Virus record (IMG/VR): IMGVR_UViG_3300042914_002629
Coordinates: 1 to 64,000 of that record
DNA from: a virus
Length of the DNA: 64,000 nt
Reading direction: 5' to 3' (one strand)
The position numbers and the translations under genes are program-made. Below the pieces are notes generated by a model, which worked only from the letters and a program-made list of their open reading frames with translations, had not been told where the DNA came from and did not search any database. The first letter of the stretch is position 1; every line of letters begins with the position of its first letter. Below are positions 1 to 64,000 of the stretch, one piece after another.

Positions 1-15
1 TTCCTCGTCGACATC

Positions 16-639
16 ATGTCCTGGCAGACGGACACCTTCGGCCCCAACCAGACCCTCGCCGGCATCCGCGACCACATGCGGAAAGAGGTGAAGGAGATCG
101 AGGACGCGCCGACCGACCGCACCGAACCGATCGACCTGATCATGTTGGGCATCTCCTACCTGCGCCGGCTCGGCATGGACGCGCCCAGCATCGTGGCCCT
201 GTGGCAGCAGCGCATGGTTTCGCTCAAGGTGCGCGATTGGCCGGACTGGCGCAAGGCCGACCCCGACAAGGCGATAGAGCACGTGCGAGATGAGCCTGGC
301 GAGCTGCCTGAGCCCCGCGGCTATGCGCCCGTCGTGGCTGTGTTGCAGACCAAGCCGCGCATCGCCTGGGGAATCAGGGCCATGCAGGATGGCGTGTGGT
401 GGCAAGATCCGGCCACCGGCCAGATAGCCATGTACGGCAGTGAGAAGGCGGCGCAGGAGGCGCTGGACAGCTACCGCGGCACCGCCCGGATCAGCTTCGC
501 CACGGCCGACATCGAGCGCGCCTTCCGCAGCTACCTCGCCTCGGGCTTCGGCCGGCGGCGGCAGCCGAAATGGCATGATCGCGAGTGGGAGGCGTTCCGC
601 TGCGGCTTGCAAGCCCGGCGGCTGGCGGCGCGGCGATGA
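16..639 (+). CDS. DUF550-type (MazG-like) nucleotide pyrophosphohydrolase domain protein
   Basis: Residues 1-80 match the DUF550 dATP/dGTP pyrophosphohydrolase pattern: WQTDTFGP at the start, a GI-x2-H-x3-KE-x2-EIE segment, an Asp-rich helix (PIDLIMLG) and the closing RDWPDWRKADPDKA. Such domains would cleave dNTPs to monophosphates and adjust nucleotide pools in the infected cell. Residues 100-207 are an unrecognised extension with a Trp pair (GVWW) and a basic tail. The frame is open to the left edge of the window, so the gene may begin further upstream; the ATG at 16 is only the first start visible. The stop overlaps the next gene by ATGA. Confidence 0.75.
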   Translation: MSWQTDTFGPNQTLAGIRDHMRKEVKEIEDAPTDRTEPIDLIMLGISYLRRLGMDAPSIVALWQQRMVSLKVRDWPDWRKADPDKAIEHVRDEPGELPEPRGYAPVVAVLQTKPRIAWGIRAMQDGVWWQDPATGQIAMYGSEKAAQEALDSYRGTARISFATADIERAFRSYLASGFGRRRQPKWHDREWEAFRCGLQARRLAARR

Positions 640-884
640 GCGGCCTGCGCTGCCGCTGCCTCAAATGGAGCGACGCCAAGGGCTGCTGCCTCAAGCGGGA
701 GCCCGATCCTCCGGCAGAACCCGAGGTGACCCAGGCCATGCTCGACGCGGCCTGGGAGGCGGCGCGCAACTCGCCGCAAGAGACCTACAGCCCCGGCCTC
801 TATGTCAATCAGGAGATGTCTCAGATCGACGGCGTGATCGACATGAGGGCCATCATCCGCGCCGCATTGAGGGCACAGAAATGA
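636..884 (+). CDS. small Cys-rich hypothetical protein
   Basis: 82 residues starting MSGLRCRC. The start was chosen because its ATG overlaps the preceding stop in an ATGA, the usual arrangement in this genome. An N-terminal cluster of four or five cysteines (CRC, GCC) could bind metal, followed by a short helical domain. No family recognised. It ends in another ATGA overlap, so it is translated as part of the same small-gene operon. Confidence 0.6.
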   Translation: MSGLRCRCLKWSDAKGCCLKREPDPPAEPEVTQAMLDAAWEAARNSPQETYSPGLYVNQEMSQIDGVIDMRAIIRAALRAQK

Positions 885-1141
885 AACGCAGAGAGAACAG
901 GGGCGTGACCGTCGTGGCCATGGCAACGCTGCTGCTGGCCAGCGGCGCCATATGGGCGGCCCAATACCGCTACAACACCGACATCGCCGAGGTGCATCGA
1001 TCCTGCGATGTCGAGCGCCGCGGATGGGCCTTCACCAACGACCACCTCCAGCGCACGCTGGGGGTCGAGCGCGTCACCAGCCTGGCGCTGGAAGCGCGGG
1101 CGATGAAGGCGGAATTCGAGCTGCGCAAGCGCAGTCAATGA
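881..1141 (+). CDS. small single-pass membrane protein
   Basis: 86 residues. After a basic MKRRENR start there is one hydrophobic helix (about residues 8-30, VTVVAMATLLLASG), then a charged helical tail likely to face the periplasm, with one Cys. It could equally be a non-cleaved signal anchor. ATGA overlap with the upstream gene decides the start. Function unknown. Confidence 0.6.
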   Translation: MKRRENRGVTVVAMATLLLASGAIWAAQYRYNTDIAEVHRSCDVERRGWAFTNDHLQRTLGVERVTSLALEARAMKAEFELRKRSQ

Positions 1142-1158
1142 CTGCATAGGAGATCGAG

Positions 1159-1716
1159 ATGGATCTGTACCTCTACGGCGGCCTCGCCGCCCTGGCGCTG
1201 GGCGTCGGCTACGCGGTTTCGCGCTCCATGCGCAAGATCCGCGAGCACCAGGAAGCCGCCCTGTTGCTGCACCGGCGCATCCGCGACGAGATCATTCCGC
1301 AGCGCCGCGAAACGCCAGAGATGCGAAACCAGCGCATCGCTCACTGGCACCCGCCCATCCCGAAGCCGGAACCCGATCTGCGCTTCGTGCGCCACGGCGC
1401 GCCGGCCAGCCGCCAGTCTAGGGCGTATGCGTCGAGCGACCTGCGGCAGCCGACCTATTATAACCCGAGCCTGAACAAGGCGATGTCGGAACGCTACCCC
1501 GAAGACCCCATGACGCCGATCCTGCTGATGGGGCTGGCCGAGATGGTCGGCAGCAGCGAGAGCCCACAGCTCGGCGCATCGCCAGCCGCGCCAGAGGGCT
1601 TCACTGGCGGCGGCGGCGAGTCCGGTGGGGGTGGCGCCTCGGGGAGCTGGGATACCGGCTCCAGCGACAGCGGGAGCGCGGGCAGCGATAGCTCCAGCTC
1701 GGGAGGGTCCGAGTGA
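1159..1716 (+). CDS. membrane-anchored protein with Gly/Ser-rich tail
   Basis: 185 residues, preceded by an AGGAGAT ribosome site. An N-terminal hydrophobic segment (residues 3-22) is followed by a basic helix, a Pro-rich middle, and a low-complexity C-terminal tail of about 40 residues made of GGGG blocks and Ser/Asp runs. Such tails are usually flexible and are seen in several membrane-linked proteins of unknown role. No catalytic motif seen. The stop overlaps the next ATG in TGATG. Confidence 0.6.
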   Translation: MDLYLYGGLAALALGVGYAVSRSMRKIREHQEAALLLHRRIRDEIIPQRRETPEMRNQRIAHWHPPIPKPEPDLRFVRHGAPASRQSRAYASSDLRQPTYYNPSLNKAMSERYPEDPMTPILLMGLAEMVGSSESPQLGASPAAPEGFTGGGGESGGGGASGSWDTGSSDSGSAGSDSSSSGGSE

Positions 1717-2276
1717 TGGCCCGCGATCTGTGGTGCTGCCGGTGCGAGAGCGCCATGGACTGGAGCGACTTGACGCCGCCGCCGCCCGGTAACGCCGAGA
1801 GCATCTATTGCCAGTGCGGCGCCTTCGCCGGGCCTGGCGCCGATGAGGTGATGCCGATGGAAGACGCGGTGGCGCAAGGGCTGTGCGTCGATCCCGCGGA
1901 TCAGTTCGACAGCCGGGGCAAGCGGCGGTTCCCTGTGCTGGCCGACATGGGCGGGTTCCCCGTGCTGCTGCCTGATGGTGAGCGCGTCCAGGCCAAGTCA
2001 ACGCCGAACGCAGCCGGAGGTGTGGACATTTCCATCACCGTGGGCGATGCAAGGGAGATCGGCCGCGGGTCCGAGGTGATCAACGAGGCCATCAGGCGTG
2101 AGCTGAAGCGCACCGGCCGGCTTCCGGGCATCCCCGGCCCTCACACGGTCGAGGAAGTCTATGTGGGGGACGTGAAGGTGTGGCCAGAGCCGACACCGCC
2201 GGGCGCGTCCGAAATGGATGATGATGCGAAGCGCAAGGCCGAGGCCGAGCGCGTCGCCAAGGCAATGGGGTGGTAG
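1716..2276 (+). CDS. hypothetical protein with CxC-type zinc-binding N-terminus
   Basis: 186 residues. Cysteines at the start (WCCRC) and around residue 32 (YCQCG) resemble a zinc ribbon of the kind CxxC-x20-CxC. A middle region follows (SITVGDAREIGRGSEVINEA), then a charged C-terminus. The start at 1716 forms a TGATG overlap with the upstream gene; a GTG three bases earlier is also open. No family recognised. Confidence 0.6.
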   Translation: MARDLWCCRCESAMDWSDLTPPPPGNAESIYCQCGAFAGPGADEVMPMEDAVAQGLCVDPADQFDSRGKRRFPVLADMGGFPVLLPDGERVQAKSTPNAAGGVDISITVGDAREIGRGSEVINEAIRRELKRTGRLPGIPGPHTVEEVYVGDVKVWPEPTPPGASEMDDDAKRKAEAERVAKAMGW

Positions 2277-2277
2277 C

Positions 2278-2676
2278 GTGCCTGTCAAGTATGTGAAGGT
2301 CATCCGCCGGGAGGATATCCAGGCCGATCCCGACGTGCTGTGGTGTTTCGGGGACAACCTGGCCGGCGTCGGGCTCGGCGGCCAGGCCAAGGAATGCCGC
2401 GGCGAGCCGAACGCCGTGGGCATCCCCACCAAGCGGCTGCCGAGCATGGAAGAGCGCGCGTTCTTCAGCGATGCCGACCTGCCCGCGATGACCACGGCGT
2501 TCTCGCCGATGCTGAAGCGGCTGCATGAGCACCTACAGGCGGGCGGCACGGTCCATTTCCCCGTGATGGGCGTGGGAACGGGCTTCGCCGACCTGCGGCG
2601 CCGGGCGCCCGCCGTGTGGGCCTACCTGCGCGACACGCTGGCCGTCCTGGGGATCGAGAACCCCAAGAGCCGATGA
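2278..2676 (+). CDS. conserved phage protein, DUF7831-like (macro-domain-like pattern)
   Basis: 132 residues from a GTG just after the preceding TAG. The sequence has FGDNLAGVGLGGQAKECRGE, an IPTKRLPSMEE block and, near the end, VMGVGTGFADLRRRAP. The glycine-rich blocks at both ends and the closing GTG-x-A-x-L-x2-RAP pattern are those of a widespread small phage protein that looks related to nucleotide- or ADP-ribose-binding macro-like folds. The family name is recalled, not searched; biochemical role unknown. Confidence 0.6.
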   Translation: MPVKYVKVIRREDIQADPDVLWCFGDNLAGVGLGGQAKECRGEPNAVGIPTKRLPSMEERAFFSDADLPAMTTAFSPMLKRLHEHLQAGGTVHFPVMGVGTGFADLRRRAPAVWAYLRDTLAVLGIENPKSR

Positions 2677-2885
2677 TGCACACCCCCGAGGATCGCCCGG
2701 CCTGCTGGACCGCCACGCTGCGCGAGCCCTCGGGGCCGCACATGGATGCGTTTTGGGACAAGGGACGCGCCTGCGGCAACTTCCGCACGGCTGAAGATGA
2801 GGCGGCAGCCCTGCATCTCACGCCGACCTGCGCCGGCTGCGCGCGTGCCCAGCGAGCGCGTGACCTGCGCGAGGCATCGGTCTAG
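2673..2885 (+). CDS. small Cys-containing hypothetical protein
   Basis: 70 residues beginning MM; the first ATG overlaps the stop of the upstream gene. Contains ACGNF and TCAGCAR, so C-x..-C-x2-C spacing that could hold a metal. Family not recognised. Confidence 0.5.
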   Translation: MMHTPEDRPACWTATLREPSGPHMDAFWDKGRACGNFRTAEDEAAALHLTPTCAGCARAQRARDLREASV

Positions 2886-2917
2886 CATCCATCCATCTGA
2901 GCGAAAGGGCACCTACC

Positions 2918-3166
2918 ATGCGCGTGAGCACCAACCCGAAAGATCCGGGCTTCGTCGGACGGGATACCCCCGCCATCTACCGGATCTTCCTGGATGGCGA
3001 AGAGGTTCTGGACGTGATCACCGCGGACAGCGACACCGGCGAAGTCATCACCTACGTGCAGCTCCCCAGCGGCGCATTCGAGGCCGACCCGCGCACCGGC
3101 CGGGCCAAGACCCAGATCCGCAAGGGTCGCGTCCTGATCGTGCCATCCGCGGTGCCCGTGCAATGA
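2918..3166 (+). CDS. small hypothetical protein with extended ribosome site
   Basis: 82 residues. Its start is fixed by the motif GCGAAAGGGCA six bases upstream of the ATG, one of about a dozen copies of this ribosome-binding signal in the window. The protein is predicted mostly beta (IYRIFLDGEEVLDVITAD). It begins a new translational cluster after a 30-base gap. Confidence 0.65.
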   Translation: MRVSTNPKDPGFVGRDTPAIYRIFLDGEEVLDVITADSDTGEVITYVQLPSGAFEADPRTGRAKTQIRKGRVLIVPSAVPVQ

Positions 3167-3522
3167 GCGCGGTGCTGCTGGTCAATCAAGCCTTCGTGGA
3201 TGCCCTGATGGCCGATCCTAAGTACAAGGCCATGGTGGATGGCGGAGAGCTGATCGTGGGCATCAACATCTACGGCGGCAAGACGCTGTCGGGGTTATGG
3301 GTGGATGAGCTGTGCAACAGAGGCATGTCGCCCGAGGCGTTTTCGTGGGGCCTGACCCAGCTCATGTCGCCCAACCTCACGCCCGCCGATCTGATGGGCG
3401 CCTTCAAGTTCTCCGATCCGGTCAAGGCCGTGCCCGCTGGCGAGCCCGACAACCGCACCGCCCGCCGCAAGCGTGAGGCGCAGGAGCGCAACCGGCGCCC
3501 GCCGCGCAAGGCGAGGTATTGA
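3163..3522 (+). CDS. hypothetical protein with basic C-terminal tail
   Basis: 119 residues starting MSAVLLVNQAF, an ATGA overlap with the upstream stop. The body is helical; the last 25 residues are strongly basic (RTARRKREAQERNRRPPRK), consistent with nucleic-acid contact. No family recognised. Confidence 0.6.
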   Translation: MSAVLLVNQAFVDALMADPKYKAMVDGGELIVGINIYGGKTLSGLWVDELCNRGMSPEAFSWGLTQLMSPNLTPADLMGAFKFSDPVKAVPAGEPDNRTARRKREAQERNRRPPRKARY

Positions 3523-3707
3523 TGGGCGTCGAGGGCAAAGAGATGGACCTGGCGCTCGCCAGGCTGCGCGCCGCGTCGCTAAGCGGAGCGCCCGAGGATC
3601 GAGCCTCCCGCGTCGAGGCGGCAGAGGCGCAGATCCGCAAGCTGGCCGAGCCCAAGCCGAACCGCAAGCAACGGCGCCGGGCCGCGGCAATGAAGGGGAA
3701 GCGATGA
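3522..3707 (+). CDS. small basic helical protein
   Basis: 61 residues, start ATG at 3522 in a TGATG overlap. Charged alpha-helical sequence with a basic C-terminus (RKQRRRAAAMKGKR). Unknown function; probably co-translated with its neighbours. Confidence 0.5.
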   Translation: MGVEGKEMDLALARLRAASLSGAPEDRASRVEAAEAQIRKLAEPKPNRKQRRRAAAMKGKR

Positions 3708-3901
3708 AGGCGGCGCAATGGGACTCCGGCTCGAAAAGCTGCGGCACATGCTCGCTTTGGGCCATATTGCCGCCTGACTGGGGCGGGTGCGGCGTCTGTC
3801 ACAGGTTCCCGCCTGTCCCGGTCTACAACCCCGAGGCCAAGGATGTCCAAACCCATGCCCCCATCACGCCGCCGACGCATTGGTGCGCTGAGCACACCTG
3901 A
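3704..3901 (+). CDS. small zinc-finger-like phage protein
   Basis: 65 residues. The pattern CGTC-x12-GGCGVCHRFPP-x..-WCAEH is that of a common short phage protein (CxxC, then GxCxRxPP, then WC-x-E) presumed to bind zinc. The start is an ATGA overlap; the last 59 bases overlap the beginning of the methyltransferase gene in another frame. Confidence 0.6.
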   Translation: MKAAQWDSGSKSCGTCSLWAILPPDWGGCGVCHRFPPVPVYNPEAKDVQTHAPITPPTHWCAEHT

Positions 3902-5264
3902 GCCCGATCCCGCCTTCGTGGCGATCGAGCCGCCGGACGCGCCGATCGCGACCCTGGCCGTGGAGTACCGGCCATATGAGACGCTGGTGCCATATGACCG
4001 CAACGCCCGCACGCACAGCGCCGAGCAGGTAGAGCAGATCGCGGCCTCCATGGTCGCGTTCGGCTGGACCAATCCCGTGCTGGTGGATGAGCACAGCGGC
4101 ATCATCGCCGGCCACGGGCGGCGCCTCGGCGCGCAGCGAGCGTGGGATACCGGCCGGGTGATCCCGAACGTGCCCAAGGGCATGGTGCCCGTGATCGTGC
4201 TGCGCGGCCTGTCGCAGGCCAAGAAAGAGGCTCTGATCCTCGCCGACAACAAGATCGCCCTCAACGCCGGTTGGGATGATCGGCTGCTGGCCACCGAGCT
4301 GGCCAACCTACAGGACGCGCTTGAGGCCGAGGGGCTGGATCTGGCGATCACCGGGTTCGATGATGCCGAGGCGTCCAAGCTGATCGACGCGTTGGAAGAG
4401 CATGGGCCTGGCCTGGGCGGCGGCGATGATGCCCCTGACTTCCCGATCGAGCCCGTGAGCCGCACCGGCGACCTGTGGCTGTTGGGCGATCACCGCCTGC
4501 TGGTGGGCGACACGCTGGACCCGGCGGCGATGGAACGGCTCATGAACGGCGCCAAGGCCGATCTGGTGCTGACCGATCCTCCCTACGGGATCGACTACCA
4601 CTACAGCCGGGCCGAGGATAAGGGGCGCATCCAGGGCGACAAGATGTCCGGCGCCGACCTGATCAACTTCCTCGGCGACGCCTTCAAGGCGCTGCTGGCC
4701 GCGTCCAAGCCGAGCGCGCCGCTCTACATCTGGTTCAGCAGCAACATGACGAAAGAGACCCACATCGCCCTCGGCAACGCCGGGAAAAAGCCGTCGACCG
4801 AGATCATTTGGGACAAGGCGGCCCTCGGGGTGGGCTTCAACGACTACCGGAACAGCCATGAGGCGTGCATCTTCGTGTCCGGCGGCAAGGGCGCCTGGTA
4901 CGGCGGACGCGATGAAAGCACCATCTGGCAGGTCAAGCGCGAGCGCGACTACAAGCACCCGACGCAGAAGCCGGCCGAGCTGTTCATTCGCGCGGTGCGC
5001 AACAGCTCCAAGCAAGGCGACATGGTGGTGGATGGGTTCGGCGGCAGCGGCACCACCGTGATCGCTTGCCAGGCCACCGGGCGGGCCGCGCGGGTGATGG
5101 AGAAGGAACCCGGCTACGCCGACGTGATCATCGGCCGGTGGCAGAAGTGGACAGGCCAGGCCGCGACACTGGCGACCAAGGATGGGATGACCTTTGCCGA
5201 GGTGCTGGCCGAGCGCCAGCCGCAGGCGCCGCTGGGCGTGCAGATCGAGCGCAAGACCCGCTGA
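3843..5264 (+). CDS. ParB-like domain fused to DNA methyltransferase (beta-class N4/N6 order)
   Basis: 473 residues. Residues 35-180 are a ParB/Srx-type domain (RNARTHSAEQVEQI, then GIIAGHGRRLGA). Residues 200-473 are a methyltransferase with TDPPYGIDY near residue 245 and the SAM-binding FGGSGTT near residue 400. That order (catalytic motif IV before motif I) is the beta class, methylating N4-cytosine or N6-adenine. Such solitary phage enzymes protect phage DNA from host restriction or mark it for packaging or regulation; no nuclease partner is present. Last gene of the rightward left arm. Confidence 0.85.
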   Translation: MSKPMPPSRRRRIGALSTPEPDPAFVAIEPPDAPIATLAVEYRPYETLVPYDRNARTHSAEQVEQIAASMVAFGWTNPVLVDEHSGIIAGHGRRLGAQRAWDTGRVIPNVPKGMVPVIVLRGLSQAKKEALILADNKIALNAGWDDRLLATELANLQDALEAEGLDLAITGFDDAEASKLIDALEEHGPGLGGGDDAPDFPIEPVSRTGDLWLLGDHRLLVGDTLDPAAMERLMNGAKADLVLTDPPYGIDYHYSRAEDKGRIQGDKMSGADLINFLGDAFKALLAASKPSAPLYIWFSSNMTKETHIALGNAGKKPSTEIIWDKAALGVGFNDYRNSHEACIFVSGGKGAWYGGRDESTIWQVKRERDYKHPTQKPAELFIRAVRNSSKQGDMVVDGFGGSGTTVIACQATGRAARVMEKEPGYADVIIGRWQKWTGQAATLATKDGMTFAEVLAERQPQAPLGVQIERKTR

Positions 5265-5272
5265 AACGAAAC

Positions 5273-5301
5273 GACCCGCCGGAGGTTGAGTCCGGCGGGT
5301 C
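5273..5301. terminator. hairpin between convergent genes
   Basis: A perfect 11-base inverted repeat (GACCCGCCGGA / TCCGGCGGGTC) with a 7-base loop, directly after the methyltransferase stop and before the convergent leftward genes. There is no T-run on either side, so termination efficiency is uncertain. Confidence 0.55.
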
Positions 5302-5365
5302 GATCCCGCAGCCGAGACGAAAGGGCAATTCCATCAGGCGCAGGTCGGAAGATAAGCCAATCCGA

Positions 5366-5809
5366 TCAATGGTCAAGCATCAATTGTACCAGCGCCTCGC
5401 CGGCCAGCCCGCCGATCGTGTTCTCGACACCGTATCGGGTCTCGGCCGCCTCAAGGGCCTTGCGTAGAGCCTGGCGCGTCCGCGGCGAAAGCTGCACCGG
5501 CGACGCCACCATGATGAGCACCGCCGGCCCGGACTCGTGAACCCCCTCAATGAAGCCTTCGGCCGTGCGCTTCCAGCTCCAGCCCGGCCGCTCATAGTGC
5601 TCCCGCAGGAGGCGCTGGATGTCATCCTGTGGGGTCGGGTGGTAGATGGGCCATTTCGAGCGCAGGGAGGCGCTACGGGCCTCCCGCTGGCGCCTGGGTA
5701 TGGTGCGCAGGTCGAGGCTTCCATCGGCCTTGTGGCGCGGCCCTGCGCCGCGGCGGTAGCGCCAACGGCAGTAGGTCGCGTCCCAATATCGCTCCCGCTC
5801 TTCAGCCAT
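5366..5809 (-). CDS. hypothetical protein, last gene of leftward operon
   Basis: 147 residues starting MAEERERYWDATY. The start overlaps the upstream stop by 8 bases. N-terminal half basic and aromatic (WRYRRGAGPRHK), C-terminal half helical (RTRQALRKALEAAETRYG). No family recognised. Confidence 0.6.
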   Translation of the reverse strand: MAEERERYWDATYCRWRYRRGAGPRHKADGSLDLRTIPRRQREARSASLRSKWPIYHPTPQDDIQRLLREHYERPGWSWKRTAEGFIEGVHESGPAVLIMVASPVQLSPRTRQALRKALEAAETRYGVENTIGGLAGEALVQLMLDH

Positions 5810-5993
5810 GCGACCAGACCCACCCCTCTCCATCGCAGGTTTCGCAGTCCACCGACTCCAGGTTGCGGACGTAGGCAGGTTCATCCTGCCCAACAACCCT
5901 GTGGACCTGCACAAGGGCGCGGGTGCCCTTCCGCTCCCCGTGACAGCTCGGGCAGACCTGCTGCACCGTGTGATCGCCCCGAGGCATGTGCAT
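5802..5993 (-). CDS. small zinc-finger protein, DnaJ-type CxxCxG pair
   Basis: 63 residues with CPSCHGE near the N-terminus and CETCDGEG near the C-terminus: two CxxCxG half-sites as in DnaJ central zinc fingers, enough for one zinc ion. The start forms an ATGA overlap with the upstream cupin-like gene. Likely a small metal-binding adaptor; partner unknown. Confidence 0.65.
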   Translation of the reverse strand: MHMPRGDHTVQQVCPSCHGERKGTRALVQVHRVVGQDEPAYVRNLESVDCETCDGEGWVWSHG

Positions 5994-6661
5994 CAATCGC
6001 ACCCCTTCCCGATCGCGGCGCCATCCGGGCCGCTGGTGAATTCCTTCCAGTGGCGCCACCCCTGCGGACAGGCGAAGCCCCACTCGCGCACCTTCGGCCC
6101 AGTCAGGAACAGCGACCACGCCGGACGCACCCGCTTGAGGCTGTCGCGCGTGAGCCTGATCCGGTGGAGCTGCGTCGCCTCCCGCACGATGGGCTGGAAC
6201 AGGTGGCGCTTGATCCCCTTCGGGTGCTCGGGCGTGTGCTCCCAATACCCGCGATAGATCGGGATCGAGATATTGTCCCACGGGTGATCGTGGAGCGCCC
6301 GATCATCATCGTCCCGCACCACCATGTGCAGATAGAGCTGGGCGACCGCCTCGCCCTCGCCGGCCCGCACGATGTGCCAGCGGTGCATGTAGGGGTTGCC
6401 CTCGCTGCCGATGGTGTAGTCCGGCGCCCGCGACTGCTGGAGCGCCGACAGCGCCGGCACAAAGTACGGCATCTCGTAGCAGAGCAGGGGCCAGAGGTAG
6501 CCAGCCTTGTCGGCCGCCTTGGCCCGACGCGCCACGCGCGAGAGCGCGGCGATGCCATCGGCGTGATCCTTCAGAACGGGATTGGAGTGCGCGGTCACCG
6601 CGTTGATGAGCGCCATGGCCGTCTCGCCGGCCAGAATGTGGGATTGATCAGGGATAGTCAT
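5993..6661 (-). CDS. cupin-like conserved phage protein
   Basis: 222 residues. The core contains LHDHPWDNISIPIYRGYWEH, a later LHRIRL and WSLFLTGPKVREWGF followed by CPQGWRHWKEF. This His-rich beta-barrel pattern is that of small cupin-like proteins common in proteobacterial phages, with HDH and a later His as likely metal ligands. Substrate unknown. A GAGAGGGCA ribosome motif lies upstream of the start. Confidence 0.65.
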   Translation of the reverse strand: MTIPDQSHILAGETAMALINAVTAHSNPVLKDHADGIAALSRVARRAKAADKAGYLWPLLCYEMPYFVPALSALQQSRAPDYTIGSEGNPYMHRWHIVRAGEGEAVAQLYLHMVVRDDDDRALHDHPWDNISIPIYRGYWEHTPEHPKGIKRHLFQPIVREATQLHRIRLTRDSLKRVRPAWSLFLTGPKVREWGFACPQGWRHWKEFTSGPDGAAIGKGCD

Positions 6662-6693
6662 GATGGAAGGTGCCCTCTCGTTTCAGCAGTAGA

Positions 6694-7158
6694 TCAGAAG
6701 TCGCCCGGCGCGGCTTGCAAGCAAGTCAGGCCGTTCTGGCGCCACATGGCGACGACGCTATTGCGATCATCGATCACGATCTGTGGATCATAACCCCGAT
6801 CGCGCAGCGTATCGAGCATATCCAGCTTCACTTCATGGTCTGGTCGGTGGTCACCATGCTTGCGCACGAACAGCTCATTGTGCGGGATCTTGTGCTCATC
6901 CAGCCACACCATGGTGGTGTAGATGTCTTCGGCGTTCCGGCCCGAGCACAGCAGGATGCGGCAGCCGGCCGTGTGCAGGATACGCACCAGGGCGACCACC
7001 GGCCACACCGGCTCATCCTCCATCATCGCCGCGGCGAACGCCTTCCAGTCCGGTTTCCAGTCCGGGAACAGCTCGGGCGTGCCAGAGGCGTGAACGATGT
7101 GGTGCCGCCGGTGCTCGACATCCGCCAAGGTGCCGTCGATGTCCACGATGATATCCAT
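6694..7158 (-). CDS. HAD-family phosphatase (polynucleotide kinase 3'-phosphatase-like)
   Basis: 154 residues starting MDIIVDIDGTLADVEHRR. DIDGT (residues 6-10) is the HAD nucleophile motif; LLCSGRN is motif II and QIVIDDRNSVVAMW the acidic motif IV. The arrangement resembles the phosphatase half of T4 Pnk and related phage proteins that remove 3' or 5' phosphates from nucleic acid or nucleotides. No kinase domain is attached. A GTG six bases upstream (GTGA overlap) is an alternative start; the ATG at 7158 has the better spaced AGGGG. Confidence 0.75.
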   Translation of the reverse strand: MDIIVDIDGTLADVEHRRHHIVHASGTPELFPDWKPDWKAFAAAMMEDEPVWPVVALVRILHTAGCRILLCSGRNAEDIYTTMVWLDEHKIPHNELFVRKHGDHRPDHEVKLDMLDTLRDRGYDPQIVIDDRNSVVAMWRQNGLTCLQAAPGDF

Positions 7159-7160
7159 TC

Positions 7161-7424
7161 TCACTTACCCCTGATCTGCTGGATGTCGAAGTTCATGGGA
7201 CGCGCCGCGACCATCGGGGGTGTGTAGCGCATCCAATAGACGCGCCGGCCGCCGAGGCTCATGGCTACGCCATCTTCCTGCAACCGGTACTCTTCCCCGT
7301 ATGCCCAAAACCACAGCCCGCCGTCGTGCCAACGGATGGCGACAATGCGATCATCGCCGGAAAAGCTGTATTTGACGTAAACCCGCCGGAACAGCAGGCA
7401 CATCAGGGCGCGCCACAGGTCCAT
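7161..7424 (-). CDS. small hypothetical protein
   Basis: 87 residues starting MDLWRALMCLLFRR; the start overlaps the upstream stop in TAATG. A weakly hydrophobic N-terminal helix is followed by a beta-rich, tyrosine/tryptophan-rich domain (WHDGGLWFWAYGEEYRL). Could be membrane-associated. No family recognised. Confidence 0.55.
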   Translation of the reverse strand: MDLWRALMCLLFRRVYVKYSFSGDDRIVAIRWHDGGLWFWAYGEEYRLQEDGVAMSLGGRRVYWMRYTPPMVAARPMNFDIQQIRGK

Positions 7425-7993
7425 TACTTCGCCTCCGGGAAAACGATGTTGAGGTAGTCGGCAGCCAGCCGGCGCAGCGCCGGAACCGGATCGGTGACAT
7501 TCCAGATCGGCGCCGGCCCGAAGTCGCTTGCGACCGTGTCGAGGTGCCGCGCCAGCAGGTCGCCCCAACTGGTCAGGTAGGCGGCCTTGGAGCCGCTGGC
7601 CGTGACCATGACCGCCGCGACCTGCACGGCGGCGTTCCCCGTGGTCAGGTACACGCCGCTGGTGGCCACAGACAGGAAGGCGATGCAGCCCAGCGTGAGC
7701 TGTTCCCCGATCGGGTCGCCCTCCAGCGGCTTGAGCGGCTTGAGGCAGAAGAAATCGAAGGCGTGGCGGCATTCCCGCTCAAGGTCGACATCTGCGGCCC
7801 GAGCCCACGCATCGGCCGTGGTGACCTGCTCAGCGACAGGGACGCTCTTGCTGGAGACATTGAGCCTGTCGGCCAGGCCGCGGTTGAACACCGCGGTCAC
7901 CACCTGTTTGGCCCAAATCGAGCCGCCCAGCGCCTTGGCAACTTCGTTGATGGTCTGGCGCGCCAGTTCGGCGGCGCCCTTCGCGCGTTCCAT
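7424..7993 (-). CDS. hypothetical protein with extended ribosome site
   Basis: 189 residues starting MERAKGAAELARQTIN. The start is set by CGAAAGGGCA at 7999-8008, five bases upstream. Mostly helical with a glycine/alanine-rich centre. No catalytic motif or family recognised. In the same leftward operon as its neighbours. Confidence 0.6.
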   Translation of the reverse strand: MERAKGAAELARQTINEVAKALGGSIWAKQVVTAVFNRGLADRLNVSSKSVPVAEQVTTADAWARAADVDLERECRHAFDFFCLKPLKPLEGDPIGEQLTLGCIAFLSVATSGVYLTTGNAAVQVAAVMVTASGSKAAYLTSWGDLLARHLDTVASDFGPAPIWNVTDPVPALRRLAADYLNIVFPEAK

Positions 7994-8013
7994 GGATTTG
8001 CCCTTTCGTCGGT

Positions 8014-8286
8014 TCAGCGAGGAACGATCTGCCCTTCGCCCATGATCGGGGATTTGTTCTTCACAATCTCCCCGTCGCAGATGTTGATGATGTCGGCGGC
8101 GGCCTTCACGAACCCGGCCTTGCCCCGCCACCTCTTGGCGGTTTCCACCACCTCGGGCGGGTGCCCGCCGGTCGGCTCATAGGACAGCAGACCGGCGGAC
8201 TCGATGTCGCAGATGTCCGCGATGTCGTAGAGGACCGCCTTAAGCCCGTGCTCCCGGATCAGAGAGACCAACACGTCGCGCATCAT
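8014..8286 (-). CDS. small hypothetical protein
   Basis: 90 residues (start MM at 8286, or the second ATG at 8283). Helical, acidic. It overlaps the end of the upstream gene by 47 bases in another frame, a longer overlap than usual here, so one of the two boundaries may be imperfect. Confidence 0.55.
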   Translation of the reverse strand: MMRDVLVSLIREHGLKAVLYDIADICDIESAGLLSYEPTGGHPPEVVETAKRWRGKAGFVKAAADIINICDGEIVKNKSPIMGEGQIVPR

Positions 8287-8443
8287 CCCGCTCCAGCAGC
8301 TTGTACCCGGTGCAGATCATGCCGGCCCCGAAGACCGGCGCCCATAGACCATCCGCGTCCGCAAAGAGGCGGTAGGTCTGATCATCATTGCGGAGATGGC
8401 CGAAGCGATTCCCCGCCTGGATGACCGTGAGAGTCCGCCCCAT
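8240..8443 (-). CDS. small hypothetical protein
   Basis: 67 residues starting MGRTLTVIQAGNRFGHLRN. ATGA overlap with the upstream gene supports translation. Predicted beta-rich; no family recognised. Confidence 0.5.
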   Translation of the reverse strand: MGRTLTVIQAGNRFGHLRNDDQTYRLFADADGLWAPVFGAGMICTGYKLLERDDARRVGLSDPGARA

Positions 8444-8973
8444 CAGGCCGCGAGAGCGTCGCGGTAGCGGCGCAGCATCTTGGCGTAGGTGTTCGTGCCC
8501 TTCACCGGATAGGCGGCCAGGGTCGCGATGTCGCCGGCCTGCGCCAGCTCATACATCCGATCGCAGTGCTTCTGATACCCGGCATTCTTGCCGCTGGTGA
8601 TTTCCAGCCGGGCCTTGGCCTGCCCCAGCGTGGTGGCCATGTCGACCCGCTTGCGCTTAGCAGTCACCGACTGCGCCTTGGCGAGGTGGGCTTCCGTGGC
8701 GGCCACGGTGCCGTTCGCCATCGCCGCGGTCATAGCCGCCAGCAGGTCGCCGCCGGCCACCAGATTGCAAGCGTCCGGCGCATCGGCCATGATTGCGGGT
8801 GCCGACGCTGCGACTTCCTGCGCCGGTTCGGTGACCATGGGGCTGAAGTGATAGAGGCCGTCGACGTTGGAGATGATGAAGTCCACGCCATCCTTGCCCG
8901 TGGGGCAGCCGAACGCCTTGCGGGCGGCGCGGATGGAATTGGAGCGATCTGTGTACGGCTTGCTGGTGGTCAT
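8443..8973 (-). CDS. hypothetical protein with AGDI...NTYAK repeat motif
   Basis: 176 residues starting MTTSKPYTDRS, five bases after a CGAAAGGGCA ribosome motif (8979-8988). The C-terminus, AQAGDIATLAAYPVKGTNTY followed by AKMLRRYRDALAA, closely resembles helical repeats in the middle of the polyvalent protein at 14117-18721 (AAAGDVHGILNTTYGTNTYG...LVAL). First gene of the leftward operon, read from the promoter at 9022-9050. Function unknown; the repeat may be a small protein-protein interaction unit. Confidence 0.65.
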   Translation of the reverse strand: MTTSKPYTDRSNSIRAARKAFGCPTGKDGVDFIISNVDGLYHFSPMVTEPAQEVAASAPAIMADAPDACNLVAGGDLLAAMTAAMANGTVAATEAHLAKAQSVTAKRKRVDMATTLGQAKARLEITSGKNAGYQKHCDRMYELAQAGDIATLAAYPVKGTNTYAKMLRRYRDALAA

Positions 8974-9011
8974 GACCTTGCCCTTTCGTTGTGCCCGTTC
9001 GGGGCGTTTCA

Positions 9012-9050
9012 TCTTCACAATGTTATAGTGAAGCGACGCGGGAACGTCAA
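9012..9050 (-). promoter_or_regulatory. leftward promoter with CTTCAC...GTGAAG operator
   Basis: Read leftward: -35 TTGACG (9045-9050), 17-base spacer, -10 TATAAC (9022-9027). An inverted repeat CTTCAC (9013-9018) / GTGAAG (9028-9033) brackets the -10 box, and the sequence just downstream is ATTGTGAAGAT, shared with other operon heads. The -35 box overlaps the start codon of the divergent terminase gene, so leftward early and rightward late transcription meet here. Confidence 0.7.
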
Positions 9051-9574
9051 TGGCAAAAACGTCGGCAGAAATGCTGAACATCGATCGCAGGATTTGGGAC
9101 TACCGCCTCGCCGGCCTCGGCACGGCGCAGATAGCCTCTGCCCTGGATATGACCCCTGCCCAGCTCGCAAAGCGCATGGAGCGGGTCAAGCGGCAGATCG
9201 AGCCCGAGATCAGGGACGCGGCCAAGTCGCATGTGGCCCTTCAGTACGCCCGGCTGGAGCGCATGATCCGCGCCATGTGGCCACAGGCCATCGGCAATCC
9301 GGGACGCGGCAAGCCTGGCGACCGCGACCACATCCCGAAGGTGCCGCCCGACCAAGGCGCGATCAGGGAGATCGCCGCTCTCATGCGCGACCAGTCCGCG
9401 CTGCTGACCAAGTCCATCGGCTCGCTGCCGGCCGCCGCCGGAACCTCGGACGCCGCCGACCAGGCCGCAGCCAATGAAGACGAAAACGCAGAAGCCGCAA
9501 GATCCACGCTCGCTGATCGAATTGATCGGTTGCTTGCCACCCGAGCTGCGCAGGGAAGCTCTAGCGGATCTTAG
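9050..9574 (+). CDS. terminase small subunit (by position and fold)
   Basis: 174 residues. Starts with an N-terminal HTH-like segment (IWDYRLAGLGTAQIASALDM), a charged helical middle and a low-complexity Ala/Asp/Ser C-terminus. It directly precedes and overlaps TerL by 101 bases, where the DNA-recognition subunit of the packaging motor normally lies. Sequence identity alone is weak, so the call rests on position and HTH. Confidence 0.65.
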   Translation: MAKTSAEMLNIDRRIWDYRLAGLGTAQIASALDMTPAQLAKRMERVKRQIEPEIRDAAKSHVALQYARLERMIRAMWPQAIGNPGRGKPGDRDHIPKVPPDQGAIREIAALMRDQSALLTKSIGSLPAAAGTSDAADQAAANEDENAEAARSTLADRIDRLLATRAAQGSSSGS

Positions 9575-10937
9575 CCTCAACCAAGCGGAGGCCATCCTCT
9601 ACGACTGGCGGGTGTGGGCGCGTGATGACCAAATCGCCCCGCCTGGCGACTGGGATCAATGGCTCCTGCTGGGCGGACGCGGCGCGGGCAAGACCCGAAC
9701 AGGCTCGGAATGGATCAGGGAGCAGGTCCGCAACGGCATCGGCAAGATCGCGCTGGTGGCCCCGACCGCGGCCGATACCCGAGATGTCATGGTCGAAGGG
9801 GACTCCGGCATTCTGTCGGTCTGCTGGAAGCACGACAAAGACCGCTGGGGCCGCCCCACCGGGCGACCGCTCTATGAGCCTTCCAAGCGCAAGCTGACCT
9901 GGGAGAACGGCGCCTATGCGCTGCTGTTCTCGGCCGAGGAACCCGAGCGCCTTCGCGGCCCGCAGTTCGGCGCCGCGTGGACCGATGAGCTGGCGGCCTG
10001 GAAATACCTGATCGACACCTGGGACATGCTGTCGTTCGGCCTCCGGCTCGGCGACAACCCGCAATGCGTCATTACCACCACGCCGAAGCCGATCAAGCTG
10101 CTGAAAGACATCATGGCGGACGCGGGCACGCGCATCTCCAGCGCGTCGACCTTCGCCAACGCGGCCAACCTGGCGGGCAAATTCCTCAAGCGGGTTCGTG
10201 CAAAGTACGAAGGGACGCGACTGGGCGATCAGGAGCTATACGCCAAGATCCTGGATGACATCGCTGGCGCCCTGTGGAACCGCTCCAATATCGACAAGCA
10301 CCGGCTGCGGATCAAGTTCGATGAGGCGGGCAACCCCTATCGGGTCTGGCCCGACCTTGCGCGCATCGTGGTGGCCGTCGACCCCGCGACCACGGCCACC
10401 GAGAACAGCGATGAGACCGGCATCATCGTGGCGGGCCGGGGCGTGGACAAGCGCGGCTACGTGCTGGACGATTGCTCGGGCATCATGTCGCCGGCCGAGT
10501 GGGGCGAGGCGGCTGTCCTGGCCTATTGGAACCACATGGCGGACGCGGTGGTGTACGAGAGCAACCAGGGCGGCGACATGGTCAGGCACGTGATTAAGTC
10601 CAGCGCCGAAAAGCTGCATCGCGAGGGGAAGATCCGCTCGCCAGAGATCAACATTCGCGGCGTTCACAGCTTCCGCGGGAAAGTGCTTCGGGCCGAGCCC
10701 GTCTCGGCGCTATATGAGCAGGGGCGGATATCGCATGTCGGCGGCTTCGCTGTCCTGGAAGAGCAAATGTGCGCCTTCACCCAGGATTTCGACCGCAAGG
10801 CGATGGGCTATTCGCCCGACCGTGTGGACGCGCTGGTGCATGGGTTCACAGACCTGCTTGCGGACCTGATGGAAATCCCCCTTGTCGATCCGTTCTCGAT
10901 CGAGGGGCTATCGAAATGGAGGCCGGGAATTGGCTGA
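9474..10937 (+). CDS. terL: terminase large subunit
   Basis: 487 residues. Walker A GGRGAGKT at residues 67-74, Walker B/catalytic carboxylate AAWTDE around 168-172, coupling motif TTTPK near 200, and a nuclease domain with VAVDPATTATENSDETG near residue 300 supplying the RNase H-like acidic residues. This is the ATPase-nuclease that drives DNA into the prohead and cuts concatemers. Length is normal for the family. It overlaps the small subunit gene upstream and the portal gene by 8 bases downstream. Confidence 0.95.
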   Translation: MKTKTQKPQDPRSLIELIGCLPPELRREALADLSLNQAEAILYDWRVWARDDQIAPPGDWDQWLLLGGRGAGKTRTGSEWIREQVRNGIGKIALVAPTAADTRDVMVEGDSGILSVCWKHDKDRWGRPTGRPLYEPSKRKLTWENGAYALLFSAEEPERLRGPQFGAAWTDELAAWKYLIDTWDMLSFGLRLGDNPQCVITTTPKPIKLLKDIMADAGTRISSASTFANAANLAGKFLKRVRAKYEGTRLGDQELYAKILDDIAGALWNRSNIDKHRLRIKFDEAGNPYRVWPDLARIVVAVDPATTATENSDETGIIVAGRGVDKRGYVLDDCSGIMSPAEWGEAAVLAYWNHMADAVVYESNQGGDMVRHVIKSSAEKLHREGKIRSPEINIRGVHSFRGKVLRAEPVSALYEQGRISHVGGFAVLEEQMCAFTQDFDRKAMGYSPDRVDALVHGFTDLLADLMEIPLVDPFSIEGLSKWRPGIG

Positions 10938-12450
10938 TACCGAACCGACCAAGGGTCCGGCGATCCCCAGCGCGATGCAGGAGATCGGCGATAGCGCGCT
11001 GCGTCGCACCGGCGGCTATGTGCGGGAAGATTTCCTGCCCGAGCTGCTGGGGTTGCAGGCGGCGCGGACCTACCGGGAGATGTCCTACAATGACCCGGTG
11101 ATCGGTGCCATCCAGTTCGCGATGAAGATGCTCATCAGCCGGGCCGAGTGGGATGTGCAGCCGGCCGACGACACCCCCGCCGCGCAGGAAGAGGGGGAGT
11201 TTGTCGAGGGCATGATGGGCGACATGGTGATGTCGTGGGGCTCCATGATCATGGAAGCCCTCACCATGCTGACCTACGGCTACGCCCCGATGGAGGTGGT
11301 GTGGAAGCGGCGCGGCGGGCAGAACCCCGACAAGATGAAGTCGAGCAAGTTCGATGACGGGATGATCGTTCCCGCCAAGATCGCCCTGCGCGCGCAGTAT
11401 TCCATCACGCAATGGGAATTCGATGAAGTCGGGAATCCGACTTGGTTTTGGCAGATGACCGAAACCCGCGGGATGCTCAAGGTGCCGCTGGCGAAATGCT
11501 TGCTGTTCCGGACCACCGAAGAGCTGAACAACCCGTTGGGCTACTCGATCCTGCGCAACGCCTATCGGCCGTGGCTGTTCAAAAACCGGATCGAAGAGAT
11601 CGAAGGCATCGGGATAGAGCGCGACCTGGCGGGCCTGCCGGTGATGAAGATCCCGGCCTCATACATGGCCGACGACGCCGACCAGCGGATGCGCAACATC
11701 TATGAGATGTGCAAAAACCTTGTGCGCGGCATCCGGCGCGACAAGGAAGAGGGCGTGATCCTGCCCTCGGACATGCAGCGGGATGGCGAAGGCAAGCTGA
11801 CCGGAAACCCCGGCTTCGCGCTGGAGCTGCTGTCCACCGGCGGCAGCCGGCAGTTCGACACCACCAAGATCATTGACCGCTACGACCACCGGATTGCCAC
11901 CTCGACGCTGGCGGATTTCATCTTCCTGGGCCAGCAGGCGGTGGGCAGCTTCGCGCTGTCGAGCGACAAGACCGCCCTGTTTTCGCAGGCGATCGGCGGC
12001 TTTCTCGACATGATCGAGAACGTGTTGAACAGCCTCGTGGAGACCATCTGGCGCCTGAACGGCAAGGATGTGGATCTGATGCCGACGCTGAAGCATGGCG
12101 ACGTGGAGACCCCGAACCTGACAGAGCTGGGTACGTACATCTCGGCGCTGGTCGGCGCGGGCGCGCAGCTCTTCCCCGACGTGGACCTTGAGAACCGGCT
12201 GCGCAGCTTCGGCGGCCTGCCCGAGGCGCCGGAGGATCGCGAGGTGGTGGACGATCCGACCACGGCAGCCATCCTCGGACGCGGCGGCACGCCGCAACAG
12301 CAGATGGCCCGGCAGCAGGCGGCGAAGGCGGCCACCGATGAGGCCAAGCAAGCCGAGAAGGACGCGGCGGTGCCCGCACCTGGCGGCAAGCGGCCCGGCG
12401 CCGGAACCAAGCCCCCGCCGCAGCGTAGCAACCCGAAGGCAACGCGCTAA
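10930..12450 (+). CDS. portal protein
   Basis: 506 residues from a TTG at 10930, chosen for the GGAGG seven bases before it and because earlier codons lie inside terL. A long helical/beta protein with YNDPVIGAIQFAMKMLISRA near the N-terminus, FRTTEELNNPLGYSILRNAY in the middle and a Pro/Ala/Lys-rich C-terminal tail, the pattern of DUF935-type and related siphovirus portals. It forms the dodecameric DNA channel at the capsid vertex. Its place between TerL and a MuF protein is canonical. Confidence 0.85.
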   Translation: MADTEPTKGPAIPSAMQEIGDSALRRTGGYVREDFLPELLGLQAARTYREMSYNDPVIGAIQFAMKMLISRAEWDVQPADDTPAAQEEGEFVEGMMGDMVMSWGSMIMEALTMLTYGYAPMEVVWKRRGGQNPDKMKSSKFDDGMIVPAKIALRAQYSITQWEFDEVGNPTWFWQMTETRGMLKVPLAKCLLFRTTEELNNPLGYSILRNAYRPWLFKNRIEEIEGIGIERDLAGLPVMKIPASYMADDADQRMRNIYEMCKNLVRGIRRDKEEGVILPSDMQRDGEGKLTGNPGFALELLSTGGSRQFDTTKIIDRYDHRIATSTLADFIFLGQQAVGSFALSSDKTALFSQAIGGFLDMIENVLNSLVETIWRLNGKDVDLMPTLKHGDVETPNLTELGTYISALVGAGAQLFPDVDLENRLRSFGGLPEAPEDREVVDDPTTAAILGRGGTPQQQMARQQAAKAATDEAKQAEKDAAVPAPGGKRPGAGTKPPPQRSNPKATR

Positions 12451-13535
12451 TGGCCGTGGACCCGATCCACGCGGCGGCCGAGCGGCTTGAGCCGAAGATC
12501 CGGGACGCGTTCCTGGCGGCCATGGCCCTGATCACCGATCAGGACAACATCGACGCCGTGGTGGCGGCGATCATGCGCGGCGATATCGAGGGTGCCCTGT
12601 CGGCGCTGGGCCTCGGGCCGAGCGATACCCTGCCAGAGCTGGCCAGGGCACTCAGGGCGGGCGTCGAGGCCGGCGGGCTGGCATTGCCCCTCACCATGCC
12701 CGCGAGCCGCGCTGAAGCCCTGCTGGTGCGGTTTGACATGCTCAACCCGCGCACGGTCCAGTTCATGCGCGACTATGAGCTGTCGCTGATCCGGCAGATC
12801 AATGAGAAGACCCGCGAGGGCGTCCGAACCTCATTGCTCAACGGCCTCAACGCAGGCGAGAACCCGCGCACCATCGCGGTGGAGACCAAAAAGGTGCTCG
12901 GGCTCACCTCGAAACAGGTGGGCGCAGTTGATAACTTCCGGTTCGAGCTGGAGCACTTCCACGAAAAGCGAGGCGCCAAGGCGTGGGGCTTGGGCAACTC
13001 CATCAACCGGGCGCCCGGCGGCGCGCAAGTCTCGATCCTCGATCGCAACGGCTTCAACACCGATGGCATTAACGCCCGGCGCCTGCGCGATTTCCGGTTC
13101 GACCCGACGCTGAAAAAGGCGATGGAGACCGGCAAGCCGATCCCGCCCGAGAAGATCGACCAGATGGTCCAGCGGTATCGGGAGAAGATGCTCAAATACC
13201 GGGCTGAGACCATCGCCCGCACCGAAGCCCTGCGCGCGGCCAACGCGGGCGCGCTGGAGACCTGGAACCAAGCCATTGAGGCGGGCAAGACCACCACGGA
13301 TCTTGTGCGCAAGCGGTGGATCGTGGCGCACGATGAGCGGACCTGTCCCGTGTGCCGCCCGATCCCGAAGGCGAACGCGGGCGTCGAGGGCTACGGGATC
13401 AGGATAGACCAGCCCTTTCAGACATCGGTGGGTTCGTTCATGACAGCCCCCGTCCACCCGGATTGCCGATGCAGCGTAATTTTCCGGGTGCTGGAGACCT
13501 GGATGGTGGGCGTGAAAAAGGAGAAGTTCGGATGA
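12450..13535 (+). CDS. MuF-like minor head protein
   Basis: 361 residues. The C-terminal third has the MuF/SPP1 gp7 signature: TIARTEALRAANAGALETW, then a CPVC pair, and PVHPDCRCSVIF near the end; the cysteines and His probably bind zinc. Such proteins are packaged with the portal and help head assembly or DNA ejection. TAATG overlap with the portal gene. Confidence 0.85.
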   Translation: MAVDPIHAAAERLEPKIRDAFLAAMALITDQDNIDAVVAAIMRGDIEGALSALGLGPSDTLPELARALRAGVEAGGLALPLTMPASRAEALLVRFDMLNPRTVQFMRDYELSLIRQINEKTREGVRTSLLNGLNAGENPRTIAVETKKVLGLTSKQVGAVDNFRFELEHFHEKRGAKAWGLGNSINRAPGGAQVSILDRNGFNTDGINARRLRDFRFDPTLKKAMETGKPIPPEKIDQMVQRYREKMLKYRAETIARTEALRAANAGALETWNQAIEAGKTTTDLVRKRWIVAHDERTCPVCRPIPKANAGVEGYGIRIDQPFQTSVGSFMTAPVHPDCRCSVIFRVLETWMVGVKKEKFG

Positions 13536-13927
13536 GCGTCGATGGTGTTGCGATCCGCGCTTACAGCGCAGAGATTCCCCTGTACCGGCAGATGTACGCC
13601 GACGAGATTTACCTAGCCGGCAAGCGCCTGTTCCCGAACGGCGGCGGCACCCCGGCGTCGGCGATCGTGAGCCTCACCCTGCCGGCCGGCACCCCCGACA
13701 ACACCATCACGGCCGTGGCCAACCTGTCCGCCACCACATGCGTGCTGTCGACCGCCAACACCTACACCGACGCCGCGGTCAAAACCGCCGTGGACAACGC
13801 CATCGCTGCGCTTCAGACCAAGATCGACGCGGCCTTCAACACGGTGGAGCAGAACATCCTGAACGCCGCGAAGAAGATCAATGATGATCTGGCGGCCGAG
13901 CGGGCTTATGGGGTGATTGCACCGTAA
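13532..13927 (+). CDS. hypothetical virion-associated protein
   Basis: 131 residues in an ATGA overlap with the MuF gene. A beta-rich N-terminal half with repeated Thr/Ala (TITAVANLSATTCVLSTANT) and a helical C-terminus (AIAALQTKIDAAFNTVEQNI) that could form a coiled coil. No family recognised; position suggests a head-associated role. Confidence 0.6.
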   Translation: MSVDGVAIRAYSAEIPLYRQMYADEIYLAGKRLFPNGGGTPASAIVSLTLPAGTPDNTITAVANLSATTCVLSTANTYTDAAVKTAVDNAIAALQTKIDAAFNTVEQNILNAAKKINDDLAAERAYGVIAP

Positions 13928-13958
13928 CGGCCTCTCGGGCCTCACAGGCCAGCAGGAA

Positions 13959-13997
13959 GGCGGCAGCTATGCGATCGAGCGCGGCTGCCGCCGTTTT
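13959..13997 (+). terminator. intrinsic terminator-like hairpin inside the head operon
   Basis: GGCGGCAG (13959-13966) pairs with CTGCCGCC (13985-13992), followed by GTTTT. It lies in the 189-base gap between the MuF-linked gene and the polyvalent protein gene, so it may attenuate downstream expression. The rest of the gap is discussed under findings. Confidence 0.55.
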
Positions 13998-14116
13998 CAT
14001 GACCGCCGCACCGATCAGACCGGAGCGGCCCGCGATCATGCGGAACCTGCTCGCTGTCGCGTGCAGTTCGTCATAGATTGCGGTTTCCTGCCCATCCATC
14101 GACGGACTGTAAGCCG

Positions 14117-17100
14117 ATGCCGGACGATAGCGCCACCATCGAGAAGCTGACAGGCACCTTCGCCGCTTACAGCCTCGCCCCGCGCAGCGCCAACGTGCTG
14201 GCAGCATGGGCGGCCGAGATGGGCGTGCCCAACCCGGTCGCGGCGAAAGACCTGCATCTCACCACCGTGTACAGCCGGACGCCGGTGCCCGCGTATAGCC
14301 CAAATGGGTTGCCTGGGATGCTCCTGCTGGCCGATGGGTTCGGGCTGGAGCACTTCGGGACCGCGCTGGTGCTCACCGTGACGGCCGAGTGGCTGATGGA
14401 GAACGCCGAGCACGCCAAGAGCCTGGGGGCGACCAGCGATTTCCCATCCTACCGGCCGCACATCACCCTGAGCTACGACGCGCCGGATTTCATGCCGGAG
14501 ACCCCGCCTCCGTTCGCCCTGCGCCTCGGCGATGAGCGGGTGGAAGACCTGCGCAAGATGCTCCGGGCCATGACCAGCGTAGCCGTGATGATCAGCAAGG
14601 GGTGGAACCCCGGCCAGGCGCGCGTGCCCGCTGGCGGGCCTCATGGCGGCCAGTTCGCGGGCAAGGGCGGCACCGGCATGGTCGGCGACATCCAGGCGCC
14701 GCACCTCGGGATGCAGGATGGCATGAACGTCGCCACCGGCGACCCCTACCCCATGACCGCGGTGCGGCCGACCGATGTCGATTTCAACGACAACCCCCAC
14801 GACCTGGCCGTGTACGTGAAGGGCTACGACCCTGGCAGCCTGGATGGCGCCAGGTTCGACCGCTGGACTCCGCCTGGCGACTGGTCGCGCGTCGAGGGGC
14901 AAGACCCCAAGCTGGTCGAGGGCAACCTGATCACCGCGCGCGGCAAGTCGATCGGCTCGGGCGTGATCATCACTGAGCCGGACGGCCGGATCTGGATGGT
15001 GGAGCCGACCAACCATTTCGGCGGCTACGAGAACACCTTCCCCAAGGGCACGGCCGAGGCTGGGCTTTCGTTGCAGGCCAACGCGATCAAGGAAACCTAC
15101 GAGGAGTCCGGGCTCAAGGTCCGCATCACGGGCGTGCTCGGGGACTATGAGCGCACCACCAGCGTGGCCCGCTTCTACCTGGCCGAGCGCACCGGCGGGA
15201 CGCCGACCGGCGCCGGCCCGGAATCCCAGGCCGTGAAGCTGGCGCCGCTGCATGAGGCGCGCCGGCTGGCGAACAAGCCCGTGGATCAGAAGATCCTGGA
15301 TGACTACGAGGCGCACATTGCGGCGCGTCCGGCGCCGGTGGCGAAGGCGATGGCCCTGCCGCTGCTGCGCGTGATCGCGCAGGCCATGGCGCGCGTGGTC
15401 GAGAAGGTGAAGGGGCCGGATGGATATAACCGCTGGCCGGCGGGCTCCAGCAAGGGCGGCGAATTCGCTCCGAAGGGCGTACACGGCGGCGGCGCGGGCG
15501 TTGGGGGCGGAGGTGCCGCGGCTGCGGCCAAGGCCACCCAGGCGCCTCCGGGCGCATTCCAGCACCAGCTCATGACCGGGAAGAACCCCGACAACACCGC
15601 CCTCATCTCGGCGAACAAGGCCATCGCCCATTACGGCAGCCTGGCGAACAAGGCCGACGTGGCGGGCCTGGCGGCGGCCATGCCACCCGATCCGTCGAAG
15701 CAGGCCAGCGGCGGCAACGGCTACACCAAGGCGAAGTTCGCCCAGTGGCAGGCGGCGATGACCCACGCCATCGCCCAGTCGAACAAGCCGGTCACGGCCG
15801 CCACAGGCACCGACCAGACTCCCATGAAGCTGTCGGCCATGACGCAGGTCGGCGCGAAGCCTGGCGGGTCGGCCAAGGGGGCGATCTACAAGGACGCGGA
15901 TGGCCAGAAGTGGCTGGTCAAGTCCTACCCGTCGAGCGACCAGGCCAAGAATGAGGTGCTTGCGGCGAACCTCTACAAGCGCGCTGGGATCGACGCGCCT
16001 GAGATGAAGCTGGTCGACCTGGATGGCCAGTTCCACGGCGGGATCGGCGTGGCCTCGAAATTCGAGGATGGGACGCTGTCGAAGTTCGACCCGAGCAACC
16101 CCGTTGCGGTGGCCAAGGCGCAGGAGGGCTTCGCCGTCGATGCGTGGCTGTCCAACTGGGATGTGGTCGGCCTGTCGAATGACAACCTGCTGTCGCGTCC
16201 GGATGGTAGCCTTGTCCGCATCGATCCGGGCGGGGCGCTGCTGTACCGGGCACAGGGCAGCCTCAAGGGCGACGCCTTCGGCGAGACCGTGGGGGAATGG
16301 GATAGCCTGCGCGGCATCGGCCCCAACGCCAACGCGCAGGCGGCGCAGGCGTTCGGCAAGATGACCCCGGAGGCCATGGCCAAGAGTGCCGATCGCGTCC
16401 TGTTCATCCCCAACGCCGACATCCGCGCGATCGTGGCCAAGTACGGTCCCGGCGATGAGGCGGCCAAGACGGCGCTGGCGGACAAGCTGATCGCCCGCAA
16501 GAGCGACCTAGTGAACAAGGCGCTGACCGTGGCGCCCGCGTCGTTCCTGGCCCCGCCGCCTCCGGTGGCCGCCGCGCCTTCGCCGAAGACCGAGGGCAAG
16601 CCTGCCGTGCCCACCTTCACGGGGGAAGCGGCCACCTTCTACGACAAGCAAGTGGCCAAGATCGCGGCGATGGGCGAGGGCTCGGATTTCATCCCCAAGA
16701 TGTATGTGCCGTCGAGCGCGGGAGCGCACGGCAGTGATAATTACAAGGCGTATCAGCAGTTCTACCACGACAGCTTCGTGGCGGCGGCCAGCAGCGGGAA
16801 GCCGATCGAGCCGCCCTCGATCTTCTACAAGGGCTCCGGCAGCGTCACCGGCGCCGAGAAGGCCAAGATCGACGCGCAGATCGACAAAGACCCCAAGGGC
16901 GTGGACAAGGTCATCACGGCCGACAACTACGCCTATGTCGCCGCCAAGATGGTTGAGCAGGGTCACGGGGATGTGAATATCGGGTACATCTCGGCGACCA
17001 AGGCGCTGAACGATCTTCCCGCGTCGCATTTGTTTGAGCAGACCGGACTGCCGAACAGCCTCGGCAAGGATAACGCCGTGGCGCTGCTGCACAGCAAGGG

Positions 17101-18721
17101 CGACCTGCACAACCAAATCAATGCCATCGCTGGCAAGCCGCTGTCGGCCGACCTGACCACCTTCAGCGACGCCGATCTGAAGATCACCATCAACACCGAT
17201 CACCTGGCGGCGGCGAAGGCGGCTGCGCAGTCGCGCGAGCCGACCAAGATGCCCGACACGCCGATGACCCAAGGCGTGCCGCTGCCCAACTACGGCGCGT
17301 CCAAGCTGCCGGATGACAACACCAACGCCCCCACCTTCAACTCCCAGGTGGACAAGCTGGCGGGCCAGGCGGCAGCCGGCGACGTGCATGGCATCCTGAA
17401 CACCACCTACGGCACCAACACCTACGGCAAAAAGCTGGCGGCGCTGGCCAACAACACGCTGGTGGCCCTCGGGCACCCGGCGCTTGTTTCGCCCGGCATG
17501 AACACCAAGAGCGACCCGGCGAAGGGCACCTACAAGGTCGCGGATGGCTGGGGCGGCGCCAAGTCCGGCGGCCTCACCGCGGAGGCGCTGGCGCAGGTCG
17601 CGCCGAAGGTGGCCCCGCCAAAGGTCAAGGTGGAGCCGCCCAAGCCCGTGTTCCGGGAGTCCGACCTGCCGAAGCCGGTCGACTTCAACAACTGGAATGG
17701 CGCGGGCAAGGGCCTCTCGTCCAAGCCTGCTGTCAACGACCAGAACAGCATGGTCGCGAAGGCGCTCTACGACGCGGCGAAGACCGGAGACATCGCGAAG
17801 ATCAATGCGATGTACTACCAGCCGATCAACGCCGCCGGCAAGCCCGAGGGCCTTCCCAAGCCGATCAGCTCCCACCCGTCGCAGCACATCCGCGACTACC
17901 AGACCATGCTGGCGCAGAACATCCACGACCAGCTCAACCCGGCTGCGCCGCCCCGCAAGATGGCAGTGGGGGCGACCTTCGCCGACCTGTCGTCCAAGGC
18001 GGAAAAGCTGGACTACAAGCAAGCCGCCAACTGGTCGGACAAGATCGGCCACCGATACAGCGTGGTCGGCAACCCTGGCGTAGTGAATGAGAAGGCGCTG
18101 GGGATCGACCAACACATCTACGCGGGGGTGGGCTACAACGGCGGCGACAAGGTCTACAACGCCAGCCGCACGGCCTTTGACAAGCTGACCGCCACCGAAC
18201 GCAATGCGATCGTGCATTACACCGGCGGCGGATACGACGGCATGACCTCGGCCCTCACCTCGGGCAAGCTGGGGCCGAACGATCAGGCCAAGATGGCGCT
18301 GAACGGCCTGGCCAAGGCGTCGCAGCCGATCCCGAAGGGGATGATCCTCAAGCGGTTCCACAGCCTGGATGAAGCTGGCATCGCCAAGATGAAATCGAGC
18401 ATCGGCAAGGCCATCCTGGACCCGTCGATCACCTCCACCAGCGTGAAGCCGGATTTCCATTGGCCCGGAAACGTGATGCTGCGGATGGTCACCGGCGAGG
18501 GCGTGAAGGCGCTCTATGCCGGGCGCAACCCGAAGACCTACACCGGCCAGGCCATCTCCCAGCACGCCAATGAGATGGAGATGATCATGCAGCCGAGCAC
18601 GCGCTACCTGATCCAAAACGTGCGCCCGAGCCATGCCCTCACGCCCGAAGAACACGCCAACGGCTTCACGGCTGGCGGGGCTAAGTGGATCATCGACGTT
18701 GTGGTGTTGCCCACGGATTGA
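14117..18721 (+). CDS. polyvalent protein: 2H phosphoesterase-like, Nudix-like, HipA-like kinase, ADP-ribosyltransferase-like
   Basis: 1534 residues. Residues 8-130 have two HxT motifs (HLTTVYS at H47, HITLSYD at H115) of 2H phosphoesterases. Residues about 265-390 are Nudix-like: KGTAEAGLSLQANAIKE then TYEESGLKV, with Leu where the first Glu of the box is expected and K for R. Residues 570-790 resemble HipA-like kinases: K602 in QKWLVK, NWDVVGLSNDNLL (D682), RIDPGG (D703). Residues 1360-1534 look like an ADP-ribosyltransferase with R1413, S1440-T-S and E1486-M-E1488. Two GGQFA/GGEFA linkers and helical AGD..NTY repeats join the parts. Such fusions near MuF genes are thought to be packaged and injected; delivery is inferred. 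Confidence 0.8.
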   Translation: MPDDSATIEKLTGTFAAYSLAPRSANVLAAWAAEMGVPNPVAAKDLHLTTVYSRTPVPAYSPNGLPGMLLLADGFGLEHFGTALVLTVTAEWLMENAEHAKSLGATSDFPSYRPHITLSYDAPDFMPETPPPFALRLGDERVEDLRKMLRAMTSVAVMISKGWNPGQARVPAGGPHGGQFAGKGGTGMVGDIQAPHLGMQDGMNVATGDPYPMTAVRPTDVDFNDNPHDLAVYVKGYDPGSLDGARFDRWTPPGDWSRVEGQDPKLVEGNLITARGKSIGSGVIITEPDGRIWMVEPTNHFGGYENTFPKGTAEAGLSLQANAIKETYEESGLKVRITGVLGDYERTTSVARFYLAERTGGTPTGAGPESQAVKLAPLHEARRLANKPVDQKILDDYEAHIAARPAPVAKAMALPLLRVIAQAMARVVEKVKGPDGYNRWPAGSSKGGEFAPKGVHGGGAGVGGGGAAAAAKATQAPPGAFQHQLMTGKNPDNTALISANKAIAHYGSLANKADVAGLAAAMPPDPSKQASGGNGYTKAKFAQWQAAMTHAIAQSNKPVTAATGTDQTPMKLSAMTQVGAKPGGSAKGAIYKDADGQKWLVKSYPSSDQAKNEVLAANLYKRAGIDAPEMKLVDLDGQFHGGIGVASKFEDGTLSKFDPSNPVAVAKAQEGFAVDAWLSNWDVVGLSNDNLLSRPDGSLVRIDPGGALLYRAQGSLKGDAFGETVGEWDSLRGIGPNANAQAAQAFGKMTPEAMAKSADRVLFIPNADIRAIVAKYGPGDEAAKTALADKLIARKSDLVNKALTVAPASFLAPPPPVAAAPSPKTEGKPAVPTFTGEAATFYDKQVAKIAAMGEGSDFIPKMYVPSSAGAHGSDNYKAYQQFYHDSFVAAASSGKPIEPPSIFYKGSGSVTGAEKAKIDAQIDKDPKGVDKVITADNYAYVAAKMVEQGHGDVNIGYISATKALNDLPASHLFEQTGLPNSLGKDNAVALLHSKGDLHNQINAIAGKPLSADLTTFSDADLKITINTDHLAAAKAAAQSREPTKMPDTPMTQGVPLPNYGASKLPDDNTNAPTFNSQVDKLAGQAAAGDVHGILNTTYGTNTYGKKLAALANNTLVALGHPALVSPGMNTKSDPAKGTYKVADGWGGAKSGGLTAEALAQVAPKVAPPKVKVEPPKPVFRESDLPKPVDFNNWNGAGKGLSSKPAVNDQNSMVAKALYDAAKTGDIAKINAMYYQPINAAGKPEGLPKPISSHPSQHIRDYQTMLAQNIHDQLNPAAPPRKMAVGATFADLSSKAEKLDYKQAANWSDKIGHRYSVVGNPGVVNEKALGIDQHIYAGVGYNGGDKVYNASRTAFDKLTATERNAIVHYTGGGYDGMTSALTSGKLGPNDQAKMALNGLAKASQPIPKGMILKRFHSLDEAGIAKMKSSIGKAILDPSITSTSVKPDFHWPGNVMLRMVTGEGVKALYAGRNPKTYTGQAISQHANEMEMIMQPSTRYLIQNVRPSHALTPEEHANGFTAGGAKWIIDVVVLPTD

Positions 18722-18735
18722 GCTAGGGTGCGCGA

Positions 18736-19221
18736 ATGGACATGACCTTTCAGGGTGCCGTCGACCGGCTGCCCGATGCCGAAGCCAACTATCTGGGCGA
18801 CCCCGATGTGATCGAGGCGCTGATCCGGCAGTTCATAACTGCGCTTGTGGACAACGCCAAGGCGGCCACCTCGGATGATGCGGCGGCGGCCGGCACCCAG
18901 GCGCTTGCGTCCGAGTATGCCAAGTTCCTGGCCGGACTCGATCCCGCCTACCCGCCCGTCGAGGATTGGAACACCACCAGGCTCGGCCCCTACGCCGCGA
19001 AGTTCCTGGGTCTGGAGATGGCCGAGGGCGACACGGTTGAGGCCGTGATGCGCGACGCCTGGGCCTCCATCGTGATCGGCTTCTACGATGCCTTGGCCAA
19101 GGTGGCTGAGAGCAACAGCGTGGAGCCGATGGATTTCTACGTCGAACGGACCATAGAGACCTGGCGGGCCGTGTTCCTCGGCCTGCCGATCCCCACCCCC
19201 GAGGAGTCCGCCGATGTCTGA
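18736..19221 (+). CDS. hypothetical head-module protein
   Basis: 161 residues, helical and acidic, with no recognised family. Lies 14 bases after the polyvalent gene and overlaps the protease gene by 8 bases, so it is part of the head assembly operon. Confidence 0.6.
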   Translation: MDMTFQGAVDRLPDAEANYLGDPDVIEALIRQFITALVDNAKAATSDDAAAAGTQALASEYAKFLAGLDPAYPPVEDWNTTRLGPYAAKFLGLEMAEGDTVEAVMRDAWASIVIGFYDALAKVAESNSVEPMDFYVERTIETWRAVFLGLPIPTPEESADV

Positions 19222-19633
19222 CCTGAATGTCGAGATGCGCAGCAACATCGTGAAGCGCGATGATGACCAGCGCATAGTCTACGGCTGGGCACTGGTGGTC
19301 GAAGAGCACGGGCGGCCAGTAGTCGACCACCAGGGTCACCAGATCAGCCAAGAGGTGATGGAGAAAGCCGCCATCGGCTTCATGGAAGATCACCGCGTGG
19401 GCGGCATCCTCCACATCAAAAAGGCCGATGGGTCCGCCATGAAGGTGGCCGAGGTGGTCGCGAGTATGCCGATGACCACGGAAATCCAGAAGGCGTTCGG
19501 TCTGGACCTGGGAAAGGCCGGCTGGATGATCGGCCTCAAAGTCCTGGATGATGGCATTTGGCAGATGGTCAAGCGCGGCGACCTGCCCGCCTTTTCCATC
19601 GGCGGCTCGGGCGTGCTCACAAATGCCGATTGA
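19214..19633 (+). CDS. XkdF-like prohead protease
   Basis: 139 residues. VYGWALVVEEHGRPVVDHQG, FMEDHRVGGILH and the closing LPAFSIGGSGV follow the XkdF/phage serine protease pattern (compare HK97-type prohead proteases: an early strand, a central His, and an F-SIGG end). It would mature the scaffold and capsid inside the prohead. Directly upstream of the scaffold-like and capsid genes, as expected. Confidence 0.8.
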   Translation: MSDLNVEMRSNIVKRDDDQRIVYGWALVVEEHGRPVVDHQGHQISQEVMEKAAIGFMEDHRVGGILHIKKADGSAMKVAEVVASMPMTTEIQKAFGLDLGKAGWMIGLKVLDDGIWQMVKRGDLPAFSIGGSGVLTNAD

Positions 19634-19686
19634 CGGCCCCGTCATTTAGAGTGATTTTGCGCGCTACCCATAGGGGTTGCGTGCGT

Positions 19687-20496
19687 ATGGCTCCGAAGAC
19701 CCGACAGGTTGTGACAAAGCTGGAAGTCCGCGAAGTGTCCTTCGTGGACGCTGGAGCGAACCCTGGCGCCCGCGTGATGCTTTTCAAACGCCGCGACCCA
19801 GGCGGCCAACCGGAGACACCACCGATGAAGACCCTGGAAGACTACCAGAAGCTCACCGTCACCGAGCTGGCCAAGGGCCTGAGCGAAGCCGAGATCGCGA
19901 TCGACAAGGCCGCCACCGACGCCAAGGCCGCATCCGACGCCGCCGCCGCCGAGCTGAAGAAGCGCGATGACCGGATCGCAGAGCTGGAGAAGGCGGCCAA
20001 GGGCGAGCCCGAGGCGACCGACATCTACAAGGGCCTGAACCCGGCCCTGCGCGCCGAGCTGGAGAAGCGCGACGCCGACGCCAAGGCCGATCGCGAGAAG
20101 CTGGCCAAGGTGATGGATGAGCGGGCTGACGAGACCGCCATTGCCAAGGCGATGGCCACCTACCCGCATGTCCCCGCGACCACGGCGGCCGAGCTGGGTC
20201 CGATCATGAAGCGCGTCGCCAGCAACGCCACCACGGCGGCCGATCTGGTCAAGCTGGACCAGATCATGAAGGCGGCCTCGGCGATCGTGGACAAGGGCCT
20301 CTCCGGCGTGGAAGCCGGCGTGATCGTCCACAAGGCGGCGGCCGACACCGCCATCGGTCAGGTCACCATCCTGGCGCAGGAGATCATGAAGGCCGACCCC
20401 AAGATGTCGCTCAACGAGGCACAGGGCCAGGTCTTCAAGGCGCACCCCGAGCTGGCCGAGCGGCACCGCGCCGAGATGAACGCCCCGAAGGGCTGA
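19687..20496 (+). CDS. scaffold-like protein with XkdF-type N-terminus
   Basis: 269 residues from the ATG at 19687 (a GTG six bases earlier is possible). The first 30 residues (EVREVSFVDAGANPGARVML) are typical of the C-terminal part of XkdF-type proteases; the rest is a long charged coiled coil (AAAELKKRDDRIAELEKAAK), as in capsid scaffolds. Preceded by a short gap after the protease gene. Likely guides capsid assembly and is removed by the protease. Confidence 0.75.
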   Translation: MAPKTRQVVTKLEVREVSFVDAGANPGARVMLFKRRDPGGQPETPPMKTLEDYQKLTVTELAKGLSEAEIAIDKAATDAKAASDAAAAELKKRDDRIAELEKAAKGEPEATDIYKGLNPALRAELEKRDADAKADREKLAKVMDERADETAIAKAMATYPHVPATTAAELGPIMKRVASNATTAADLVKLDQIMKAASAIVDKGLSGVEAGVIVHKAAADTAIGQVTILAQEIMKADPKMSLNEAQGQVFKAHPELAERHRAEMNAPKG

Positions 20497-20533
20497 TCGG
20501 CGGCACGTCGCTTTCCCAACCCTGTCGGAGGCC

Positions 20534-20881
20534 ATGATGGCGAAGACCAAGTACAAGTATCTGGAGCAGGCGACCGCGGCGGTGGACCTGCTCATCCGCT
20601 ATCGCTTCGTCGCGCTCAACGCCGCCGGCCTGGCCGTGCTGCCGGCCGCCGGTGCCAAGGTCCACGGCCAGCTCGAAGAGCCGGCCAAGGCGGGGCGCCC
20701 GGTCACCTATGCCTGCGGCGGGCGCCTCAAGGTCGAGGCCGCGGCTCCGATCGTGGCCGGCGTCCAGGTGCAGACCGACGCCACCGGCAAGGCCATCATC
20801 CTCGGCGCGGGCGTCCCGGTGGGTGTGACCCGCACCGCCGTGACCACCGCGGGCGATCTGGTCGAGATCGAGGTTTCCTAA
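20534..20881 (+). CDS. capsid decoration/cement-like protein
   Basis: 115 residues after a GGAGG ribosome site. A small beta protein with repeated AGxxV and Gly turns (ATGKAIILGAGVPVGVTRTA), resembling DUF2190-type or lambda D-like decoration proteins. Its place just before the major capsid gene supports this. Confidence 0.7.
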   Translation: MMAKTKYKYLEQATAAVDLLIRYRFVALNAAGLAVLPAAGAKVHGQLEEPAKAGRPVTYACGGRLKVEAAAPIVAGVQVQTDATGKAIILGAGVPVGVTRTAVTTAGDLVEIEVS

Positions 20882-20964
20882 GACCGTCCCTGAGCGAGGC
20901 GGCCTGAGCCCCGCCAACCTCGCAACAAAGGGCGTCACCGACGCCGTTGATTGGAGTAACCAAG

Positions 20965-21969
20965 GTGCCGACTCCGGCCGAAGTCACGCTCGACACGTAT
21001 CTCACCGGCTACTCCCTGCGCTTTGCGCAGAGCGCCGCCAACTTCATCGCCAACCGGGTGTTCCCCGTGGTCCCGGTGCAGCTCCAGTCGGCGCTGTACA
21101 TGACCTTCCCCCGTGGCTATTTCTGGCGCGACCAGATGGAGCCCCGCCCGCTGGGCGGCCGTCCGCCCCGCGCCGACTACAAGACCGGGCAGGCGGGCTA
21201 TTTCGCGATCGAGTATGGCCTTGAGCACGCGGTGGATGACCGCACGCGCGCCAACGTCGTCGGCCCGCTGGTGCTGGATGAGCAGGCCACCACCATCCTG
21301 ACCCAGGCGTCGCTGATCAAGCGCGACCGCTTTTGGGCCAGCAAGTATTTCAAGACCGGCGTGTGGGCCTTCGACTACGAGGGCGTCGCCGCCGCGCCGA
21401 CCGCGGGCCAGTTCCTCCAGTTCAACCAGGCCGGCAGCGACCCGATCGCGCTGCTGGATGGCATCCGCGACCTGATGGCCCTCCAGACCGGCCAGACCCC
21501 GAACAAGCTGGTGCTGGGCGTCGATGTCTACCGCGTGCTGAAAAACCACGCGGCCTTCATCGAGCGCATCAAGTACAGCCAGAAGGCCGTGGTCACGACC
21601 GATCTGATGGCGCAGTTCTTCGAGGTGGAAGAGGTGCTGGTGGCACGCTCCATCTACAACGCCAAGGACGAGACCAACGTGGTCGGCGCGCCCGGCACCG
21701 AAGGCGGCCTGTCCATGCAGTGGATCGTGGACTCCAAGTCCATGCTGCTGATCTACGCGCCGGCCAACGTCGGCTTGAACATGCCGACCGCGGGCCTGAC
21801 CTTCGCCTGGACCAACCTGATCGCGGGCGCGGGCAATGCCAATGGCGGCGTGATCGAGCGGTATCGGGAAGGGCCGAACCACTCGGACATCTTCCAGATC
21901 CGCGACGCCTGGGACCAGGGCATCGTGGCGTCCGACCTGGGCGTGTTCTTCCACAACGCGGTGGCGTAA
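20965..21969 (+). CDS. major capsid protein
   Basis: 334 residues. The GTG at 20965 is preferred because GGAG lies nine bases upstream; a TTG at 20947 would add six residues. Starts TPAEVTLDTYLTGYSLRFAQ, then FIANRVFPVVPV, typical of the lambda E/HK97-fold capsid family, and ends with an IRDAWDQGIVASDLGVFFHNAV segment. No long cleavable N-terminal delta domain is visible, in agreement with a separate scaffold gene. Confidence 0.85.
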   Translation: MPTPAEVTLDTYLTGYSLRFAQSAANFIANRVFPVVPVQLQSALYMTFPRGYFWRDQMEPRPLGGRPPRADYKTGQAGYFAIEYGLEHAVDDRTRANVVGPLVLDEQATTILTQASLIKRDRFWASKYFKTGVWAFDYEGVAAAPTAGQFLQFNQAGSDPIALLDGIRDLMALQTGQTPNKLVLGVDVYRVLKNHAAFIERIKYSQKAVVTTDLMAQFFEVEEVLVARSIYNAKDETNVVGAPGTEGGLSMQWIVDSKSMLLIYAPANVGLNMPTAGLTFAWTNLIAGAGNANGGVIERYREGPNHSDIFQIRDAWDQGIVASDLGVFFHNAVA

Positions 21970-22022
21970 GGCGCTTCGGCGCCTACGTCTCTCCCTGAGC
22001 ACCACCGTTGCAGGAGATCGAC

Positions 22023-22691
22023 ATGTCCGACATCAACGACACCAAGCCGAAGGCCGACGACAAGCCCGAGGCAGAGCAGGAATCCCCGTGGGTTGCGGCG
22101 GTGCCGCTGCGCTGGGGCCTCACCGACACCGGCGAGCCGCGGTGGATCAATCCCGGCCAGCCGGTGCCCGCCGATGAGTCCGGACGCAACTATGAGCTGC
22201 TGAAGCGCACCGGCCAGATCATCCACAAGGATGGCGCGGCCGGCATCGCCCCCTACACCGGCGCCAGCTTCGTGCTGCTGGACTCCGAGAACCACCTTGC
22301 GGCGCCGGTTGCGCCTGGCGAGATCGTTGCCGTCGACCTGGGCAACGGTGCGGACGGTGCCGGCAGCGGCGAGGGGGTGACTCCCGCCGCCGGCCCCGCG
22401 CCGCAGCGGTACACGATGACCGAGGCCATGACCCTGTCGGAGCTGGGTGCCATCGCCGAAAGCCTCGGCCTGCCCACCTCTGGCAGCAAGGCTCAGATCA
22501 TCGCGCGGGTGAACAAGGCGCAGGACGCGGCCGAGGCTGCGCACCTGGCGGCCAACCAGCCCGCGCAGGAGGGCGCAGGAGCCGAAGCCGCCGCCGGAGG
22601 CTCCACGCCCCCGGCAGATGCCGCCGTGCCCGCTGGCGAGCCCTCCAGCGATGGCAACGACCCCACCAAGACCGGAACCGAGGGGGCGTAA
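22023..22691 (+). CDS. head protein with SAP-like motif
   Basis: 222 residues from the ATG after GGAGATCGAC. The N-terminal half is beta-rich (QPVPADESGRNYELLKRTGQ); residues about 140-172 form a SAP-like helix-extension-helix (LSELGAIAESLGLPTSGSKA); the C-terminus is Ala/Glu/Pro-rich low complexity. SAP motifs usually contact DNA or RNA. Lies between capsid and connector genes, so probably a head-associated accessory protein. Confidence 0.6.
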   Translation: MSDINDTKPKADDKPEAEQESPWVAAVPLRWGLTDTGEPRWINPGQPVPADESGRNYELLKRTGQIIHKDGAAGIAPYTGASFVLLDSENHLAAPVAPGEIVAVDLGNGADGAGSGEGVTPAAGPAPQRYTMTEAMTLSELGAIAESLGLPTSGSKAQIIARVNKAQDAAEAAHLAANQPAQEGAGAEAAAGGSTPPADAAVPAGEPSSDGNDPTKTGTEGA

Positions 22692-23297
22692 GTGGCCTTC
22701 AAGGTCCAAGACCCCCTCGGACCACCCGATCCGGCCGCCAATTCCATGGCGGCCGTTTCGGATTTCAAGACCCATTGGACCGACCGCGGCGACGCGGCCA
22801 CGGCGGGCCAGCCCGATCCCGACATCCAGGCGGCCCTGATCAAGGCGACCCAGTATCTCGGGGACTGGTGCGGCTACCCCTACAGCGGCCAGAAGGCGCT
22901 GTGGAACCAAGGCGCGCCATGGCCCCGCGTGGGCGCGGCGATCCTGTGGGGGCCTGCGATCCCCGAGAACGTCGTGCCGCCTGGCATGATCAGTGCCACC
23001 TGTGAGCTGGCCGGGCGCGCCCTGACTGGCATCATCCAGCCCGACCTGCCGCGCGGCGGGGCCGTGAAGCGCAAGACTGTCGACGTGCTCACCACCGAAT
23101 GGTTCGAGGGCGCGCCGGCCACCACGCTCTACACGGCGGTGCAGGCGTACATCTGCGAATACCTGCGCTACGGCATGGGTAAGGACGCGCTGATGAATAG
23201 CCCGCGACCCTTCGGCACGCCGAGCGGCGGCGAGGGCGAGTATTTCCATTTCGGCATGACCAACGACCTGCCCAGCCGCGGCGGCGGGAGGCGATGA
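22692..23297 (+). CDS. DnaT-like head-tail adaptor
   Basis: 201 residues from a GTG immediately after the upstream TAA. The pattern ALIKATQYLGDWCGYPYSGQ...WPR...IP.NVVPPGM...ELAGRAL belongs to the 'putative DnaT-like' phage family that forms the ring below the portal. Start is close to but does not overlap the previous gene. Confidence 0.75.
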   Translation: MAFKVQDPLGPPDPAANSMAAVSDFKTHWTDRGDAATAGQPDPDIQAALIKATQYLGDWCGYPYSGQKALWNQGAPWPRVGAAILWGPAIPENVVPPGMISATCELAGRALTGIIQPDLPRGGAVKRKTVDVLTTEWFEGAPATTLYTAVQAYICEYLRYGMGKDALMNSPRPFGTPSGGEGEYFHFGMTNDLPSRGGGRR

Positions 23298-23669
23298 TTG
23301 GCCGACTACAGCGATGAGGTGGCGACGGCGCTGGAGATGATCGCGGACAGCGGCGGGCCTGTCTCGATCACCTCCACCACGGTCACGGCCTATGACCCGG
23401 TCACCTTCCAGGAGACCAGCACGCCGGCCACCATATCGCTGATCGGCTGCGACCTGCCCACGGGCAATCGCGACGTGGCCATGTATGCCGGGATCATCAC
23501 CAAGAGCACCCGCAAGATCCTCGCCGCCGCGGCAGCCATGCCCGCGTTCATTCCCGAGCCTGGCGACCGCGTCACGGTCGAGGGCAAGCTGTGGACTGTG
23601 GCCAACCTCAAGCGGCTGATCCCGGATGGCGTGACCGACATCCTTTGGACCCTCTACGTCTGGAGATGA
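23298..23669 (+). CDS. head closure (neck) protein
   Basis: 123 residues from a TTG at 23298, directly after the upstream TGA. A compact beta protein (PVSITSTTVTAYDPVTFQET ... GDRVTVEGKLWTVANLKRL) like stopper/head-closure proteins of siphoviruses. The call is from size, strand-rich sequence and position between adaptor and tail-completion genes. Confidence 0.65.
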   Translation: MADYSDEVATALEMIADSGGPVSITSTTVTAYDPVTFQETSTPATISLIGCDLPTGNRDVAMYAGIITKSTRKILAAAAAMPAFIPEPGDRVTVEGKLWTVANLKRLIPDGVTDILWTLYVWR

Positions 23670-23673
23670 CCTG

Positions 23674-24135
23674 ATGCCCATGTTCGGAACCACCGAAACG
23701 TTCGTGTTCGACATGGGCAAGATCGCGTCCGACTGGGGCGATCGGCTCACCGGCGTGGTCCGGCAGTCGACCCAGGACATCTCGGAAGCCGTGATCGAGG
23801 GCACACCGGTGGATACCGGCTTCGCCCGCGCGAGCTGGTGGATGGAGATTGGCACCGCGCCGACCGCGCACCCGAACCCGCCGCCCGAGCCGGCGGTGGA
23901 TCAGGATGGCATCCGGCAGAGCATCGGCGATGGCCTGTCTATGGCGCTGGGCGGCGTCTCGATCGTGCTGCTCAATATCAAGCTGGGCGACACCATCGGC
24001 CTCTACAACTCGGCCTCGTACATCGTGGATCTGGAGTACGGCAGCAGCGCGCAGGCGCCGGTGGGCATGGTCCGCATCAACGCGCTGCGGTGGCCTCAGA
24101 TCGTCAACAAATGGCTGGCGGCGGCATACAAATGA
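23674..24135 (+). CDS. HK97 gp10-like tail completion protein
   Basis: 153 residues. VDTGFARASW near residue 45 and YIVDLEYGSSAQAPVGMVR near the C-terminus are hallmarks of the gp10-like neck/tail-completion family. It joins the tail tube to the head connector. Confidence 0.8.
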   Translation: MPMFGTTETFVFDMGKIASDWGDRLTGVVRQSTQDISEAVIEGTPVDTGFARASWWMEIGTAPTAHPNPPPEPAVDQDGIRQSIGDGLSMALGGVSIVLLNIKLGDTIGLYNSASYIVDLEYGSSAQAPVGMVRINALRWPQIVNKWLAAAYK

Positions 24136-24566
24136 GCGTGATCGGCCAGCATGAGATGCAGAGCGCGGCGCGGGCGCTGCTGGGGACCATCCCCGAGCTG
24201 CCAGACGCGGCGCACACGGCGTGGGATAACCGGGGCTATGAGCCGACCACCGGCGTGCCTTGGAAGAAAGAGCGGCTGGTGCTGATGGACAGCTTCCGGG
24301 TCACGGATGGCCCGATCGGCATCAACCGCGACGAATACGCCTGGATGCTGGACCTGTATTACCCCCTCGGCAGCGACATCCTGGCCCGCAGCCTGGCAGA
24401 TCAGGCACTCCGGACGGCGTTCTTCATTGGCCGAACCGTGCTGGTGCGTGCGCCTTGGTATTTCTATGTCGACGGCTACCGCATGGGCTCCACCCAAGAG
24501 GATACGCCGAATTGGTCTTTCCTACCTGTCGTCATGAGGCTAGTTATCAACGGGCCGGCTAAGTGA
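24132..24566 (+). CDS. tail terminator-like protein
   Basis: 144 residues in an ATGA overlap with the gp10-like gene. PDAAHTAWDNRGYEPTTGVP and the conserved order of aromatic residues fit the DUF4128/tail terminator family, which caps the growing tail tube. Directly precedes the tube protein. Confidence 0.7.
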   Translation: MSVIGQHEMQSAARALLGTIPELPDAAHTAWDNRGYEPTTGVPWKKERLVLMDSFRVTDGPIGINRDEYAWMLDLYYPLGSDILARSLADQALRTAFFIGRTVLVRAPWYFYVDGYRMGSTQEDTPNWSFLPVVMRLVINGPAK

Positions 24567-24600
24567 CGGCGGTAGGCCAGCCCTAGAGGGAGAACAAACC

Positions 24601-25557
24601 ATGTCGTTCGCACAGGGCGTCGCTGTCGAGATGGCCTATGTCAAGGAAGTGGCCCACGGGACCACTCCCGCGTCGCCGGCCATGAAGCGGCTGCGGCTCA
24701 CGCAGCGCAACATCAACGGCCAGGCCAACGCCATTCGGTCGGAGATCGTGGAAGCCCATGAGCAGGTCACCGACAGCCGCCAGGGCTTCCGGTCGGTGGT
24801 CGGTTCCTTCGGGTTCGAGCTGGCCTTCGGCGGGTTCGATGACTTGATCCCGGCTGCGATCGACGGCGGGGCGTGGGGAGCGGCCGGCGGCACCCCGGAA
24901 TTCCCGGGCGCCACCATGGCCGTGAAGATGAGCAACGCCGCGCTCCAGACCTTCACGGTGGAGCGTCGCTTCACCGACATCCTGAAATACCAGCTCGGCC
25001 GCGGCGTCGCCATCAACCAGTTCGGACTCCAGATCCAGGCTGATCAGCCGCTCATCCGCGGCACGATGGACATGCTGGGCATGTCCTACGGCGACATGAC
25101 CGGCACCACCATCGGCGCGCCGACCGACCTGCCCAAGCGGCCCTCCATGATCGCGTTCCAGGGCGACGTGGAATACGATGGCACCCCCATCGGCGTGGTC
25201 ACCGGGCTGAACTTCACCGTGAACGGCCAGCGCCAGCTACAGGCGGTGGTGGGCGACTACTACTCCCCCGACGTGTTCAAGGGGCAGAAGCAGATCGCCG
25301 GCCAGATCACGGCCATGCTGACCGACGCCTCGGCCTTCTACTCCGATTTCTTCCAGGAGAACGAAGTGTCCATGAAGGTCAAGCTGATGGACCCCAACGG
25401 CACCGATTTCATCGGGATCAGCCTGCCGCGGATCAAGATCAATTCCGCCACCATCGAGCCCGGCCAGGTCGGGCCGATCCTGATCAATTCTGACATCGAG
25501 ATCCTTCGCGACGCCACGAAGGCCACGTCGATGATCATCGAGCGCACCGGTTCCTGA
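24601..25557 (+). CDS. major tail tube protein
   Basis: 318 residues after GGGAGAACAAACC. Starts AQGVAVEMAYVKEVAHGTTP and has the AVKMSN...F..ERRF segment of phage tail tube proteins; no Ig-like extension is obvious. Polymerises around the tape measure to form the tube. Followed by strong hairpins, suggesting that this abundant protein ends its own transcript segment. Confidence 0.85.
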   Translation: MSFAQGVAVEMAYVKEVAHGTTPASPAMKRLRLTQRNINGQANAIRSEIVEAHEQVTDSRQGFRSVVGSFGFELAFGGFDDLIPAAIDGGAWGAAGGTPEFPGATMAVKMSNAALQTFTVERRFTDILKYQLGRGVAINQFGLQIQADQPLIRGTMDMLGMSYGDMTGTTIGAPTDLPKRPSMIAFQGDVEYDGTPIGVVTGLNFTVNGQRQLQAVVGDYYSPDVFKGQKQIAGQITAMLTDASAFYSDFFQENEVSMKVKLMDPNGTDFIGISLPRIKINSATIEPGQVGPILINSDIEILRDATKATSMIIERTGS

Positions 25558-25606
25558 GCACCCTACGGGGTGCCGTAGAACGCCCGGCGGTTCGCCGCGG
25601 GGCATA

Positions 25607-25646
25607 GGGGCGGCAGAGGGAGGGCTCAGGCTCCCGCTGCCGCCCC
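25607..25646 (+). terminator. strong hairpin after the tail tube gene
   Basis: GGGGCGGCAG (25607-25616) pairs with CTGCCGCCCC (25637-25646), with an inner GGGAG/CTCCC helix. A second small hairpin (GCACCC/GGGGTGC) sits at 25559-25574. No T-run follows; probably an attenuator or mRNA 3'-end stabiliser lowering read-through to the tape measure. Confidence 0.5.
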
Positions 25647-25668
25647 GCCTCTCCTGAGCGAGGAAGAC

Positions 25669-26076
25669 ATGGCCGATCTGAACCAACTCGACACGAAAAA
25701 GGGTGCCGAAGAGGGGCGCAAGCTTTACCTCAAGCACCCGGTGACCAAAGAGCCGCTGATGACCGATGGCAGCAAGGGGCGCGAGCCCGAGCAGATGTAC
25801 CTGCTCCTGCACGGCCTGGACTCCGACAACTGGGCGCGGCACAACCACTCCCTAACCCAGCGCGTCCTGGCCGCCGAAAAGGATGATATCCAATTCGATG
25901 CCGTGAACGCCCGTAATATCGAGGGCTACGTCAAGATCACCATCGGCTGGCTCATCCAGGAAGATGGCAAGCTGCCCGAGTATTCGGAAGCCGCCGCCAA
26001 GGCGTTCTATTCCAAGTACAAATGGGCTCGTGAGCAGGCGGATAACTTTGCCTCGAACCGGGCAAATTTTATCTAA
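25669..26076 (+). CDS. tail assembly chaperone (G-like)
   Basis: 135 residues, soluble and charged, located between the tube protein and tape measure where lambda gpG lies. It ends at TAA 26074-26076, but a slippery heptamer six bases earlier lets a fraction of ribosomes continue into the -1 frame and make a G-T fusion. These chaperones coat the tape measure before tail assembly. Confidence 0.8.
   Translation: MADLNQLDTKKGAEEGRKLYLKHPVTKEPLMTDGSKGREPEQMYLLLHGLDSDNWARHNHSLTQRVLAAEKDDIQFDAVNARNIEGYVKITIGWLIQEDGKLPEYSEAAAKAFYSKYKWAREQADNFASNRANFI
26064..26070 (+). other. -1 ribosomal slippery heptamer AAATTTT
   Basis: In the zero frame the codons are GCA AAT TTT ATC TAA, so the heptamer has the canonical X XXY YYZ phase (A AAT TTT). 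Slipping back one base re-pairs both tRNAs as AAA TTT. The -1 frame is then open for 135 codons up to 26477. Confidence 0.85.
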
Positions 26077-26477
26077 GGGTCAAGGATCAGCTTAGGGTTT
26101 TTGCCGAAAATCACTTTGCCTATCGCCTGCCTGATAAATCGGGGATCATAAAGTATTTCCATATCAGGCAGGCCGAGAAGCAAACCGGCAAAAAGCTGAT
26201 GCCACCCGAGCCTTGGGTCCACCCCGCCGGAACCTACATTTGGGACTGGTGGCAGGATATGCGACCCAAGGCCGGGAATGGATTTGGCCCCGCTGAAATA
26301 ACCCCCGAACGAATTGTAGCGTGGACCCAACTTTACGGGCTGCGTCTATCCGGCTTTGAGGTAGATTGCCTCATGACGCTGGATAGGGTGTACCTGCGCT
26401 ACATCAGCGACAGGGACGCGACCACCCCGCCCCCGGCGCCGCCGCCGGTCAATGTCACGGAAACCACACCGGCCTGA
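26070..26477 (+). CDS. -1 frame part of tail chaperone fusion (G-T)
   Basis: Reading from 26070 in the -1 frame gives an uninterrupted 135-residue extension (YLRVKDQLRVFAENHFAYRL ... WVHPAGTYIWDWWQDMR), making a fusion of about 269 residues with the protein from 25669. No good start codon or ribosome site exists for it alone before 26199, so frameshifting is the simplest explanation. The T domain recruits tail tube subunits. The C-terminus is Pro-rich. Confidence 0.8.
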   Translation, partial: YLRVKDQLRVFAENHFAYRLPDKSGIIKYFHIRQAEKQTGKKLMPPEPWVHPAGTYIWDWWQDMRPKAGNGFGPAEITPERIVAWTQLYGLRLSGFEVDCLMTLDRVYLRYISDRDATTPPPAPPPVNVTETTPA

Positions 26478-26492
26478 GAGATTTGATCGCCC

Positions 26493-29400
26493 ATGGCCGA
26501 CATCGCCCGCCTTGGATTCCAGATCGACACTTCCCCCATCACGGGGGCGACGGCCGCTATCCAGGGCATGGGCTCTGCCGCGGCCAAGGCCGGCGCCGAC
26601 GTAGCGCAGGCACAGGCCAAGATCGCGGTGGCCGGCAAGCAAGTCGAGGCGGCCGAGCTGGGCGTGGCGGCGGCGACCAGCAAGGCGGCTGCCGAGGCGT
26701 CCAAAGCGGCGGTGGCGGCCACCGGAGAGCAGACCGCACAGGCGAAGCTGGCCCAGCAGCTCAAGCAAGTCGAGGCGGCAGAGGCGCGCCTGGCGGCCGA
26801 GACGGCGCGGGCGACCGCGGCGCAGGCGCAGGCACAGGCGCAGATCGCCCGCACCAATGCCGCCCTCACCTCCCTGGCACAGTCGCAGAAGCGCGCCACC
26901 GAAGAGCTGGTCAATCTCAACCAGCAATTCGCCGCCCTGCGCGGCCCTGTCGACCAGCTCCGAACCGCGTTCGGCGTGCTCATGGCGGCCCTCGGCGTGA
27001 ACAAGCTGATGGACACGGCCATGCAGCTCCAGCGCGTCGAGATGACCTTGCGGTTCGTGACCGGCACCACCGAGGGCGCGCAGAAGGCGTTCGAGGATTT
27101 CTCGAAGCGCGCCGACATGATGGGCGTCGGCATTCTGGAGGCCGCCCCGGCGTTCGCGCAGTTCGCGGCTGCGGCCAAGGTCACGGGCTTGAGCCTGGCG
27201 CAGGCGTCCGACGTGTTCACGGGCGTTTCCTCGGCCATGCTGGTGATGGGCCGGTCGACCAACGACGTGCAGGGCGCCCTGTATGCGCTCCAGCAAATCC
27301 TGTCGAAAAACAAGGTCATGGCCGAGGAAGTCCGGCTCCAGTTCGGCGAGCGGCTTCCGGGCGGCCTGGCGCTGGCGGCGAAGGCGCTCGGCATGACTTC
27401 GGCCCAGTTCAACCAGGCCATGGAGTCCGGCACGCTGGACGCCAAGGAATTTGTCACCAAGGTGGGCGGCTACCTCAAGGATCAGTTCGCCCCCGACCTG
27501 GCCAATTCGACCGACAACGCCACCCGCAAGCTGTCCGAGCTGGAGAATGCGTGGCTCCATGTGCAGGAGTCGGTGATCAAGGGCGGCTTCGGCGACGCCA
27601 TGATCAGCACCCTCACGCAGCTCACGGCTGCGCTTCAGAGCGGCCCGCTGGTGGCGGGCGCCACGGCGCTGGGCGCCGCCTTCGGTCTGCTGGCCCACAA
27701 CCTCGACATCCTGTCGATCGCCGCGGGCGGCTTCATCGCGCTGAAGCTGTTCAACGTGTTCTCTGGATTGCAGCTTGTCCAGAATATGGCGACGGCCTTC
27801 CGCTTCGTGGGCGTTCAGGCGACCGCCGCGGCCTTCGCGGTGCGCGGCCTCGGGGCGGCCATGGCCTTCCTGAACAGCACGGCCGGCATCGCCACCCTGA
27901 TCACGGCCGGCGTCGCGGCGTTCGTTATGCTGAACCGCGAGGTCGACTACGCCACCGACAACACGGGCCTCTATGCCAAGTCGCTGGAGCAGGCCAACAC
28001 CCTGCTGGGATACATCCCGCACAACGCCCGGAGCGCGCAGCAGAGCATTTCTGACCTGACCGACGAAACGATCCGCGGTGCCCGAGCGACCGCGCAGGCG
28101 GCCCTGGATGAGGCGAACCGCAAGCTGCCGGGCGCCCGGCAGAACATCGCCGATCTGGTGCAGCCCTTCGCGGTCGCCGCACGCAACAACATCAACCAGG
28201 CGCGGTCGCGCGGCCTGCCCCCGCGTCCCGAGTGGGCGGATAACGCTGAATTCCTGGACAAGATCGTCAAGGATAAGGGGCCGCAGAGCATCGAAGAGAT
28301 GCAAAAGCTGTTCGGCGTTATCCAGAACATGCGGGAAGAGTGGGTCAAACTCGGCAACGACCCCGGCATGTTCTCCACCCTCAACACCGGGCTGGTGGAA
28401 GCGAACAAGGGCTTTGAGCTGCAACAGAACACGGTCACCAACAACACCGAGATCGTGTCCAAGTACGACTCCATGATCCGCCGGACGGCCGAGGGCATGG
28501 ATGGGCTGTGGCGCGCGCAAAACCGCATGGAAGCCGGCCGGATGGGCGGCCCCGGCGCCATGGGCGATATCCAGTCCGGCATCAACGCGGTCACGGCCAA
28601 GGATTTCGCCAACGCCAACGGCGCCGCCAATGCGCTGAAGACCGGCGGCGTCGAGGGGCTGAAGGATTTCAATGCGGCGCTGAAGGAAACCAACGACGGC
28701 ACGAAGGAAGCCGATCGGATCTTCAAGGCGTATCAGGCCACCATCGGCATCACCGGAACCCAGGTCGCCACGGTCAGTGAGGCGCTGAACAGCAGCAACA
28801 CCCGGCTCCGGCTGGCCGCGCAGGCGTCGCAGGTCGCCGCCCAGCAGCTCGCCAAGCTGAACGCCGAGACCGACAAAAACGAGAAGCTGGAGCAGGCGGC
28901 GGTTCGCATCCGCGACCAGGCCACGGGCGGCCTGTCGACGCTGAACAAGCGGCTGCTGGAAGCCCAGCAGCTCTTGGCGTCGGGGCACATCACCCTGGCC
29001 GAATTCCGGGGCGAGCTGGACGACATCAACTCAGATGGCCTCGACAAGTACCGGGCCGCCCTCCAAAACCACCAGAAGGACGTAGCCAACTCGATCAAGC
29101 TTCAGCTCATCGCCAATGCCACGCTGGCCGATGGCCTCACCAACATGGGCGCCGCCTTCGCTGGGATGCTCGGCACGGTGGAGACCGCCATGCAGGCGCT
29201 TCTGGCGCGCGGAGTGAAGGCCGGCGGCATCCTGGCCGCTGTCTCCATGGCGGCACAGGGCGCGATCGACTGGGCGCAATCCTTCCTGCCCGCGGCCTCG
29301 ACCACCACGACCACGTCGTCGGTGGATCAGGTGCTCAAGGACATGAAGGATATACAGGACAAGATCAATAGGGCGAAAGAGACGCCACAGGAGAAGGTTG

Positions 29401-30995
29401 AGCGGACCTATGCGAAGCAAAAGGGCGGGCTGCAAGAACAGATCGACGGCCAAAATCGCCTCGCCGCTGCGTATGCCAAGGGTTCCGATGCTGTTCGCCA
29501 GATTGAACAGGAGAATGCTCGGCTCGCCGCTATTCAGGAGCTACAGGGCAAGAAATACACGCCCGACCAGATCAAGAGCCTCACGGACCTAATCAACACG
29601 CTCTACAAGGCGAAGGACGCCTCGGAAGCCCTCCGCACCGCCATGAACGTGCGCGAGGGGATCGGCCGCGATGCCGAGGATGCCCAACTGTCCATCCGCA
29701 TGGTCGGCGCGTCCGAACAGCAGGTAGCGGTTGAAACCCGCCTGCTGGACATCCGGCGCCAGCTTGAGGCGGCCGGCGCGTCCAAGGAAGATGCACTGGC
29801 CAAGGCCGAGAGTTTCCGCCCCTCGATCGAGGGCCTGGAAGAGACCCGGCGCCACGCCAAGATGCTCCAGGAGTCCTTTGATGGTGTGGGAGCGTCCTTC
29901 ACCACATTCCTCACCGATCTGACTGGCGGCACGAAGACCGCGACCGAAAGCCTTCAAGGTCTGCTGGACAGCTTGCTCCAGCTCGCAAACCAGCAAATCC
30001 TGGCGCCCGCCCTCAAGACCGGCTTCTCGTACCTTGGCAAGATGGGGATGGACGCGCTCGGGATCAGCCTGCCCGGCAGCGACGCGGCCGACACCGGCGG
30101 CTTGCTCGACAAGACCACAGTCACCGCCACCACGGCCGTGATCAATGTCCAGACCCTCGCGGCGCCGAGCGGCCTCGGCGGACTGCTGGGCGGCGGCATC
30201 CCAGATCGGCCGGACCTGGCGGCAAACCAGAACGCCCCCAAGGCGGGCATCGCGGGCGGCTCGGGCTTCCCGACACTGGGCGGCGGCGTGGGCAGCGACA
30301 CGCTGGAGACCACCGGCGCGAAGCTGGCGGGCCAGGCGGCGACCTTCACCGATGGGTTCAGCAAGACCCTGAACGCCATCGGCATGGGGATGCAGCAGTC
30401 CGGCAGCGGCTTCCTGTCAGTGTTCGGCCAGGCGCTTCAAGGCATCGTCCAGGGCCTCGGCGGCGGCAACGGCGGCGGCATCCTCGGGTCCATCGGCACG
30501 TTCGTGGTCGGCATGTTCGGCGGCGGCTCCACGCCGCCCGGCATCGGCGCTCCGGGCACCGGCGGCAGCATGGCGGCGGCCTACCACACCGGCGGCATCG
30601 TGGGCACCTCCGGCGGCGCGCCGCGGCGCATGGCGATGTCCTGGGATGGCGCGCCGAAGCTGCACGGCGGCGGCATCATCGGACTTGCGCAGGATGAGGT
30701 GCGGGCCGTGCTGAAGCGCAAGGAAGAGGTGATCACCCCCGAAGACGCGCGGCACACCCTGAACGGCGGCCGGTGGGCCTCCAACAGCAACACCCGCCCG
30801 GTGACCAACGTCGATGTACACAACTACTCCGGCCAAGAGACCACGCAGACCCAAACCCCGAATTCGACCGGCGGCGTGGATGTGACCGTGATGATCGGCA
30901 AGGCTGTGGCCTCGGAAGCCGGCCGGCGCGGCTCGCCCGTGAACAAGTCGCTGTCGCAGAACTACAACGCCTCCACCACACTTAGGACGCGCTGA
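26493..30995 (+). CDS. tape measure protein
   Basis: 1500 residues. An Ala-rich coiled coil (residues 20-160) leads into the tape-measure domain (GMTSAQFNQAMESGTLDAKE near residue 310) followed by hydrophobic segments (residues 395-470) that may enter the host membrane. Further coiled coils run to residue 1190, and a Gly-rich C-terminus with AYHTGGIVGTSGG is typical of lambda H-like proteins. At the usual 1.5 angstrom per residue this implies a tail near 225 nm. No lytic transglycosylase motif noticed. Confidence 0.9.
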   Translation: MADIARLGFQIDTSPITGATAAIQGMGSAAAKAGADVAQAQAKIAVAGKQVEAAELGVAAATSKAAAEASKAAVAATGEQTAQAKLAQQLKQVEAAEARLAAETARATAAQAQAQAQIARTNAALTSLAQSQKRATEELVNLNQQFAALRGPVDQLRTAFGVLMAALGVNKLMDTAMQLQRVEMTLRFVTGTTEGAQKAFEDFSKRADMMGVGILEAAPAFAQFAAAAKVTGLSLAQASDVFTGVSSAMLVMGRSTNDVQGALYALQQILSKNKVMAEEVRLQFGERLPGGLALAAKALGMTSAQFNQAMESGTLDAKEFVTKVGGYLKDQFAPDLANSTDNATRKLSELENAWLHVQESVIKGGFGDAMISTLTQLTAALQSGPLVAGATALGAAFGLLAHNLDILSIAAGGFIALKLFNVFSGLQLVQNMATAFRFVGVQATAAAFAVRGLGAAMAFLNSTAGIATLITAGVAAFVMLNREVDYATDNTGLYAKSLEQANTLLGYIPHNARSAQQSISDLTDETIRGARATAQAALDEANRKLPGARQNIADLVQPFAVAARNNINQARSRGLPPRPEWADNAEFLDKIVKDKGPQSIEEMQKLFGVIQNMREEWVKLGNDPGMFSTLNTGLVEANKGFELQQNTVTNNTEIVSKYDSMIRRTAEGMDGLWRAQNRMEAGRMGGPGAMGDIQSGINAVTAKDFANANGAANALKTGGVEGLKDFNAALKETNDGTKEADRIFKAYQATIGITGTQVATVSEALNSSNTRLRLAAQASQVAAQQLAKLNAETDKNEKLEQAAVRIRDQATGGLSTLNKRLLEAQQLLASGHITLAEFRGELDDINSDGLDKYRAALQNHQKDVANSIKLQLIANATLADGLTNMGAAFAGMLGTVETAMQALLARGVKAGGILAAVSMAAQGAIDWAQSFLPAASTTTTTSSVDQVLKDMKDIQDKINRAKETPQEKVERTYAKQKGGLQEQIDGQNRLAAAYAKGSDAVRQIEQENARLAAIQELQGKKYTPDQIKSLTDLINTLYKAKDASEALRTAMNVREGIGRDAEDAQLSIRMVGASEQQVAVETRLLDIRRQLEAAGASKEDALAKAESFRPSIEGLEETRRHAKMLQESFDGVGASFTTFLTDLTGGTKTATESLQGLLDSLLQLANQQILAPALKTGFSYLGKMGMDALGISLPGSDAADTGGLLDKTTVTATTAVINVQTLAAPSGLGGLLGGGIPDRPDLAANQNAPKAGIAGGSGFPTLGGGVGSDTLETTGAKLAGQAATFTDGFSKTLNAIGMGMQQSGSGFLSVFGQALQGIVQGLGGGNGGGILGSIGTFVVGMFGGGSTPPGIGAPGTGGSMAAAYHTGGIVGTSGGAPRRMAMSWDGAPKLHGGGIIGLAQDEVRAVLKRKEEVITPEDARHTLNGGRWASNSNTRPVTNVDVHNYSGQETTQTQTPNSTGGVDVTVMIGKAVASEAGRRGSPVNKSLSQNYNASTTLRTR

Positions 30996-30996
30996 C

Positions 30997-31422
30997 ATGC
31001 CCATCATGACCTGGGACGCTCGGCTTCCCCAACAGGTGATGGTGCCTGGATACGAAGAGTCCCCCGCCACCAACGTGGTCCGGTCGCAGCCCGGTCGCGG
31101 CCCGGCGATATCGCGCCCGCGCACCAGCTCCAACAGCTCGCCGCTGAAGTGTTCCGTCATCCTGCATCATTGGCAGACCCAGGTGCTCATGGATTTCCAC
31201 CGGGTGACCCTGGCGAAGGGCCTGTGGCCGTTCCGGTTCCCGCAGCCGCGCCTGCACAACCAACCGCTCTTGGACGACAACCTCGATCCGATCCTTGCGG
31301 AGTCCGGCGACCAAATCCTGATCGGCGCCATGATCATCGTCATGATGCCGACCGTGCCAAAGCTGGTGCCCATGACCCCGGTCACGTGGACTGCGGCCCT
31401 AGACCTTGAGGTAATGCCGTGA
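30997..31422 (+). CDS. minor tail protein
   Basis: 141 residues following the tape measure by one base. Pro-rich, beta-type sequence (VILHHWQTQVLMDFHRVTLA ... VTWTAALDLEVMP), in the position of lambda gpM/distal-tail proteins. Overlaps the next start by 4 bases (GTGA). Confidence 0.65.
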   Translation: MPIMTWDARLPQQVMVPGYEESPATNVVRSQPGRGPAISRPRTSSNSSPLKCSVILHHWQTQVLMDFHRVTLAKGLWPFRFPQPRLHNQPLLDDNLDPILAESGDQILIGAMIIVMMPTVPKLVPMTPVTWTAALDLEVMP

Positions 31423-31946
31423 GCCGCGTCCTTTCGATCACGCTGCGCCAGGCCATCTTCGCCCAAACGACCGATCGCGTCGCGGCGGTGCTGATCACGT
31501 TCTTTCACCCGGATCTGGTGGAGCCGATCCGCATCTCGACCGACCCGACGCAGCGCATCTCGGAAACGGAGCTGATCTACGGCACCATCAGCCGCGGCGA
31601 CCAGTTCGTTTTCATCCCCGTGAATGCGATCTATCCCGATGATCAGGACGAGAGCGCGCCGCGGGCCAAGCTGTCGATGGACAATATCTCGCTGGCGGGC
31701 TTGCAAGAGGGCGTGTTCCGCGTTAGCGACCTGTTGCAGCTCGCCCCGACCCCGGCGGCGGTGCTCATTGAGGTGGTCCTGTCGAGCACGCCAGACCTTG
31801 TTGAGGTGGCCTGGGATGAGCTGATGATGACCCGAGCGACCTTCAATTTCGAGACCGTGGAGATCGAGATGTCGATGGACAATTTCGCCACGGAGCCGTT
31901 CCCCTCGGGCATGTTCACGCCCGGCAGCTTCCCGACCCTGTTCTGA
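31419..31946 (+). CDS. DUF1833 minor tail protein (gpL-like)
   Basis: 175 residues. RVLSITLRQAIFAQTTDRVA and IRISTDPTQRISETELIYGT, with YPDDQDESAPRAKLSMDNIS, fit the DUF1833 phage tail family. It lies exactly between the distal tail protein and the NlpC/P60 protein, the lambda L position. GTG start overlapping the previous stop. Confidence 0.8.
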   Translation: MSRVLSITLRQAIFAQTTDRVAAVLITFFHPDLVEPIRISTDPTQRISETELIYGTISRGDQFVFIPVNAIYPDDQDESAPRAKLSMDNISLAGLQEGVFRVSDLLQLAPTPAAVLIEVVLSSTPDLVEVAWDELMMTRATFNFETVEIEMSMDNFATEPFPSGMFTPGSFPTLF

Positions 31947-32362
31947 TGGAACACTGGTCGACTCCCTTCCTCGGGCTGCCGTGGCTCGCTAAGGGCCGCA
32001 GCCGCGCAGGCGTGGACTGCTGGGGCTTGTGCTACCTGGCGAACCTGGAAGGTCGCGGCGTCCGGCTGCCGACCTACGCCGAGACCTACGCCAGGCCGGA
32101 GGATTCCGAGCACCTGGCGGCGGTGATCGACGCCGAGCTGTCGGATCTGGTGCATCCGATCGAGCCCGAAGCCGTCCAGACCTGGGATTTCATCTTGCTT
32201 CGCGAGGGCCATTGGCCGACGCATATCGGGCTGGTCACATCGCCGGGTAAATTCTTGCATATCGAGACCGACGACACCTCGCGGGTGCAGCGATATCTGG
32301 ACAACGAATTCAAGCGGCGCGTCGTGGGCTTCTACCGCCTGACCGGAGGCGCCTGTGCTTGA
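31946..32362 (+). CDS. NlpC/P60-type tail peptidase (gpK-like)
   Basis: 138 residues. Catalytic Cys25 in AGVDCWGL, His93 in THIGLV and a third polar residue at His105 (KFLHIE) make a complete C40 cysteine peptidase triad. It probably trims peptidoglycan during DNA entry and aids tip assembly. Overlaps the hub protein gene by 8 bases. Confidence 0.85.
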   Translation: MEHWSTPFLGLPWLAKGRSRAGVDCWGLCYLANLEGRGVRLPTYAETYARPEDSEHLAAVIDAELSDLVHPIEPEAVQTWDFILLREGHWPTHIGLVTSPGKFLHIETDDTSRVQRYLDNEFKRRVVGFYRLTGGACA

Positions 32363-35300
32363 CCTGTACCAGAGCGACATGCTGGAAGCCGCGCTGCCGG
32401 ACAGCATCCGCGTGGTGGCGCGCCGCAATCCCCTGATGATCGAGCGGGTGGAAATCCGCTGCCCTGTCGGCATGACCTTGGCCGAGATGGTGGCCACCTG
32501 TTTCGACGGGAAGATGGACCCGATCCTTCGGAGCCACGGCACCGCGAAGATCGGCGACCACGAAATCCCGTCGAACCTGTGGCATGTGGTCAAGCCCAAG
32601 CTGGGCGCCGATGTCAATTTCATGCTGGTGCCGCAGGGCGGCATCGGCCGGACGCTCCTGGGGATCGCGCTGGTGGTGGCGGTGGCGTTCGCTGCCCCGT
32701 ACCTGGCCGGCGCGCTGTTGCCCCTCACAGCCGCCGCTGCCGCCGCCGGGTCCGCTGCTGCCGCGGGCACCATGGCGGCCACCACGGCGCTGATCACGGC
32801 GGGGATCAGCTTCGCCGGAAACATGCTGCTGAATGCCCTGATCCCCATCAGGCAGCCTGCGCTGGCCTCCCGGCAGCAGTCGCAGACCTACTCCATCGGT
32901 GGCTCCCGGAATACCGCAAGCCCGTGGGGCGCCATCCCTGCGCTGCTGGGGCGCCATCGCGTGGCCCCGCTCTACGCGGCCAGGGCCTACACCGAAGCGT
33001 CCGGCAATGACCAGTGGCTCCGGCTGCTGTTCGTGTTCGGCTATGGCCCCATCCGCATCGAAGACATCCTGATCGGCCAAACGTCGATCGCGGATTTCGA
33101 TGATGTCCAGATGGAGATCAGGGAAGGGCTCCCCGGCGACGCGCCGATCACGCTCTACCCCGGCCAGGTGTTGGAACAGCAGCTCAACCTGGCGCTGCAC
33201 GAAGGCTCGGCCCCGGTGGTCACGCGCAGCGACCCCGACGCCGATGAGCTGTCCATTGACTGGACCTATCCCGGCGGGCTGGTCAAGATGTCGAGCAAGG
33301 GCAAGCCGAAAGAGACCAGCACCGTGATCACGGTGGAATACCGGCTGGTCGGCAACCTGACCTGGGTTAGCCTCGGCACGTTCGACATCAGCGAGTCCAA
33401 GCAAGAGCCCTTCCGCATCGGCAAGGTCTGGAGCGTCCCGCGCGGGCAATATGATGTCCGTCTCCAGAATATCGATGACCAGAGCGACACCCCCAACCCG
33501 ATCTGGTCATCCCTGCGCACCATCCGCCATGAGGTGCCCTTCACCTTCTCCAAGCCGCTGGCGCTGCTGGCGATGCGGATCAAGGCACAAGGCCAGCTCA
33601 ACGGCGTGGTGGACACGCTGTCGGCCATCGCCACCTCCCGTTGCAAGGCGTGGAACGGCTCGGCGTGGATCGACAACGTCGAGACCAGCGCGCCGGCCGA
33701 CCTGTACCGCTACGTTCTCCAGCACCCGGCCAACGCGCTGCCGCGATCGGACGCGCAGATCGACCTGCCCACCCTACAGGCGTGGAAGACCGACAACGTC
33801 GCCAAGGGCCTGGAATTCAACATGAACCGCGACGCCGCGGCTTCGGTGCTGGATACTCTGGCCGATGTCGCCGCCGCCGGGCGCGCGAGCCCGACCCGCC
33901 CCAACGGCAAATGGTCGGTGATTATCGACAAGCCGCAGGACGAGATCGCGGACCTGTTCACGGAGCGCAACTCCTGGGATTTCCAGGTGGAGCGCAACTA
34001 CCGCACCATCCCCGACGCCTGGCGCATCCGCTTCGTGGACCGCCAATACAACTGGAAGCAAGACGAACGGATCGTGTACCGCGAAGGGGTGACCCCCGAG
34101 GCGGCGACCGATTTCGAGGGGATCGAGCTGCGCGGCGTGACCGACGCGGGCAAGCTGTGGACCGAAGGGCAGCGGCGGTTCCGCGAGCTGATCGTGCGGG
34201 CCGACACCTATTCGTTCTCGACCACCTGGGAAAGCCTGCGCGTCACGCGCGGCGACCGGATCAAGGTCCAGTCGGATGTGACCCGCTGGGGCATCGCCGC
34301 CGGGCGCGTGAAGGATATCACCGGGACCATCATCGAGCTGGATGATGAAGTCGAGATGGAGGCCGGACACACCTATTCGCTGCGGTGGCGCAACGGCATC
34401 ACCGGCGCGTCTGTTGTGCTGGATGTAGTCAACCAGCCCGGCAAGCGCATGAGCGTCCGCGTGCTGGGCGCCGAGCGGCCGGCGGTGGGCGACATATGGA
34501 TGTTCGGACTCCAGGCGTTCGAGAGCCACGACCTGATCATCAAAGCGATCGAGCCGGGCGAAGACCTGACCGCCAAGATCACCGCGGTGGACTACGGCCA
34601 GCCCTACATTGATGAGGCCGACGATCTGGTGCCGCCCGAGTGGGTTCCGCGCCAGCCGCTCCCCGATCGCAACGTGCCCGCGGTCCCGATCATCATCGGG
34701 GTCACCTCCGGCAACACATCGCAAGTGGTGGGCGACGACGGCACGGTCTACTCGCCCGTTGGTGTGGGCCTGGCCGCCGGGCAGGGCGCCGAGACCCCCA
34801 CGGCCGGTTTCCAGGTACGGCACCGCTACCAAGGCTCCACGCTGCCCTGGAAGGTGCAGGACGTGGCCGGCGGCGCCTACACCACCACGCTGGCGGGCTA
34901 TGTCTTTGAAGACCTGATCGAGGTAAGCGCCCGCGCTCTGAGCCGCGATGGCGTGCCCTCGGCATGGACCGACCCGCCCGTGGACCACACGGTCGCCGCG
35001 CGCAGCGTGGTCCCGCCCAACCCCAACAGCCTCACGGTGGTGCGGCAGAATTCGGGGATGCGAACCTTCTCGTGGACCCTCGCCGACCCCGAGGGCGACG
35101 GGCCGCCGCCGGACCTGGCCGGCTACCGCATCCGGTCGCGCGCCGGCTCGGGCTGGACCTGGAACGACCTTACGCCCCTGAACGATGGGCTGCTGCTGTC
35201 GTCGCCCTACGAGACCGGGGCGCCTGGCGCCGCCGGCCCGTACACCTTCGGCATCGCCGCCTACAACCGCTCCGGGCTGGTAAGTGCTGTGCCCTTCGTG

Positions 35301-36800
35301 GTCGACGTGACCCTAGGGCCTGGCGTCGCGCCGCCGGCTCCGACCTTCTCGACGCCGAGCGGCCCGGTGGGCAGCGCCAACCCGTTTGTGTCCGGCACTG
35401 GCACCCCGCTTATCCAGGTCAAGCTGTATGCGGATGGCGTTCTGAACACCACCTCGCCGGCCACCATCACAGCGGACGCGGCTGGCAACTGGTCGGGCAG
35501 CTTGTCGGGCCTGGGCCTGGGCGTGCGCCAGATCACGGCGGTGCAGGTCGACTCCCTCGGCAATCCTTCCGGCCCGAGCCTGCCCATCTTCCTGAATGTC
35601 GGGTGGTTCGATCCCGACACCTCGGTTCATGTCGATTTCGTGGGCAAGCGGTATCGCATCGGCGGCACCGTGACCAACGTGGTTTCGGCGGCGGACTGGG
35701 CGGCGATCTTCACCACCATCACCACCTCGGCCACCATCGTGACGCAGGCCGATGGCTCGCTGCGCTCGATCGCGGCCAACACCCTACCGGTCTCCGACCT
35801 GGGGCTTGAGGTGTGGGAAGCGCGCACCAACCGCTGCACCAACTACAACGCGGCTCCGACCACCGGCGCGCCTGGCAACGCCAATGCGACGCTGTCGGGC
35901 GACCCGGCGGCCACCCTCACCATGGTGACCGACACCACGAACCTTAACGCGGGGAAGCTTGCATCGCTGGTGACCGCCGGAATCCTCTCCGGCACGGTCT
36001 ACCGGCTCAACAACACCACCGGCACGGCCGACGCCTTTGTGACATTCGGGGGCACCGTATCCGGAACAGTCGCGCACCGCGGGTTCGTATGGGCGCGTGG
36101 TTCGGCGGGGCGGCTGGAGATCGGCGGCGTGTCGGTGGTGACCATCGCGGCGGGCGGCACAACCTGGACGCGATACGAAGGGACGCGCACCCCGGCGGTG
36201 GGCACGGAACAGATGCGCGTCGCCGCCCCGGCCGGCGCCGACATCTATTTCATCCTGAACCAGCTCGAAACCGGCGCGCACGCCTCGGCACCGATCGTGG
36301 TGGCGGGCGCCGCCGCGACGCGCAATGCCCCGCTGATCGTGCGGGCGCCAGGCGCGGACTTCAACGCGACCGAGGGCTATTTCGGGTGCAAGGCGCGGTC
36401 GGTCGCCAACTCGGCGAGCAACGGCACCATCATTCAGACCGGCCAGAGCAACGCCAACAGCGACCTTCACCTGTTGGGCTTCCTGACCACGGCGACCGTG
36501 CGCGGCCTCACCCAGGTGGGCGCTGTGACGCAGGCCAACCTGACCGCGGCCTATACCGCGCCGACCGACACCCAGTTGGTGCTGGGCTACAAGCTGAATG
36601 ATTTCGGCATGTCGAAGGATGGCGCCGCGGTCCTGACCGACACCAGCGGCACGGTCCCGAGCGGCACCCCGGTCACCATCAACATCAGCCGCAACACCGT
36701 GGCGGCCCTCAATGGCATCGTCCAATATGTCAAGTGGGGCGTGACGAAGCCGGCGAATGCGGATATTCAACGTAAGGCCGGCTGGGTCGCCGCTGCCTAA
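32355..36800 (+). CDS. central tail hub / host specificity protein (J-like)
   Basis: 1481 residues from a GTG. The N-terminus is gpI/gpJ-like with a hydrophobic Ala-rich stretch (residues 95-160). The middle (residues 170-800) is the hub: YSIGGSRNTASPWGAIPALL and later VERNYRTIPDAWRIRFVDRQ. FN3-like segments follow (residues 850-1000), then an Ig-like domain and a C-terminal lectin/concanavalin-like domain (about residues 1090-1481) of the kind used for receptor binding. It forms the tail tip and probably decides host range. Confidence 0.85.
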   Translation: MLDLYQSDMLEAALPDSIRVVARRNPLMIERVEIRCPVGMTLAEMVATCFDGKMDPILRSHGTAKIGDHEIPSNLWHVVKPKLGADVNFMLVPQGGIGRTLLGIALVVAVAFAAPYLAGALLPLTAAAAAAGSAAAAGTMAATTALITAGISFAGNMLLNALIPIRQPALASRQQSQTYSIGGSRNTASPWGAIPALLGRHRVAPLYAARAYTEASGNDQWLRLLFVFGYGPIRIEDILIGQTSIADFDDVQMEIREGLPGDAPITLYPGQVLEQQLNLALHEGSAPVVTRSDPDADELSIDWTYPGGLVKMSSKGKPKETSTVITVEYRLVGNLTWVSLGTFDISESKQEPFRIGKVWSVPRGQYDVRLQNIDDQSDTPNPIWSSLRTIRHEVPFTFSKPLALLAMRIKAQGQLNGVVDTLSAIATSRCKAWNGSAWIDNVETSAPADLYRYVLQHPANALPRSDAQIDLPTLQAWKTDNVAKGLEFNMNRDAAASVLDTLADVAAAGRASPTRPNGKWSVIIDKPQDEIADLFTERNSWDFQVERNYRTIPDAWRIRFVDRQYNWKQDERIVYREGVTPEAATDFEGIELRGVTDAGKLWTEGQRRFRELIVRADTYSFSTTWESLRVTRGDRIKVQSDVTRWGIAAGRVKDITGTIIELDDEVEMEAGHTYSLRWRNGITGASVVLDVVNQPGKRMSVRVLGAERPAVGDIWMFGLQAFESHDLIIKAIEPGEDLTAKITAVDYGQPYIDEADDLVPPEWVPRQPLPDRNVPAVPIIIGVTSGNTSQVVGDDGTVYSPVGVGLAAGQGAETPTAGFQVRHRYQGSTLPWKVQDVAGGAYTTTLAGYVFEDLIEVSARALSRDGVPSAWTDPPVDHTVAARSVVPPNPNSLTVVRQNSGMRTFSWTLADPEGDGPPPDLAGYRIRSRAGSGWTWNDLTPLNDGLLLSSPYETGAPGAAGPYTFGIAAYNRSGLVSAVPFVVDVTLGPGVAPPAPTFSTPSGPVGSANPFVSGTGTPLIQVKLYADGVLNTTSPATITADAAGNWSGSLSGLGLGVRQITAVQVDSLGNPSGPSLPIFLNVGWFDPDTSVHVDFVGKRYRIGGTVTNVVSAADWAAIFTTITTSATIVTQADGSLRSIAANTLPVSDLGLEVWEARTNRCTNYNAAPTTGAPGNANATLSGDPAATLTMVTDTTNLNAGKLASLVTAGILSGTVYRLNNTTGTADAFVTFGGTVSGTVAHRGFVWARGSAGRLEIGGVSVVTIAAGGTTWTRYEGTRTPAVGTEQMRVAAPAGADIYFILNQLETGAHASAPIVVAGAAATRNAPLIVRAPGADFNATEGYFGCKARSVANSASNGTIIQTGQSNANSDLHLLGFLTTATVRGLTQVGAVTQANLTAAYTAPTDTQLVLGYKLNDFGMSKDGAAVLTDTSGTVPSGTPVTINISRNTVAALNGIVQYVKWGVTKPANADIQRKAGWVAAA

Positions 36801-36814
36801 AGGGGAACGGAATT

Positions 36815-39226
36815 ATGGCAGGAATCCTCGAAAGCACCCTCCCCACGGCCTCGACCGTGGATTGGTTCCGCGGGCTCAAGGGCAGCATCGGCGAAGACAG
36901 CGTCAAGATCGCGGTGGCCGATGCTGCCGACCAGATCGGCGAAGTGATGACCGTGATCATGCCGGATGGCACCACGGGCTTGCTCGGCGACCTGCTGCAA
37001 CAGATCCGCACCGAGGGCGCCACGGGCCTCACCGGCGTGGCCACCTATGCGGCCCTCATCTCGATCACCCCGGCCCCGGCGGCGGGCACGCTGGTGCAGG
37101 TCGGCAACGACCCCGACCCTAACAAGAATGGCACCTATCGCCGGGACGCGTCCGGCCCGAACGGCTGGGTACTCACGGCCGACAAGTATGCTCAGCTCCA
37201 GATCCAGGTGAACGCCATTGACCCGGCGAAATACTGGACGACCTTCAACCACACCGCGGCCTGGGTCACCATCGGCAGCCCAGCGACGCGCTTCACCATC
37301 ACGAACGATGACAGCGGGTTCCGGGTGCAGGGCCTTGTGGGGCTGTCGAGCACCTGGCAGGTCGGCTTCCGGCTGCCCTACGCCATGGCGCCCGGCGACG
37401 TGTACGAGATGGAGGCTGTCTACGCCTCCGGAACCCTGAGCACCACGGCGGGACCGTGGTTCGGCACCGACCCGGTCACCTCGGGCGACCTGAGCAGCAG
37501 CCGACGCACGGTCCCCTGGCGAAACGTGCCCAACTTCATGGGTCCGGCGGTGGTCAACGCCACCGGCGTCCAGATCGACGTGGCCTACACCACGGCGCCG
37601 AACCTGGCCAACGACGCCAACCCGTTTGTAAACGGGGACAGGCTGCGCATGAAGTGGTATGTCCGCGCCGATGGCAGCGTGGTGACCACCGTGTTCGTGA
37701 ACGATGTCCCGAGCCGCAGCCCGCACACCATCACTCCGGCCCTGCCGGCCGGAAACCTGATCATCGGGGTCAACATCAATCCCGACACCGACGTGAAGAT
37801 CACCAAATTCACCAAGGTGGGCTACACGGGCAACACCGTGTTCGTGGACAGCGCGACGGCGGTGGCCGGCAATGGCTCCTACGCCTGGCCGGCGAAGACC
37901 CTCTACGACGTGCCGAAGTGCATCAGCCTTCTCGGGCTCGGCGGCAAGACCATTAAGGTCCAGATCGTGAGCACCACGGTGAAGGGCTCCATGATGCTGG
38001 AGGACACGGTCTCCTACGATTGGACCGTGATCGGCATCCCCGGCGGCTGCACCACGGTGGACTGCGGCGAGGTGCGCAACGACTACACCCTTGAGGGCGG
38101 GTCGACCCGCGTCTATTCCGCCCCGAGCTACAACCACGGGCGCCTCGGAAACGTGGCCAATCAGGCGTTTTGGGTCGGCCAGGCCATCAACCCGCAGCCG
38201 TGGTTCACGCTGCCCGACACGCCCGCTGCCGCGCTGCCGAACACCACCACCGTGGCGGCCCTGGACGCGATCACCACCGGCGGGTATTTCGCCTCGGGCG
38301 GGAAGAACTACTACCGCACCCCCAACACCATGGCGGCGAACCCCTTCACGGCCGGCGTCGTGGTGGCGATGTCGAGCTACGTGATCGAGGTTGTCGGCGC
38401 GCCGCGGATCACCCTGTGGAACCTCAAGCTGAAGCACGCTTCGCAGCACGTGTTCAAGGGCGCGCAGGGCGGTGGCACCATCAACAACTGCGGCGCCGAG
38501 TGGTCGGGCCTGGCCGGCGGCGGCAACAACGGCTGGGAAGACGAGAACGGCTCATACGTTTACAATAACTGCTGGGCCAAATACATCGCCAACGATGGCT
38601 TCGCCCGGTCGGTCAAGCCCGGCTTCATCTCCAGCAATGGCGGCGTCACCAAGACCGTTCTCAACAACTGCGAGTCCTCCCACACTTACATGGGCGATGG
38701 CTCTTCTCAGCACGAAGATGCCACCCTGCTGAACCGCAACCGGCTGGAAGTCAACGGCGGCTATTTCCACGACTGCTACAAGGGCGGCATCATCACCCAG
38801 GCCGACGTGTTCATGTTGGGCGTGGTGATCGAGCGGTGCGGTGCCCAGTGCTTCGGCATCGTGGCCGGGACGCTGCTGGCGACCGCGCGCACCTACACCG
38901 CGCGGGCCACCGACTGCACCTTCGACCCGCAGGGCGGCGACCCGGCGCTGTCCAGCTCGGTCTGCACGTGCGTCGACTCCCTCGGCCTCGGCGGGGCCAA
39001 GATCGACCTGGTGTTGGACCGCTGCACCTTCGGCATCCCTGGCCCAGCCGGCGGCGTCGAGGTGCGCTCGACCGCGCTGGTGGCGGGCTCCGGCCCCACC
39101 TCGCCGGTGGTGATCGGCGACACGGTGACCAAGTTGCGCGCTTGCAAGTCGGTTCGGGCCTCGCCGGTCTACAGTGATGGTGGCACCAGCACCATCACCA
39201 AGGTGACCACCTACGACATGGTCTAA
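36815..39226 (+). CDS. tail fibre / tailspike with beta-helix domain
   Basis: 803 residues after AAAGGGGA. A short N-terminal attachment region (first 130 residues) is followed by a beta-rich carbohydrate-binding-like domain (residues 150-340) and a right-handed beta-helix (about residues 345-760) with regular ladders such as SYVYNNCWAKYIANDGFARS and LNNCESSHTYMGDGSS. Beta-helices of this kind bind or depolymerise surface polysaccharide; catalytic residues cannot be assigned by eye. Stands alone at the end of the tail genes. Confidence 0.75.
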   Translation: MAGILESTLPTASTVDWFRGLKGSIGEDSVKIAVADAADQIGEVMTVIMPDGTTGLLGDLLQQIRTEGATGLTGVATYAALISITPAPAAGTLVQVGNDPDPNKNGTYRRDASGPNGWVLTADKYAQLQIQVNAIDPAKYWTTFNHTAAWVTIGSPATRFTITNDDSGFRVQGLVGLSSTWQVGFRLPYAMAPGDVYEMEAVYASGTLSTTAGPWFGTDPVTSGDLSSSRRTVPWRNVPNFMGPAVVNATGVQIDVAYTTAPNLANDANPFVNGDRLRMKWYVRADGSVVTTVFVNDVPSRSPHTITPALPAGNLIIGVNINPDTDVKITKFTKVGYTGNTVFVDSATAVAGNGSYAWPAKTLYDVPKCISLLGLGGKTIKVQIVSTTVKGSMMLEDTVSYDWTVIGIPGGCTTVDCGEVRNDYTLEGGSTRVYSAPSYNHGRLGNVANQAFWVGQAINPQPWFTLPDTPAAALPNTTTVAALDAITTGGYFASGGKNYYRTPNTMAANPFTAGVVVAMSSYVIEVVGAPRITLWNLKLKHASQHVFKGAQGGGTINNCGAEWSGLAGGGNNGWEDENGSYVYNNCWAKYIANDGFARSVKPGFISSNGGVTKTVLNNCESSHTYMGDGSSQHEDATLLNRNRLEVNGGYFHDCYKGGIITQADVFMLGVVIERCGAQCFGIVAGTLLATARTYTARATDCTFDPQGGDPALSSSVCTCVDSLGLGGAKIDLVLDRCTFGIPGPAGGVEVRSTALVAGSGPTSPVVIGDTVTKLRACKSVRASPVYSDGGTSTITKVTTYDMV

Positions 39227-39276
39227 TGACAGCGGGAACTTATCGGGCTCGGGGGAGCTAAGGGGGAAGGCGCGGA

Positions 39277-39786
39277 ATGAGCAATGGAGATTGGGATATG
39301 CCGAACGGGGGACGCGAGCCCAACGGCTGGCCCGAGCCGGACAGGCGCAGCGGCATGGATCGCCGCGCGCCGCCCTCGGCCGGGTTCTTCGGGAACATGA
39401 CCCTGTCCAGCACCTGGCCCATCATCGTGACGGCCGTGGTGCTGATCGTGTGGGCGGTGGGCAACGCCAACACGTCGACGCGCACCAGTGTCGACCTGGC
39501 CGATTTCCGGAAGGATGTCACCTCCCAGCTCAAGGAGCAGAGCGGGACTCTGGCCACCATCCAGTCGCAGCTCAACCAGAAATTCCCCGCGATCGAGGCC
39601 GAGCAGAAGTCTCAAGGCGATCGGGTCACCCGGCTTGAGAAGGAAGCCGAGCAGACCGGCGACGACGCCGACAAGCTGGAGCGGCGGGTGTGGACCGCCG
39701 AGCAGTGGATCGCGGGAGTCGACGCGGCCAGCCGACCGGCCATGCCGACCCAACCCACAACGCGCCGCCAGGCGCCTGGGAGGTAG
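39277..39786 (+). CDS. inner-membrane protein, i-spanin-like
   Basis: 169 residues. One TM helix at about residues 46-66 (STWPIIVTAVVLIVWAV) is followed by a long charged coiled coil (residues 70-150). This is the topology of inner-membrane spanins, and the next gene encodes a lipoprotein, its usual partner. The 45-residue charged N-terminus before the TM is longer than usual, so a structural or holin-antiholin role is not excluded. Confidence 0.55.
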   Translation: MSNGDWDMPNGGREPNGWPEPDRRSGMDRRAPPSAGFFGNMTLSSTWPIIVTAVVLIVWAVGNANTSTRTSVDLADFRKDVTSQLKEQSGTLATIQSQLNQKFPAIEAEQKSQGDRVTRLEKEAEQTGDDADKLERRVWTAEQWIAGVDAASRPAMPTQPTTRRQAPGR

Positions 39787-39788
39787 CC

Positions 39789-40115
39789 TTGCGCGTCGCC
39801 CTGATCGCCCTGCTGGCGCTGGCCGCTTGCAGCGACCCGATGCCGCCCACGCCAGACGCCTACCTGATGCCGCTGGAGATACCGGCGGGCCTCAAGAGCT
39901 GCCCGACCGGCCCGGCCGAGCCGCCCGAGCTGCCGCCGCTGCGAACGGTCGACATGCTGTTGTCCAGCAACAAGGCACTGCGCGACGCCTACCGCGGCAT
40001 GAAGGCGGCCCGCGGCGAGTGCTCGGGCGATGCCCGCGGCGCGGTGCGGTGGATCGGGGCGAACACCGTGCTTCCAGGCAAATCGCCCCTCTTCCTGAAA
40101 GGCAACGCACCATGA
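39789..40115 (+). CDS. lipoprotein, o-spanin-like
   Basis: 108 residues from a TTG at 39789 with GGGAGG five bases upstream. The first 14 residues form a lipoprotein signal (RVALIALLALAAC) with lipobox LALAAC, giving an outer-membrane anchored, Pro-rich protein (PEPPELPPLR). With the preceding coiled-coil membrane protein it can form a two-component spanin that fuses the membranes during lysis. Starts with a rare codon, so it is easily missed. Confidence 0.6.
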   Translation: MRVALIALLALAACSDPMPPTPDAYLMPLEIPAGLKSCPTGPAEPPELPPLRTVDMLLSSNKALRDAYRGMKAARGECSGDARGAVRWIGANTVLPGKSPLFLKGNAP

Positions 40116-40318
40116 CCATCAGCGTGAAGATCGAGAACACCATGGGGCCGACCCCGGCCGGCGCCGATGCCCGCAAGGTCAGGGTGACCTACGTCTACAA
40201 GGGCGCCCATGGCCATGCCGATCAGGTGTTGAAGCCGGACCTGGGGCCGGGTGAAAGCACCACGGTCCATATCCACACCGGGGCGGACATCCGGCTTGAA
40301 GAGGTGGACGCAGAATGA
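40112..40318 (+). CDS. small beta-rich hypothetical protein
   Basis: 68 residues starting MTISVKIENTMGPTPAG, in ATGA overlap with the lipoprotein gene and overlapping the endolysin start by 4 bases. Probably all-beta with a His-rich end (STTVHIHTGADIRLEE). Unknown role in the lysis cassette. Confidence 0.6.
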   Translation: MTISVKIENTMGPTPAGADARKVRVTYVYKGAHGHADQVLKPDLGPGESTTVHIHTGADIRLEEVDAE

Positions 40319-41130
40319 TCCCCATGGGCTTTCGCGGCAAGGCCGAGGGCCGTTCCATCGGCATCTATGCCGACATCGCAGACAGCCTCGGCGCCGAGCC
40401 GGCGGCGGTTGAGGCCGTCGTGCTGGTGGAAGCCGGCGGGCGCGGGTTCCTGGCCGACAAGCGGCCCAAGATCCTGTTCGAGCGTCACAAATTCCACAAA
40501 TTCACGGGCGGCCTCTACTCGGCCGATCACCCCGACATCAGCAACAGCAAGGCGGGCGGCTACAAGGGCGGTGCGGCCGAATACGACCGGCTCGACCTGG
40601 CCATTGATCTTGACCGGGCCGCGGCCCTGCGCTCGGCGAGCTGGGGTCTGCCGCAGATCATGGGGTTCAACTCCAGCCCGGCCGGGTTCGACACGGTCGA
40701 CGGGATGATCGAGGCGTTCTGCGCCAGCGAGGATGAGCAGCTTTGGGGCTTCTCGCGCTTCGTGAAGTCGATTGGCCTGGACGATGAGATCAGGGACAAG
40801 CGATGGACCGAATTTGCGGCCTACAACGGCACGGCCAACATCCCCGCCTATAGCCGCAAGCTGGTCGCCGCCTTCGCCGAGGTGATGCACCGGGCACACG
40901 ATGAAGATATCCCGGCCGGACGCGCCGAGATCGCCGAGGCGCAAGCCATCCTCGTCCTTTTGGGCTACGATCCGCTGTCGGTGGATGGCTGGATGGGTCC
41001 GAAGACCGAAGCCGCCGTCCGCAAATTCCAGGGTGCCCACGGCCTCAAGGTGGATGGCGTGATCGGCACCAACACCCGCGCCGCCCTCTTCGGCGACGTG
41101 CCCAAGCCGGCGACACCGCCGGGCAACTAG
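40315..41130 (+). CDS. endolysin: N-acetylmuramidase with peptidoglycan-binding domain
   Basis: 271 residues. Residues 20-190 match the DUF3380-type N-acetylmuramidase: VEAGGRGFLADKRPKILFER, HPDIS, ASWGLPQIMGFN and the FAAYNG block. Residues 205-262 are a PG_binding_1 domain (ILVLLGYDPLSVDGWMGPKT...). There is no signal peptide, so it needs a holin to reach the murein. Glu in the first block is the likely catalytic acid. Confidence 0.9.
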   Translation: MIPMGFRGKAEGRSIGIYADIADSLGAEPAAVEAVVLVEAGGRGFLADKRPKILFERHKFHKFTGGLYSADHPDISNSKAGGYKGGAAEYDRLDLAIDLDRAAALRSASWGLPQIMGFNSSPAGFDTVDGMIEAFCASEDEQLWGFSRFVKSIGLDDEIRDKRWTEFAAYNGTANIPAYSRKLVAAFAEVMHRAHDEDIPAGRAEIAEAQAILVLLGYDPLSVDGWMGPKTEAAVRKFQGAHGLKVDGVIGTNTRAALFGDVPKPATPPGN

Positions 41131-41139
41131 GAGGGGACC

Positions 41140-41787
41140 ATGCTCCTGAGAAAGACCGACCCCGACAGCCGCTTCGGCGTGCTGCTGTTCGCCTTCGCCA
41201 CGGCCATGGCTGTGCTTCTGATGATCATCGGGCCTGCCTTCGCACAGGAGATCGTGCCCACCGGAACGGTGCTGGTGCAGCAGGCGACGGCCGCGCCCTG
41301 GTGGCTGTCCTACGCCGAGCCCATCGTTGCGGCCATCGTGACGGCCGCGGTGGGCCTCATCGGCACCGCCGCGGCCTTCGCCATCAATTGGCTGCGCACG
41401 AACACCAGCATTGCGCTCGACCAGCAGAACGGCGCCGCCCTGCGCGCCACGGTCGAAAGCGCAGCGCGCAAGATGCTCATGGACCTGATCGCCAACTCCA
41501 CGGACGGCAAGATCAAGCTGGCCGGCGACAGCCTGGTGGCGGCGGCCGAGTATGTGAACCACGCCGTTCCCGACGCGGTGGAGCACTTCCAAAAGACCCA
41601 GTCTCAGGTGGTCGACATGGTCAAGGGCGCGCTTCCCAAGGCGATGGCCGAGACCGGCGTCCACGCCAACCTGGAAGATGCGGCGACCATCGCTGGCGGA
41701 ACCACCCTGGTGGCGGGCGTGGTGGCCGATCTGGTGCCGATGGCCCCGCCCGCTGCGCCCGTGGCCCCGCCGGAGCCCTTGGCGTGA
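41140..41787 (+). CDS. holin-like membrane protein (LLH type)
   Basis: 215 residues after GGAGGGGACC. Two hydrophobic segments (residues 14-36 and about 60-85, IVAAIVTAAVGLIGTAAAFA), then a long amphipathic helix and an Ala/Pro-rich tail, as in LLH-family phage holins. The first segment ends in AFAQ and could be a cleaved signal. Immediately follows the endolysin gene. Confidence 0.7.
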   Translation: MLLRKTDPDSRFGVLLFAFATAMAVLLMIIGPAFAQEIVPTGTVLVQQATAAPWWLSYAEPIVAAIVTAAVGLIGTAAAFAINWLRTNTSIALDQQNGAALRATVESAARKMLMDLIANSTDGKIKLAGDSLVAAAEYVNHAVPDAVEHFQKTQSQVVDMVKGALPKAMAETGVHANLEDAATIAGGTTLVAGVVADLVPMAPPAAPVAPPEPLA

Positions 41788-42155
41788 TGCGCCGGGGGTT
41801 GCTGGCCCGAATGGGGGCAATCGCCCTCCTGGGCCTCCTGTGCGCGTGCGACAAGCCCGAGGCGCGGGTGTACGCGCTCCAGACCGCCTACACCGCGGCG
41901 ATGGAGCCGGCGGCCGACTATGTCGAGCTACCCAGATGCGGCACAGTCGCGGCGCGTCCGCCGCTGTGCAGCGACCCGGCCACGGTCGATCGCATCCAGG
42001 ATGCGGTGCGGATCGCTTCGCCGGCCATGCGCGGCGCTCAGGCGGCCGTGAGGGCCGATCCCGAGGCGCGGGCTGTCTGGCCCTTCCTCGACGCGGCGCA
42101 GGCGGCCCTGGCCGCTCTGATCGCCGCCACACCGGAGAAGCCCGATGGAACCTAA
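41787..42155 (+). CDS. second lysis-cassette lipoprotein
   Basis: 122 residues in a TGATG overlap with the holin gene. The signal MRRGLLARMGAIALLGLLCA with lipobox LLCAC marks a lipoprotein; the mature part is helical with three further Cys (LPRCG, PLCSD). It may act as an alternative o-spanin or a superinfection/lysis modulator. Function not assigned. Confidence 0.6.
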   Translation: MRRGLLARMGAIALLGLLCACDKPEARVYALQTAYTAAMEPAADYVELPRCGTVAARPPLCSDPATVDRIQDAVRIASPAMRGAQAAVRADPEARAVWPFLDAAQAALAALIAATPEKPDGT

Positions 42156-42342
42156 CTCGGTACGCTACGCCGTGGCGCTGCTGGAGCTGATCGTCAAGGT
42201 GGCCGACACCGGCACCGAAGTGTTCGGGATGGCGACCAAGGCGCTGGAGCTGTTGCAGCGCCAGGGCGCGCCGACCGCGGCCGAATGGGAAGCCCTGAAC
42301 GCCAAGACCAAGGCGCTGGAAGACCGCATCCTGAACGGCTGA
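42145..42342 (+). CDS. small helical protein closing the late operon
   Basis: 65 residues starting MEPNSVRYAVALLELIVKVA; predicted helical, possibly amphipathic at its N-terminus. Overlaps the lipoprotein gene by 11 bases and is followed 13 bases later by the bidirectional terminator. No family recognised. Confidence 0.6.
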   Translation: MEPNSVRYAVALLELIVKVADTGTEVFGMATKALELLQRQGAPTAAEWEALNAKTKALEDRILNG

Positions 42343-42355
42343 TCGTCGGACAGCA

Positions 42356-42390
42356 AAAGGGCCGGGCCTCTGATGAGCGCCCGGCCCTTT
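42356..42390. terminator. bidirectional intrinsic terminator
   Basis: AAAGGGCCGGGC (42356-42367) pairs perfectly with GCCCGGCCCTTT (42379-42390) around an 11-base loop. Rightward it is followed by TTTCC and ends the late operon; leftward it is followed by TTTT, so it also suits transcripts arriving from 43149. Confidence 0.8.
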
Positions 42391-43149
42391 CCGTTTGGAG
42401 GCACCCTAGGGGCCTCTCGATCGCGACCGTGGCGTCCGGCAGTTGGAAGCCACGGCGGCGATGTCGCCGCGTCCGGCGCTATGCCGTATTCAAGCCCGCA
42501 CGCTGATCGGGCTTTACTACCGGCGGCGGGGCGGACGAACCGGCCCCCGCAACCCCCACCCCTAGCTGGGCAGGGCACTCCTGCGCCAAGCTGCGCAGGA
42601 TCTGGAGGATAGGGGGCGGTTTGGCAATCCGCTTCTCGGCCGCTAGACCGTGTCCTGATGCCGCTTAGACGACACCCTATCCACTCGGACACCCCATCGG
42701 GGTGAAACTCATGGCCCCCGCCTGCCTCGGGCGGTATTCGCTTAGAGCCGGCGGATCGCCGACCCCGGCACGGACTCGAACCGTGGTTGCGCTTGCTCTC
42801 GGCCAGCGACCGGTAACGCTCCGGCTTCCTCGTAGAGTGGGGCCGACAAGGGATCGGCCAGACTTCAATGCAATGTAGTCCGGGCCAGCATTCGGCCCCA
42901 CTCGAACCCCGTCCCCAATCTCGAAAGAGGGCTTGCACCTCCACCGGCGATGCGGCCCTGCCGTTTGCAACCGGCCTGGCCTACACACACCGCCTCTCCA
43001 CGTCGCTGGTGCAGGGCCGTGGATGCCCATCGTTCCGCCAGCTCGGCGCCTCGGACTTCTCGGGGTCAGTCGCGAAGCATCCCACAGCCTCCCGCGCCTT
43101 CGTCCAGGGGGGACTAGACTTGGCGCTGGTGTGTCCCGAGGGGATCAAC
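42356..43149 (-). ncRNA. candidate large structured non-coding RNA, about 0.8 kb
   Basis: No supported gene lies in 42343-43298. The sequence is packed with long inverted repeats: 42835-42846 with 42892-42903 (12 bases, perfect), 42607-42614 with 42675-42682 (8), 42579-42586 with 42593-42600 (8), 42492-42498 with 42508-42514 (7), 42427-42433 with 42449-42455 (7), 42455-42460 with 42465-42470 (6), among others. Read leftward it has a promoter at 43156-43185, an intrinsic terminator at 42356-42390, and T-loop motifs TTCGAGT twice, one on a perfect 5-bp stem (CACGG/CCGTG). The 8-bp helix encloses two hairpins as a junction. Size, phage setting and architecture recall GOLLD and ROOL RNAs; no similarity is claimed. 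The leftward direction is inferred. Confidence 0.6.
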
Positions 43150-43155
43150 TGCTAA

Positions 43156-43185
43156 ATAATATTGTGAACCGACCCGGTCACACAA
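43156..43185 (-). promoter_or_regulatory. leftward promoter for the candidate large RNA
   Basis: Read leftward: -35 TTGTGT (43180-43185), 18-base spacer, -10 TATTAT (43156-43161), in the only AT-rich patch of the gene-free region. A TTCACAAT half-site (43161-43168 on the plus strand as ATTGTGAA) sits between the boxes, the same half-site as at other operon heads. Confidence 0.55.
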
Positions 43186-43273
43186 GGTGACGATTTCGTT
43201 TGTTTTGCTGCCGCAAACGGAACATATTCCCCGGCGATGGGTTCGCCTTGCTGGCGTCCATCGTGACCTAACT

Positions 43274-43297
43274 GAGGGGCCTCGCGGCCCCTCTTTT
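43274..43297 (+). terminator. intrinsic terminator, rightward
   Basis: GAGGGGCC (43274-43281), loop TCGC, GGCCCCTC (43286-43293), then TTTT. A textbook terminator for rightward transcription, probably stopping read-through into the leftward replication genes. Read leftward it lacks a T-run. Confidence 0.75.
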
Positions 43298-43298
43298 G

Positions 43299-43796
43299 TC
43301 ACCTCCCCTTGAACAAGAAATCGTCGGCATCATCGCCCATCCAGTCGAACGGATCGGCGCTGTGATCGTGCGGCTTGGCCTTCCGGCGCCGACGCGGCGT
43401 GGCCAGGCTGCGGTTGCGGTTCCCCGCGTGGCGATTGCCGCTGTAGGCTTCCCAGCCCTTGCCTCCCTCGCGGACCTGCTCGCTGTGCATCACGCCCCAC
43501 ACCCGGAGGTAGGCGTCATGCAGCGGCTTGTCCTTCACGGAGTCCTTGAAGTTGCCATAGTCGATTTCGAGGATGCGATCCGCGATCACCTGGGCCACGA
43601 TCCGACGCGGCAGCAGAGTCCGGAAGCGGTAGTCCCTGCCGCCACCCTCTTCCACCGCTATGTGGTCGCCGAAGACCTTCTCCAGGTGGCCCTTGAGCCT
43701 GGCCCGCACGCACACCTTGTCTTCGCGATCGGCGACGCTGCCTGGCGTGGGCGCCACAACGGAAATGAAGGCGTCGTTGAAGAAAATCCACGCCAT
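43299..43796 (-). CDS. conserved phage protein of unknown function
   Basis: 165 residues starting MAWIFFNDAFISVVAP, five bases after CGAAAGGGCA (43802-43811). The order FFNDAFISVV, VRARLKGHLEKVFG, DYRFRTLLPR and YGNFKDSVKDKPLHDAYLRV is that of a small protein often seen in the early regions of proteobacterial phages. The C-terminus is basic and then acidic (DDADDFLFKGR). Activity unknown. Confidence 0.65.
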   Translation of the reverse strand: MAWIFFNDAFISVVAPTPGSVADREDKVCVRARLKGHLEKVFGDHIAVEEGGGRDYRFRTLLPRRIVAQVIADRILEIDYGNFKDSVKDKPLHDAYLRVWGVMHSEQVREGGKGWEAYSGNRHAGNRNRSLATPRRRRKAKPHDHSADPFDWMGDDADDFLFKGR

Positions 43797-43852
43797 AGCT
43801 TTGCCCTTTCGATTTGGAGATAGATGGGGCGGCCGGAGCCGCCCCGAGTAGA

Positions 43853-45037
43853 TCAGACCTTGGCCAGCATCTTGGCCAGGACCGCTTCGGCCTTCGTGCG
43901 GTCATCCTGGTGCGGGATCTTGCGAGCCCAGGCCGTGCCCGCGTTGAAGAGCTGCCAGAGGTTGCTGGGCGCGTCCAGCGCCTTGCCCTGGCCGTTCGGG
44001 TCGGTGCCCACGATGGCCTCGGCGGTCTTGACCGGGAACTTCAGCCGCTCATGGAGCAGCTTCACCTGATCGGCCTTGCGCTCGGCATTGTCGCCCGTGA
44101 ACTTCACACCCTTGGCGGCCAGCACCTTGGCCACCACCGGAGCCGCGGCCGAGTTGGTGAAGGATGCCAGGGCCGGCGGCGCCAGCTCGGCGAACTTCTC
44201 AGGGGCGAAATTGCTGTGGCGGATGGTCAGCTCCGACACGTCTTCCACGCCCCACAGGTTGCGGTTCTGGCACACGCCACGGAGCATCATGGTCTTGAGC
44301 GAGAACTTGGCCGACCCGGTCTCGCTGTTGCGGAGCATGAAGCCCCGGAACATCAGGTCGGGCGACCCGTCGTCCAGCAAGCCAACCTCGATCGGGTTGC
44401 GATCATCGCAGAGGAAGATGCACACGTCGCGGTCGGAGGCGTAGAGGGTGGTGCCTTCCTTCGTGACCGGCGTCTCGGGATCGTAGTTCACGGTGCCATT
44501 GGCGTTCAGGCTGCCCCAATCGATCGTGCCCGGCACCTTCCAGCGGTCATCATGGCCGATCATGGCGATCACCTGATCCACCACCTCATGATCGAGGATG
44601 CGGCCGTAGCTCGGGCTGGTCAGAGCGCGCAGATAGCTCGACCCATCGGCCCGATGGTAGGCCATCAGCTTCTCCGGCGCCGCGTGCATCAGGCCGTGCT
44701 GGAGGTTGATGGCAGCCAGCGCCGCCGGGATGCGGCGAAGGTAGCCGGCCGGCGCTTCGGCCTTCTGGGCGAGCTGGTCGAATGACCAGTGGGTCATGGA
44801 GAGCTGGGAGTCGATCCCCTCGATCTGGAGGGCGATCCGCTGGGCATCCTGGGGGTTGGCCAGCACACGCACATCGCGGCTTTCCACCACGGTGGCGAGG
44901 GACTGATCGGCCCACAGCTTCACCTGATCGCGCAGGTCGGTCAGGTTCAGGAACCGCTGGTCATCCGGGCGGCTCATCCACTGTGCGGAGAGCGACCCAT
45001 CCAGATGGCCCTTGGAGGTGGCTGCGGTGGCGTACAT
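43853..45037 (-). CDS. DUF932 protein
   Basis: 394 residues. Matches the DUF932 phage/plasmid family: FDQLAQKAEAPAGYLRRIPA, LRALTSPSYGRILDHEVVDQ, GSPDLMFRGFMLRNSETGSA and MMLRGVCQNRNLWG. These proteins are abundant in phages and plasmids but their biochemical role is not settled. The ribosome motif here is the variant CGAAAGGGTC. It has its own promoter-operator at 45081-45123, suggesting separate early control. Confidence 0.8.
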   Translation of the reverse strand: MYATAATSKGHLDGSLSAQWMSRPDDQRFLNLTDLRDQVKLWADQSLATVVESRDVRVLANPQDAQRIALQIEGIDSQLSMTHWSFDQLAQKAEAPAGYLRRIPAALAAINLQHGLMHAAPEKLMAYHRADGSSYLRALTSPSYGRILDHEVVDQVIAMIGHDDRWKVPGTIDWGSLNANGTVNYDPETPVTKEGTTLYASDRDVCIFLCDDRNPIEVGLLDDGSPDLMFRGFMLRNSETGSAKFSLKTMMLRGVCQNRNLWGVEDVSELTIRHSNFAPEKFAELAPPALASFTNSAAAPVVAKVLAAKGVKFTGDNAERKADQVKLLHERLKFPVKTAEAIVGTDPNGQGKALDAPSNLWQLFNAGTAWARKIPHQDDRTKAEAVLAKMLAKV

Positions 45038-45080
45038 GTCGTGACCCTTTCGGTTTTGGCTGCCGGGACAGGTTCGTCCC

Positions 45081-45123
45081 TCTTCACAATTGTGAAGATA
45101 GGCGCCTCGACAGCCTGGGTCAA
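45081..45123 (-). promoter_or_regulatory. leftward promoter with perfect palindromic operator
   Basis: Read leftward: -35 TTGACC (45118-45123), 17-base spacer, -10 TATCTT (45095-45100). The perfect 18-base palindrome TCTTCACAATTGTGAAGA (45081-45098) overlaps the -10 box and extends into the start region, an ideal repressor site. It is the best copy of a half-site shared by several operon heads in this window. Confidence 0.8.
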
Positions 45124-45135
45124 CATTTATTTTTC

Positions 45136-45339
45136 TTAAACAGACTCCTTCGCGCGCTCCTGCTGCCGATCATCTTCGTGGCGCCACCCGCGCATCCAAT
45201 CGTTGCGGGCGCGCGTGCCCTCGGCGTGCGTGCAGGCGTCGCGGCCGAGCCCGGCGCGCCTGGCGAACTTCCCCGTGTCGTGATCATCCTTGCGGATGTC
45301 GTGGTAGAGGGACTCGTATGTCCGGAAATCTTCGCTCAC
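45136..45339 (-). CDS. small hypothetical protein
   Basis: 67 residues from a GTG that overlaps the stop of the upstream small membrane gene (GTGA). Charged, His/Arg-rich (NDWMRGWRHEDDRQQERAK). An in-frame GTG at 45357 is an alternative but would lie inside the membrane gene. Function unknown. Confidence 0.5.
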   Translation of the reverse strand: MSEDFRTYESLYHDIRKDDHDTGKFARRAGLGRDACTHAEGTRARNDWMRGWRHEDDRQQERAKESV

Positions 45340-45461
45340 GACAGCACCGCGGACCACACGATGATGACCGCCAGAAGCATCCCCATGATGAGGGCGCCGA
45401 CGATGATGTCGGCCCAGTCTTCGGCGCGGTAGTCGCGGACAGCTTCGATCAGCTCAACCAT
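45336..45461 (-). CDS. 41-residue single-pass membrane peptide
   Basis: Starts MVELIEAVRDYRAEDWADII and continues into a TM helix (residues 18-40, IIVGALIMGMLLAVIIVWSA). AGGATGATAAAG upstream can serve as ribosome site, and the stop overlaps the next gene in GTGA, supporting translation. Topology: short acidic cytoplasmic head, one TM, no tail. Confidence 0.6.
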   Translation of the reverse strand: MVELIEAVRDYRAEDWADIIVGALIMGMLLAVIIVWSAVLS

Positions 45462-45469
45462 GATCTTTA

Positions 45470-45766
45470 TCATCCTTCAACGGGGATCATCACTCGCACG
45501 TCCATGTAGTCCGGCGGGGATAGGGTGATGGTGTAGGCGGTCAGGTCCGCGTGCTCGATCGCCAGCCGGAAGTTTTCGGTCAGGGTGCCGAAGCAAATGC
45601 GCCTGTCGCCCTCGGACAGCAGGTAGATGCCCGGCACCAGCTCTTCGCTGGCCCGGAGCTGGGCGCCCTCCATGATGGCCTCCAGCAGCGTGAGGCCAGG
45701 CAGCGGCGCGGGCTTGGGCAACGGCAGCTCATCCATGCTGGCGTCGGCCTTGGCTGTCTTAGCCAT
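45470..45766 (-). CDS. hypothetical protein
   Basis: 98 residues starting MAKTAKADASMDELPLPKPA; the start overlaps the end of the DUF1643 gene by 8 bases. Predicted alpha/beta (TLLEAIMEGAQLRASEELVP ... ITLSPPDYMDVRVMIPVEG). No family recognised. Confidence 0.55.
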   Translation of the reverse strand: MAKTAKADASMDELPLPKPAPLPGLTLLEAIMEGAQLRASEELVPGIYLLSEGDRRICFGTLTENFRLAIEHADLTAYTITLSPPDYMDVRVMIPVEG

Positions 45767-46301
45767 GCGGCGTTCTCCACAACTCGGGTGTGTCGCTGCC
45801 TCTGGCATAGAGGGGGTGGCGGGGGTAGGGCTTGGACGACAGCCGATAGATGGGCTTGTCGACCAGCAGCACATGGCCCTCCGCGATCTTGGCGGCCTCG
45901 GCGTGCATACCCTTGAGCGCGCCATAGGCGGCCAGGACCATTCCGGCGCCGGAGGCGTAGCTTTCGATCCATCGGCCATTCATCGGACCCACAGCCTCTT
46001 CCAGGCTCTTCGGGAGGGCCTTCGGGTCGGTTGATCGGTAAGACATGACGTTGGACACGATGAGGCCGCTGTGCCCCCACGCCTTGGCGAACCCGATCAT
46101 GCGACGCACGGTCGGATCGTTTTGGAAGGCATCTGCGGTACTCGGGTTCATCGCCAGCACCATCAGAGGCTTGCCCTCATGGGCTGGGCTTGCGTAGGTC
46201 GACCAGTCAATGGTCAGCAGGTAGCGGTGGATCTTGTCGAGAGAAAAGACCGCGAGCCGGAAATCCTCATCCCGGTGCCCGCGGCCGTTATCTTCGATCA
46301 G
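45759..46301 (-). CDS. DUF1643 family protein
   Basis: About 180 residues. The core AVFSLDKIHRYLLTIDW, MVLAMNPSTADAFQNDPTVR, MIGFAKAWGHSGLIVSNVMS, YRSTDPKALPK and HPRHPLYA is the DUF1643 pattern, a family of unknown activity common in phages and bacteria. The start is uncertain: the only ATG/GTG/TTG before the core lies inside the upstream small membrane gene (GTG 46394). A CTG at 46301 overlapping that gene's stop as CTGA mirrors the coupling used elsewhere, so I place the start there. Confidence 0.7.
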   Translation of the reverse strand: MIEDNGRGHRDEDFRLAVFSLDKIHRYLLTIDWSTYASPAHEGKPLMVLAMNPSTADAFQNDPTVRRMIGFAKAWGHSGLIVSNVMSYRSTDPKALPKSLEEAVGPMNGRWIESYASGAGMVLAAYGALKGMHAEAAKIAEGHVLLVDKPIYRLSSKPYPRHPLYARGSDTPELWRTPHG

Positions 46302-46396
46302 GCACCCACCGACCGTTTGCCGGCTGCCCAGCAGATCGCCACCCCGTAGCCCAGGATCGCCGCCCATGCCGTGCCCCCGATGATGATGGTCCACAT
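46298..46396 (-). CDS. 32-residue membrane peptide
   Basis: Translates as a TM peptide MWTIIIGGTAWAAILGYGVA then ICWAAGKRSVGA. The ribosome motif CGAGAGGGCG lies five bases before its ATG, and it is the first start after the promoter at 46432-46460, so it is likely translated despite its size. Its stop overlaps the proposed DUF1643 start. Confidence 0.5.
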   Translation of the reverse strand: MWTIIIGGTAWAAILGYGVAICWAAGKRSVGA

Positions 46397-46431
46397 GATA
46401 TCGCCCTCTCGCGTTCAGTCTCTATGTCTTC

Positions 46432-46460
46432 ACAATACGCAAGTCTAGGCGACGCCGCAA
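46432..46460 (-). promoter_or_regulatory. leftward promoter with TCTTCACAAT half-site
   Basis: Read leftward: -35 TTGCGG (46455-46460), 17-base spacer, -10 TATTGT (46432-46437). The half-site TCTTCACAAT covers 46427-46436, overlapping the -10 box as at 45081; the other arm is degenerate (GCAAG). Lies at the 3' end of the HNH gene and would drive the two small membrane genes and DUF1643. Confidence 0.55.
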
Positions 46461-46891
46461 GCGGTCTTTTTCCGGGCGCCGCGGGCCTTCGCCAGATCGG
46501 CCTGGCAGCAGCGGCAGACGCGGTGGCCGCTGGGCTTCACGTAGAGGTTCGGCCCGGCGTAGGCGTGACCGCGCGGGCAGTGCGTTAGGGTCGCGTTGTA
46601 GAGCGTCCGGTTGGCGTTCTGCTGCTCCAGCGTCGCCCAGCGGCAATTGTCCGGCTGGTAGCCGATGTGTCCTTTCTCGCGATCGAGCGTCATACCCGGC
46701 GGGCGTTCGCCCATGTCTTCCAGGAAGGCTTCAAAGCTGTGCCAGCGGTCGCACACCGTGACCCCCTTGCCGCCGTAGCGCGGCCAGTTGGCGGCCTTGG
46801 GGTTCTCGCACCGTTGGATCATCGCCCGCCATGTCTCGTAGGTCGGGCTGCTGGTGCGGCCCGCCGTGTGCCCATGGACTGATTTTCCCAC
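46445..46891 (-). CDS. HNH endonuclease-like protein with C-terminal zinc finger
   Basis: 148 residues. YETWRAMIQRCENPKAANWP, YGGKGVTVCDRWHSFEAFLE, MTLDREKGHIGYQPDNCRWA fit the group of phage HNH/AP2-type homing-endonuclease-like proteins. A C-terminal CPRGH-x16-CRCC segment probably binds zinc. A GTG start follows the upstream stop closely. Such genes are often free-standing mobile elements in phages; here it sits in a compact operon, so it may have a resident function. Confidence 0.7.
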   Translation of the reverse strand: MGKSVHGHTAGRTSSPTYETWRAMIQRCENPKAANWPRYGGKGVTVCDRWHSFEAFLEDMGERPPGMTLDREKGHIGYQPDNCRWATLEQQNANRTLYNATLTHCPRGHAYAGPNLYVKPSGHRVCRCCQADLAKARGARKKTACGVA

Positions 46892-46892
46892 C

Positions 46893-47180
46893 TCAATCCT
46901 CCCCGTATTCCATCACTGCGGTCCATCCCTTCTCGGTCAGCTCTTCTCCGACGTGCTTCCAATCCTCATACCGCTTGAGGTTGTCATCTTCGGTGGCCTC
47001 GCGCCATGCCCAGTAGGCGAGGCGCTGGCCGGTCTTGAGGTGGTGCATCACGAAGATGGAGAGCCCGGCTTTCTTGCAGTCATAGGCTGCGGACTGCTCT
47101 GCCGTGGTCTCGGGACGCACCGGCGCGTCCTCGGCCAGGCGCTTCAGCCACGCCACCATGGCCGGCGTGGGCGCGGCCAT
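46893..47180 (-). CDS. small hypothetical protein
   Basis: 95 residues in ATGA overlap with the upstream gene. Helical, Trp-rich (HHLKTGQRLAYWAWREATED, WKHVGEELTEKGW). No family recognised. Confidence 0.55.
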   Translation of the reverse strand: MAAPTPAMVAWLKRLAEDAPVRPETTAEQSAAYDCKKAGLSIFVMHHLKTGQRLAYWAWREATEDDNLKRYEDWKHVGEELTEKGWTAVMEYGED

Positions 47181-47476
47181 CAGAAGGGGATCGCTTCGGC
47201 GTTCTCGACCAGCTTGGCGAACTTGTCGGCGGCCAGGGTGGCCTGTAGATGCTTCACCACAGCCTCATCCCGCATGGCCCGCTTCTCCAGCGCGTCGTAA
47301 TCCAGGCGCGTCTGGTGCAGCGTGGCCTCCGACTTCTCCAGCCGATCCTTGAACAGCCGCATCTCGCGATCGGCGTCCTCCAGCGCGGCCTGGCGCTTGG
47401 CCATTGCGATCACCGTATCCGTGTGATGGCTCAACAGCCTGTCGAAAGCGTCGTCGCCATCCAGATATCCGCTCAT
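47180..47476 (-). CDS. coiled-coil protein
   Basis: 98 residues starting MSGYLDGDDAFDRLL; GGGAG eight bases before the ATG decides the start, although a GTG overlapping the clamp gene stop (47485) is also open. Residues 25-75 are a heptad-rich coiled coil (ALEDADREMRLFKDRLEKSE). Encoded directly after the sliding clamp; a clamp partner or inhibitor role is speculative. Confidence 0.6.
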   Translation of the reverse strand: MSGYLDGDDAFDRLLSHHTDTVIAMAKRQAALEDADREMRLFKDRLEKSEATLHQTRLDYDALEKRAMRDEAVVKHLQATLAADKFAKLVENAEAIPF

Positions 47477-47481
47477 GTCTC

Positions 47482-48717
47482 TCACTCCCAACCCGGCGCT
47501 ATGCCGAAGTCATCTTGGTTCACCCGCATTGGCATCAGCACCGCGCGGACGCCGTTCGAGCCGCTGAAGAGCATCGGGTCACCATCCTGCCCGATGGTCG
47601 CGCTGATCGTGGCGCTGCCTGTGAGCATGGCCGCGATCGAGCGCAGGTAGTTGAAGTTGCAGCCGCGGGGCTTGCGCCCGAGTGGGCTGCGCGTCGCCGG
47701 AACCGCCGGGATCTGGGTCCGGATCATGGTGCGTTCGGCGCACCGCTCGTTGCGGAACGGGACGTGCAGCCGGATGAAGGTCGGATCGAATTCGATCAGG
47801 CACTCCCCGCGGTAGCGCACCGACCGCTTGACCCGGTTAAGCGCAGTCACAAACTGCGCATGATCGAATTGATAGGTCCGGCTGGCATCGAATTTCGGTA
47901 TCACCCGCTGCCAAGCCGGGAAGGTGCCGTCGATCGCCCGCAGGGTGAAGATGGAGTCCGAGCTGCCCGTGCGAACGGTCACCCGGTTGTCGTCTGCCGA
48001 CAGCGACACCTCGCCGCCGACCAGCCGCAGGAAGGCGCACAGCCGCGGGATGGTGGCGCGTGGGATGATCGTGGCGGGCCAGCCGGCGCTGCTGCTGATG
48101 GTGCGCAGCGGCGCCGTGACCATGCGGTGGCCATCGGTGGCCGTGATGTCCATGAAGGGCGCCGATGGGCCTGCGCCAGCCTCGGCAGCCACGCCGTTGA
48201 GGTAGTAGCGGGTCTGCTCCGTAGACGACGCCTTGACCACCAGCTCCAGCACATCGGCGAGGGCGCCGGCCTCAACCGCCAGCACCTTGCTTTGTCCGCG
48301 CGGCACCTCGGACGGGCCGGAGAACGGCAGCAGCACCTTGCCATTCGCGTCCTTGGCCGGCTCACGGTGCTGCGACAGATCGGCCCACACATCGCCCGCC
48401 TCGGCGGCGGTGCGGCCTGCCTTGGCGTCCGGCACGAAGGTGATGCGGCCCTTGCCTCGGGAGAGGTGCAGCAGATCATCGCTGTCGAGCCCGACCGGCT
48501 CGCCTAGGCGGAACGGCTGCTGAAAAACAGCAGGAACCATGACGCGCGCCGACCATTCCATGTCGACCGCATCCAGACTGATGTGGTGAAGGCTGGCGGT
48601 TTCGATGTCGACCGACCGGCCGAAGGTGACCAGACCGAAGATGGGAATTCCGCTGCTTGGACGCGCCCGCAGAACCGCCAGCGCGCCGCATAGGTCTTTC
48701 TTGTCGATCGAGAACAT
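47482..48717 (-). CDS. DnaN-like DNA sliding clamp
   Basis: 411 residues. Bacterial beta-clamp features are visible: ATDGHRMVTAPL in the middle domain, FPAWQRVIPK at the start of the third region, and GVRAVLMPMRV at the C-terminal end, matching the 'YVLMPMRL' close of DnaN. It is longer than the usual 365-380 residues owing to insertions. It would hold a polymerase or nuclease on DNA; no phage polymerase is visible, so it probably serves the host replicase or diverts it. CGAAAGGGCA lies four bases before the start. Confidence 0.75.
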   Translation of the reverse strand: MFSIDKKDLCGALAVLRARPSSGIPIFGLVTFGRSVDIETASLHHISLDAVDMEWSARVMVPAVFQQPFRLGEPVGLDSDDLLHLSRGKGRITFVPDAKAGRTAAEAGDVWADLSQHREPAKDANGKVLLPFSGPSEVPRGQSKVLAVEAGALADVLELVVKASSTEQTRYYLNGVAAEAGAGPSAPFMDITATDGHRMVTAPLRTISSSAGWPATIIPRATIPRLCAFLRLVGGEVSLSADDNRVTVRTGSSDSIFTLRAIDGTFPAWQRVIPKFDASRTYQFDHAQFVTALNRVKRSVRYRGECLIEFDPTFIRLHVPFRNERCAERTMIRTQIPAVPATRSPLGRKPRGCNFNYLRSIAAMLTGSATISATIGQDGDPMLFSGSNGVRAVLMPMRVNQDDFGIAPGWE

Positions 48718-48738
48718 GGATTGCCCTTTCGTCTCGGA

Positions 48739-48951
48739 TCAGCGGCGGATTTTCACCGCGGCCAGCTCATAGCCCAAGGCGGCGAACACCTTGGTTACGC
48801 TGTCCACGCGCGTCTTGCGCTGCCCCTGCTCCATGTAGCAGATAGCAGCCTCCGACATCCCGGCGCGCTCGGCGAGAGCCTTCATCGTGAGCCCAGCGGC
48901 GAGCCGCTTTTCCTTCACGAACGCCGGGATGTCAGAGAGCCGATCCGCCAT
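48739..48951 (-). CDS. XRE-family HTH regulator
   Basis: 70 residues. RLAAGLTMKALAERAGMSEA followed by AICYMEQGQRKTRVDSVTKV is a complete Cro/CI-type helix-turn-helix with little else, similar in size to Cro or antitoxin-like regulators. It is the best candidate for binding the TCTTCACAAT palindromes. Start overlaps the RecT stop by one base. Confidence 0.8.
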   Translation of the reverse strand: MADRLSDIPAFVKEKRLAAGLTMKALAERAGMSEAAICYMEQGQRKTRVDSVTKVFAALGYELAAVKIRR

Positions 48952-50903
48952 CAGCCGGCCTTCGGCGGCAGCGTCACGCCATTGGCCTGGAACCGCTTCT
49001 CCATGGTCTTGTACCAGGGCGCCATTTCATCGCGCACGCGACCGATGATGGCCTCGTTGGCGGCGGCGAACGCCTTGTAGTCCGCCGGCCCGGCCTTGGG
49101 ATCATTCCGCAGATCATCCAGCCCCTTGGATATCGCGGCGAACAGTTGCTTGGGGTCGGCCGCTGCGTCGATGTCGACCGGCTTGCCGAACTTCGATCCG
49201 GTCGCCGCCGGCTTCACCGTGGTGGGGGTGGCGTTGGCCTGCGCCTTCAGTAGGGCCTTGAGCTGGGCTTCCACGACCGTGCCGAAGCCGAGATCGTCCA
49301 GCACCTCCTTGTTCGCCTCGTAGAATTCAGTCACCGCCACCGTGGTGGTCAAGGTCAGGAGGTGGCTGTGGACCCAAGCCACGGCTGCCTCTTCCTCTTC
49401 ATCCCCGAAGCTGCGGATTCCTTCCTCGACCGCGAAATCCAGAGCGGGACGCTCCTGCTCTTCCTCGGACTGGCCATCGCCGACATCAACCGCACCGGCG
49501 CGCGGATCATCGTCGCCCGGATGGCCAGCGGCGGCCATCGCCTCGCGCTCGGCCGCCTCGCGGGCCAGGCGCTCATCTTCCTCGGCCTTCGCCGCGGTGG
49601 CCTTGGCCTTGTCGGCGGCCTTCTCGACCTTCGCCGCCGCGCTGGCGAGGTTCTGAAGGTGCTCCCGCAGTCCCTTGTGATCGGTCTCCAGCACCGCCAG
49701 GCTCTGGACGTTGGCATTCCAGAAGTCCGCGGCCTTGGTATAGCCGGTGCCCTTCAGCGCGGCCGTGTAGCCCTTCCACGCCTCTTCGATCTGCTGGGCG
49801 TGCTGCGGCATCCAGAAGTCGGTCACGACGCCATCCGGCGATGTGAGGGTGACCTTGAATTCGGCGGCCGGCGGGTTGACCTGGCCGGCGGTGGGCTCGA
49901 CATCGTCGCTGGTCGGCTCGCCGCCCTCATCCACCATCTGCGCGCCGCCGACCGTACCCGAGGGTTCGGTCACCGGCTCAGCCTCGGGCTCTGCGGCGGG
50001 TGCGGTCACCGGCGCCTTGGGGTCACCGGCCTTGCCGCGGCCCCTGCGCGCCGCCGGAGCCTTGCCAGCGGGCGTGGTGGTTCCGAGGGCACTGCCGGCC
50101 TCGGCGGCTGCCGGAGAGTCCTCCTGCGCGCCCTGGCGCATGTCGGCGCCGCTGGCGAAGGTCGACGCGCTCGGGCGATGGATGATCCTGTCGACCGGGT
50201 CGGGATCGGGGATCACCTCGTAGGCCACGTCCTGGATTTCCTCGGCGAGCGGCAGGCCGAAGAGCACATGCGGGCAGTAGAGGTTGATCAGCCACGACGC
50301 GGCACGCCATTCCAGCATCCGCTTGGGGATGGTGAAATACTTCTCATTCTGGGTCCAACCATCGTCGGACGCGGTCTGCATGTCCACGGTCTGCTCAACG
50401 TAGGACTCGCCCTTGACGTTGCGCAGGCTGGCATAGGCCGTGACCGACCAGTTCCGGACCTTGCGGGGCGTCTCTTTGTAGGTCGGCTTGCGCTCCTGAG
50501 AATCCCAGCCGGTCTTGATCTTCTGGATGGCCGTGATTTCTCCCAGGTCCACGGCCTTGAACCGGATCACGCCGTCGAAGATCCCAGAGCTGTTGGCGCG
50601 CGAGATGGCGTATTTGGCGTACCAGCCGGCGCGTCCGTTGGCCACGTAGAGGGATTGGAACAGCATCAGCGGATCTTGCCGCGTGGCGCGGGCGATGCCG
50701 AGCACCACGAAGCAATCGGCGATATGCTCTTCGCCCTGGAACGCCTTCGGCACCAGTTGGGACGCGGACATCAGCTTCGCCGCCCGCTGGAGCTGCCCGA
50801 ACAGGGCTTCGTTCTCCCACACCTCGAAAGCGTTGAACGCCATGGACTCCATCGGGACCATGACGGGCTTGGCGAGGGAGAGATCGGTGGATTGTTCAGC
50901 CAT
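48951..50903 (-). CDS. RecT-like annealing protein with long C-terminal extension
   Basis: 650 residues. Residues 20-260 resemble RecT single-strand annealing proteins: LVPKAFQGEEHIADCFVVLG, DPLMLFQSLYVANGRAGWYA, KYFTIPKRMLEWRAASWLIN. RecT is normally 270-370 residues; here about 390 more follow, Ala/Pro/Glu-rich with a coiled coil near residue 430. It would promote phage recombination-dependent replication together with a nuclease; VRR-NUC at 52228 is a possible partner. Confidence 0.75.
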   Translation of the reverse strand: MAEQSTDLSLAKPVMVPMESMAFNAFEVWENEALFGQLQRAAKLMSASQLVPKAFQGEEHIADCFVVLGIARATRQDPLMLFQSLYVANGRAGWYAKYAISRANSSGIFDGVIRFKAVDLGEITAIQKIKTGWDSQERKPTYKETPRKVRNWSVTAYASLRNVKGESYVEQTVDMQTASDDGWTQNEKYFTIPKRMLEWRAASWLINLYCPHVLFGLPLAEEIQDVAYEVIPDPDPVDRIIHRPSASTFASGADMRQGAQEDSPAAAEAGSALGTTTPAGKAPAARRGRGKAGDPKAPVTAPAAEPEAEPVTEPSGTVGGAQMVDEGGEPTSDDVEPTAGQVNPPAAEFKVTLTSPDGVVTDFWMPQHAQQIEEAWKGYTAALKGTGYTKAADFWNANVQSLAVLETDHKGLREHLQNLASAAAKVEKAADKAKATAAKAEEDERLAREAAEREAMAAAGHPGDDDPRAGAVDVGDGQSEEEQERPALDFAVEEGIRSFGDEEEEAAVAWVHSHLLTLTTTVAVTEFYEANKEVLDDLGFGTVVEAQLKALLKAQANATPTTVKPAATGSKFGKPVDIDAAADPKQLFAAISKGLDDLRNDPKAGPADYKAFAAANEAIIGRVRDEMAPWYKTMEKRFQANGVTLPPKAG

Positions 50904-50969
50904 GTGGATTCCTTGGTGAGCCTAGGGTGGATGCGGGTTTCAGGGGTATTTTACCCGCCGTGAACCGAA

Positions 50970-51677
50970 TTACGAAACGACGAGTGACCGTTCCCCGAAC
51001 ACCAGCCGGGCGCCTGGCACCGCGTTCTCGCGGGCGTGGGCGACGGACCTGTTCACCTCATCGGGATCATCGCCCGCCGCCTCGATCGCGGCCTGCGTCA
51101 CTTCCTCGATCTTGGCCGTGATCGCCGCCTCATCGGGCGCCATCATCTCCAGCGGGATCAGGCCCGGATTGGTGATTTCGAGCACCAGCTTGGCGGCCCG
51201 TCGCGTGGCGAGGTGGCCATGCTCATTCCGGAGCTGGTCGATCCCCGCCTTTGTCATGTACTCCAGAAGGGCCTTGTTCGCCGCCGCCTTGGCCGCGGCC
51301 AGATCATCCGCGGTGCGTTTGGCTGTGGCGGCGACCTTCGCGGTCGCGTCCGTGAACACCTTCGTGACCGCCTTGCGCTTGGCGTCGATGTCGTTGGTGA
51401 CCAGCGTGGCCTGTTTCGAGCACGTGATCAAGGCTTGCGCCTGCTCTTCGGTGAGCGGGCCTTCCGGCACCTTCACGGACAGCGGCGTCGCCGAGCGCGC
51501 CAGCACCAGCGCCAGCTCAGTGATGGCCGCGGCCACCATCTCGGCCAAGCCCATCTTGTCGCTGTTATCGCCGATGCCGGCCGGCGGCAGCGATGAAATC
51601 CCATCGGCGACGGCCGCAACAGCGGCCTGGTCGACCGGCACCGCCGGGATGACCGCACTCTTTCGCCTGCCCGCCAT
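50970..51677 (-). CDS. RecT-linked conserved phage protein
   Basis: 235 residues. A coiled coil with many Lys/Ala (residues 90-150, IDAKRKAVTKVFTDATAKVA) is followed by a conserved-looking C-terminal part, HGHLATRRAAKLVLEITNPG, LIPLEMMAPDEAAI and VPGARLVFGERSL. Proteins of this build are common beside phage annealing proteins. Likely an accessory to recombination; activity unknown. Confidence 0.6.
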   Translation of the reverse strand: MAGRRKSAVIPAVPVDQAAVAAVADGISSLPPAGIGDNSDKMGLAEMVAAAITELALVLARSATPLSVKVPEGPLTEEQAQALITCSKQATLVTNDIDAKRKAVTKVFTDATAKVAATAKRTADDLAAAKAAANKALLEYMTKAGIDQLRNEHGHLATRRAAKLVLEITNPGLIPLEMMAPDEAAITAKIEEVTQAAIEAAGDDPDEVNRSVAHARENAVPGARLVFGERSLVVS

Positions 51678-52159
51678 TATCGCGCCTCATGAAGCATCGT
51701 CTTCACCCTTCTAATGTCTATTCGTTTCAACGGATTAGCCGCCGGACTCCACGGCTCATACTTTCGAGCCCAAGCCACGGTGGCCATCATGTGCCGCCAG
51801 CGCCAGAACGGGATGAAACGCCCGTGCATCCATAGCTTGTCGAGCGCGATCGGGATGTCCACAACCGCAGCCATGAGCTGCACCGATGGCCCGCCGCCTG
51901 GCACCTCGCGGCACCATGTCTCGGGGTCGGAAAGCGGCTCACGCCGGCCGTCGACATGCTCATACACCCGCGGCCGATCGAAAGGGCATGGCCGCCAGAT
52001 CACCGCCGGTGCCCATGGCCGGTCTTTGCCGAACCGGTAGGCGAAGAACGCCGGGTGATAGACATCCATGTAACGGGTTTGGTCTTCGCACTGGCCCGGC
52101 GCCTTGGCCGCTCCCGTGCGCCCGGTGGGCCGGATGCCGTTGTGGCTGTGGTGGATCAT
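51677..52159 (-). CDS. hypothetical protein, first gene of recombination operon
   Basis: 160 residues starting MIHHSHNGIRPTGRTGA, eight bases after GAGAGGGCA (52168-52176). Trp/His-rich, with no recognised family. Overlaps the next gene by one base (ATGG/TGA junction). Transcription probably starts in the divergent region with the TTCACAA repeats at 52199-52229. Confidence 0.6.
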   Translation of the reverse strand: MIHHSHNGIRPTGRTGAAKAPGQCEDQTRYMDVYHPAFFAYRFGKDRPWAPAVIWRPCPFDRPRVYEHVDGRREPLSDPETWCREVPGGGPSVQLMAAVVDIPIALDKLWMHGRFIPFWRWRHMMATVAWARKYEPWSPAANPLKRIDIRRVKTMLHEAR

Positions 52160-52196
52160 CTTGCATTTGCCCTCTCGCCGGCAGAACATCACCCCA

Positions 52197-52229
52197 TCTT
52201 CACAACTGGTCAAGGGCATTATTCACAAT
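52197..52229. promoter_or_regulatory. divergent control region with paired TTCACAA sites
   Basis: TCTTCACAA (52197-52205) and TTCACAAT (52222-52229) occur as direct repeats 23 bases apart between the leftward RecT operon and the rightward VRR-NUC gene. The second site overlaps the nuclease start codon. Leftward, TTGACC (52207-52212) is a possible -35 box but no convincing -10 follows, so the promoter call is weak. Confidence 0.45.
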
Positions 52230-52782
52230 GCGACATCCTCGCCGCGTCCCGCGCCAATGCTCGGCCGAAGGGCCGATGCAAGCCGCCATCGCCTCGTACC
52301 TCGACGGCCTGGCCGCGACATTCCCGTGCGACATAGCATGGGCACACCCGCCCAACGAGGGCAGCCGCGATATCGTCTATGCCAAAAAGCTGAAGGGCCA
52401 GGGGGTGAAGGCGGGCGACCTCGACGTGGCCCTCTACATGGCCGGCGGCTGCACGGTCTTTGTCGAGCTGAAGACATTCGACGGCAGCATGAAGCCGGAG
52501 CAGCTATCCCGGATCGCCACCCTCTCGGGCCTCGGCTTCACCACCTACGTGATCGCCGCCATCGCGCCCGCCGCGGCCGTGGACGCCATGTCGGCCGTGG
52601 TGGGGACCGAGGTGCTGTCCGCCTCCATGCGCCGCTCCATCGGCCCCAAGGTGCCGTTCCGGGTGCCGTACATGACCATGACGCCGTTGAGCTGGTATGT
52701 CTGGCCGGGCCGGGATGTCGTGGCCACGGGGCACAAAAGCGTCACATCGATTATTCGGCACTATGAGAAGCAATCCCGGTGA
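52228..52782 (+). CDS. VRR-NUC domain nuclease
   Basis: 184 residues. Core: GPMQAAIASYLDGLAATFPC, AHPPNEGSRD, KAGDLDVALYMAGGCTVFVE then LKTFDG, QLSRIATLSGLGFTTYVI; the GD-x12-ElK pattern is the VRR-NUC/PD-(D/E)XK active site. It likely resolves branched DNA or acts with the RecT-like protein. Start ATG 52228 overlaps a TTCACAAT site and lacks a Shine-Dalgarno; an alternative ATG at 52276 has GAAGGG close by but loses residues before the conserved Glu. Confidence 0.8.
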   Translation: MRHPRRVPRQCSAEGPMQAAIASYLDGLAATFPCDIAWAHPPNEGSRDIVYAKKLKGQGVKAGDLDVALYMAGGCTVFVELKTFDGSMKPEQLSRIATLSGLGFTTYVIAAIAPAAAVDAMSAVVGTEVLSASMRRSIGPKVPFRVPYMTMTPLSWYVWPGRDVVATGHKSVTSIIRHYEKQSR

Positions 52783-53027
52783 TCAGTTCCGATGACCGCG
52801 ACCGGGTGATCAAGCTGCTCACGCTGGCCGTCGACCAGTCCGAGGCGGTGGATGGCAGCGAGGCGCAGGCGGCCCTGGCGGCGGTGCGTCGCATCCTCTC
52901 CAGCCGCGGCGCCTCGCTGGCCGATGCTCTGATGGATCAGGAGGCGCTTGCGCTGCTTCGCGAAGCCCAGGCGCGGCCCGGCGCGGGATCGGCCGTGTTC
53001 GACCCGCTGCGCGATTTCGAGGGGTAG
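52779..53027 (+). CDS. small helical protein
   Basis: 82 residues from a GTG overlapping the nuclease stop (GTGA). Charged, alpha-helical (DDRDRVIKLLTLAVDQSEAV). No family recognised. Confidence 0.55.
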   Translation: MISSDDRDRVIKLLTLAVDQSEAVDGSEAQAALAAVRRILSSRGASLADALMDQEALALLREAQARPGAGSAVFDPLRDFEG

Positions 53028-53361
53028 GAGCGCGGCCGGCGGGGAGGACTCCAACGCGCTCCCATTGCGCTCACGCCAGAGGCGAGGCTACGGCATGGAG
53101 GTTCACCGTGTCGCGCCGGCCACAGCAGGACTATAGGCCGCACCGTCCCCTTGCGAAAGGGGGTGGGGTGGTCCAAGAATGGAGAAGCCCCGCCGGGCTG
53201 CGAACCCAGGCGGGGCTATGGAGGGCGAGGCGCCGTTGCAAGCGGCCCGCGCCGCGACAGGCGGAGAAAGGACAGGTACGCCCGTGAGGGATAGTCTAGC
53301 GAAACGCCACGGCAATGCAAGGGGCGCCCGGCCATCGGGCGCGGACGGGGGTTCATGACCA
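53028..53361 (+). other. 334-base gene-free structured region
   Basis: No plausible gene. Holds several strong inverted repeats: GAGCGCG/CGCGCTC at its left edge, AGCCCCGCC/GGCGGGGCT near 53190-53215, GCCG-TTGCAAG-CGGC at 53232-53246 and GCGCCCG/CGGGCGC just before the replication gene. Could be a leader RNA, a small ncRNA or an origin region; no T-runs mark ends. Confidence 0.4.
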
Positions 53362-54387
53362 ATGCGTGAATATGGGAAGGTCGCGCCATCCTTCTGGACT
53401 GGCCGCACCGGTAAAAGCCTACGCCAAGACAGGGACGCGCAAGTCATTGCGCTCTACCTGATGACATCTCCACATGCGACGATGTACGGGGTCTATCACT
53501 GCCCGATCCTCTACATCGCCCACCACACCGGATGCTCCATAGAAGGGGCTTCCAAGGGGCTTCAAAGGCTCATTGATGGGGGGTATTGCACATACGATCA
53601 CGACACCGAGACCGTTTTTGTGCATGAGATGGCCCGTTTCCAGATCGGTGAGTCTCTGAAGCGCGGCGACAAGCGCGTTTACGGCACCATCGCCGAGCTA
53701 GACCGGATGCCAAAAGGCGTTATCCGTGAAGGGTTTAGGCGCAGATACGGCGCCGCCTACCATCTCCCGCCGCCTTCACAATCCGATGAGTTTCAAGCAA
53801 GCCCCTTGGAAGCCCCTTCCCAGCCCCTCCGAAGCCAGGAGCAGGAGAAGGAGAAGGAGAGAGAGAAGGAACAGGAAAAGAAAAGCACTGCTATCGCAGT
53901 GCCAAAAGAAAGCGCGGCGCCGCCTCAAGCCGACCCGATGCCATCGGCTCAACCGACACCATCAGCACCCCTCCCGGCCATCGCCACGCCGAAGGCTCGG
54001 GCCAGGCAACCCACCCGCATCCCGTCCGATTGGTCACCCACAGAAAAGGATCTGGCCTTTGCCGAGAGCCGCGGCTTCGACGTGGTGAGGGCCATGGAGA
54101 TCAGCGACCAGTTCCGGGACCACTACCTCGCCTCCAGCGGCAAGGGCTCGACCAGCCCCGATTGGGAAGCGAAGTGGCGGACGTGGATCGGCAACGAGGT
54201 GAAATACGCCGCCGAGCGCGCAGAGCGCGGCCCCAGGAGCAACGGCGGTGCCAGGCGCAACGGCGTGGCTGGCGACTACGAAGCCCACCAGCGGCTCTAC
54301 CGGCAGCGCGGTGGCGACCAGCAGCCAGCACCGCACCATGAGCCCGACGAAATCGACCGCATTCTAGGAATTGGAGAACCCCGTTGA
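53362..54387 (+). CDS. replication initiator-like protein
   Basis: 341 residues. N-terminal 150 residues resemble a winged-helix replisome organiser (FWTGRTGKSLRQDRDAQVIA, YIAHHTGCSIEGASKGLQRL). A highly charged linker of Glu/Lys repeats (about residues 160-175) and a Pro-rich stretch lead to a C-terminal helical domain (DWSPTEKDLAFAESRGFDVV ... WEAKWRTWIGNEV) typical of phage initiators that recruit helicase. Likely recognises the phage origin. Confidence 0.65.
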   Translation: MREYGKVAPSFWTGRTGKSLRQDRDAQVIALYLMTSPHATMYGVYHCPILYIAHHTGCSIEGASKGLQRLIDGGYCTYDHDTETVFVHEMARFQIGESLKRGDKRVYGTIAELDRMPKGVIREGFRRRYGAAYHLPPPSQSDEFQASPLEAPSQPLRSQEQEKEKEREKEQEKKSTAIAVPKESAAPPQADPMPSAQPTPSAPLPAIATPKARARQPTRIPSDWSPTEKDLAFAESRGFDVVRAMEISDQFRDHYLASSGKGSTSPDWEAKWRTWIGNEVKYAAERAERGPRSNGGARRNGVAGDYEAHQRLYRQRGGDQQPAPHHEPDEIDRILGIGEPR

Positions 54388-54971
54388 GCGACCACAACGA
54401 CGGCCCGAAGCGGCTGGGCGGCCTGCCCGAGATCATCCCCACCGATGCCCAGGCGATCGGCGCACCACGCCAGGACGCCAGCGAGAACTTCGCCAACTCC
54501 GACCCTCGGGACATCAACCGCCGGCTGGAGAGCCGCGTCCGCGCCCTGTGCGGCGGCCAGTTCCGGACCAACGTCTCATCCAGGTTCAACGGCGAGATGT
54601 TCTCGCATTCCGTGGTCGAGGGGCTGGACTGGGATCTGCCCGTGGAGAGCCGCGGCAAGGTCCGTGAGCTGCTGGCCCGCGTCACGAAGCCGGCGCCCGA
54701 TCGCATGATCATCGCCGCGCTCTACGACCTGCGCAAGATCACCATCAGCCGCGAGCGGGAGTCGACGGAAGAGGGCAAGGCGGCCGAGAGCGAAGTGTGG
54801 TTGCGCCTGCTGGCGAAATACCCGGCCGACGTGGCGGTCCACACGCTCCGGGAATGGACCCAGCGGGTCAACGGGCGCTTCTGGCCGACCTGGCATGAGC
54901 TGGAGCAGATCCTTCGGTCCAAATCCTCGATCCGCACCGTGATTGCCGCCAAGCTGGACCGCGAGCCGTGA
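54384..54971 (+). CDS. hypothetical replication-linked protein
   Basis: 195 residues from a TTG overlapping the upstream stop. Helical with REWTQRVNGRFWPTWHELEQ near the C-terminus, as in proteins found after phage replication initiators. Possibly a helicase loader or cofactor; no Walker motif seen. Confidence 0.55.
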   Translation: MSDHNDGPKRLGGLPEIIPTDAQAIGAPRQDASENFANSDPRDINRRLESRVRALCGGQFRTNVSSRFNGEMFSHSVVEGLDWDLPVESRGKVRELLARVTKPAPDRMIIAALYDLRKITISRERESTEEGKAAESEVWLRLLAKYPADVAVHTLREWTQRVNGRFWPTWHELEQILRSKSSIRTVIAAKLDREP

Positions 54972-55465
54972 GCGCCACCGATGGCGCTGTGCGCGCCCTG
55001 CTGATCGAGAAGCTGAAAGCCGGCTACCGGGCGCCGGATCACGTCGCCACCACCGTGGCGGGGATGGCCTACCTCGGCGAGCTGGCCGATACGCTGATCC
55101 GGATGCACCCCGAGCCCGACGAATTCGACCATGTTTGGAACGAATTCAAGCGGGAGTGGACGCGCCGCTATTGGCCACCCTTCGGCGAGCTGCCCAGCCG
55201 GCTCACGAAGCTACGGGCCAAGGCTGCGGAGAACGCCAGGGCCGCGGACACCGCGCACCGGCAGACCTACGACCAGCGCCGGGCCAAGCCCGAGAAGCCG
55301 TACCATGATGGGGAATTTGTCGCTACCTATGGGACGCTGCTGGAGCAGGCCGATAGCAACGACCCCGAGGAAGCCGCATGGGCCAAGCGGTGGCTCGCCA
55401 TGGGCGATGCATTGATCAAGCGATACGACGACAACGATCAGCCGCGAAATATCCAGCAGAAGTGA
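54968..55465 (+). CDS. hypothetical replication-linked protein
   Basis: 165 residues from a GTG in GTGA overlap. Central FDHVWNEFKREWTRRYWPPF echoes the WPTW segment of its upstream neighbour, so the two may be related. C-terminal half charged and helical. Function unknown. Confidence 0.55.
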   Translation: MSATDGAVRALLIEKLKAGYRAPDHVATTVAGMAYLGELADTLIRMHPEPDEFDHVWNEFKREWTRRYWPPFGELPSRLTKLRAKAAENARAADTAHRQTYDQRRAKPEKPYHDGEFVATYGTLLEQADSNDPEEAAWAKRWLAMGDALIKRYDDNDQPRNIQQK

Positions 55466-55535
55466 CGCCAAGGCCAGATGCCAAACCGGAGGGAATGACT
55501 TCGGGGTGAGAATTTCGAGACGATCGAAAGACCCC

Positions 55536-55577
55536 TTGACAGGAGTCCTTGCCATCTTCACGATACGGCAAGATTTA
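55536..55577 (+). promoter_or_regulatory. rightward promoter region with CTTCAC...CAAG site
   Basis: In the 159-base gap between operons. TTGACA (55536-55541) or TTGCCA (55549-55554) can serve as -35 box, the latter 17 bases before GATTTA (55572-55577). The dyad CTTCACGATACGGCAAG (55556-55572) lies across the spacer, a degenerate copy of the shared operator. Confidence 0.5.
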
Positions 55578-55624
55578 GGGCGGGTCGCAAGCATCCTGGC
55601 GATCCGCATTATCGGGGGCAACCG

Positions 55625-56731
55625 ATGGGCGGCAAAAACACCAAACGAGATGATGAAATAGCCCGGATGGGGTTTGAAAACCGGGCTGTGAAGACAGATG
55701 ATGGCAAGCTGGTGCCACATCAGATATTGACCTGCTGCATCTGCGGCACGACCAAACACTATCGGTCGGATAAGATGTACGCGGCGGATTACTTGAGGCG
55801 GGCGGCGACAAAGGCCGGTTGGTCTTGGCACAAGGGCAAGCCTGTGTGTGGTGATGTCGCGAAGCACAAGGTTGCCAGCCCGCGCTGGACCGCATCGCTG
55901 GACCCGGCCACACGCCATGGCGGCCATGTGACCCTTGCCCAGACCCCAGAGCCATGGGGCGTGCCGCCGCTGGCCGACCAGTTCATGCCGGTAGGCTCAA
56001 CCCCGGCCATGCTGCCTAGCACCCCCACCGAAGCGCAGATCGAGGCGTTCGTGCGCGCCGACCATCCGCACCCCATCGGCTTCTACCCGAAGCCCGAAGC
56101 CGTGCAGGTCGACGTGGCCGGCTCCTGGAAGCCGATCCCCGGCGGCGGAAAGCGTCCCATCTCCATCGCTGGCCATGGTGGCGCGTGGCGCGGTCACCCG
56201 CACAGCCGGCACAATCCCGAATTCCGAGCCAAGGCCATCGCCGCGATCGAGCGTGGCCTATCCAACGTCGACGCGGCTATCGAGATCGGCTGTTCCGACA
56301 ATGTCATCCGAGCGGTCAGGCTCGCCGAGGGATACCCCCAGGCCGACGTGATCCGAGCAAACAAATCGAAAGGGCAAACCGTGACCACCACACCGACGAC
56401 ATCGCCTACACCCACCTTGCCGCAGTCACCGACTCCCGTTTCGGTTTCGCCGCGCGAGATGGTTTCGATCATCGAGAAGATCGACGCGTTCTACGACATC
56501 GGCGGCAAGCGGTGGCGGGCTCCCTGGAATGACCAGAAGATCGGCGAGGCGCTGTCCCTGCCCGCGGCGAAGGTGGCCTACGTCCGTAAGGATCTTCATG
56601 GCGACCTGGCAGCAGATCCCGAGCTGGTCGCTATCCGCGCCGAGGTGGACAGCCTGCGCGAGATGCTGGGCACGCTGGAGCTGCGCCTACGCGCCGCCGA
56701 GAAGGCCAGCAGCGGAGGGAACATCCGATGA
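55625..56731 (+). CDS. zinc-finger/HTH protein with internal start
   Basis: 368 residues. N-terminal Cys cluster (TCCICGTTKHYRSDKMYAAD) with a later KPVCGD suggests a zinc finger. Residues 198-230 look like a helix-turn-helix (AIAAIERGLSNVDAAIEIGC). A Thr/Pro-rich linker (about residues 252-275) joins a C-terminal helical domain. An in-frame GTG at 56381 has a CGAAAGGGCA ribosome motif, so a second, shorter protein is probably made. Possibly a DNA-binding regulator. Confidence 0.65.
   Translation: MGGKNTKRDDEIARMGFENRAVKTDDGKLVPHQILTCCICGTTKHYRSDKMYAADYLRRAATKAGWSWHKGKPVCGDVAKHKVASPRWTASLDPATRHGGHVTLAQTPEPWGVPPLADQFMPVGSTPAMLPSTPTEAQIEAFVRADHPHPIGFYPKPEAVQVDVAGSWKPIPGGGKRPISIAGHGGAWRGHPHSRHNPEFRAKAIAAIERGLSNVDAAIEIGCSDNVIRAVRLAEGYPQADVIRANKSKGQTVTTTPTTSPTPTLPQSPTPVSVSPREMVSIIEKIDAFYDIGGKRWRAPWNDQKIGEALSLPAAKVAYVRKDLHGDLAADPELVAIRAEVDSLREMLGTLELRLRAAEKASSGGNIR
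56381..56731 (+). CDS. nested 116-residue product of the preceding gene
   Basis: The GTG at 56381 is in frame with the longer gene and is preceded, four bases away, by CGAAAGGGCA (56368-56377), the motif used by independent genes elsewhere here. The product would contain the Thr/Pro linker and the C-terminal coiled domain (VSIIEKIDAFYDIGGKRWRA ... LRLRAAEKAS) without the zinc finger and HTH. Confidence 0.5.
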   Translation: MTTTPTTSPTPTLPQSPTPVSVSPREMVSIIEKIDAFYDIGGKRWRAPWNDQKIGEALSLPAAKVAYVRKDLHGDLAADPELVAIRAEVDSLREMLGTLELRLRAAEKASSGGNIR

Positions 56732-57099
56732 AGCCGCTCTGGCAGCGGTTCGGCAGCACGCCCGGCGCGGTGGCCGGGTTCTTCACCATGCTGTCGTGGA
56801 TCGCCGCAGCGTCCGTGGTCTGCTGCCTGATCATGCTGGTCGCCGAGCCGAGCTGGCATTGGGCCAAGTTGGCGTTCGGCGACGCGATCGACTTCCTCGC
56901 GTTCCGGCTGGCCCGCACCGGATGGCTCATGGCGCAGGGCTACATGACGCGCTATGTCAACGCCGAGGCCGACGCCGAGAAGGCCAGGCGGGACTGGCGG
57001 ATTTTCAGCGGGCGCCTCGCCGATGCAGAGCGGAAGCTGGAAGACTGGCGCCGCTGGGCGATGGCCAACGGGGCTGAATTTGCGAAGAGGGGGAAGTGA
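56728..57099 (+). CDS. membrane protein with helical tail
   Basis: 123 residues, ATGA overlap upstream. One TM region (residues 13-42, AVAGFFTMLSWIAAASVVCC) and a second weak one, then a charged helix (EADAEKARRDWRIFSGRLAD). Paired with the next gene, also a membrane protein. Function unknown. Confidence 0.6.
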   Translation: MKPLWQRFGSTPGAVAGFFTMLSWIAAASVVCCLIMLVAEPSWHWAKLAFGDAIDFLAFRLARTGWLMAQGYMTRYVNAEADAEKARRDWRIFSGRLADAERKLEDWRRWAMANGAEFAKRGK

Positions 57100-57482
57100 C
57101 GATGGGATTGTGGGAACAGCTACCGGGGCCGCCAGACCCGCCGAAGCCGCGGTGGAGCGGTCTGGCGTGGGCTGGCGTGATGCTGGCGACAAGCACCGGC
57201 GCCGCCTATTTCGGCCACTGGTGGGAGGCGGCAGCGTGGTTTGTCGCCGCGTCCAACAGCGTGGACACCTGGCGCGCCATCGGCAAGGGGCGGAAATTCG
57301 AGTGGGCCTACCGCCGGATGGAAGCTATCTCCACCGGCCAGGGCATCGGCTGGAAGGAAGCCATTGAGGCGCGCACCGCCGCCGAACTGGACCTAGCCAC
57401 AGCCCGAGCCCGCGTCGCCGAGCTGGAAACCCTGTGCTCCATGTCGGGCATCCTGGGGAGAGTCGCCAATGACCCGCGCTGA
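57096..57482 (+). CDS. membrane protein with coiled-coil tail
   Basis: 128 residues from GTG 57096 (GTGA overlap), or ATG 57102. Two closely spaced hydrophobic helices (residues 22-52, GLAWAGVMLATSTGAAYFGH) followed by a coiled coil (TAAELDLATARARVAELETL). Pairs with the preceding membrane gene. Confidence 0.55.
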   Translation: MTMGLWEQLPGPPDPPKPRWSGLAWAGVMLATSTGAAYFGHWWEAAAWFVAASNSVDTWRAIGKGRKFEWAYRRMEAISTGQGIGWKEAIEARTAAELDLATARARVAELETLCSMSGILGRVANDPR

Positions 57483-58002
57483 ACAGGCCGAACGCGACGC
57501 CAAGATCACCGAGCTGAACAACCTCGGGTGGGATGACAGCCGGATAGCCAAGTTCCTGAACCTCGGGCACAGCCCGATCAGCGAACGCCGCAGGGGCCTC
57601 GGACTGCCCCGCCGGGACAACCAGTCGCAGAAGGGCAAGCAAGGCGCCCGCGTCGCCAGGATGCGAGAGAAGGCCAGGGAGAAGCGCCGGCTGGTCAAGA
57701 ATGCCCGCGCCCTGATGGCGCAGATGGCCATGCTCGACCCCGAGGCGCTGGCCACCGAAGACCGCGACGCCATGGTCGCCCAGTTCCTCGCCTCGGGCCG
57801 CACGATCACCAAGCTGCCGCCCGCCGCCTGCGCCGAGACACAGGCCGACATTCCGCGGTCCCGCGAGCTGACCGAACACGTCAATCGCATGGCCTCGGAA
57901 CCCGAGGTAAATTTCCAGACCAAACACGCCTTGGATGCGATCGAAGCCGAGCGCGCCAAGATCGCTCGCAACTCAGGACAGGGCGCCAGCCGCGCCCGGT
58001 GA
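57469..58002 (+). CDS. HTH-containing hypothetical protein
   Basis: 177 residues. N-terminal segment (LNNLGWDDSRIAKFLNLGHS) resembles a helix-turn-helix recognising repeated sequence, followed by a basic helical stretch (RVARMREKAREKRRLVKNAR). A DNA-binding or packaging-related role is possible but not shown. Confidence 0.55.
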   Translation: MTRAEQAERDAKITELNNLGWDDSRIAKFLNLGHSPISERRRGLGLPRRDNQSQKGKQGARVARMREKAREKRRLVKNARALMAQMAMLDPEALATEDRDAMVAQFLASGRTITKLPPAACAETQADIPRSRELTEHVNRMASEPEVNFQTKHALDAIEAERAKIARNSGQGASRAR

Positions 58003-58101
58003 GGCGCCAGGGGCCTCGCGGCCTCTTCCGGCTACCCGCGTACCAAAAACCACGGAAGGGCACTCCTGCGCCTTCCTACGAAGATTGAGGGGCTATCCAA
58101 A

Positions 58102-58377
58102 ATGTCGCCGATCCCGCATTTCATCCTGGTGCAGACCAAGGTCCGCACCGCTACCGCCGCCGTGAAGGTGATCACATTCCCCGTGAACACGGCCTGCATC
58201 GTGTCGGTGCTGCCGCACCGGGACGACACGCCCGGCTGTATGCTGGTGGTCACCACCTCGCCATCCACCATCCCGATCGAGAACAGCGTGCATGACGTGA
58301 TGGGTGCGCTGAACCGGCTGGGGTGCAGCATGACCCCGGTCACCACGCGGCCCGGCGGCGAGCGCGTCGATGCCTAA
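58102..58377 (+). CDS. small beta-rich hypothetical protein
   Basis: 91 residues. Alternating hydrophobic strands (PHFILVQTKVRTATAAVKVI, CMLVVTTSPS). Follows a 99-base gap with a small GGAAGG/CCTTCC hairpin. No family recognised. Confidence 0.55.
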   Translation: MSPIPHFILVQTKVRTATAAVKVITFPVNTACIVSVLPHRDDTPGCMLVVTTSPSTIPIENSVHDVMGALNRLGCSMTPVTTRPGGERVDA

Positions 58378-58609
58378 CCGCCTGGTGAGGCTGCGGGCCA
58401 CCGAAAACCGCGGCGGCGAAGAGTGCATGATCACCATCAACGTCGATGCCGTGGGTGGCGTGATGGACCGCCGCGGCTTCGGCTGTCTGGTGTTGGTGCA
58501 GGGCGAGCCGTTCTACTGCGACGAGAAGGCCGACAACGTCGTGTCGGTGCTGCACGCCGCGGGCTGGGGCGGCCGCGTGAGGCAAGAGAACAAGGGGGTG
58601 CCGAAGTGA
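58370..58609 (+). CDS. small hypothetical protein
   Basis: 79 residues overlapping the previous gene by 8 bases. Beta-type sequence with Cys residues (EECMITINVDAV, FGCLVLVQGEPFYCDE). Similar in build to its upstream neighbour, perhaps a related pair. Confidence 0.5.
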   Translation: MPNRLVRLRATENRGGEECMITINVDAVGGVMDRRGFGCLVLVQGEPFYCDEKADNVVSVLHAAGWGGRVRQENKGVPK

Positions 58610-59103
58610 GGGAAGAGCAGCGTTTCGTGGCCATCTTCATCACCGACGATGGCAAGGAATTCGCCGACCAGGGCGCGGCCGAGGCACATGAGGCCAGGGT
58701 GAAGCGCGACCGGGAGCGTCTGGACAACATCATGTGCTGGTCGGTCTCATGGCAGCCTGACCTGACCGAGGGACGCGGCAATCAATCCGTGTCGTGGCTG
58801 GCGATCGAGCGGCCACATGGTGGCGCCGACTTTGCCACGCTGGGGCACTGGGCGGCGTTCATCCTGTTCGGCGCGCCGCTGGCCTACGTGCAGGGCTCGG
58901 CGCCCGTGACCGCAACCCGCCTTACCACGGTCACGCGGGAAAGCTACGTCGCCGCCGTGGCCAAGGGCTACCATGCCATCTTCGTGTCTGACAGCGCAGA
59001 GGCGCCGATCGGTTTCCCCGACGATGCCTCGGGGCCTAGGGCCAGCGGCCTTCCCATCGCCCGCCTGATGGATTGGCGCTACCTCATGGCGCAGCGCCGC
59101 TGA
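58606..59103 (+). CDS. hypothetical protein
   Basis: 165 residues from GTG in a GTGA overlap. N-terminal RFVAIFITDDGKEFADQGAA, middle with conserved-looking Trp (WSVSWQPDLTEG), C-terminal RLMDWRYLMAQRR. No family recognised. Stop overlaps the methyltransferase start in TGATG. Confidence 0.55.
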   Translation: MREEQRFVAIFITDDGKEFADQGAAEAHEARVKRDRERLDNIMCWSVSWQPDLTEGRGNQSVSWLAIERPHGGADFATLGHWAAFILFGAPLAYVQGSAPVTATRLTTVTRESYVAAVAKGYHAIFVSDSAEAPIGFPDDASGPRASGLPIARLMDWRYLMAQRR

Positions 59104-59699
59104 TGCCCCCGCTGATCGGCGAGAGCGGCTACATGCGCCATGAGCGGGAGTTCTACCAGACTCCCTCCTGGGTCACCCTGGCGCTGTTCAAGCATTGGAT
59201 TCCGGTCTGCCCGTCGACCGTTTGGGAGCCGGCGGCGGGCGCGGGAAAGATGGTCGAGGCGCTGATGGACATGGGTTTCCCCGTGTTCGCAACGGACATC
59301 GAGCCCCAGACCACGGCGTGCGATTACGTGGACATCGGCCGGCACAATTTCCTGACCGAGCCGACGCCGCGGGAGGTGATGGAGCATGGCGTTTCGATCA
59401 TCACCAATCCACCGTTTAGCCTGGCGGACGAGTTCATCATCCGGGCGCTGGAGCTGGTCGAGGTGTGGAATGGCTCCGTCGCCTTGCTTTTGCCGAGCGA
59501 TTGGGACCATGCTCCCGGTCGGGGAAAAGCCAAGGTGAGGGCCCGTCTAACGGAACATCCGATGCACGCCATGCAGATCAAACTGCGAAAGCGGATCAGG
59601 TGGATCGAGGGCACCAAGGTGCATCCCCGGAGCTGGCATTCATGGCACGTGTGGGACACGCGCCACGTCGGGCCGCAACAGGTATTTTACGCGAGCTGA
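59103..59699 (+). CDS. N6-adenine DNA methyltransferase-like protein
   Basis: 198 residues. VWEPAAGAGKMVEAL is the SAM-binding motif I and ITNPPF the catalytic motif IV of N6-adenine methyltransferases, in that order. Short, without a clear target-recognition domain, as in several phage enzymes. It is the second methyltransferase in the window, of a different class from the ParB-linked one. Confidence 0.8.
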   Translation: MPPLIGESGYMRHEREFYQTPSWVTLALFKHWIPVCPSTVWEPAAGAGKMVEALMDMGFPVFATDIEPQTTACDYVDIGRHNFLTEPTPREVMEHGVSIITNPPFSLADEFIIRALELVEVWNGSVALLLPSDWDHAPGRGKAKVRARLTEHPMHAMQIKLRKRIRWIEGTKVHPRSWHSWHVWDTRHVGPQQVFYAS

Positions 59700-59711
59700 A
59701 AGGGCAATCTA

Positions 59712-60032
59712 TTGACCATGGAAACGGCGAAAATCGTTCTCAACCCCATCGCCACGCAATCCACGATGCACGGGCCGGACGGCACCGACATCATGAAGCT
59801 GCTGGGCATCACCAACATCACCGCCGAGGCCACCAGCGAGAGCGGGTTCACCAAGGCCGTGGTGACGCTGGAAATCCTCCAGATCGAGGTGCGCCCGCAT
59901 GAGGTGCGATGGCTGGCAAAGGTCGACGGTGAGATGGCCGACCTGGCCTACCTGATCACCACCGATGGCCGGCGCGTGACCCTCGGCGGCGATGGCAGCG
60001 TGACCATCGCCAAGATCGCGGAGGAATGCTGA
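59712..60032 (+). CDS. small hypothetical protein
   Basis: 106 residues. The TTG at 59712 lies five bases after GAAAGGGCA (59698-59706), the spacing seen for the motif elsewhere; an ATG at 59718 is the alternative. Beta-rich (VVTLEILQIEVRPHEVRWLA), with no family recognised. Confidence 0.55.
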   Translation: MTMETAKIVLNPIATQSTMHGPDGTDIMKLLGITNITAEATSESGFTKAVVTLEILQIEVRPHEVRWLAKVDGEMADLAYLITTDGRRVTLGGDGSVTIAKIAEEC

Positions 60033-60529
60033 TGGACCCGCTGGTCTTCACCTACACGAACCACCGGGGCGAGACGGCCGTGCGCCGCGTCTACCCGGTG
60101 GGCGTGCGCTTCGGCACCACCGAATGGCACAAGACTCCGCAATGGCTGCTGAACGCCTTCTGCCTCGACAAGGGCGAGATGCGGGAATTCGCCATGGCCA
60201 GCATCGGCGCCAAGGTGCAGGCCAAGCCGGAACAGAATTCGCTGGAAGAATCCGCAGCGGACGCGGCCAAGTGGGTCGCCGAGGCCGAATACTTCCTTGA
60301 CCACAACCCCTACACCATCCGGATGTGCGAGGGCGGCGGCCCGGAGGATCTTCACGGCTCCATGGCGGCCACCATCACGAAGATGGAGGGGTTGCTCAAG
60401 ACCGTGGCCGTGGCCGCAGAGCGATACGACGGAGCCGATCCGGGCCAGGCCACCACCGATGGCAGGAACCTGCTGATCGCCGCAGCTCGCAACTGCAAGA
60501 CGCCCCGCGGGCAGGGGGCGCAGCGATGA
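60032..60529 (+). CDS. WYL-like domain protein
   Basis: 165 residues; GGAGGA six bases before the ATG at 60032 decides the start over the ATG at 60026. Residues 3-60 (FTYTNHRGETAVRRVYPVGV, FGTTEWHKTPQWLLNAFCLD, REFAMASI) match the core of WYL-type ligand-sensing domains. The rest is helical. Could sense nucleic acid or nucleotides, as WYL domains in phage-defence regulators do. Confidence 0.6.
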   Translation: MDPLVFTYTNHRGETAVRRVYPVGVRFGTTEWHKTPQWLLNAFCLDKGEMREFAMASIGAKVQAKPEQNSLEESAADAAKWVAEAEYFLDHNPYTIRMCEGGGPEDLHGSMAATITKMEGLLKTVAVAAERYDGADPGQATTDGRNLLIAAARNCKTPRGQGAQR

Positions 60530-60669
60530 AGGGCACCACCTTGAGCGCGCTGGCCTTCGTGTCCGCCGCTGGCATGGCCGTGTTCGGCGCGCTCCACGAC
60601 GCGCCCTTCGGCCTCTACATGGTCGCCATGTGCCTGGCGGCCGGCGGCTGCATGGCGACGATAGCATGA
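60526..60669 (+). CDS. 47-residue membrane peptide
   Basis: Starts MKGTTLSALAFVSAAGMAVF; two short hydrophobic segments separated by LHDAPFG. ATGA overlaps on both sides make translation likely. Function unknown. Confidence 0.55.
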   Translation: MKGTTLSALAFVSAAGMAVFGALHDAPFGLYMVAMCLAAGGCMATIA

Positions 60670-60941
60670 GGCTCGCTGTGCAGCTCACGAAGCCCCAACG
60701 GCTCATCCTCGACACCGCCGCGGCAGCGCCCGGCGGCATCGTGATCATGGGCCAACCCGACCGAAAGGGTTGCCGCGTCGCCGGTGAGCACAACGGCCAT
60801 CCGGTGATCATCGCCTACCAGTCGCCGGAATACTTCCTCCAGCAACGCGGCCTGCTGGAGCACAGCGACGCGGCCAAGTACGCCTATCGGATCACCGCCG
60901 AGGGCCGTAAGGCGCGCACCTTCCGGAGGAAGCGGCGATGA
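60666..60941 (+). CDS. small hypothetical protein
   Basis: 91 residues starting MRLAVQLTKPQRLILDTAAA, in ATGA overlap. Looks like a winged-helix-like small domain with a basic tail (EGRKARTFRRKRR), so DNA binding is possible. Confidence 0.5.
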   Translation: MRLAVQLTKPQRLILDTAAAAPGGIVIMGQPDRKGCRVAGEHNGHPVIIAYQSPEYFLQQRGLLEHSDAAKYAYRITAEGRKARTFRRKRR

Positions 60942-61153
60942 TCACCATCACAGCCACCGTGGATGCCGATGGGGCCTTGAGCCCCTATGAGACCTGCGTG
61001 GACATGGCCGTCGCCGCCCAGCGCCTCGGGCTCGCCATTACCGCCCCCATCAACGGCGTGCTGGTCACCGCCAGGCCGGGCGTCGAGCCCGATGAGGTGT
61101 GGCAACGCTACAAGGTCGACAAGGCCAAGCTGGGCTCTGGAGGCACGCCATGA
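60938..61153 (+). CDS. small hypothetical protein
   Basis: 71 residues, ATGA overlaps at both ends. Alpha/beta build (ITITATVDADGALSPYETCV). No family recognised. Confidence 0.5.
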   Translation: MITITATVDADGALSPYETCVDMAVAAQRLGLAITAPINGVLVTARPGVEPDEVWQRYKVDKAKLGSGGTP

Positions 61154-62517
61154 GCGGCGCCAAGGGCGGCTGTCCGCGGTGCGGCTGCAACCGCTTCATG
61201 CGCGGCGCCTGCACCGGGTGCGGCTATGCGGGCGCAGACTGGCGGGACAAGCCGATCGGTGAAGTCAGCCTCCTCGCCCGAAAGGTCACTCGGCAGGCCA
61301 TCTACTGGCAGGATTGGGTTTGCCTAGGCTGCGGACGCACCATCTCCCGGCCGATAGGAACCACGCAAGGGAAGTGCGAGGGCTGCGGCCACCCCGAGAT
61401 GTACTGTCGAGACAGCAGCCAGCCGCGTCCCGACCAGAACATCACGTTCGACACCTGGCAGTGCATGGCGTGCGGCACCATGCTTGCGTTCCGCAAGGGC
61501 GAGAAGCCCAACCGCTGCTCCTACTGCGACCGTGGCGGCATGTTGGGGCAGATCCAACTCCCGCTCGACATGTGGCAGTGCAAGGATTGCCGCAACCTGA
61601 TCTCCAGTCCCGAAGGACTCCAGCCGGGCAAATGCTCGGTCTGCGGCCGATCGGGCCGTTTCGCCAAAGTTCCGCCACCGAAAGGGCATGACATGGACGT
61701 GAAATTCGACACCCGACTCCCGTATGGCTGGTACATAACCAACCCCGATGCGCGCACCGCGGTCATCATGACAGCCGCCAACGTCGAGGTGGCGCGTGTC
61801 AAGTTCACCCTGCCTGTGATCGGCTCGACCGAGGCCAAGGTGGACATCGCGATCGGCGAAGCGTCCGCCGTGATCGAAGGCGAGAAGCATGGCAAATCGA
61901 TACGCCACGCCATCCCCTCGGGCTTCGACGGCACGCTTGCGCCGACCAGCCTGCGCCTGTGGAACGCCTCCCACGAAGGGCTGATGGTCGACGTGTTCGA
62001 GGATGGCAAGGTGATCCACATCCACGACTCCCCGAACCTGCGACGGGCGCCGGCTGCGCCGACCAAGCCGGGCGTGATCCTGACCACCAACTACCCCGGC
62101 AGCTACACCGTTCAGGAGAAGCCGGACGGCTCTGTCGTGCTGGTGAGCAAGCACGGCGAGCATGTGGCGACCGCGCGGCCCTCGGCCGTTCCCGCTGGCG
62201 GCTCCGGCACGGTGACCAGCAAGACCGTGAAGGTGGGTGACGTGAGCAAGCACACCATGGAGATCGCGGTGGACGCGGCGCAGGTCAAGGCGGCGATCGG
62301 CGAGGCTATAGCCACGCTGGAGGGGAACAGCCTTGGCGACCTTGCCCTGATCATCGGCGGGGCGCTCCGGCGCGCCAGCACATTGCAGCGCAACACCAGC
62401 GGGCCGCGCGCCTATTTCGAGTGCTTCGAGCTGCTGGAAATCCCGGTCTATTGGGACGACACCTTCGAGGCGGTCTTCACGCGGTACGCCGAGGCGGTCG
62501 GCCGACAGGGGGAGTGA
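61150..62517 (+). CDS. four-zinc-ribbon protein fused to unknown C-terminal domain
   Basis: 455 residues. Residues 8-175 hold four CxxC-x..-CxxC zinc ribbons (CPRCG/CTGCG, CLGCG/CEGCG, CMACG/CSYCD, CKDCR/CSVCG). Residues 182-455 are a beta-rich then helical domain without recognised family (DTRLPYGWYITNPDARTAVI ... SGPRAYFECFELLEIPVYWD). An in-frame ATG at 61693 with its own CGAAAGGGCA separates the two, so the C-terminal domain is probably also made alone. May bind nucleic acid through the ribbons. Confidence 0.65.
   Translation: MSGAKGGCPRCGCNRFMRGACTGCGYAGADWRDKPIGEVSLLARKVTRQAIYWQDWVCLGCGRTISRPIGTTQGKCEGCGHPEMYCRDSSQPRPDQNITFDTWQCMACGTMLAFRKGEKPNRCSYCDRGGMLGQIQLPLDMWQCKDCRNLISSPEGLQPGKCSVCGRSGRFAKVPPPKGHDMDVKFDTRLPYGWYITNPDARTAVIMTAANVEVARVKFTLPVIGSTEAKVDIAIGEASAVIEGEKHGKSIRHAIPSGFDGTLAPTSLRLWNASHEGLMVDVFEDGKVIHIHDSPNLRRAPAAPTKPGVILTTNYPGSYTVQEKPDGSVVLVSKHGEHVATARPSAVPAGGSGTVTSKTVKVGDVSKHTMEIAVDAAQVKAAIGEAIATLEGNSLGDLALIIGGALRRASTLQRNTSGPRAYFECFELLEIPVYWDDTFEAVFTRYAEAVGRQGE
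61693..62517 (+). CDS. nested 274-residue C-terminal product
   Basis: Starts MDVKFDTRLPYGWYITNPDA exactly at the border between the zinc ribbons and the C-terminal domain. The ribosome motif CGAAAGGGCA (61679-61688) lies four bases upstream, identical in sequence and spacing to motifs of independent genes. The upstream ribbons are then an optional N-terminal module. Confidence 0.55.
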   Translation: MDVKFDTRLPYGWYITNPDARTAVIMTAANVEVARVKFTLPVIGSTEAKVDIAIGEASAVIEGEKHGKSIRHAIPSGFDGTLAPTSLRLWNASHEGLMVDVFEDGKVIHIHDSPNLRRAPAAPTKPGVILTTNYPGSYTVQEKPDGSVVLVSKHGEHVATARPSAVPAGGSGTVTSKTVKVGDVSKHTMEIAVDAAQVKAAIGEAIATLEGNSLGDLALIIGGALRRASTLQRNTSGPRAYFECFELLEIPVYWDDTFEAVFTRYAEAVGRQGE

Positions 62518-62519
62518 GC

Positions 62520-62822
62520 ATGTCGATCTACGTGGAAGCGCGCCAGGCCATCAAAGAGGCGCTGGCGCGCAAGGGCAGAGACCCGAATGCGGACGCGCTG
62601 GATGATGCGGGCGTGGCCGTGGTTCTCACGATGCTGGTGCGCGTCGCCGAGAACATCGAGACCATGACAAATGTGGCGGTGCGCGCGGCCGGCGAGACCA
62701 AGCGCCTCGCCGACGCCATGGAGAGCCTGGCCAAGGCCATCCCATCCGAGCTGGGGATGGAGATCGAAGATCCCGACCAGCCGCACCTCTTCGGCGGGCC
62801 TTGCGGGCACGATCACGGCTGA
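62520..62822 (+). CDS. small helical hypothetical protein
   Basis: 100 residues starting MSIYVEARQAIKEALARKGR. Helical with a C-terminal His/Cys cluster (PHLFGGPCGHDHG) that could bind metal. Last gene of the rightward operon, before the terminator at 62866. Confidence 0.55.
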   Translation: MSIYVEARQAIKEALARKGRDPNADALDDAGVAVVLTMLVRVAENIETMTNVAVRAAGETKRLADAMESLAKAIPSELGMEIEDPDQPHLFGGPCGHDHG

Positions 62823-62865
62823 TGTAGGGTTGCGATAGCGCGTCTCAAAAACGGGCTTTCCGGGA

Positions 62866-62900
62866 AAGGGTGCCTTACCGCGGTGTGGGCACCCTTTTTC
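62866..62900 (+). terminator. intrinsic terminator
   Basis: GGGTGCC (62869-62875) pairs with GGCACCC (62889-62895), followed by TTTTT; flanking AAA/TTT extends the stem. Ends the rightward early operon, nine bases before the tRNA gene. Confidence 0.85.
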
Positions 62901-62908
62901 GCATCCGG

Positions 62909-62982
62909 GCCTCTTTAGCTCAGTGGTAGAGCAGCCGGCTCCAACCCGGCCGATCAGGGTTCGATTCCTTGGGGAGGTGCCA
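62909..62982 (+). tRNA. tRNA-Trp (anticodon CCA)
   Basis: 74 bases forming a full cloverleaf: acceptor GCCTCTT/GGGAGGT (with G-T pairs), D-stem GCTC/GAGC, anticodon stem GCCGG/CCGGC with loop CTCCAAC (anticodon CCA), T-stem CAGGG/CCTTG with loop TTCGATT, discriminator G, and an encoded CCA end. It lies just after a terminator and abuts the stop of a convergent gene. It could support translation or serve as a relic of integration. Confidence 0.9.
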
Positions 62983-63228
62983 TCACCGCCGCTTGGGCGT
63001 GAGCAGCAGCGCCGGCTGCGACGCGCTACCCTCCTGCACCGCGCCCATCAGCTCCAGCGCCGGGCCGACCCAGTAGGGCACGCCGTTGCCGCCCTTGCGC
63101 TCGGCCCCCCATTTGTTGACCACCTGGGGCGTCGTGCCCCACATCGTCGCGAAGTCGACCTGGGACAGCCCGAGGCGCTTGAGTGCAGCTATGAACTGCT
63201 GGCGTGTCATGGTCAATATCGCACCCAT
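62983..63228 (-). CDS. XRE-like HTH protein
   Basis: 81 residues. TRQQFIAALKRLGLSQVDFA then TMWGTTPQVVNKWGAERKGG is a Cro/antitoxin-like helix-turn-helix, as in small phage regulators. The ATG at 63228 has GAGGGGAAG close upstream; an ATG at 63210 is the alternative. Its stop is immediately next to the 3' end of tRNA-Trp. Confidence 0.7.
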   Translation of the reverse strand: MGAILTMTRQQFIAALKRLGLSQVDFATMWGTTPQVVNKWGAERKGGNGVPYWVGPALELMGAVQEGSASQPALLLTPKRR

Positions 63229-63752
63229 GGGTTCTTCCCCTCGAAAGCCTGCCATCGCTCATAGCGGTACAGGGCTGTTTCCGGCCGGCGGCCGTGGTAG
63301 CTCCACGTGATCGTTCGCTCCGGCGGCTCGCCCTCGCCGGTGAGGTGGTGACGCAGGCACGCCATGGCCTCGGCGACCGACCCGCCGTTGATGGGATCGA
63401 AGGTGTAGAACGGACGGCGGTTCGGCATGTGGTCACTGAACCGCACCGTGAAGCCCGACCACGCCCGCGGGAGCGCCGGTGCCAGGTCGCCCTCTATCGT
63501 GCAGCGCGGCAGCAGGACGCGCCCGTAGGCGCTGCTGGGCCAGTTGGATACCTCCAGCGTGGCGATGGCCCCCGAGATCGCGCGCAGCGAGCCCGGGGCA
63601 TCGTAGAGGATGCGCCTGGGGGTTCGGTAGGTCGCGGCCAGCCCGAGCCCGCGTAGGGCCTCTACAAACGCGGCGGCGAGGGCAGGCAGCCCGGCGGCAT
63701 AGGCAAGCCGATGATCCCACGCGGCCTGCACAGCCTCAGATATCTCGCCCAT
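63213..63752 (-). CDS. hypothetical protein
   Basis: 179 residues starting MGEISEAVQAAWDHRLAYAA; AAGGGCA six bases upstream follows the extended ribosome motif and decides against the ATG at 63770. Middle with PRRILYDAPGSLRAISGAIA; C-terminus WSYHGRRPETALYRYERWQA. No family recognised. Confidence 0.55.
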   Translation of the reverse strand: MGEISEAVQAAWDHRLAYAAGLPALAAAFVEALRGLGLAATYRTPRRILYDAPGSLRAISGAIATLEVSNWPSSAYGRVLLPRCTIEGDLAPALPRAWSGFTVRFSDHMPNRRPFYTFDPINGGSVAEAMACLRHHLTGEGEPPERTITWSYHGRRPETALYRYERWQAFEGKNPWVRY

Positions 63753-63987
63753 CGGGATTGCCCTTCCCATTGCGCTTGCGACGCAGCCGGTCTTCCTGCT
63801 GCCGCCGGTAGCGCAGCAGGTCGGCCCGGCTCTTCGGCTGATCGGGGTAGCGGCGCGTCCGCAGGATCATCCGCACCGCCCGGAGCCATGTCATCCCCTT
63901 GGCCTTGACGTAGCGTTCGGCCTGCTCCAGCACAGCCTCATCGCGTCCGCTGTACTTGAACGTGCCCTTGGGGCGGCCGGCGGTCAT
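63736..63987 (-). CDS. small basic protein with AT-hook-like start
   Basis: 83 residues starting MTAGRPKGTFKYSGRDEAVL; the AGRPKG element resembles an AT-hook and the C-terminus is strongly basic (RQQEDRLRRKRNGKGN). A GTG at 63996 is also in frame and the gene could begin beyond the window edge. Probably DNA-binding. Confidence 0.5.
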   Translation of the reverse strand: MTAGRPKGTFKYSGRDEAVLEQAERYVKAKGMTWLRAVRMILRTRRYPDQPKSRADLLRYRRQQEDRLRRKRNGKGNPDGRDI

Positions 63988-64000
63988 TCCGAGCACTCCC

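What the first reader, a model, noticed from the sequence alone, without database searches (positions are those of the whole stretch)
9012..55577. A shared TCTTCACAAT operator marks early operon heads
The same half-site occurs at five or six operon heads: 9012-9033 (dyad around TATAAC), 43161-43168, 45081-45098 (perfect 18-base palindrome over TATCTT), 46427-46436, 52197-52229 (twice) and 55556-55572. At 9012, 43161, 45081 and 46427 it overlaps or touches a leftward -10 box with correct 17-18 base spacing to a -35 box. This points to one phage repressor or anti-repressor controlling early genes and the candidate RNA; the XRE protein at 48739-48951 is the natural candidate.
Basis: partly seen in the sequence, partly recalled or inferred. 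Interest (0 to 1): 0.7.

Follow-up and report, generated by a model that had tools for sequence, protein, structure and literature searches.

The report
Shared operator before phage operons
A short DNA word, ATTGTGAAGA, sits at the promoters of most non-structural gene blocks of an uncultivated phage far more often than chance allows, so one regulator, probably a phage repressor, likely controls them together, which is a known kind of phage control in a virus with no close relative.

Summary
An unbiased k-mer count over the intergenic DNA of the whole 70,944-bp virus record finds two dominant words: a ribosome-binding box (CGAAAGGGCA) and ATTGTGAAGA/TCTTCACAAT. Nine intergenic copies with at most one mismatch stand against 0.12 expected (0 of 1000 simulations). 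The four best sigma70-like promoter cores of the record (9022, 45095, 55559, 66391) all carry the word at or beside the -10 box. It occurs in both orientations and once as a perfect 18-bp palindrome, which suits a double-stranded operator better than a leader RNA or a fixed promoter element.

The proposed regulator is less certain. The record has two XRE proteins; the one at 66759-67334, second gene behind the motif-bearing promoter at 66392, is a better candidate than 48739-48951. Binding is untested. The distant relative Erythrobacter phage ZS04 lacks the word but has its own palindrome before four leftward genes, including the equivalent divergent region. It works like dispersed operators of P1 C1 or mycobacteriophage L5: a new member of a known kind.

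The parts
9012..9034 (-). Motif ATTGTGAAGA (9021 to 9012) directly after the -10 box TATAAC; an inverted, two-mismatch copy ends at 9034
   Evidence: TTGACG-17-TATAAC is the best-scoring promoter core of the record; 38 bp before the start codon at 8973
9022..9050 (-). Leftward promoter core TTGACG-17-TATAAC of the operon 8973 to 5366
   Evidence: score 11.0, highest of 37 intergenic regions
43161..43170 (+). Weak motif copy ATTGTGAACC (two mismatches) touching a leftward -10 box TATTAT (TTGTGT-18-TATTAT) at the head of a non-coding, foldable stretch
45081..45098 (.). Perfect 18-bp palindrome TCTTCACAATTGTGAAGA, two overlapping motifs, covering part of the -10 box
45095..45123 (-). Leftward promoter core TTGACC-17-TATCTT of the DUF932 gene 43853-45037
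   Evidence: score 10.5
46427..46436 (-). Exact motif; overlaps a weak core TTGCGG-17-TATTGT; about 30 bp before an ATG with ribosome-binding box
52197..52206 (-). Motif GTTGTGAAGA (one mismatch) in the spacer of TTGACC-17-GATGTT, head of the leftward operon 52159 to 43299
52220..52229 (-). Motif ATTGTGAATA (one mismatch), same orientation 23 bp upstream; also reads as a DnaA-box-like TTATTCACA
55555..55564 (-). Motif ATCGTGAAGA (one mismatch) in opposite orientation to gene 55625-56731, overlapping the -10 of TTGACA-17-CACGAT
48739..48951 (-).
8058..8067 (-). Exact motif inside a gene; probably chance

Best explanation
ATTGTGAAGA (consensus ATTGTGAAGAT) is a dispersed double-stranded operator for one phage-encoded repressor. 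Bound over the -10 and start region, or the spacer, of sigma70-type promoters, it would block host RNA polymerase at the non-structural operons (9012, 45081, 46427, 52197/52220, 55555, and outside the window 66392 and 70462) and possibly at a non-coding RNA head (43161). The likeliest repressor is the 191-aa XRE protein at 66759-67334 of the record, made from an operon that starts behind its own copy of the site and so autoregulated; it would shut these operons down as it accumulates. Shown: the sites, their enrichment, held-out recurrence and coincidence with promoter cores. Inferred: repression, timing and identity of the protein.
For: Word-choice-corrected enrichment and counts. Held-out copies at 66392 and 70462 at gene heads. 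The four best promoter cores of the record all carry it. A -35-like hexamer (5 or 6 of 6) lies near 6 of 9 sites, 5 of 9 after dropping a hexamer made of the motif's own letters, against 17.7% of 4552 intergenic positions. It reads with the downstream gene at 6 of 8 non-palindromic sites and against it at 55555 and, if the RNA runs leftward, 43161, plus a palindrome, so it acts as DNA in either orientation. Only two XRE proteins among the 73 proteins scanned; the larger lies behind the 66392 site. ZS04 carries a different palindrome before four leftward genes, including the positionally equivalent divergent region.
Against: No binding or expression data. Most sites are half-sites: the mirrored half at the palindrome's register matches 3.25 of 9 letters over 8 sites, one of which is the motif's own A, whereas XRE repressors usually bind dyads. 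Promoter cores at 46427, 52220, 43161 and 70462 are weak or absent. No relative of the 191-aa protein was found in viral or genome contigs, so protein and site cannot be linked by co-occurrence. Its model is poor beyond the HTH (mean pLDDT 51.6). The word is absent at up to one mismatch from ZS04, and an exact search found no ATTGTGAAKA in Mae-JY30.
Confidence: 0.58

Rival explanations
1. The word is part of the promoter itself: a -10/discriminator block (TATTGTGAAGA) read by RNA polymerase or by a phage-modified polymerase, with no repressor.
For: At 46427 and 66392 TATTGT/TATCGT is a possible -10 at 17 bp from a -35. Six of eight non-palindromic sites read with the downstream gene. One similar promoter, TTGACA-18-TATTGTGAATA followed by GAAAGG, exists in the distant relative L010.
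Against: In the two strongest promoters (9022, 45095) the -10 is another hexamer and the word starts 0 and 4 bp after it, so its register to the core is not fixed; at 52197 it lies in the spacer; at 55555 it is reversed.
Confidence: 0.17
2. It is the binding site of a host regulator that the phage exploits.
For: Neither phage XRE protein is tied to the site by direct evidence; the host is unknown.
Against: The 16-mer CTTCACAATTGTGAAG has 71 genome contigs matches, mostly in genera I recall as A+T-rich (Bacteroidota, Bacillota), one or a few per genome, as expected by chance, with no clade standing out by title. Only the palindrome was tested, not the half-site.
Confidence: 0.12
3. It is an element of the mRNA leader acting on translation or RNA stability.
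For: Six sites lie 21-47 bp before a start codon next to a strong ribosome-binding box.
Against: It overlaps promoter -10 and spacer sequences, is reversed at 55555, and is a DNA palindrome at 45081.
Confidence: 0.06
4. It is a replication-initiator (DnaA-like) site.
For: 52219 reads TTATTCACA, which fits TTWTNCACA, beside the replication genes.
Against: No other motif copy fits TTWTNCACA; the only other match in the record is coding.
Confidence: 0.03

Closest known systems
P1 C1 repressor with dispersed asymmetric operators
   Same: Several copies of one asymmetric site spread over a phage genome at promoters of separate operons; regulator gene behind its own site (candidate here). PMC8546580 (passages read) gives 22 dispersed operators with an asymmetric 17-bp consensus.
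   Different: 10-11 bp word, other sequence, fewer copies, one perfect palindrome; C1 was not searched for by name, and the family lists shown name none; no plasmid prophage shown.
Mycobacteriophage L5-type operators/stoperators (cluster A)
   Same: Short asymmetric sites in promoters and short intergenic gaps, mostly in one orientation to transcription; a 183-residue repressor with N-terminal HTH (PMC9283540, passages) against 191 aa with N-terminal HTH here.
   Different: L5 has more than 20 13-mers, also as stoperators in short intergenic spaces; here about eight loci, mostly at promoter cores, and two in reverse. A second DNA-binding domain could not be seen in the model.
Lambda-type CI/Cro switch
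   Same: XRE helix-turn-helix proteins; operator over -10/start region.
   Different: Lambda operators are dyads clustered at two promoters (recalled); here they are mostly half-sites spread over the genome.
Erythrobacter phage ZS04 operon-head palindrome GTTGCTGCGACNGTCGCAGC (found here)
   Same: Distant relative with collinear genes; shared element before four leftward genes, near the DUF932 gene and at the divergent region before the terminase.
   Different: Different sequence, dyad in the -35/-10 spacer; ZS04 has one MucR-type match, none listed here.

Membership tests
Dispersed phage operator set (P1 C1 / L5 kind) | One word recurs at several separated operon heads beyond chance | tested here: met
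Dispersed phage operator set (P1 C1 / L5 kind) | Sites overlap promoters | tested here: met
   Four of four best cores; weak at 46427, 43161, 70462
Dispersed phage operator set (P1 C1 / L5 kind) | A phage-encoded repressor binds the site | not testable with these tools
   Two XRE candidates only
L5-type stoperators | Fixed orientation to transcription | tested here: not met
   Reversed at 55555; palindrome at 45081
L5-type stoperators | Monomeric repressor with second, Stoperator DNA-binding domain | tested here: inconclusive
   Residues 72-171 modelled at pLDDT under 50
Lambda-type XRE operator | Dyad at each site | tested here: not met
   Only 45081 is a perfect dyad; no second half at that register in 8 other sites
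XRE (HTH_3) regulators | HTH_3 domain above the curated cut-off | tested here: met
   66759-67334: 56.1 bits; 48739-48951: 37.5 bits; cut-off 23
DnaA box | TTWTNCACA | tested here: not met
   Only one motif site fits (52219)

The most novel reading that the evidence does not exclude
A phage lineage without a detected integrase uses a genome-wide, mostly asymmetric operator read by a two-part XRE protein to switch all non-structural operons and a large non-coding RNA at once; in relatives the operator positions persist while the operator sequence is replaced outright, as if whole regulons had been rewired together with their repressor.
Probability: 0.15. Interest if true: 0.6.

Novelty: new member of a known kind. 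Interest (0 to 1): 0.4.

Why it matters
It gives a virus with almost no database relatives a testable wiring diagram: which operons are switched together, and two candidate switches. The comparison with ZS04 suggests that collinear phages keep operator positions but swap the operator word, which would let immunity or timing specificities diverge quickly; that can be tested in the cultured Erythrobacter phage.

Tried and rejected
Exact 18-bp palindrome in viral contigs: 3 contigs, copies of one A+T-rich coding-like stretch, taken as chance. Motif plus ribosome-binding box in viral contigs: 3 contigs, one match each, in 51-54% G+C sequence with a single copy of the ribosome-binding box; L085's lies inside a frame, the others look coding; taken as chance. 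16-mer palindrome in genome contigs: 71 stretches, read only as titles, chance-like. Close relatives by megablast and by RecT-like, DUF932, terminase, portal, clamp-like and XRE proteins: none but L009, an identical terminase/portal fragment, and distant L006, L007, L008, L010. Shared word in Mae-JY30 bases 1-50000: best -log10 P 7.5, within the spread that chance gave in this virus. S-ESS1 was fetched but not analysed for motifs. Structure search of the 191-aa model: no match at E 0.001 or better. Paper search for the palindrome letters: one unrelated nematode paper in the listing. Searches for shared operators in lytic phages: nothing of use.

My gene calls come from a home-made codon-bias caller plus four genes added by hand; intergenic boundaries depend on them. 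The null that counts raw hits of the best 10-mer without normalising by composition does not separate the motif (9 against null mean 7.8), because G+C-rich words dominate it; the normalised test does. The -35 test counts 52197 and 52220 as separate sites.

Full report
What the window is. The window is bases 1-64000 of an uncultivated virus record of 70,944 bases, about 63-69% G+C in 2-kb blocks. No phage record matches either tested part of it (1-25000, 40000-64000) by megablast. Family scans give terminase, portal, major head protein, endolysin, a RecT-like protein, a clamp-like protein and a DnaD-like loader. A reading frame that starts at 70519 runs on through the record's end into base 1 onwards, so the map is probably circular and the site at 70462 heads the operon 70519 to 5264. 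The operon map is: leftward 8973-5366; rightward late genes 9071-42342; leftward 52159-43299; rightward 52276-62822; leftward 66250-62983; rightward 66423-70454 and on to 5264. The Pfam list for 73 of its proteins shows no integrase family; the PHROGs list shows only 25 of 81 families, so this is not a full exclusion.

Is the motif real? A k-mer count over 37 intergenic regions, made without reference to the finding, returns two words above all others: CGAAAGGGCA, which lies where ribosome-binding sites lie, and ATTGTGAA/TCTTCACAA; 7 of 9 copies of ATTGTGAA in the record are intergenic. Against an order-2 Markov model the word scores -log10 P 15.0 for TATTGTGAAG and 13.8 for ATTGTGAAGA, where the best of all 10-mers in 200 simulated sets averages 4.7 and never passes 7.8. 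Nine intergenic copies with up to one mismatch (the palindrome counting twice) stand against 0.117 expected, 0 of 1000 simulations reaching it; the record holds 12 such copies in all, so 3 are coding (8058, 53773, 56780). The un-normalised version of the same test does not separate it.

Where it sits. Scoring every intergenic region for TTGACA/TATAAT cores with 16-18 bp spacers, the four best cores are 9022 (TTGACG-17-TATAAC), 45095 (TTGACC-17-TATCTT), 55559 (TTGACA-17-CACGAT) and 66391 (TTTACA-17-TATCGT), and all four carry the motif at or beside the -10. Three of these -10 hexamers (all but 9022) share letters with the motif, which can help their score; their -35 hexamers do not. A -35-like hexamer lies near 6 of 9 sites, 5 of 9 without one made of motif letters, against 17.7% of intergenic positions. 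46427, 43161, 52220 and 70462 have weak cores. The motif reads with the downstream gene at 9012, 46427, 52197, 52220, 66392 and 70462, against it at 55555 and, for a leftward RNA, at 43161, and both ways at 45081. Its register to the -10 varies. These facts favour a protein site on DNA over a promoter element or a leader RNA.

Symmetry. Only 45081-45098 is a perfect dyad. In the eight other sites the mirrored half at that register matches 3.25 of 9 letters on average, and one of these is the motif's own A; 9012 has a second arm 5 bp further off. So the site is mostly asymmetric.

Who binds it? Of 73 scanned proteins two carry HTH_3 domains: 48739-48951 (70 aa) and 66759-67334 (191 aa). The second lies behind the promoter at 66391 with the motif on its -10, after one 108-aa gene, which is the layout of an autoregulated repressor. 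No relative of it was found in viral or genome contigs, and phage records give only 3 weak HTH matches, so co-occurrence cannot be tested. Its model is credible only for the HTH. The 70-aa protein's best solved-structure match by sequence is a HigA antitoxin. One WYL-like match just under the cut-off (60032-60529) is a third, weak candidate.

Relatives. Erythrobacter phage ZS04 is a distant relative: major head protein 41%, DUF932 34%, portal 24%, head morphogenesis 29% and a methyltransferase 40% match, in the same order and, for DUF932, on the same leftward block. It has no copy of the word with up to one mismatch. After masking its own repeated ribosome-binding box, its leading word belongs to a palindromic element, GTTGCTGCGACNGTCGCAGC, found with at most two mismatches at 5325, 5926, 40903 and 41374, each before a leftward gene; 5926 lies in the divergent region before the terminase, as 9012 does here, and 40903 and 41374 lie upstream of the DUF932 gene, as 45081 and 46427 do here. 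Three of the four overlap a TTGCTG-16/17-TAnnnn core. Markov copies of ZS04 give on average 2.4 hits at five mismatches or fewer; the low-mismatch count was not simulated. The element was found after the fact and deserves its own test.

Known kinds. Dispersed asymmetric operators are known from P1 C1 (22 sites, 17-bp consensus; PMC8546580, passages) and from L5-type mycobacteriophages (more than twenty 13-mers, orientation tied to transcription, monomeric repressor of 183 residues; PMC9283540, passages). This case works like them but is not shown to be a member of either: orientation is not fixed, and no repressor has been tested. I judge it a new member of a known kind.

Noticed in passing
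window 42343-43155, - strand: About 800 bases without called genes between convergent operons; 42360-43155 on the - strand folds better than 20 of 20 shuffles (z -3.3), with no Rfam family at gathering score; tRNA-like GGTTCGAGTCC letters on the - strand. It may be a large structured RNA started at the 43161 site.
   Followed up: partly
window, many gene starts, e.g. 8980, 46403, 48720: The ribosome-binding box CGAAAGGGCA is the most over-represented intergenic word of the record (16 copies with up to one mismatch against 0.6 expected).
   Followed up: partly
record 65302-65323 and 66288-66309 (L002 1803-1824 and 2789-2810), - strand: GTGATCGAAGGGACGRTACAAC, a 22-bp repeat with one mismatch, at two leftward heads; possibly a second promoter class.
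   Followed up: partly
L011 5325, 5926, 40903, 41374 (Erythrobacter phage ZS04): Palindromic GTTGCTGCGACNGTCGCAGC element before four leftward genes; ZS04 also has one MucR-type regulator match.
   Followed up: partly
record 70519-70944 joined to 1-639: One reading frame crosses the record's ends, so the genome map is probably circular.
   Followed up: yes
L010 3285-3350: Promoter TTGACA-18-TATTGTGAATA followed by GAAAGG in a distant relative of the clamp-like gene; one copy only.
   Followed up: partly
L009: A 4781-bp contig from another metagenome encodes identical terminase and portal stretches, so this virus or a very close one occurs elsewhere.
   Followed up: no
window 62909-62982: tRNA-Trp (cca) gene.
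   Followed up: no
window 46298-46396, - strand: A possible 32-codon gene with a ribosome-binding box directly behind the 46427 site, before the DUF1643 gene; read by eye.
   Followed up: no

What the first reader, a model, noticed from the sequence alone, without database searches (positions are those of the whole stretch)
14117..18721. One virion-region protein combining 2H phosphoesterase, Nudix, kinase and ADP-ribosyltransferase modules
The 1534-residue protein next to the MuF gene carries motifs for four NAD/nucleotide or phosphotransfer activities: two HxT motifs (H47, H115), a Nudix box whose first Glu is replaced by Leu, HipA-like kinase residues (K602, D682, D703) and an R-STS-ExE ADP-ribosyltransferase (R1413, S1440, E1486/E1488). 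ADP-ribose handling at both ends (transferase, Nudix, 2H) is suggestive of a self-contained effector system, likely injected with DNA since MuF-linked polyvalent proteins in other phages are. The combination is unusual.
Basis: partly seen in the sequence, partly recalled or inferred. Interest (0 to 1): 0.85.

Follow-up and report, generated by a model that had tools for sequence, protein, structure and literature searches.

The report
Phage head-gene protein with four enzymes
A phage carries, among its head-building genes, one long chain of four enzymes that looks like a pre-packed kit for disarming and reprogramming the bacterium, and one of the four belongs to a family known to erase a bacterial alarm signal.

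Summary
Three readings change. (1) The "2H phosphoesterase" is an Acb1-family domain (Pfam PF23474, E=1.8e-25), the T4 gp57B anti-CBASS cyclic-oligonucleotide hydrolase family; it branches with stand-alone T4-type Acb1. (2) The Leu in the Nudix box is this subfamily's norm (87 of 113 rows), not decay. (3) The combination is not a one-off: Nudix + HipA/CtkA-like kinase + ADP-ribosyltransferase is a recurrent cassette beside phage head genes (31 distinct single-ORF examples, window included; 26 with head genes in the locus). Acb1 is an add-on in 5 of the 31. One 1747-aa relative fuses all four to a portal protein, another fuses three to MuF. Acb1 domains are part of a portal protein in 62 of 154 distinct Acb1-bearing ORFs (seeded sample, not a frequency). 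Best reading: a virion-borne polyvalent effector, combining T4 Alt-like host modification with CBASS escape. Packaging and activity are inferred, not shown. Polyvalent effectors and 2H-portal fusions were published in 2017 and 2022; the Acb1 assignment and this triad were not found in the papers searched.

The parts
14117..18721 (+). 1534-aa polyvalent protein (P0001): Acb1 - Nudix - kinase - helical beads on disordered linkers - ART
14153..14557 (+). Acb1-family 2H domain, residues 13-147; HxT at 47-49 and 115-117, E143
   Evidence: Pfam PF23474 E=1.8e-25; PDB 7t26 Acb1 E=9.1e-13; A4 alignment; tree
14603..14668 (+). linker motif copy 1 (VPAGxxxGGQF type), between Acb1 and Nudix
14792..15307 (+). 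Nudix domain, residues 226-397; Nudix box 311-333 (15047-15115)
   Evidence: Pfam PF00293; A2 alignment; residue counts
15425..15481 (+). linker motif copy 2 (RWPAGSSKGGEFAPKG), between Nudix and kinase
15854..16534 (+). HipA/CtkA-like kinase, residues 580-806; K602, E613, D682, N690, D703
   Evidence: A1 alignment; AF2 model pLDDT 92.3; CtkA Z 17.8, HipA Z 12.8 and 11.3
17279..17506 (+). helical bead 'mid', residues 1055-1130, shared with related proteins and with the gene at 8446-9099 on the minus strand
   Evidence: high-confidence helices in model
17654..17956 (+). helical bead 'mid2', residues 1180-1280
18056..18718 (+). R-S-E ADP-ribosyltransferase domain, residues 1314-1534; R1413, S1440-T-S1442, E1486-x-E1488
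   Evidence: A3 alignment; PDB profile hits; PHROG 3895
10882..12450 (+). portal protein (Portal_Mu)
12450..13535 (+). MuF minor head protein
19214..19633 (+). XkdF-like prohead protease (Peptidase_S78_2)
20947..21969 (+). major head protein (phrog_1005)

Best explanation
P0001 is a virion-associated polyvalent effector. It is made with the head proteins, packed beside MuF and portal, and delivered with the DNA, so that the phage has several enzymes in the cell before it makes any protein. The Acb1 domain is predicted to linearise CBASS cyclic di/trinucleotides. The C-terminal R-S-E domain is predicted to ADP-ribosylate arginines of host proteins, as T4 Alt does. The kinase is predicted to phosphorylate host protein(s) and the Nudix to cut a nucleoside-diphosphate compound, possibly ADP-ribose. 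Shown here: domain identity, conserved active-site residues, kinase fold, synteny, recurrence, and fusion of the same modules to portal and MuF in relatives. Inferred: packaging, ejection, activities and substrates.
For: Four families with intact active sites. Kinase fold. Gene order TerL-portal-MuF-P0001-protease-MCP. Of 31 distinct ORFs with Nudix+kinase+ART in one chain (window included), 26 have MuF/portal upstream or fused, or the XkdF protease downstream, in the locus. L165 is one 1747-aa ORF with Phage_portal_3 + Acb1 + kinase + Nudix + ART; L035 has MuF + Nudix + kinase + ART (the MuF match is 25.3 bits, below Pfam's 29.6). In Yersinia phage fHe-Yen8-01 the kinase-ART protein and the Nudix protein are both annotated as particle-associated. 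Disordered linkers with small beads fit passage through a portal (inference). T4 Alt is a published precedent for a head-packed, injected ART (PMC5512222, passages).
Against: No proteomics for this phage; the basis of the fHe-Yen8-01 annotation was not seen (no paper held). The MuF domain is in a separate gene here. Delivery with DNA is not shown for any Nudix-kinase-ART protein. A portal-borne Acb1 (Pam3 portal, PDB 8hds) may stay in the particle rather than enter the cell. The position matching the T4 Acb1 stacking Trp (W147) is not Trp in P0001, though stand-alone relatives such as L234 end before it too. Host and its defences are unknown.
Confidence: 0.62

Rival explanations
1. Late, assembly-site protection: the protein acts in the cell that makes it, when head proteins appear, and need not be injected. 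Acb1 held at the procapsid would destroy CBASS signal where a trigger (prohead protease) is made.
For: P0001 lies in the head operon, with the protease gene close downstream. Acb1 is fused to XkdF-type protease ORFs (7 distinct ORFs by the HMMs built here; of the two given to Pfam, L305 shows both domains and L335 shows Acb1 only) and to portals. A prohead protease of phage Bas13 is reported to interact with a CBASS sensor (PMC12409349, passage, citing Richmond-Buccola 2024, which is not held).
Against: A late diffusible enzyme would not need fusion to virion proteins; T4 Acb1 is stand-alone. The ART, kinase and Nudix modules would gain most from early delivery (inference).
Confidence: 0.25
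2. ADP-ribose circuit: ART, Nudix and 2H act on one chain of NAD-derived products, with the kinase regulating it.
For: ART and Nudix co-occur strongly: of 78 Nudix-anchored loci 65 have the ART and 66 the kinase. 2H enzymes can act on cyclic ADP-ribose phosphates (PMC9503650, passage).
Against: The 2H domain is Acb1-type with intact Acb1 residues and is absent from 26 of 31 triads; it cannot be a required step.
Confidence: 0.08
3. Superinfection or lysogeny weapon: a toxin made against rival phages or other cells, merely parked in the head operon.
For: Many kinase relatives lie in bacterial genome contigs without a recognised head gene in the locus (43 of 59 genome loci; the HMMs used are narrow). 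Kinase-Nudix ORFs of 560-773 aa occur in Pseudomonas syringae-group genomes.
Against: Head-gene synteny in 26 of 31 triads and direct portal and MuF fusions.
Confidence: 0.05

Closest known systems
T4 Acb1 (gp57B), Hobbs et al. 2022, PMC9117128
   Same: Same Pfam family; HxT/HxT tetrad and the adenosine-contacting Glu conserved (T4 H44, T46, H113, T115, E141; here H47, T49, H115, T117, E143); same strongly supported tree side as stand-alone T4-type members
   Different: Here a domain of a 1534-aa head-operon protein; highest identity 38% to a held relative; activity untested
Polyvalent proteins / effectors (Iyer et al. 2017, PMC5512222; 2022, PMC9503650)
   Same: Large multi-enzyme proteins beside head genes, with ART, Nudix or 2H domains, predicted packed and injected; 2H fusions to MuF and portal already noted
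   Different: Acb1 is not named in the 2022 text (0 hits) nor HipA in the 2017 text (0 hits); the triad described here was not seen in the passages read (figures not held)
T4 Alt
   Same: R-S-E ART, head-packed and injected precedent (PMC5512222 passages)
   Different: No Acb1, Nudix or kinase module in Alt (recalled); link only at superfamily level
Pseudanabaena phage Pam3 portal (PDB 8hds)
   Same: Portal with a C-terminal Acb1-family domain (profile E=7.6e-30)
   Different: Portal-type Acb1, second motif HxS in the printed alignment; a 621-aa portal with no room for the other three modules
Helicobacter pylori CtkA and HipA kinases
   Same: Fold of the kinase module (Z 17.8 and 12.8/11.3)
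   Different: No significant sequence match in the PDB (best E 0.2, a ribosomal protein); substrate unknown

Membership tests
Acb1 (PF23474) | Score above the curated family cut-off | tested here: met
   89.8 bits against cut-off 27
Acb1 (PF23474) | HxT/HxT catalytic tetrad | tested here: met
   H47, T49, H115, T117; 79 of 79 distinct rows
Acb1 (PF23474) | Branches with the T4 type in a tree | tested here: met
   54-row starred set, 50 of them stand-alone (SH-aLRT 99, quick tree, long window branch 1.25; careful search unfinished)
Acb1 (PF23474) | Hydrolyses CBASS cyclic oligonucleotides | not testable with these tools
   needs purified protein
Nudix hydrolase (PF00293) | Nudix box with the metal-binding Glu residues | tested here: met
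   K325 E326 .. E329 E330. G332; E326, E329, E330 in 113 of 113; L317 in place of Glu is subfamily norm
HipA/CtkA-like kinase | HipA/CtkA-type kinase fold | tested here: met
   AF2 pLDDT 92.3; CtkA Z 17.8 over 220 residues, rmsd 3.1; HipA Z 12.8 and 11.3
HipA/CtkA-like kinase | ATP Lys, catalytic Asp/Asn, metal Asp | tested here: met
   K602, D682, N690, D703 in at least 194 of 198
HipA/CtkA-like kinase | Pfam HipA_C gathering score | tested here: inconclusive
   19.5 bits, cut-off 30.5, first 52 residues only
R-S-E ADP-ribosyltransferase | R, STS, ExE motifs | tested here: met
   R1413, S1440-T-S1442, E1486-x-E1488
R-S-E ADP-ribosyltransferase | Pfam ADPrib_exo_Tox gathering score | tested here: inconclusive
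   20.3 bits, cut-off 23.4; alignment profile hits solved R-S-E ARTs at about 1e-12
Phage polyvalent effector | Several conflict enzymes in one chain, encoded with virion genes | tested here: met
Phage polyvalent effector | Packaged and injected | not testable with these tools
   indirect only: portal fusion L165, MuF fusion L035, particle-associated annotation in fHe-Yen8-01
MuF-domain effector | MuF domain in the same polypeptide | tested here: not met
   MuF is the separate upstream gene 12450-13535; no MuF match in P0001

The most novel reading that the evidence does not exclude
Anti-CBASS nucleases are a widespread built-in part of phage particles: Acb1 domains are carried on portals, prohead proteases and polyvalent head proteins, so infection starts with, or head assembly is shielded by, an enzyme that erases the CBASS alarm at the place and time it is raised. 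P0001 recruited a T4-type Acb1 independently of the portal-type lineage.
Probability: 0.45. Interest if true: 0.8.

Novelty: new variant of a known kind. Interest (0 to 1): 0.62.

Why it matters
If the modules are delivered, phages can disarm CBASS before making any protein, and the timing of anti-CBASS action becomes testable with purified virions. The kinase-Nudix-ART triad gives a defined, recurrent set of enzymes whose host targets can be sought. Named isolates with portal-borne Acb1 domains (Rhizobium phage RHEph04, Pseudomonas phage phiPSA1, Pam3) make the broader claim open to experiment.

Tried and rejected
Degenerate Nudix: rejected, the Leu is the subfamily norm. Chance combination: rejected by recurrence. 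Whole-protein relative among named phages: none covers 80% of P0001 (0 of 1460 records); a viral-contig scan with P0001 gave only two pieces, 100% identical in their best segments. Acb1 in L255: rejected, it is another 2H type (23.3 bits, cut-off 27). The 'prohead protease' label on DSS3P8 gp129: a 150-aa gene in a stretch with no other head gene annotated, so no fusion there. Kinase by PDB sequence: no significant match. Residues 802-1312: no Pfam match, model mean pLDDT 65.6, pTM 0.34; not searched for folds. N-terminal slots of L098 and L128: no Pfam match.

Limits. Scans return only the best 80 loci of more (443, 230, 580, 438 and 539 relatives). The Acb1 alignment used for one search contained portal, protease and polyvalent fusions, so 62 of 154 is not a frequency. 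Rows dropped: 24 duplicate Acb1 domains and those scoring under 40 bits; own copies L001, L007, L398 and L001, L008, L398. L171 and L296 are the same contig. Of the 9 of 79 MCP-anchored loci with all three modules, seven are contigs already met in the Nudix scan (contig names). Domain calls beyond those named as Pfam or PHROG are from HMMs built here. The tree is treekit's quick tree; the careful search did not finish and was not resumed.

Full report
Check. The protein at 14117-18721 is one open frame of 1534 aa in a 70,944-base virus record. It lies in the order TerL, portal, MuF, P0001, XkdF-type protease, major head protein. Acb1 and Nudix pass Pfam's cut-offs; the kinase and ART do not, so they were tested further.

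Acb1. PF23474 matches residues 13-147 at E=1.8e-25, and the solved Acb1 7t26 matches at E=9.1e-13. The catalytic tetrad of T4 Acb1 (H44, T46, H113, T115) and the adenosine-contacting E141 (PMC9117128, passages) correspond to H47, T49, H115, T117 and E143. In 79 distinct rows the tetrad never varies. In a quick tree of 153 distinct Acb1 domains the window row sits on the side of stand-alone, T4-type proteins (54 rows, 50 stand-alone; SH-aLRT 99), while the 99 other rows, mostly portal-borne, form the other side. The window branch is long (1.25), so its exact place is unsure. The label 'polyvalent' needs 4 changes on that tree, at least 3 forced by starred branches; so Acb1 probably entered this kind of protein more than once.

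Nudix. The box is G-T-A-E-A-G-L-x7-K-E-x2-E-E-x-G. The Leu at 317 is the commonest residue (87 of 113 rows; Glu 3), and the metal-binding Glu are invariant. The closest solved relative is an Ap4A hydrolase (E=5.6e-13 by profile), which does not fix the substrate.

Kinase. Alignments show K602, E613, N680, D682, N690 and D703 nearly invariant. AlphaFold2 on 37 sequences gave pLDDT 92.3, pTM 0.87. The best solved match is H. pylori CtkA (Z 17.8, rmsd 3.1, 220 residues), then CotH kinase (14.5), PI4K-IIalpha (13.4) and HipA (12.8 and 11.3) (Foldseek also ranks CtkA first).

ART. R1413, S1440-T-S1442, E1486-x-E1488. A profile of eight sequences finds R-S-E ADP-ribosyltransferases in the PDB at about 1e-12. 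The ExE pattern is that of arginine-specific enzymes (recalled).

Rest of the chain. Residues 802-1312 have no Pfam match. The model is low-confidence overall (65.6), with long stretches under 50 and confident helical beads near 1051-1131 and 1176-1276. A linker motif of the type [RV][WYHV]PAGxxxGG[QE]F occurs twice in P0001, before the Nudix and before the kinase. With the strict pattern it occurs in 25 of 135 distinct multi-domain ORFs (28 copies in 171,727 aa, own copies L001 and L007 included) against 4 of 1657 other ORFs of 300 aa or more (5 copies in 796,816 aa). All 28 copies lie outside the domains, 55-106 aa before the Nudix or 121-139 aa before the kinase. It could be a packing tag or a protease site; neither is tested.

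Recurrence. Of 79 kinase-anchored viral loci, 45 carry the ART and 35 the Nudix (33 all three); of 59 kinase-anchored genome loci, 17 and 12 (7 all three); of 78 Nudix-anchored loci, 66 carry the kinase, 65 the ART, 57 all three. Anchored only on the major head protein, 9 of 79 loci have all three in one ORF, and no locus has the Nudix without the other two; seven of those nine contigs were already known from the Nudix scan. Over all loci there are 31 distinct ORFs (window included) with Nudix, kinase and ART in one chain: 25 plain, 5 with Acb1 (three with Acb1 first, one with it between Nudix and kinase, one on a portal), one with MuF; 26 of 31 have MuF/portal upstream or fused, or the protease downstream. 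In other phages the triad is split: in Pseudomonas phage Dolphis and Yersinia phage fHe-Yen8-01 the kinase-ART protein is followed by a small gene and the Nudix gene, and in Gordonia phage Forza the kinase gene follows the portal gene and precedes an ART gene. The slot can hold other enzymes: L161 has a zeta-toxin domain in its N-terminal part.

Virion link. L165 is a 1747-aa ORF with Phage_portal_3, Acb1, NUDIX and ADPrib_exo_Tox by Pfam and the kinase by the HMM built here. L035 joins a MuF-like domain (25.3 bits, below cut-off) to Nudix and ART, with the kinase by the HMM built here. In fHe-Yen8-01 the kinase-ART and Nudix proteins are annotated as particle-associated; no paper on that phage is held. 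Among 154 distinct Acb1-bearing ORFs, 62 also carry a portal domain, 7 a protease domain, 3 a MuF domain, 7 kinase or ART modules (own copy and the portal fusion L165 included), 22 other long sequence, and 53 are stand-alone. The seeds favoured fusions, so these are examples and not frequencies. Pfam was asked about three of the 62 and confirmed both domains in all three; PHROGs was asked about two more and found both. The Pam3 portal in the PDB (8hds) has the domain at E=7.6e-30.

Mechanism. Best reading: a polyvalent head protein delivered with DNA, giving CBASS escape (Acb1) and host modification (ART, kinase), with the Nudix acting on a nucleotide product or signal. Main rival: late protection at the assembling head. 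It gains weight from the report that a prohead protease can engage a CBASS sensor (PMC12409349, passage) and from Acb1-protease fusions. One experiment separates them: activity in purified virions.

Known or new. Iyer et al. 2017 and 2022 described polyvalent effectors, virion-packed ART and Nudix, and 2H domains fused to MuF and portal, with the proposal that these counter nucleotide signalling (PMC5512222 passages; PMC9503650 passages, section 27 whole and part of section 30). Searches for Acb1 with virion, portal or packaging, and for HipA with Nudix, ART and portal, listed nothing that reads as an Acb1-virion fusion or this triad; most subscription papers are not held, and I read listings and passages only. 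So: a new variant of a known kind, with the Acb1 assignment, its separate recruitment, and the recurrent Nudix-kinase-ART cassette as the new parts.

Noticed in passing
window 14603-14668 and 15425-15481; L097-L137, L249: Linker motif [RV][WYHV]PAGxxxGG[QE]F strongly enriched in multi-domain head-region proteins, always outside the domains; possible packing tag or protease site
   Followed up: partly
L337, L367, L397, L378, L339, L165; Pam3 portal (L480), phiPSA1 portal (L479): Acb1-family domains built into portal proteins, including named isolates
   Followed up: partly
L305:1279-2262: Acb1 (PF23474) and XkdF-type protease (PF14550) in one ORF; six further candidates by session HMMs
   Followed up: partly
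window 8446-9099 minus strand: Separate gene whose C-terminus matches the 'mid' helical bead of P0001 (i-E 9e-5)
   Followed up: partly
L192, L196, L202, L205: Kinase-Nudix ORFs of 560-773 aa in Pseudomonas syringae-group genomes; possibly HopAG1-like, which is described as having a putative Nudix domain (PMC11760712, passage); identity not tested
   Followed up: no
L161:7250-13870: 2207-aa relative with a zeta-toxin domain ahead of the Nudix
   Followed up: no
window 14036-16036 and 16508-18655 minus strand: Antisense ORFs of 666 and 715 aa opposite P0001; probably a by-product of 66% G+C
   Followed up: no
window 3843-5264: DNA methylase gene (N6_N4_Mtase)
   Followed up: no

Follow-up and report, generated by a model that had tools for sequence, protein, structure and literature searches.

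We conclude that the stretch between 42343 and 43298 is a real noncoding gap that is tRNA-like on one strand, and that it gives no basis for claiming a new class of RNA. The explanation we prefer, tentatively and at less than even probability, is that this convergent noncoding spacer holds a small, decayed cluster of phage tRNA genes on its leftward strand.

The analysed window is a 64 kb stretch of a linear IMG/VR virus record of 70,944 bases, with coordinates counted from the window start. The genome has a GC content of 66% and the gene content of a tailed phage, including a terminase, a Mu-type portal, a muramidase endolysin and DUF932-type, beta-clamp-like and RecT-like proteins. Its closest terminases in the phage collection belong to Brevundimonas phages (56% identity), and no terminase relative in IMG/VR exceeded about 55%, except in one contig of 4.8 kb that belongs to the same virus, has an identical terminase and ends short of the gap. 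The phage is unclassified and, given these distant terminases, effectively a singleton. The sole tRNA called by ARAGORN and RF00005 is a tRNA-Trp at 62909.

Rightward late and lysis genes stop at 42342 and a leftward operon stops at 43299, leaving 956 bases between these convergent operons. A codon-composition gene caller found no convincing gene with the genome's coding signature in 42343–43298, and, taken over windows of 150 nt, the GC phase range averaged 0.12 in the gap versus 0.39 in coding DNA. The 0.95 kb gene-free stretch described in the first-pass annotation is therefore borne out by the absence of both coding signature and 3-base GC periodicity, and the lack of periodicity speaks against a protein gene or pseudogene, which we rejected. 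Searches of phage, plasmid and IMG/VR collections turned up no homologue of the gap. Matches obtained by blastn in bacterial genomes extended over 23–68 nt only, and all ten of the matching loci examined were devoid of tRNA; we read these short matches as chance in GC-rich DNA, including a match in Pan1 that falls inside a CDS. Relatives sought through the 165-aa neighbour, the late-gene neighbour, DUF932, the endolysin and the terminase were distant phages only, and none was found with intact tRNAs at the equivalent place. It is possible, if doubtful, that the gap is a plain convergent spacer or deletion scar with a terminator at each end and no RNA function, its motifs being coincidental in GC-rich DNA. 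The want of a homologue in any collection searched is consistent with such a scar, whereas 950 bp of neutral DNA would be long for an otherwise gene-packed genome.

The tRNA-like character of the gap is confined to one strand. We measured coverage by k-mers from a set of 176 bacterial tRNAs and compared it with control segments and reversed-tRNA controls. At k=9, the leftward strand reached 0.395 versus 0.241 ± 0.049 (tail 0.0008; the same tail at k=12), whereas the rightward strand, at 0.174 for k=9, fell under the window mean and the reversed-tRNA controls were near background. Matches occurred at the proper tRNA positions for the D arms of Leu (43040), Glu (42648) and Pro (42596) and for T loops (42911 and 42786). 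When the T arm described below was masked, the leftward excess became weaker, with tails of 0.01–0.14 depending on k. This strand-specific excess, together with the T arm, argues against a spacer or scar with coincidental motifs.

The T arm itself, CACGG-TTCGAGT-CCGTG at 42769–42786 on the leftward strand, is perfect. Perfect 5-bp T arms with a TTCRAN loop occur just twice in the 64 kb window (both strands, 128 kb), here and in the tRNA-Trp, and the one in the gap is the fourth-best tRNA covariance-model match in the window. Two leftward TTCGAGT motifs had been pointed out previously; both are present, but only the one at 42774–42780 lies in a T-arm hairpin. Further along the same strand, a cloverleaf-like element at 42604–42682 (covariance-model hit of 8.0 bits) comprises an 8-bp closing stem, three hairpins and then U-CCA, and holds a tRNA-Glu-like D-arm string. 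Cloverleaves with a 3' U-CCA number three in the window, versus 1.33 expected per shuffled window and about 0.02 expected for the gap region. The closing helix (42607–42614/42675–42682) had been described as a multi-way junction enclosing two hairpins; the junction stands, but with three hairpins it is a four-way junction. A tRNA-Glu string picked by eye, TCGTCTAAGCGGCATCAGGACAC, was discarded, having zero exact matches in the genome or in viral contigs. Also leftward is an 8-bp hairpin, CCTGCGCAGCTTGGCGCAGG, at 42578–42601, which has GCGCAGCTTGG in common with tRNA-Pro D arms.

Adjoining the T arm is an acceptor-like, long-range helix of 9 bp (43069–43061/42767–42759), spanning 42759–43069 on the leftward strand. 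An 11-bp helix (43044–43034/42755–42745) crosses it, so that the two are predicted to form either a pseudoknot or alternative folds. In relaxed mode ARAGORN returned a split-tRNA match at 42760–43067; we rejected an intron-split tRNA-Gly there because the window yields eight comparable false matches.

These motifs were partly picked by eye ahead of testing, and the T arm, cloverleaf and 3' CCA are all present but distributed over different elements. No gap element was called by ARAGORN or by RF00005, even at E≤10. In local alignments to 75 diverse tRNAs, the best part of the gap ranked in the top 1–6% of segments, with a score not above that of ordinary coding DNA. Weighing the strand-specific k-mers, T arm and cloverleaf against the absence of a called tRNA and the unexceptional alignment, we consider, with modest confidence, that the balance favours decayed tRNA genes.

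The first-pass annotation had seen in the same interval a large ornate RNA, possibly akin to GOLLD or ROOL. Its listed inverted repeats are present (42356–42367/42379–42390, 12 bp; 42835–42846/42892–42903, 12 bp; 42607–42614/42675–42682, 8 bp), but helix counts, 70-nt energies and whole-RNA z are within or near the genome background. Maximal Watson–Crick helices of at least 8 bp numbered 4 in the gap versus 1.8 ± 1.5 in control segments for spans up to 100 (tail 15%), and 5 versus 5.7 for spans up to 350; a cruder measure, the count of overlapping 8-mers, was elevated (2.6% tail). Relative to control blocks, the leftward strand had a mean 70-nt folding energy at the 13th percentile; the rightward strand was at the 38th. 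Whole-RNA z was -2.1 or -1.9 leftward and -0.9 rightward, and 380-nt control segments elsewhere in the window had a mean of -0.7 ± 1.2, the lowest being -3.9. Structure does not clearly exceed the background of this 66% GC genome, which leaves a large ornate RNA unsupported; these energies and long-helix counts are what a plain spacer or scar would also give. Two long leftward hairpins, at 42835–42903 (z -5.7) and 42418–42464 (z -5.0), are strong individually, although selected after inspection. The lowest folding energy of the window lies elsewhere, at 25581–25650 (70-nt values of -53 and -50 kcal/mol on the two strands), in the gap after 25557, and is probably a large terminator hairpin.

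Known families were searched by scanning the gap region and the window with all 4227 Rfam 15 covariance models at permissive thresholds. Neither GOLLD, ROOL nor any other large RNA matched at E≤10 over 42300–43320 or over the window, and because nothing appeared even at that threshold, membership of GOLLD or ROOL is rejected; the remaining Rfam families likewise lack support. ARAGORN called no tmRNA. A new orphan structured phage RNA is, in our judgement, unlikely. It would run leftward from about 43150 to 42390 as a multi-domain molecule (a domain of about 300 nt at 43044–42745, the cloverleaf at 42682–42604 and 3' hairpins) and act as a late-infection scaffold or decoy. The noncoding nature of the gap, the hairpins at 42835–42903 and 42418–42464 with z near -5, the better folding of the leftward strand and the operator in the promoter-like site speak for such an RNA, whereas the whole-RNA z is matched by some coding segments, Rfam is negative and the direction of the promoter is ambiguous.

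That promoter-like site, at 43150–43185, is an AT-rich core bearing the operator half-site TTCACAAT (43161–43168). The half-site occurs eight times in the window versus 0.74 expected and nine times in the 70,944-base record, with no occurrence of the reversed control. Its sites are at 8060, 9014, 43161, 45083–45096 (where it forms the full palindrome TTCACAATTGTGAA), 46429, 52222 and 53775, and also at 70462 of the record. The copies at 9014 and 45083 overlap promoter-like sequence that lies upstream of leftward operons; the hexamers read at 9014 are leftward TTGACG-17-TATAAC, followed by ATTGTGAAG. The sites are likely the operator set of a phage repressor, and from the over-representation of TTCACAAT and its overlap with other promoter-like sites, the copy at 43161–43168 probably marks a regulated promoter. 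The half-site pointed out earlier in this promoter is upheld, the over-represented motif being common to the gap site and other promoters. A helix-turn-helix transcriptional repressor-like protein encoded at 66759–67331 of the record (L327, 2860–3432) is a candidate TTCACAAT-binding factor.

The direction of this promoter is less clear. A leftward TATTAT promoter had been proposed, and the site with its operator half-site is there, but it does not pass a simple sigma-70 scan. Read leftward, the site has TATTAT and a weak -35; read rightward, AATAAT is directly followed by ATTGTGAA, the same order as at 9014. Its AT-rich core, AATAATATT, comes close to being symmetric. A strong intrinsic terminator for rightward transcription was found by the terminator scan at 43274–43297 on the rightward strand, 110–130 bases downstream of the promoter-like site. 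A rightward promoter toward 43274–43297 would fit the operator arrangement at least as well as a leftward one, and a short transcript, about 130 nt long, could run rightward from 43150–43170 to 43274–43297, facing the leftward operon at its 3' end. Given the near-symmetric core, the ATTGTGAA order and the rightward terminator, a self-contained leftward transcription unit is not established. At the other end of the gap, a perfect 12-bp stem with an 11-nt spacer (42356–42390) is the probable terminator of leftward transcripts and perhaps terminates rightward ones too. Of the bidirectional terminator proposed here, the very stable stem holds good (z -5.7 for 42349–42397), but the terminator scan made no call. 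Alternatively, the palindromes could be protein sites in DNA, as in a replication origin, packaging or partition site; their length and the AT richness of 43150–43225, beside operator half-sites, would suit this. We regard such a DNA-level element as improbable, as the direct repeats are short two-copy matches with no iterons and the tRNA content is strand-asymmetric.

The hairpin at 42835–42903 carries on its stem, in exact form, the end motif of Salmonella Y RNAs (CGAATGCT...TTGTCG), shared with the YrlA and YrlB consensus sequences; it is the sole copy in the window, even allowing one mismatch on each side. The YrlB model scores it at 24.2 bits against a Rfam gathering score of 97, with E-values of 5.4e-4 for the YrlB family alone in the record, 0.033 for the 1 kb gap and 2.1 window-wide; with 4227 families counted, the window-wide match is at chance level, as expected of a plain spacer or scar. 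In Salmonella the Y RNAs belong to an RNA-repair operon, and YrlA is a mimic of tRNA (PMC7790460; PMC8394870). By analogy with the Salmonella yrlB–yrlA pair, the 42835–42903 stem might bind a host Ro60/Rsr ring while the T arm mimics tRNA, the RNA perhaps competing for tRNA-damaging nucleases. Beyond the exact motif and the single-family E-value, such a mimic could draw on the T arm (42769–42786) lying 49 nt downstream of the stem, on a phage gene with a polynucleotide 3'-phosphatase domain, and on the tRNA-like domain of YrlA, for which a nuclease-competitor role was proposed (PMC7790460). We nevertheless hold it to be very improbable. The 70,944-base record, which may be incomplete, contains no TROVE/Ro60 gene; the YrlA model matches the real tRNA only, and nothing in the gap; YrlB is at chance level over all families; the motif's 41 matches in IMG/VR are roughly as many as chance would give, and their stems never exceed 4 bp; and the YrlA beside a Ro60 gene in another genome (L214) has a different end sequence. 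More speculative still is a phage noncoding RNA combining a Ro60-binding Y-RNA-type stem with tRNA-mimic modules that would divert host RNA-processing or tRNA-cleaving enzymes.

The phosphatase gene, at 6697–7164 on the leftward strand, encodes the HAD phosphatase domain of polynucleotide kinase (PF25109), is downstream of the operator-bearing promoter-like site at 9014, and may specify an RNA or DNA end-repair enzyme. Beside Ro60 genes in other genomes, at L213 2623–2691 (leftward) and L214 1271–1369 (rightward), we observed a permuted tRNA-like RNA with a YrlA match of 48.4 bits, under the cut-off, and a match of 36.1 bits to the nematode family RF01656.

Returning to a decayed tRNA cluster, we infer that the gap is transcribed, that it originated from tRNA genes and that it has no present role. 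Leftward transcripts would arise by read-through from the 43.3 kb operon and/or by initiation near 43150, cross the gap and stop at the 42356–42390 stem. The tRNA-like elements are too degenerate for charging and use in translation, and would have at most a passive role, as RNA recognised by tRNA-processing or tRNA-cleaving enzymes. A decayed cluster would be of modest interest, as an illustration of how phages lose tRNA genes; were the tRNA-like pieces instead kept as mimics, they would make up a decoy by which the phage counters tRNA-targeting defence, or else connect it with Ro60 RNPs.

Compared with known systems, the gap resembles GOLLD and ROOL, phage RNAs often located near tRNA islands (PMC12286853), in being phage-borne, noncoding and about 0.8 kb long, but differs in having no covariance-model match and no clear excess of structure. 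It differs from YrlA and YrlB (RF02553, RF02565) in occurring in a phage without Ro60 and in a hairpin far under Rfam cut-offs that has no permuted D arm, while sharing with them a stem that has CGAAUGCU...UUGUCG as its end motif and a T arm close by. As in tmRNA, a T arm is followed by an acceptor-like strand that pairs about 300 nt upstream, but there is no ARAGORN tmRNA and no CCA after that strand. Finally, although none of its elements is recognised by ARAGORN or RF00005, the gap is like phage tRNA genes and arrays in being noncoding and in carrying, on one strand, a T arm and a CCA-ending cloverleaf, and its phage does possess a tRNA-Trp.
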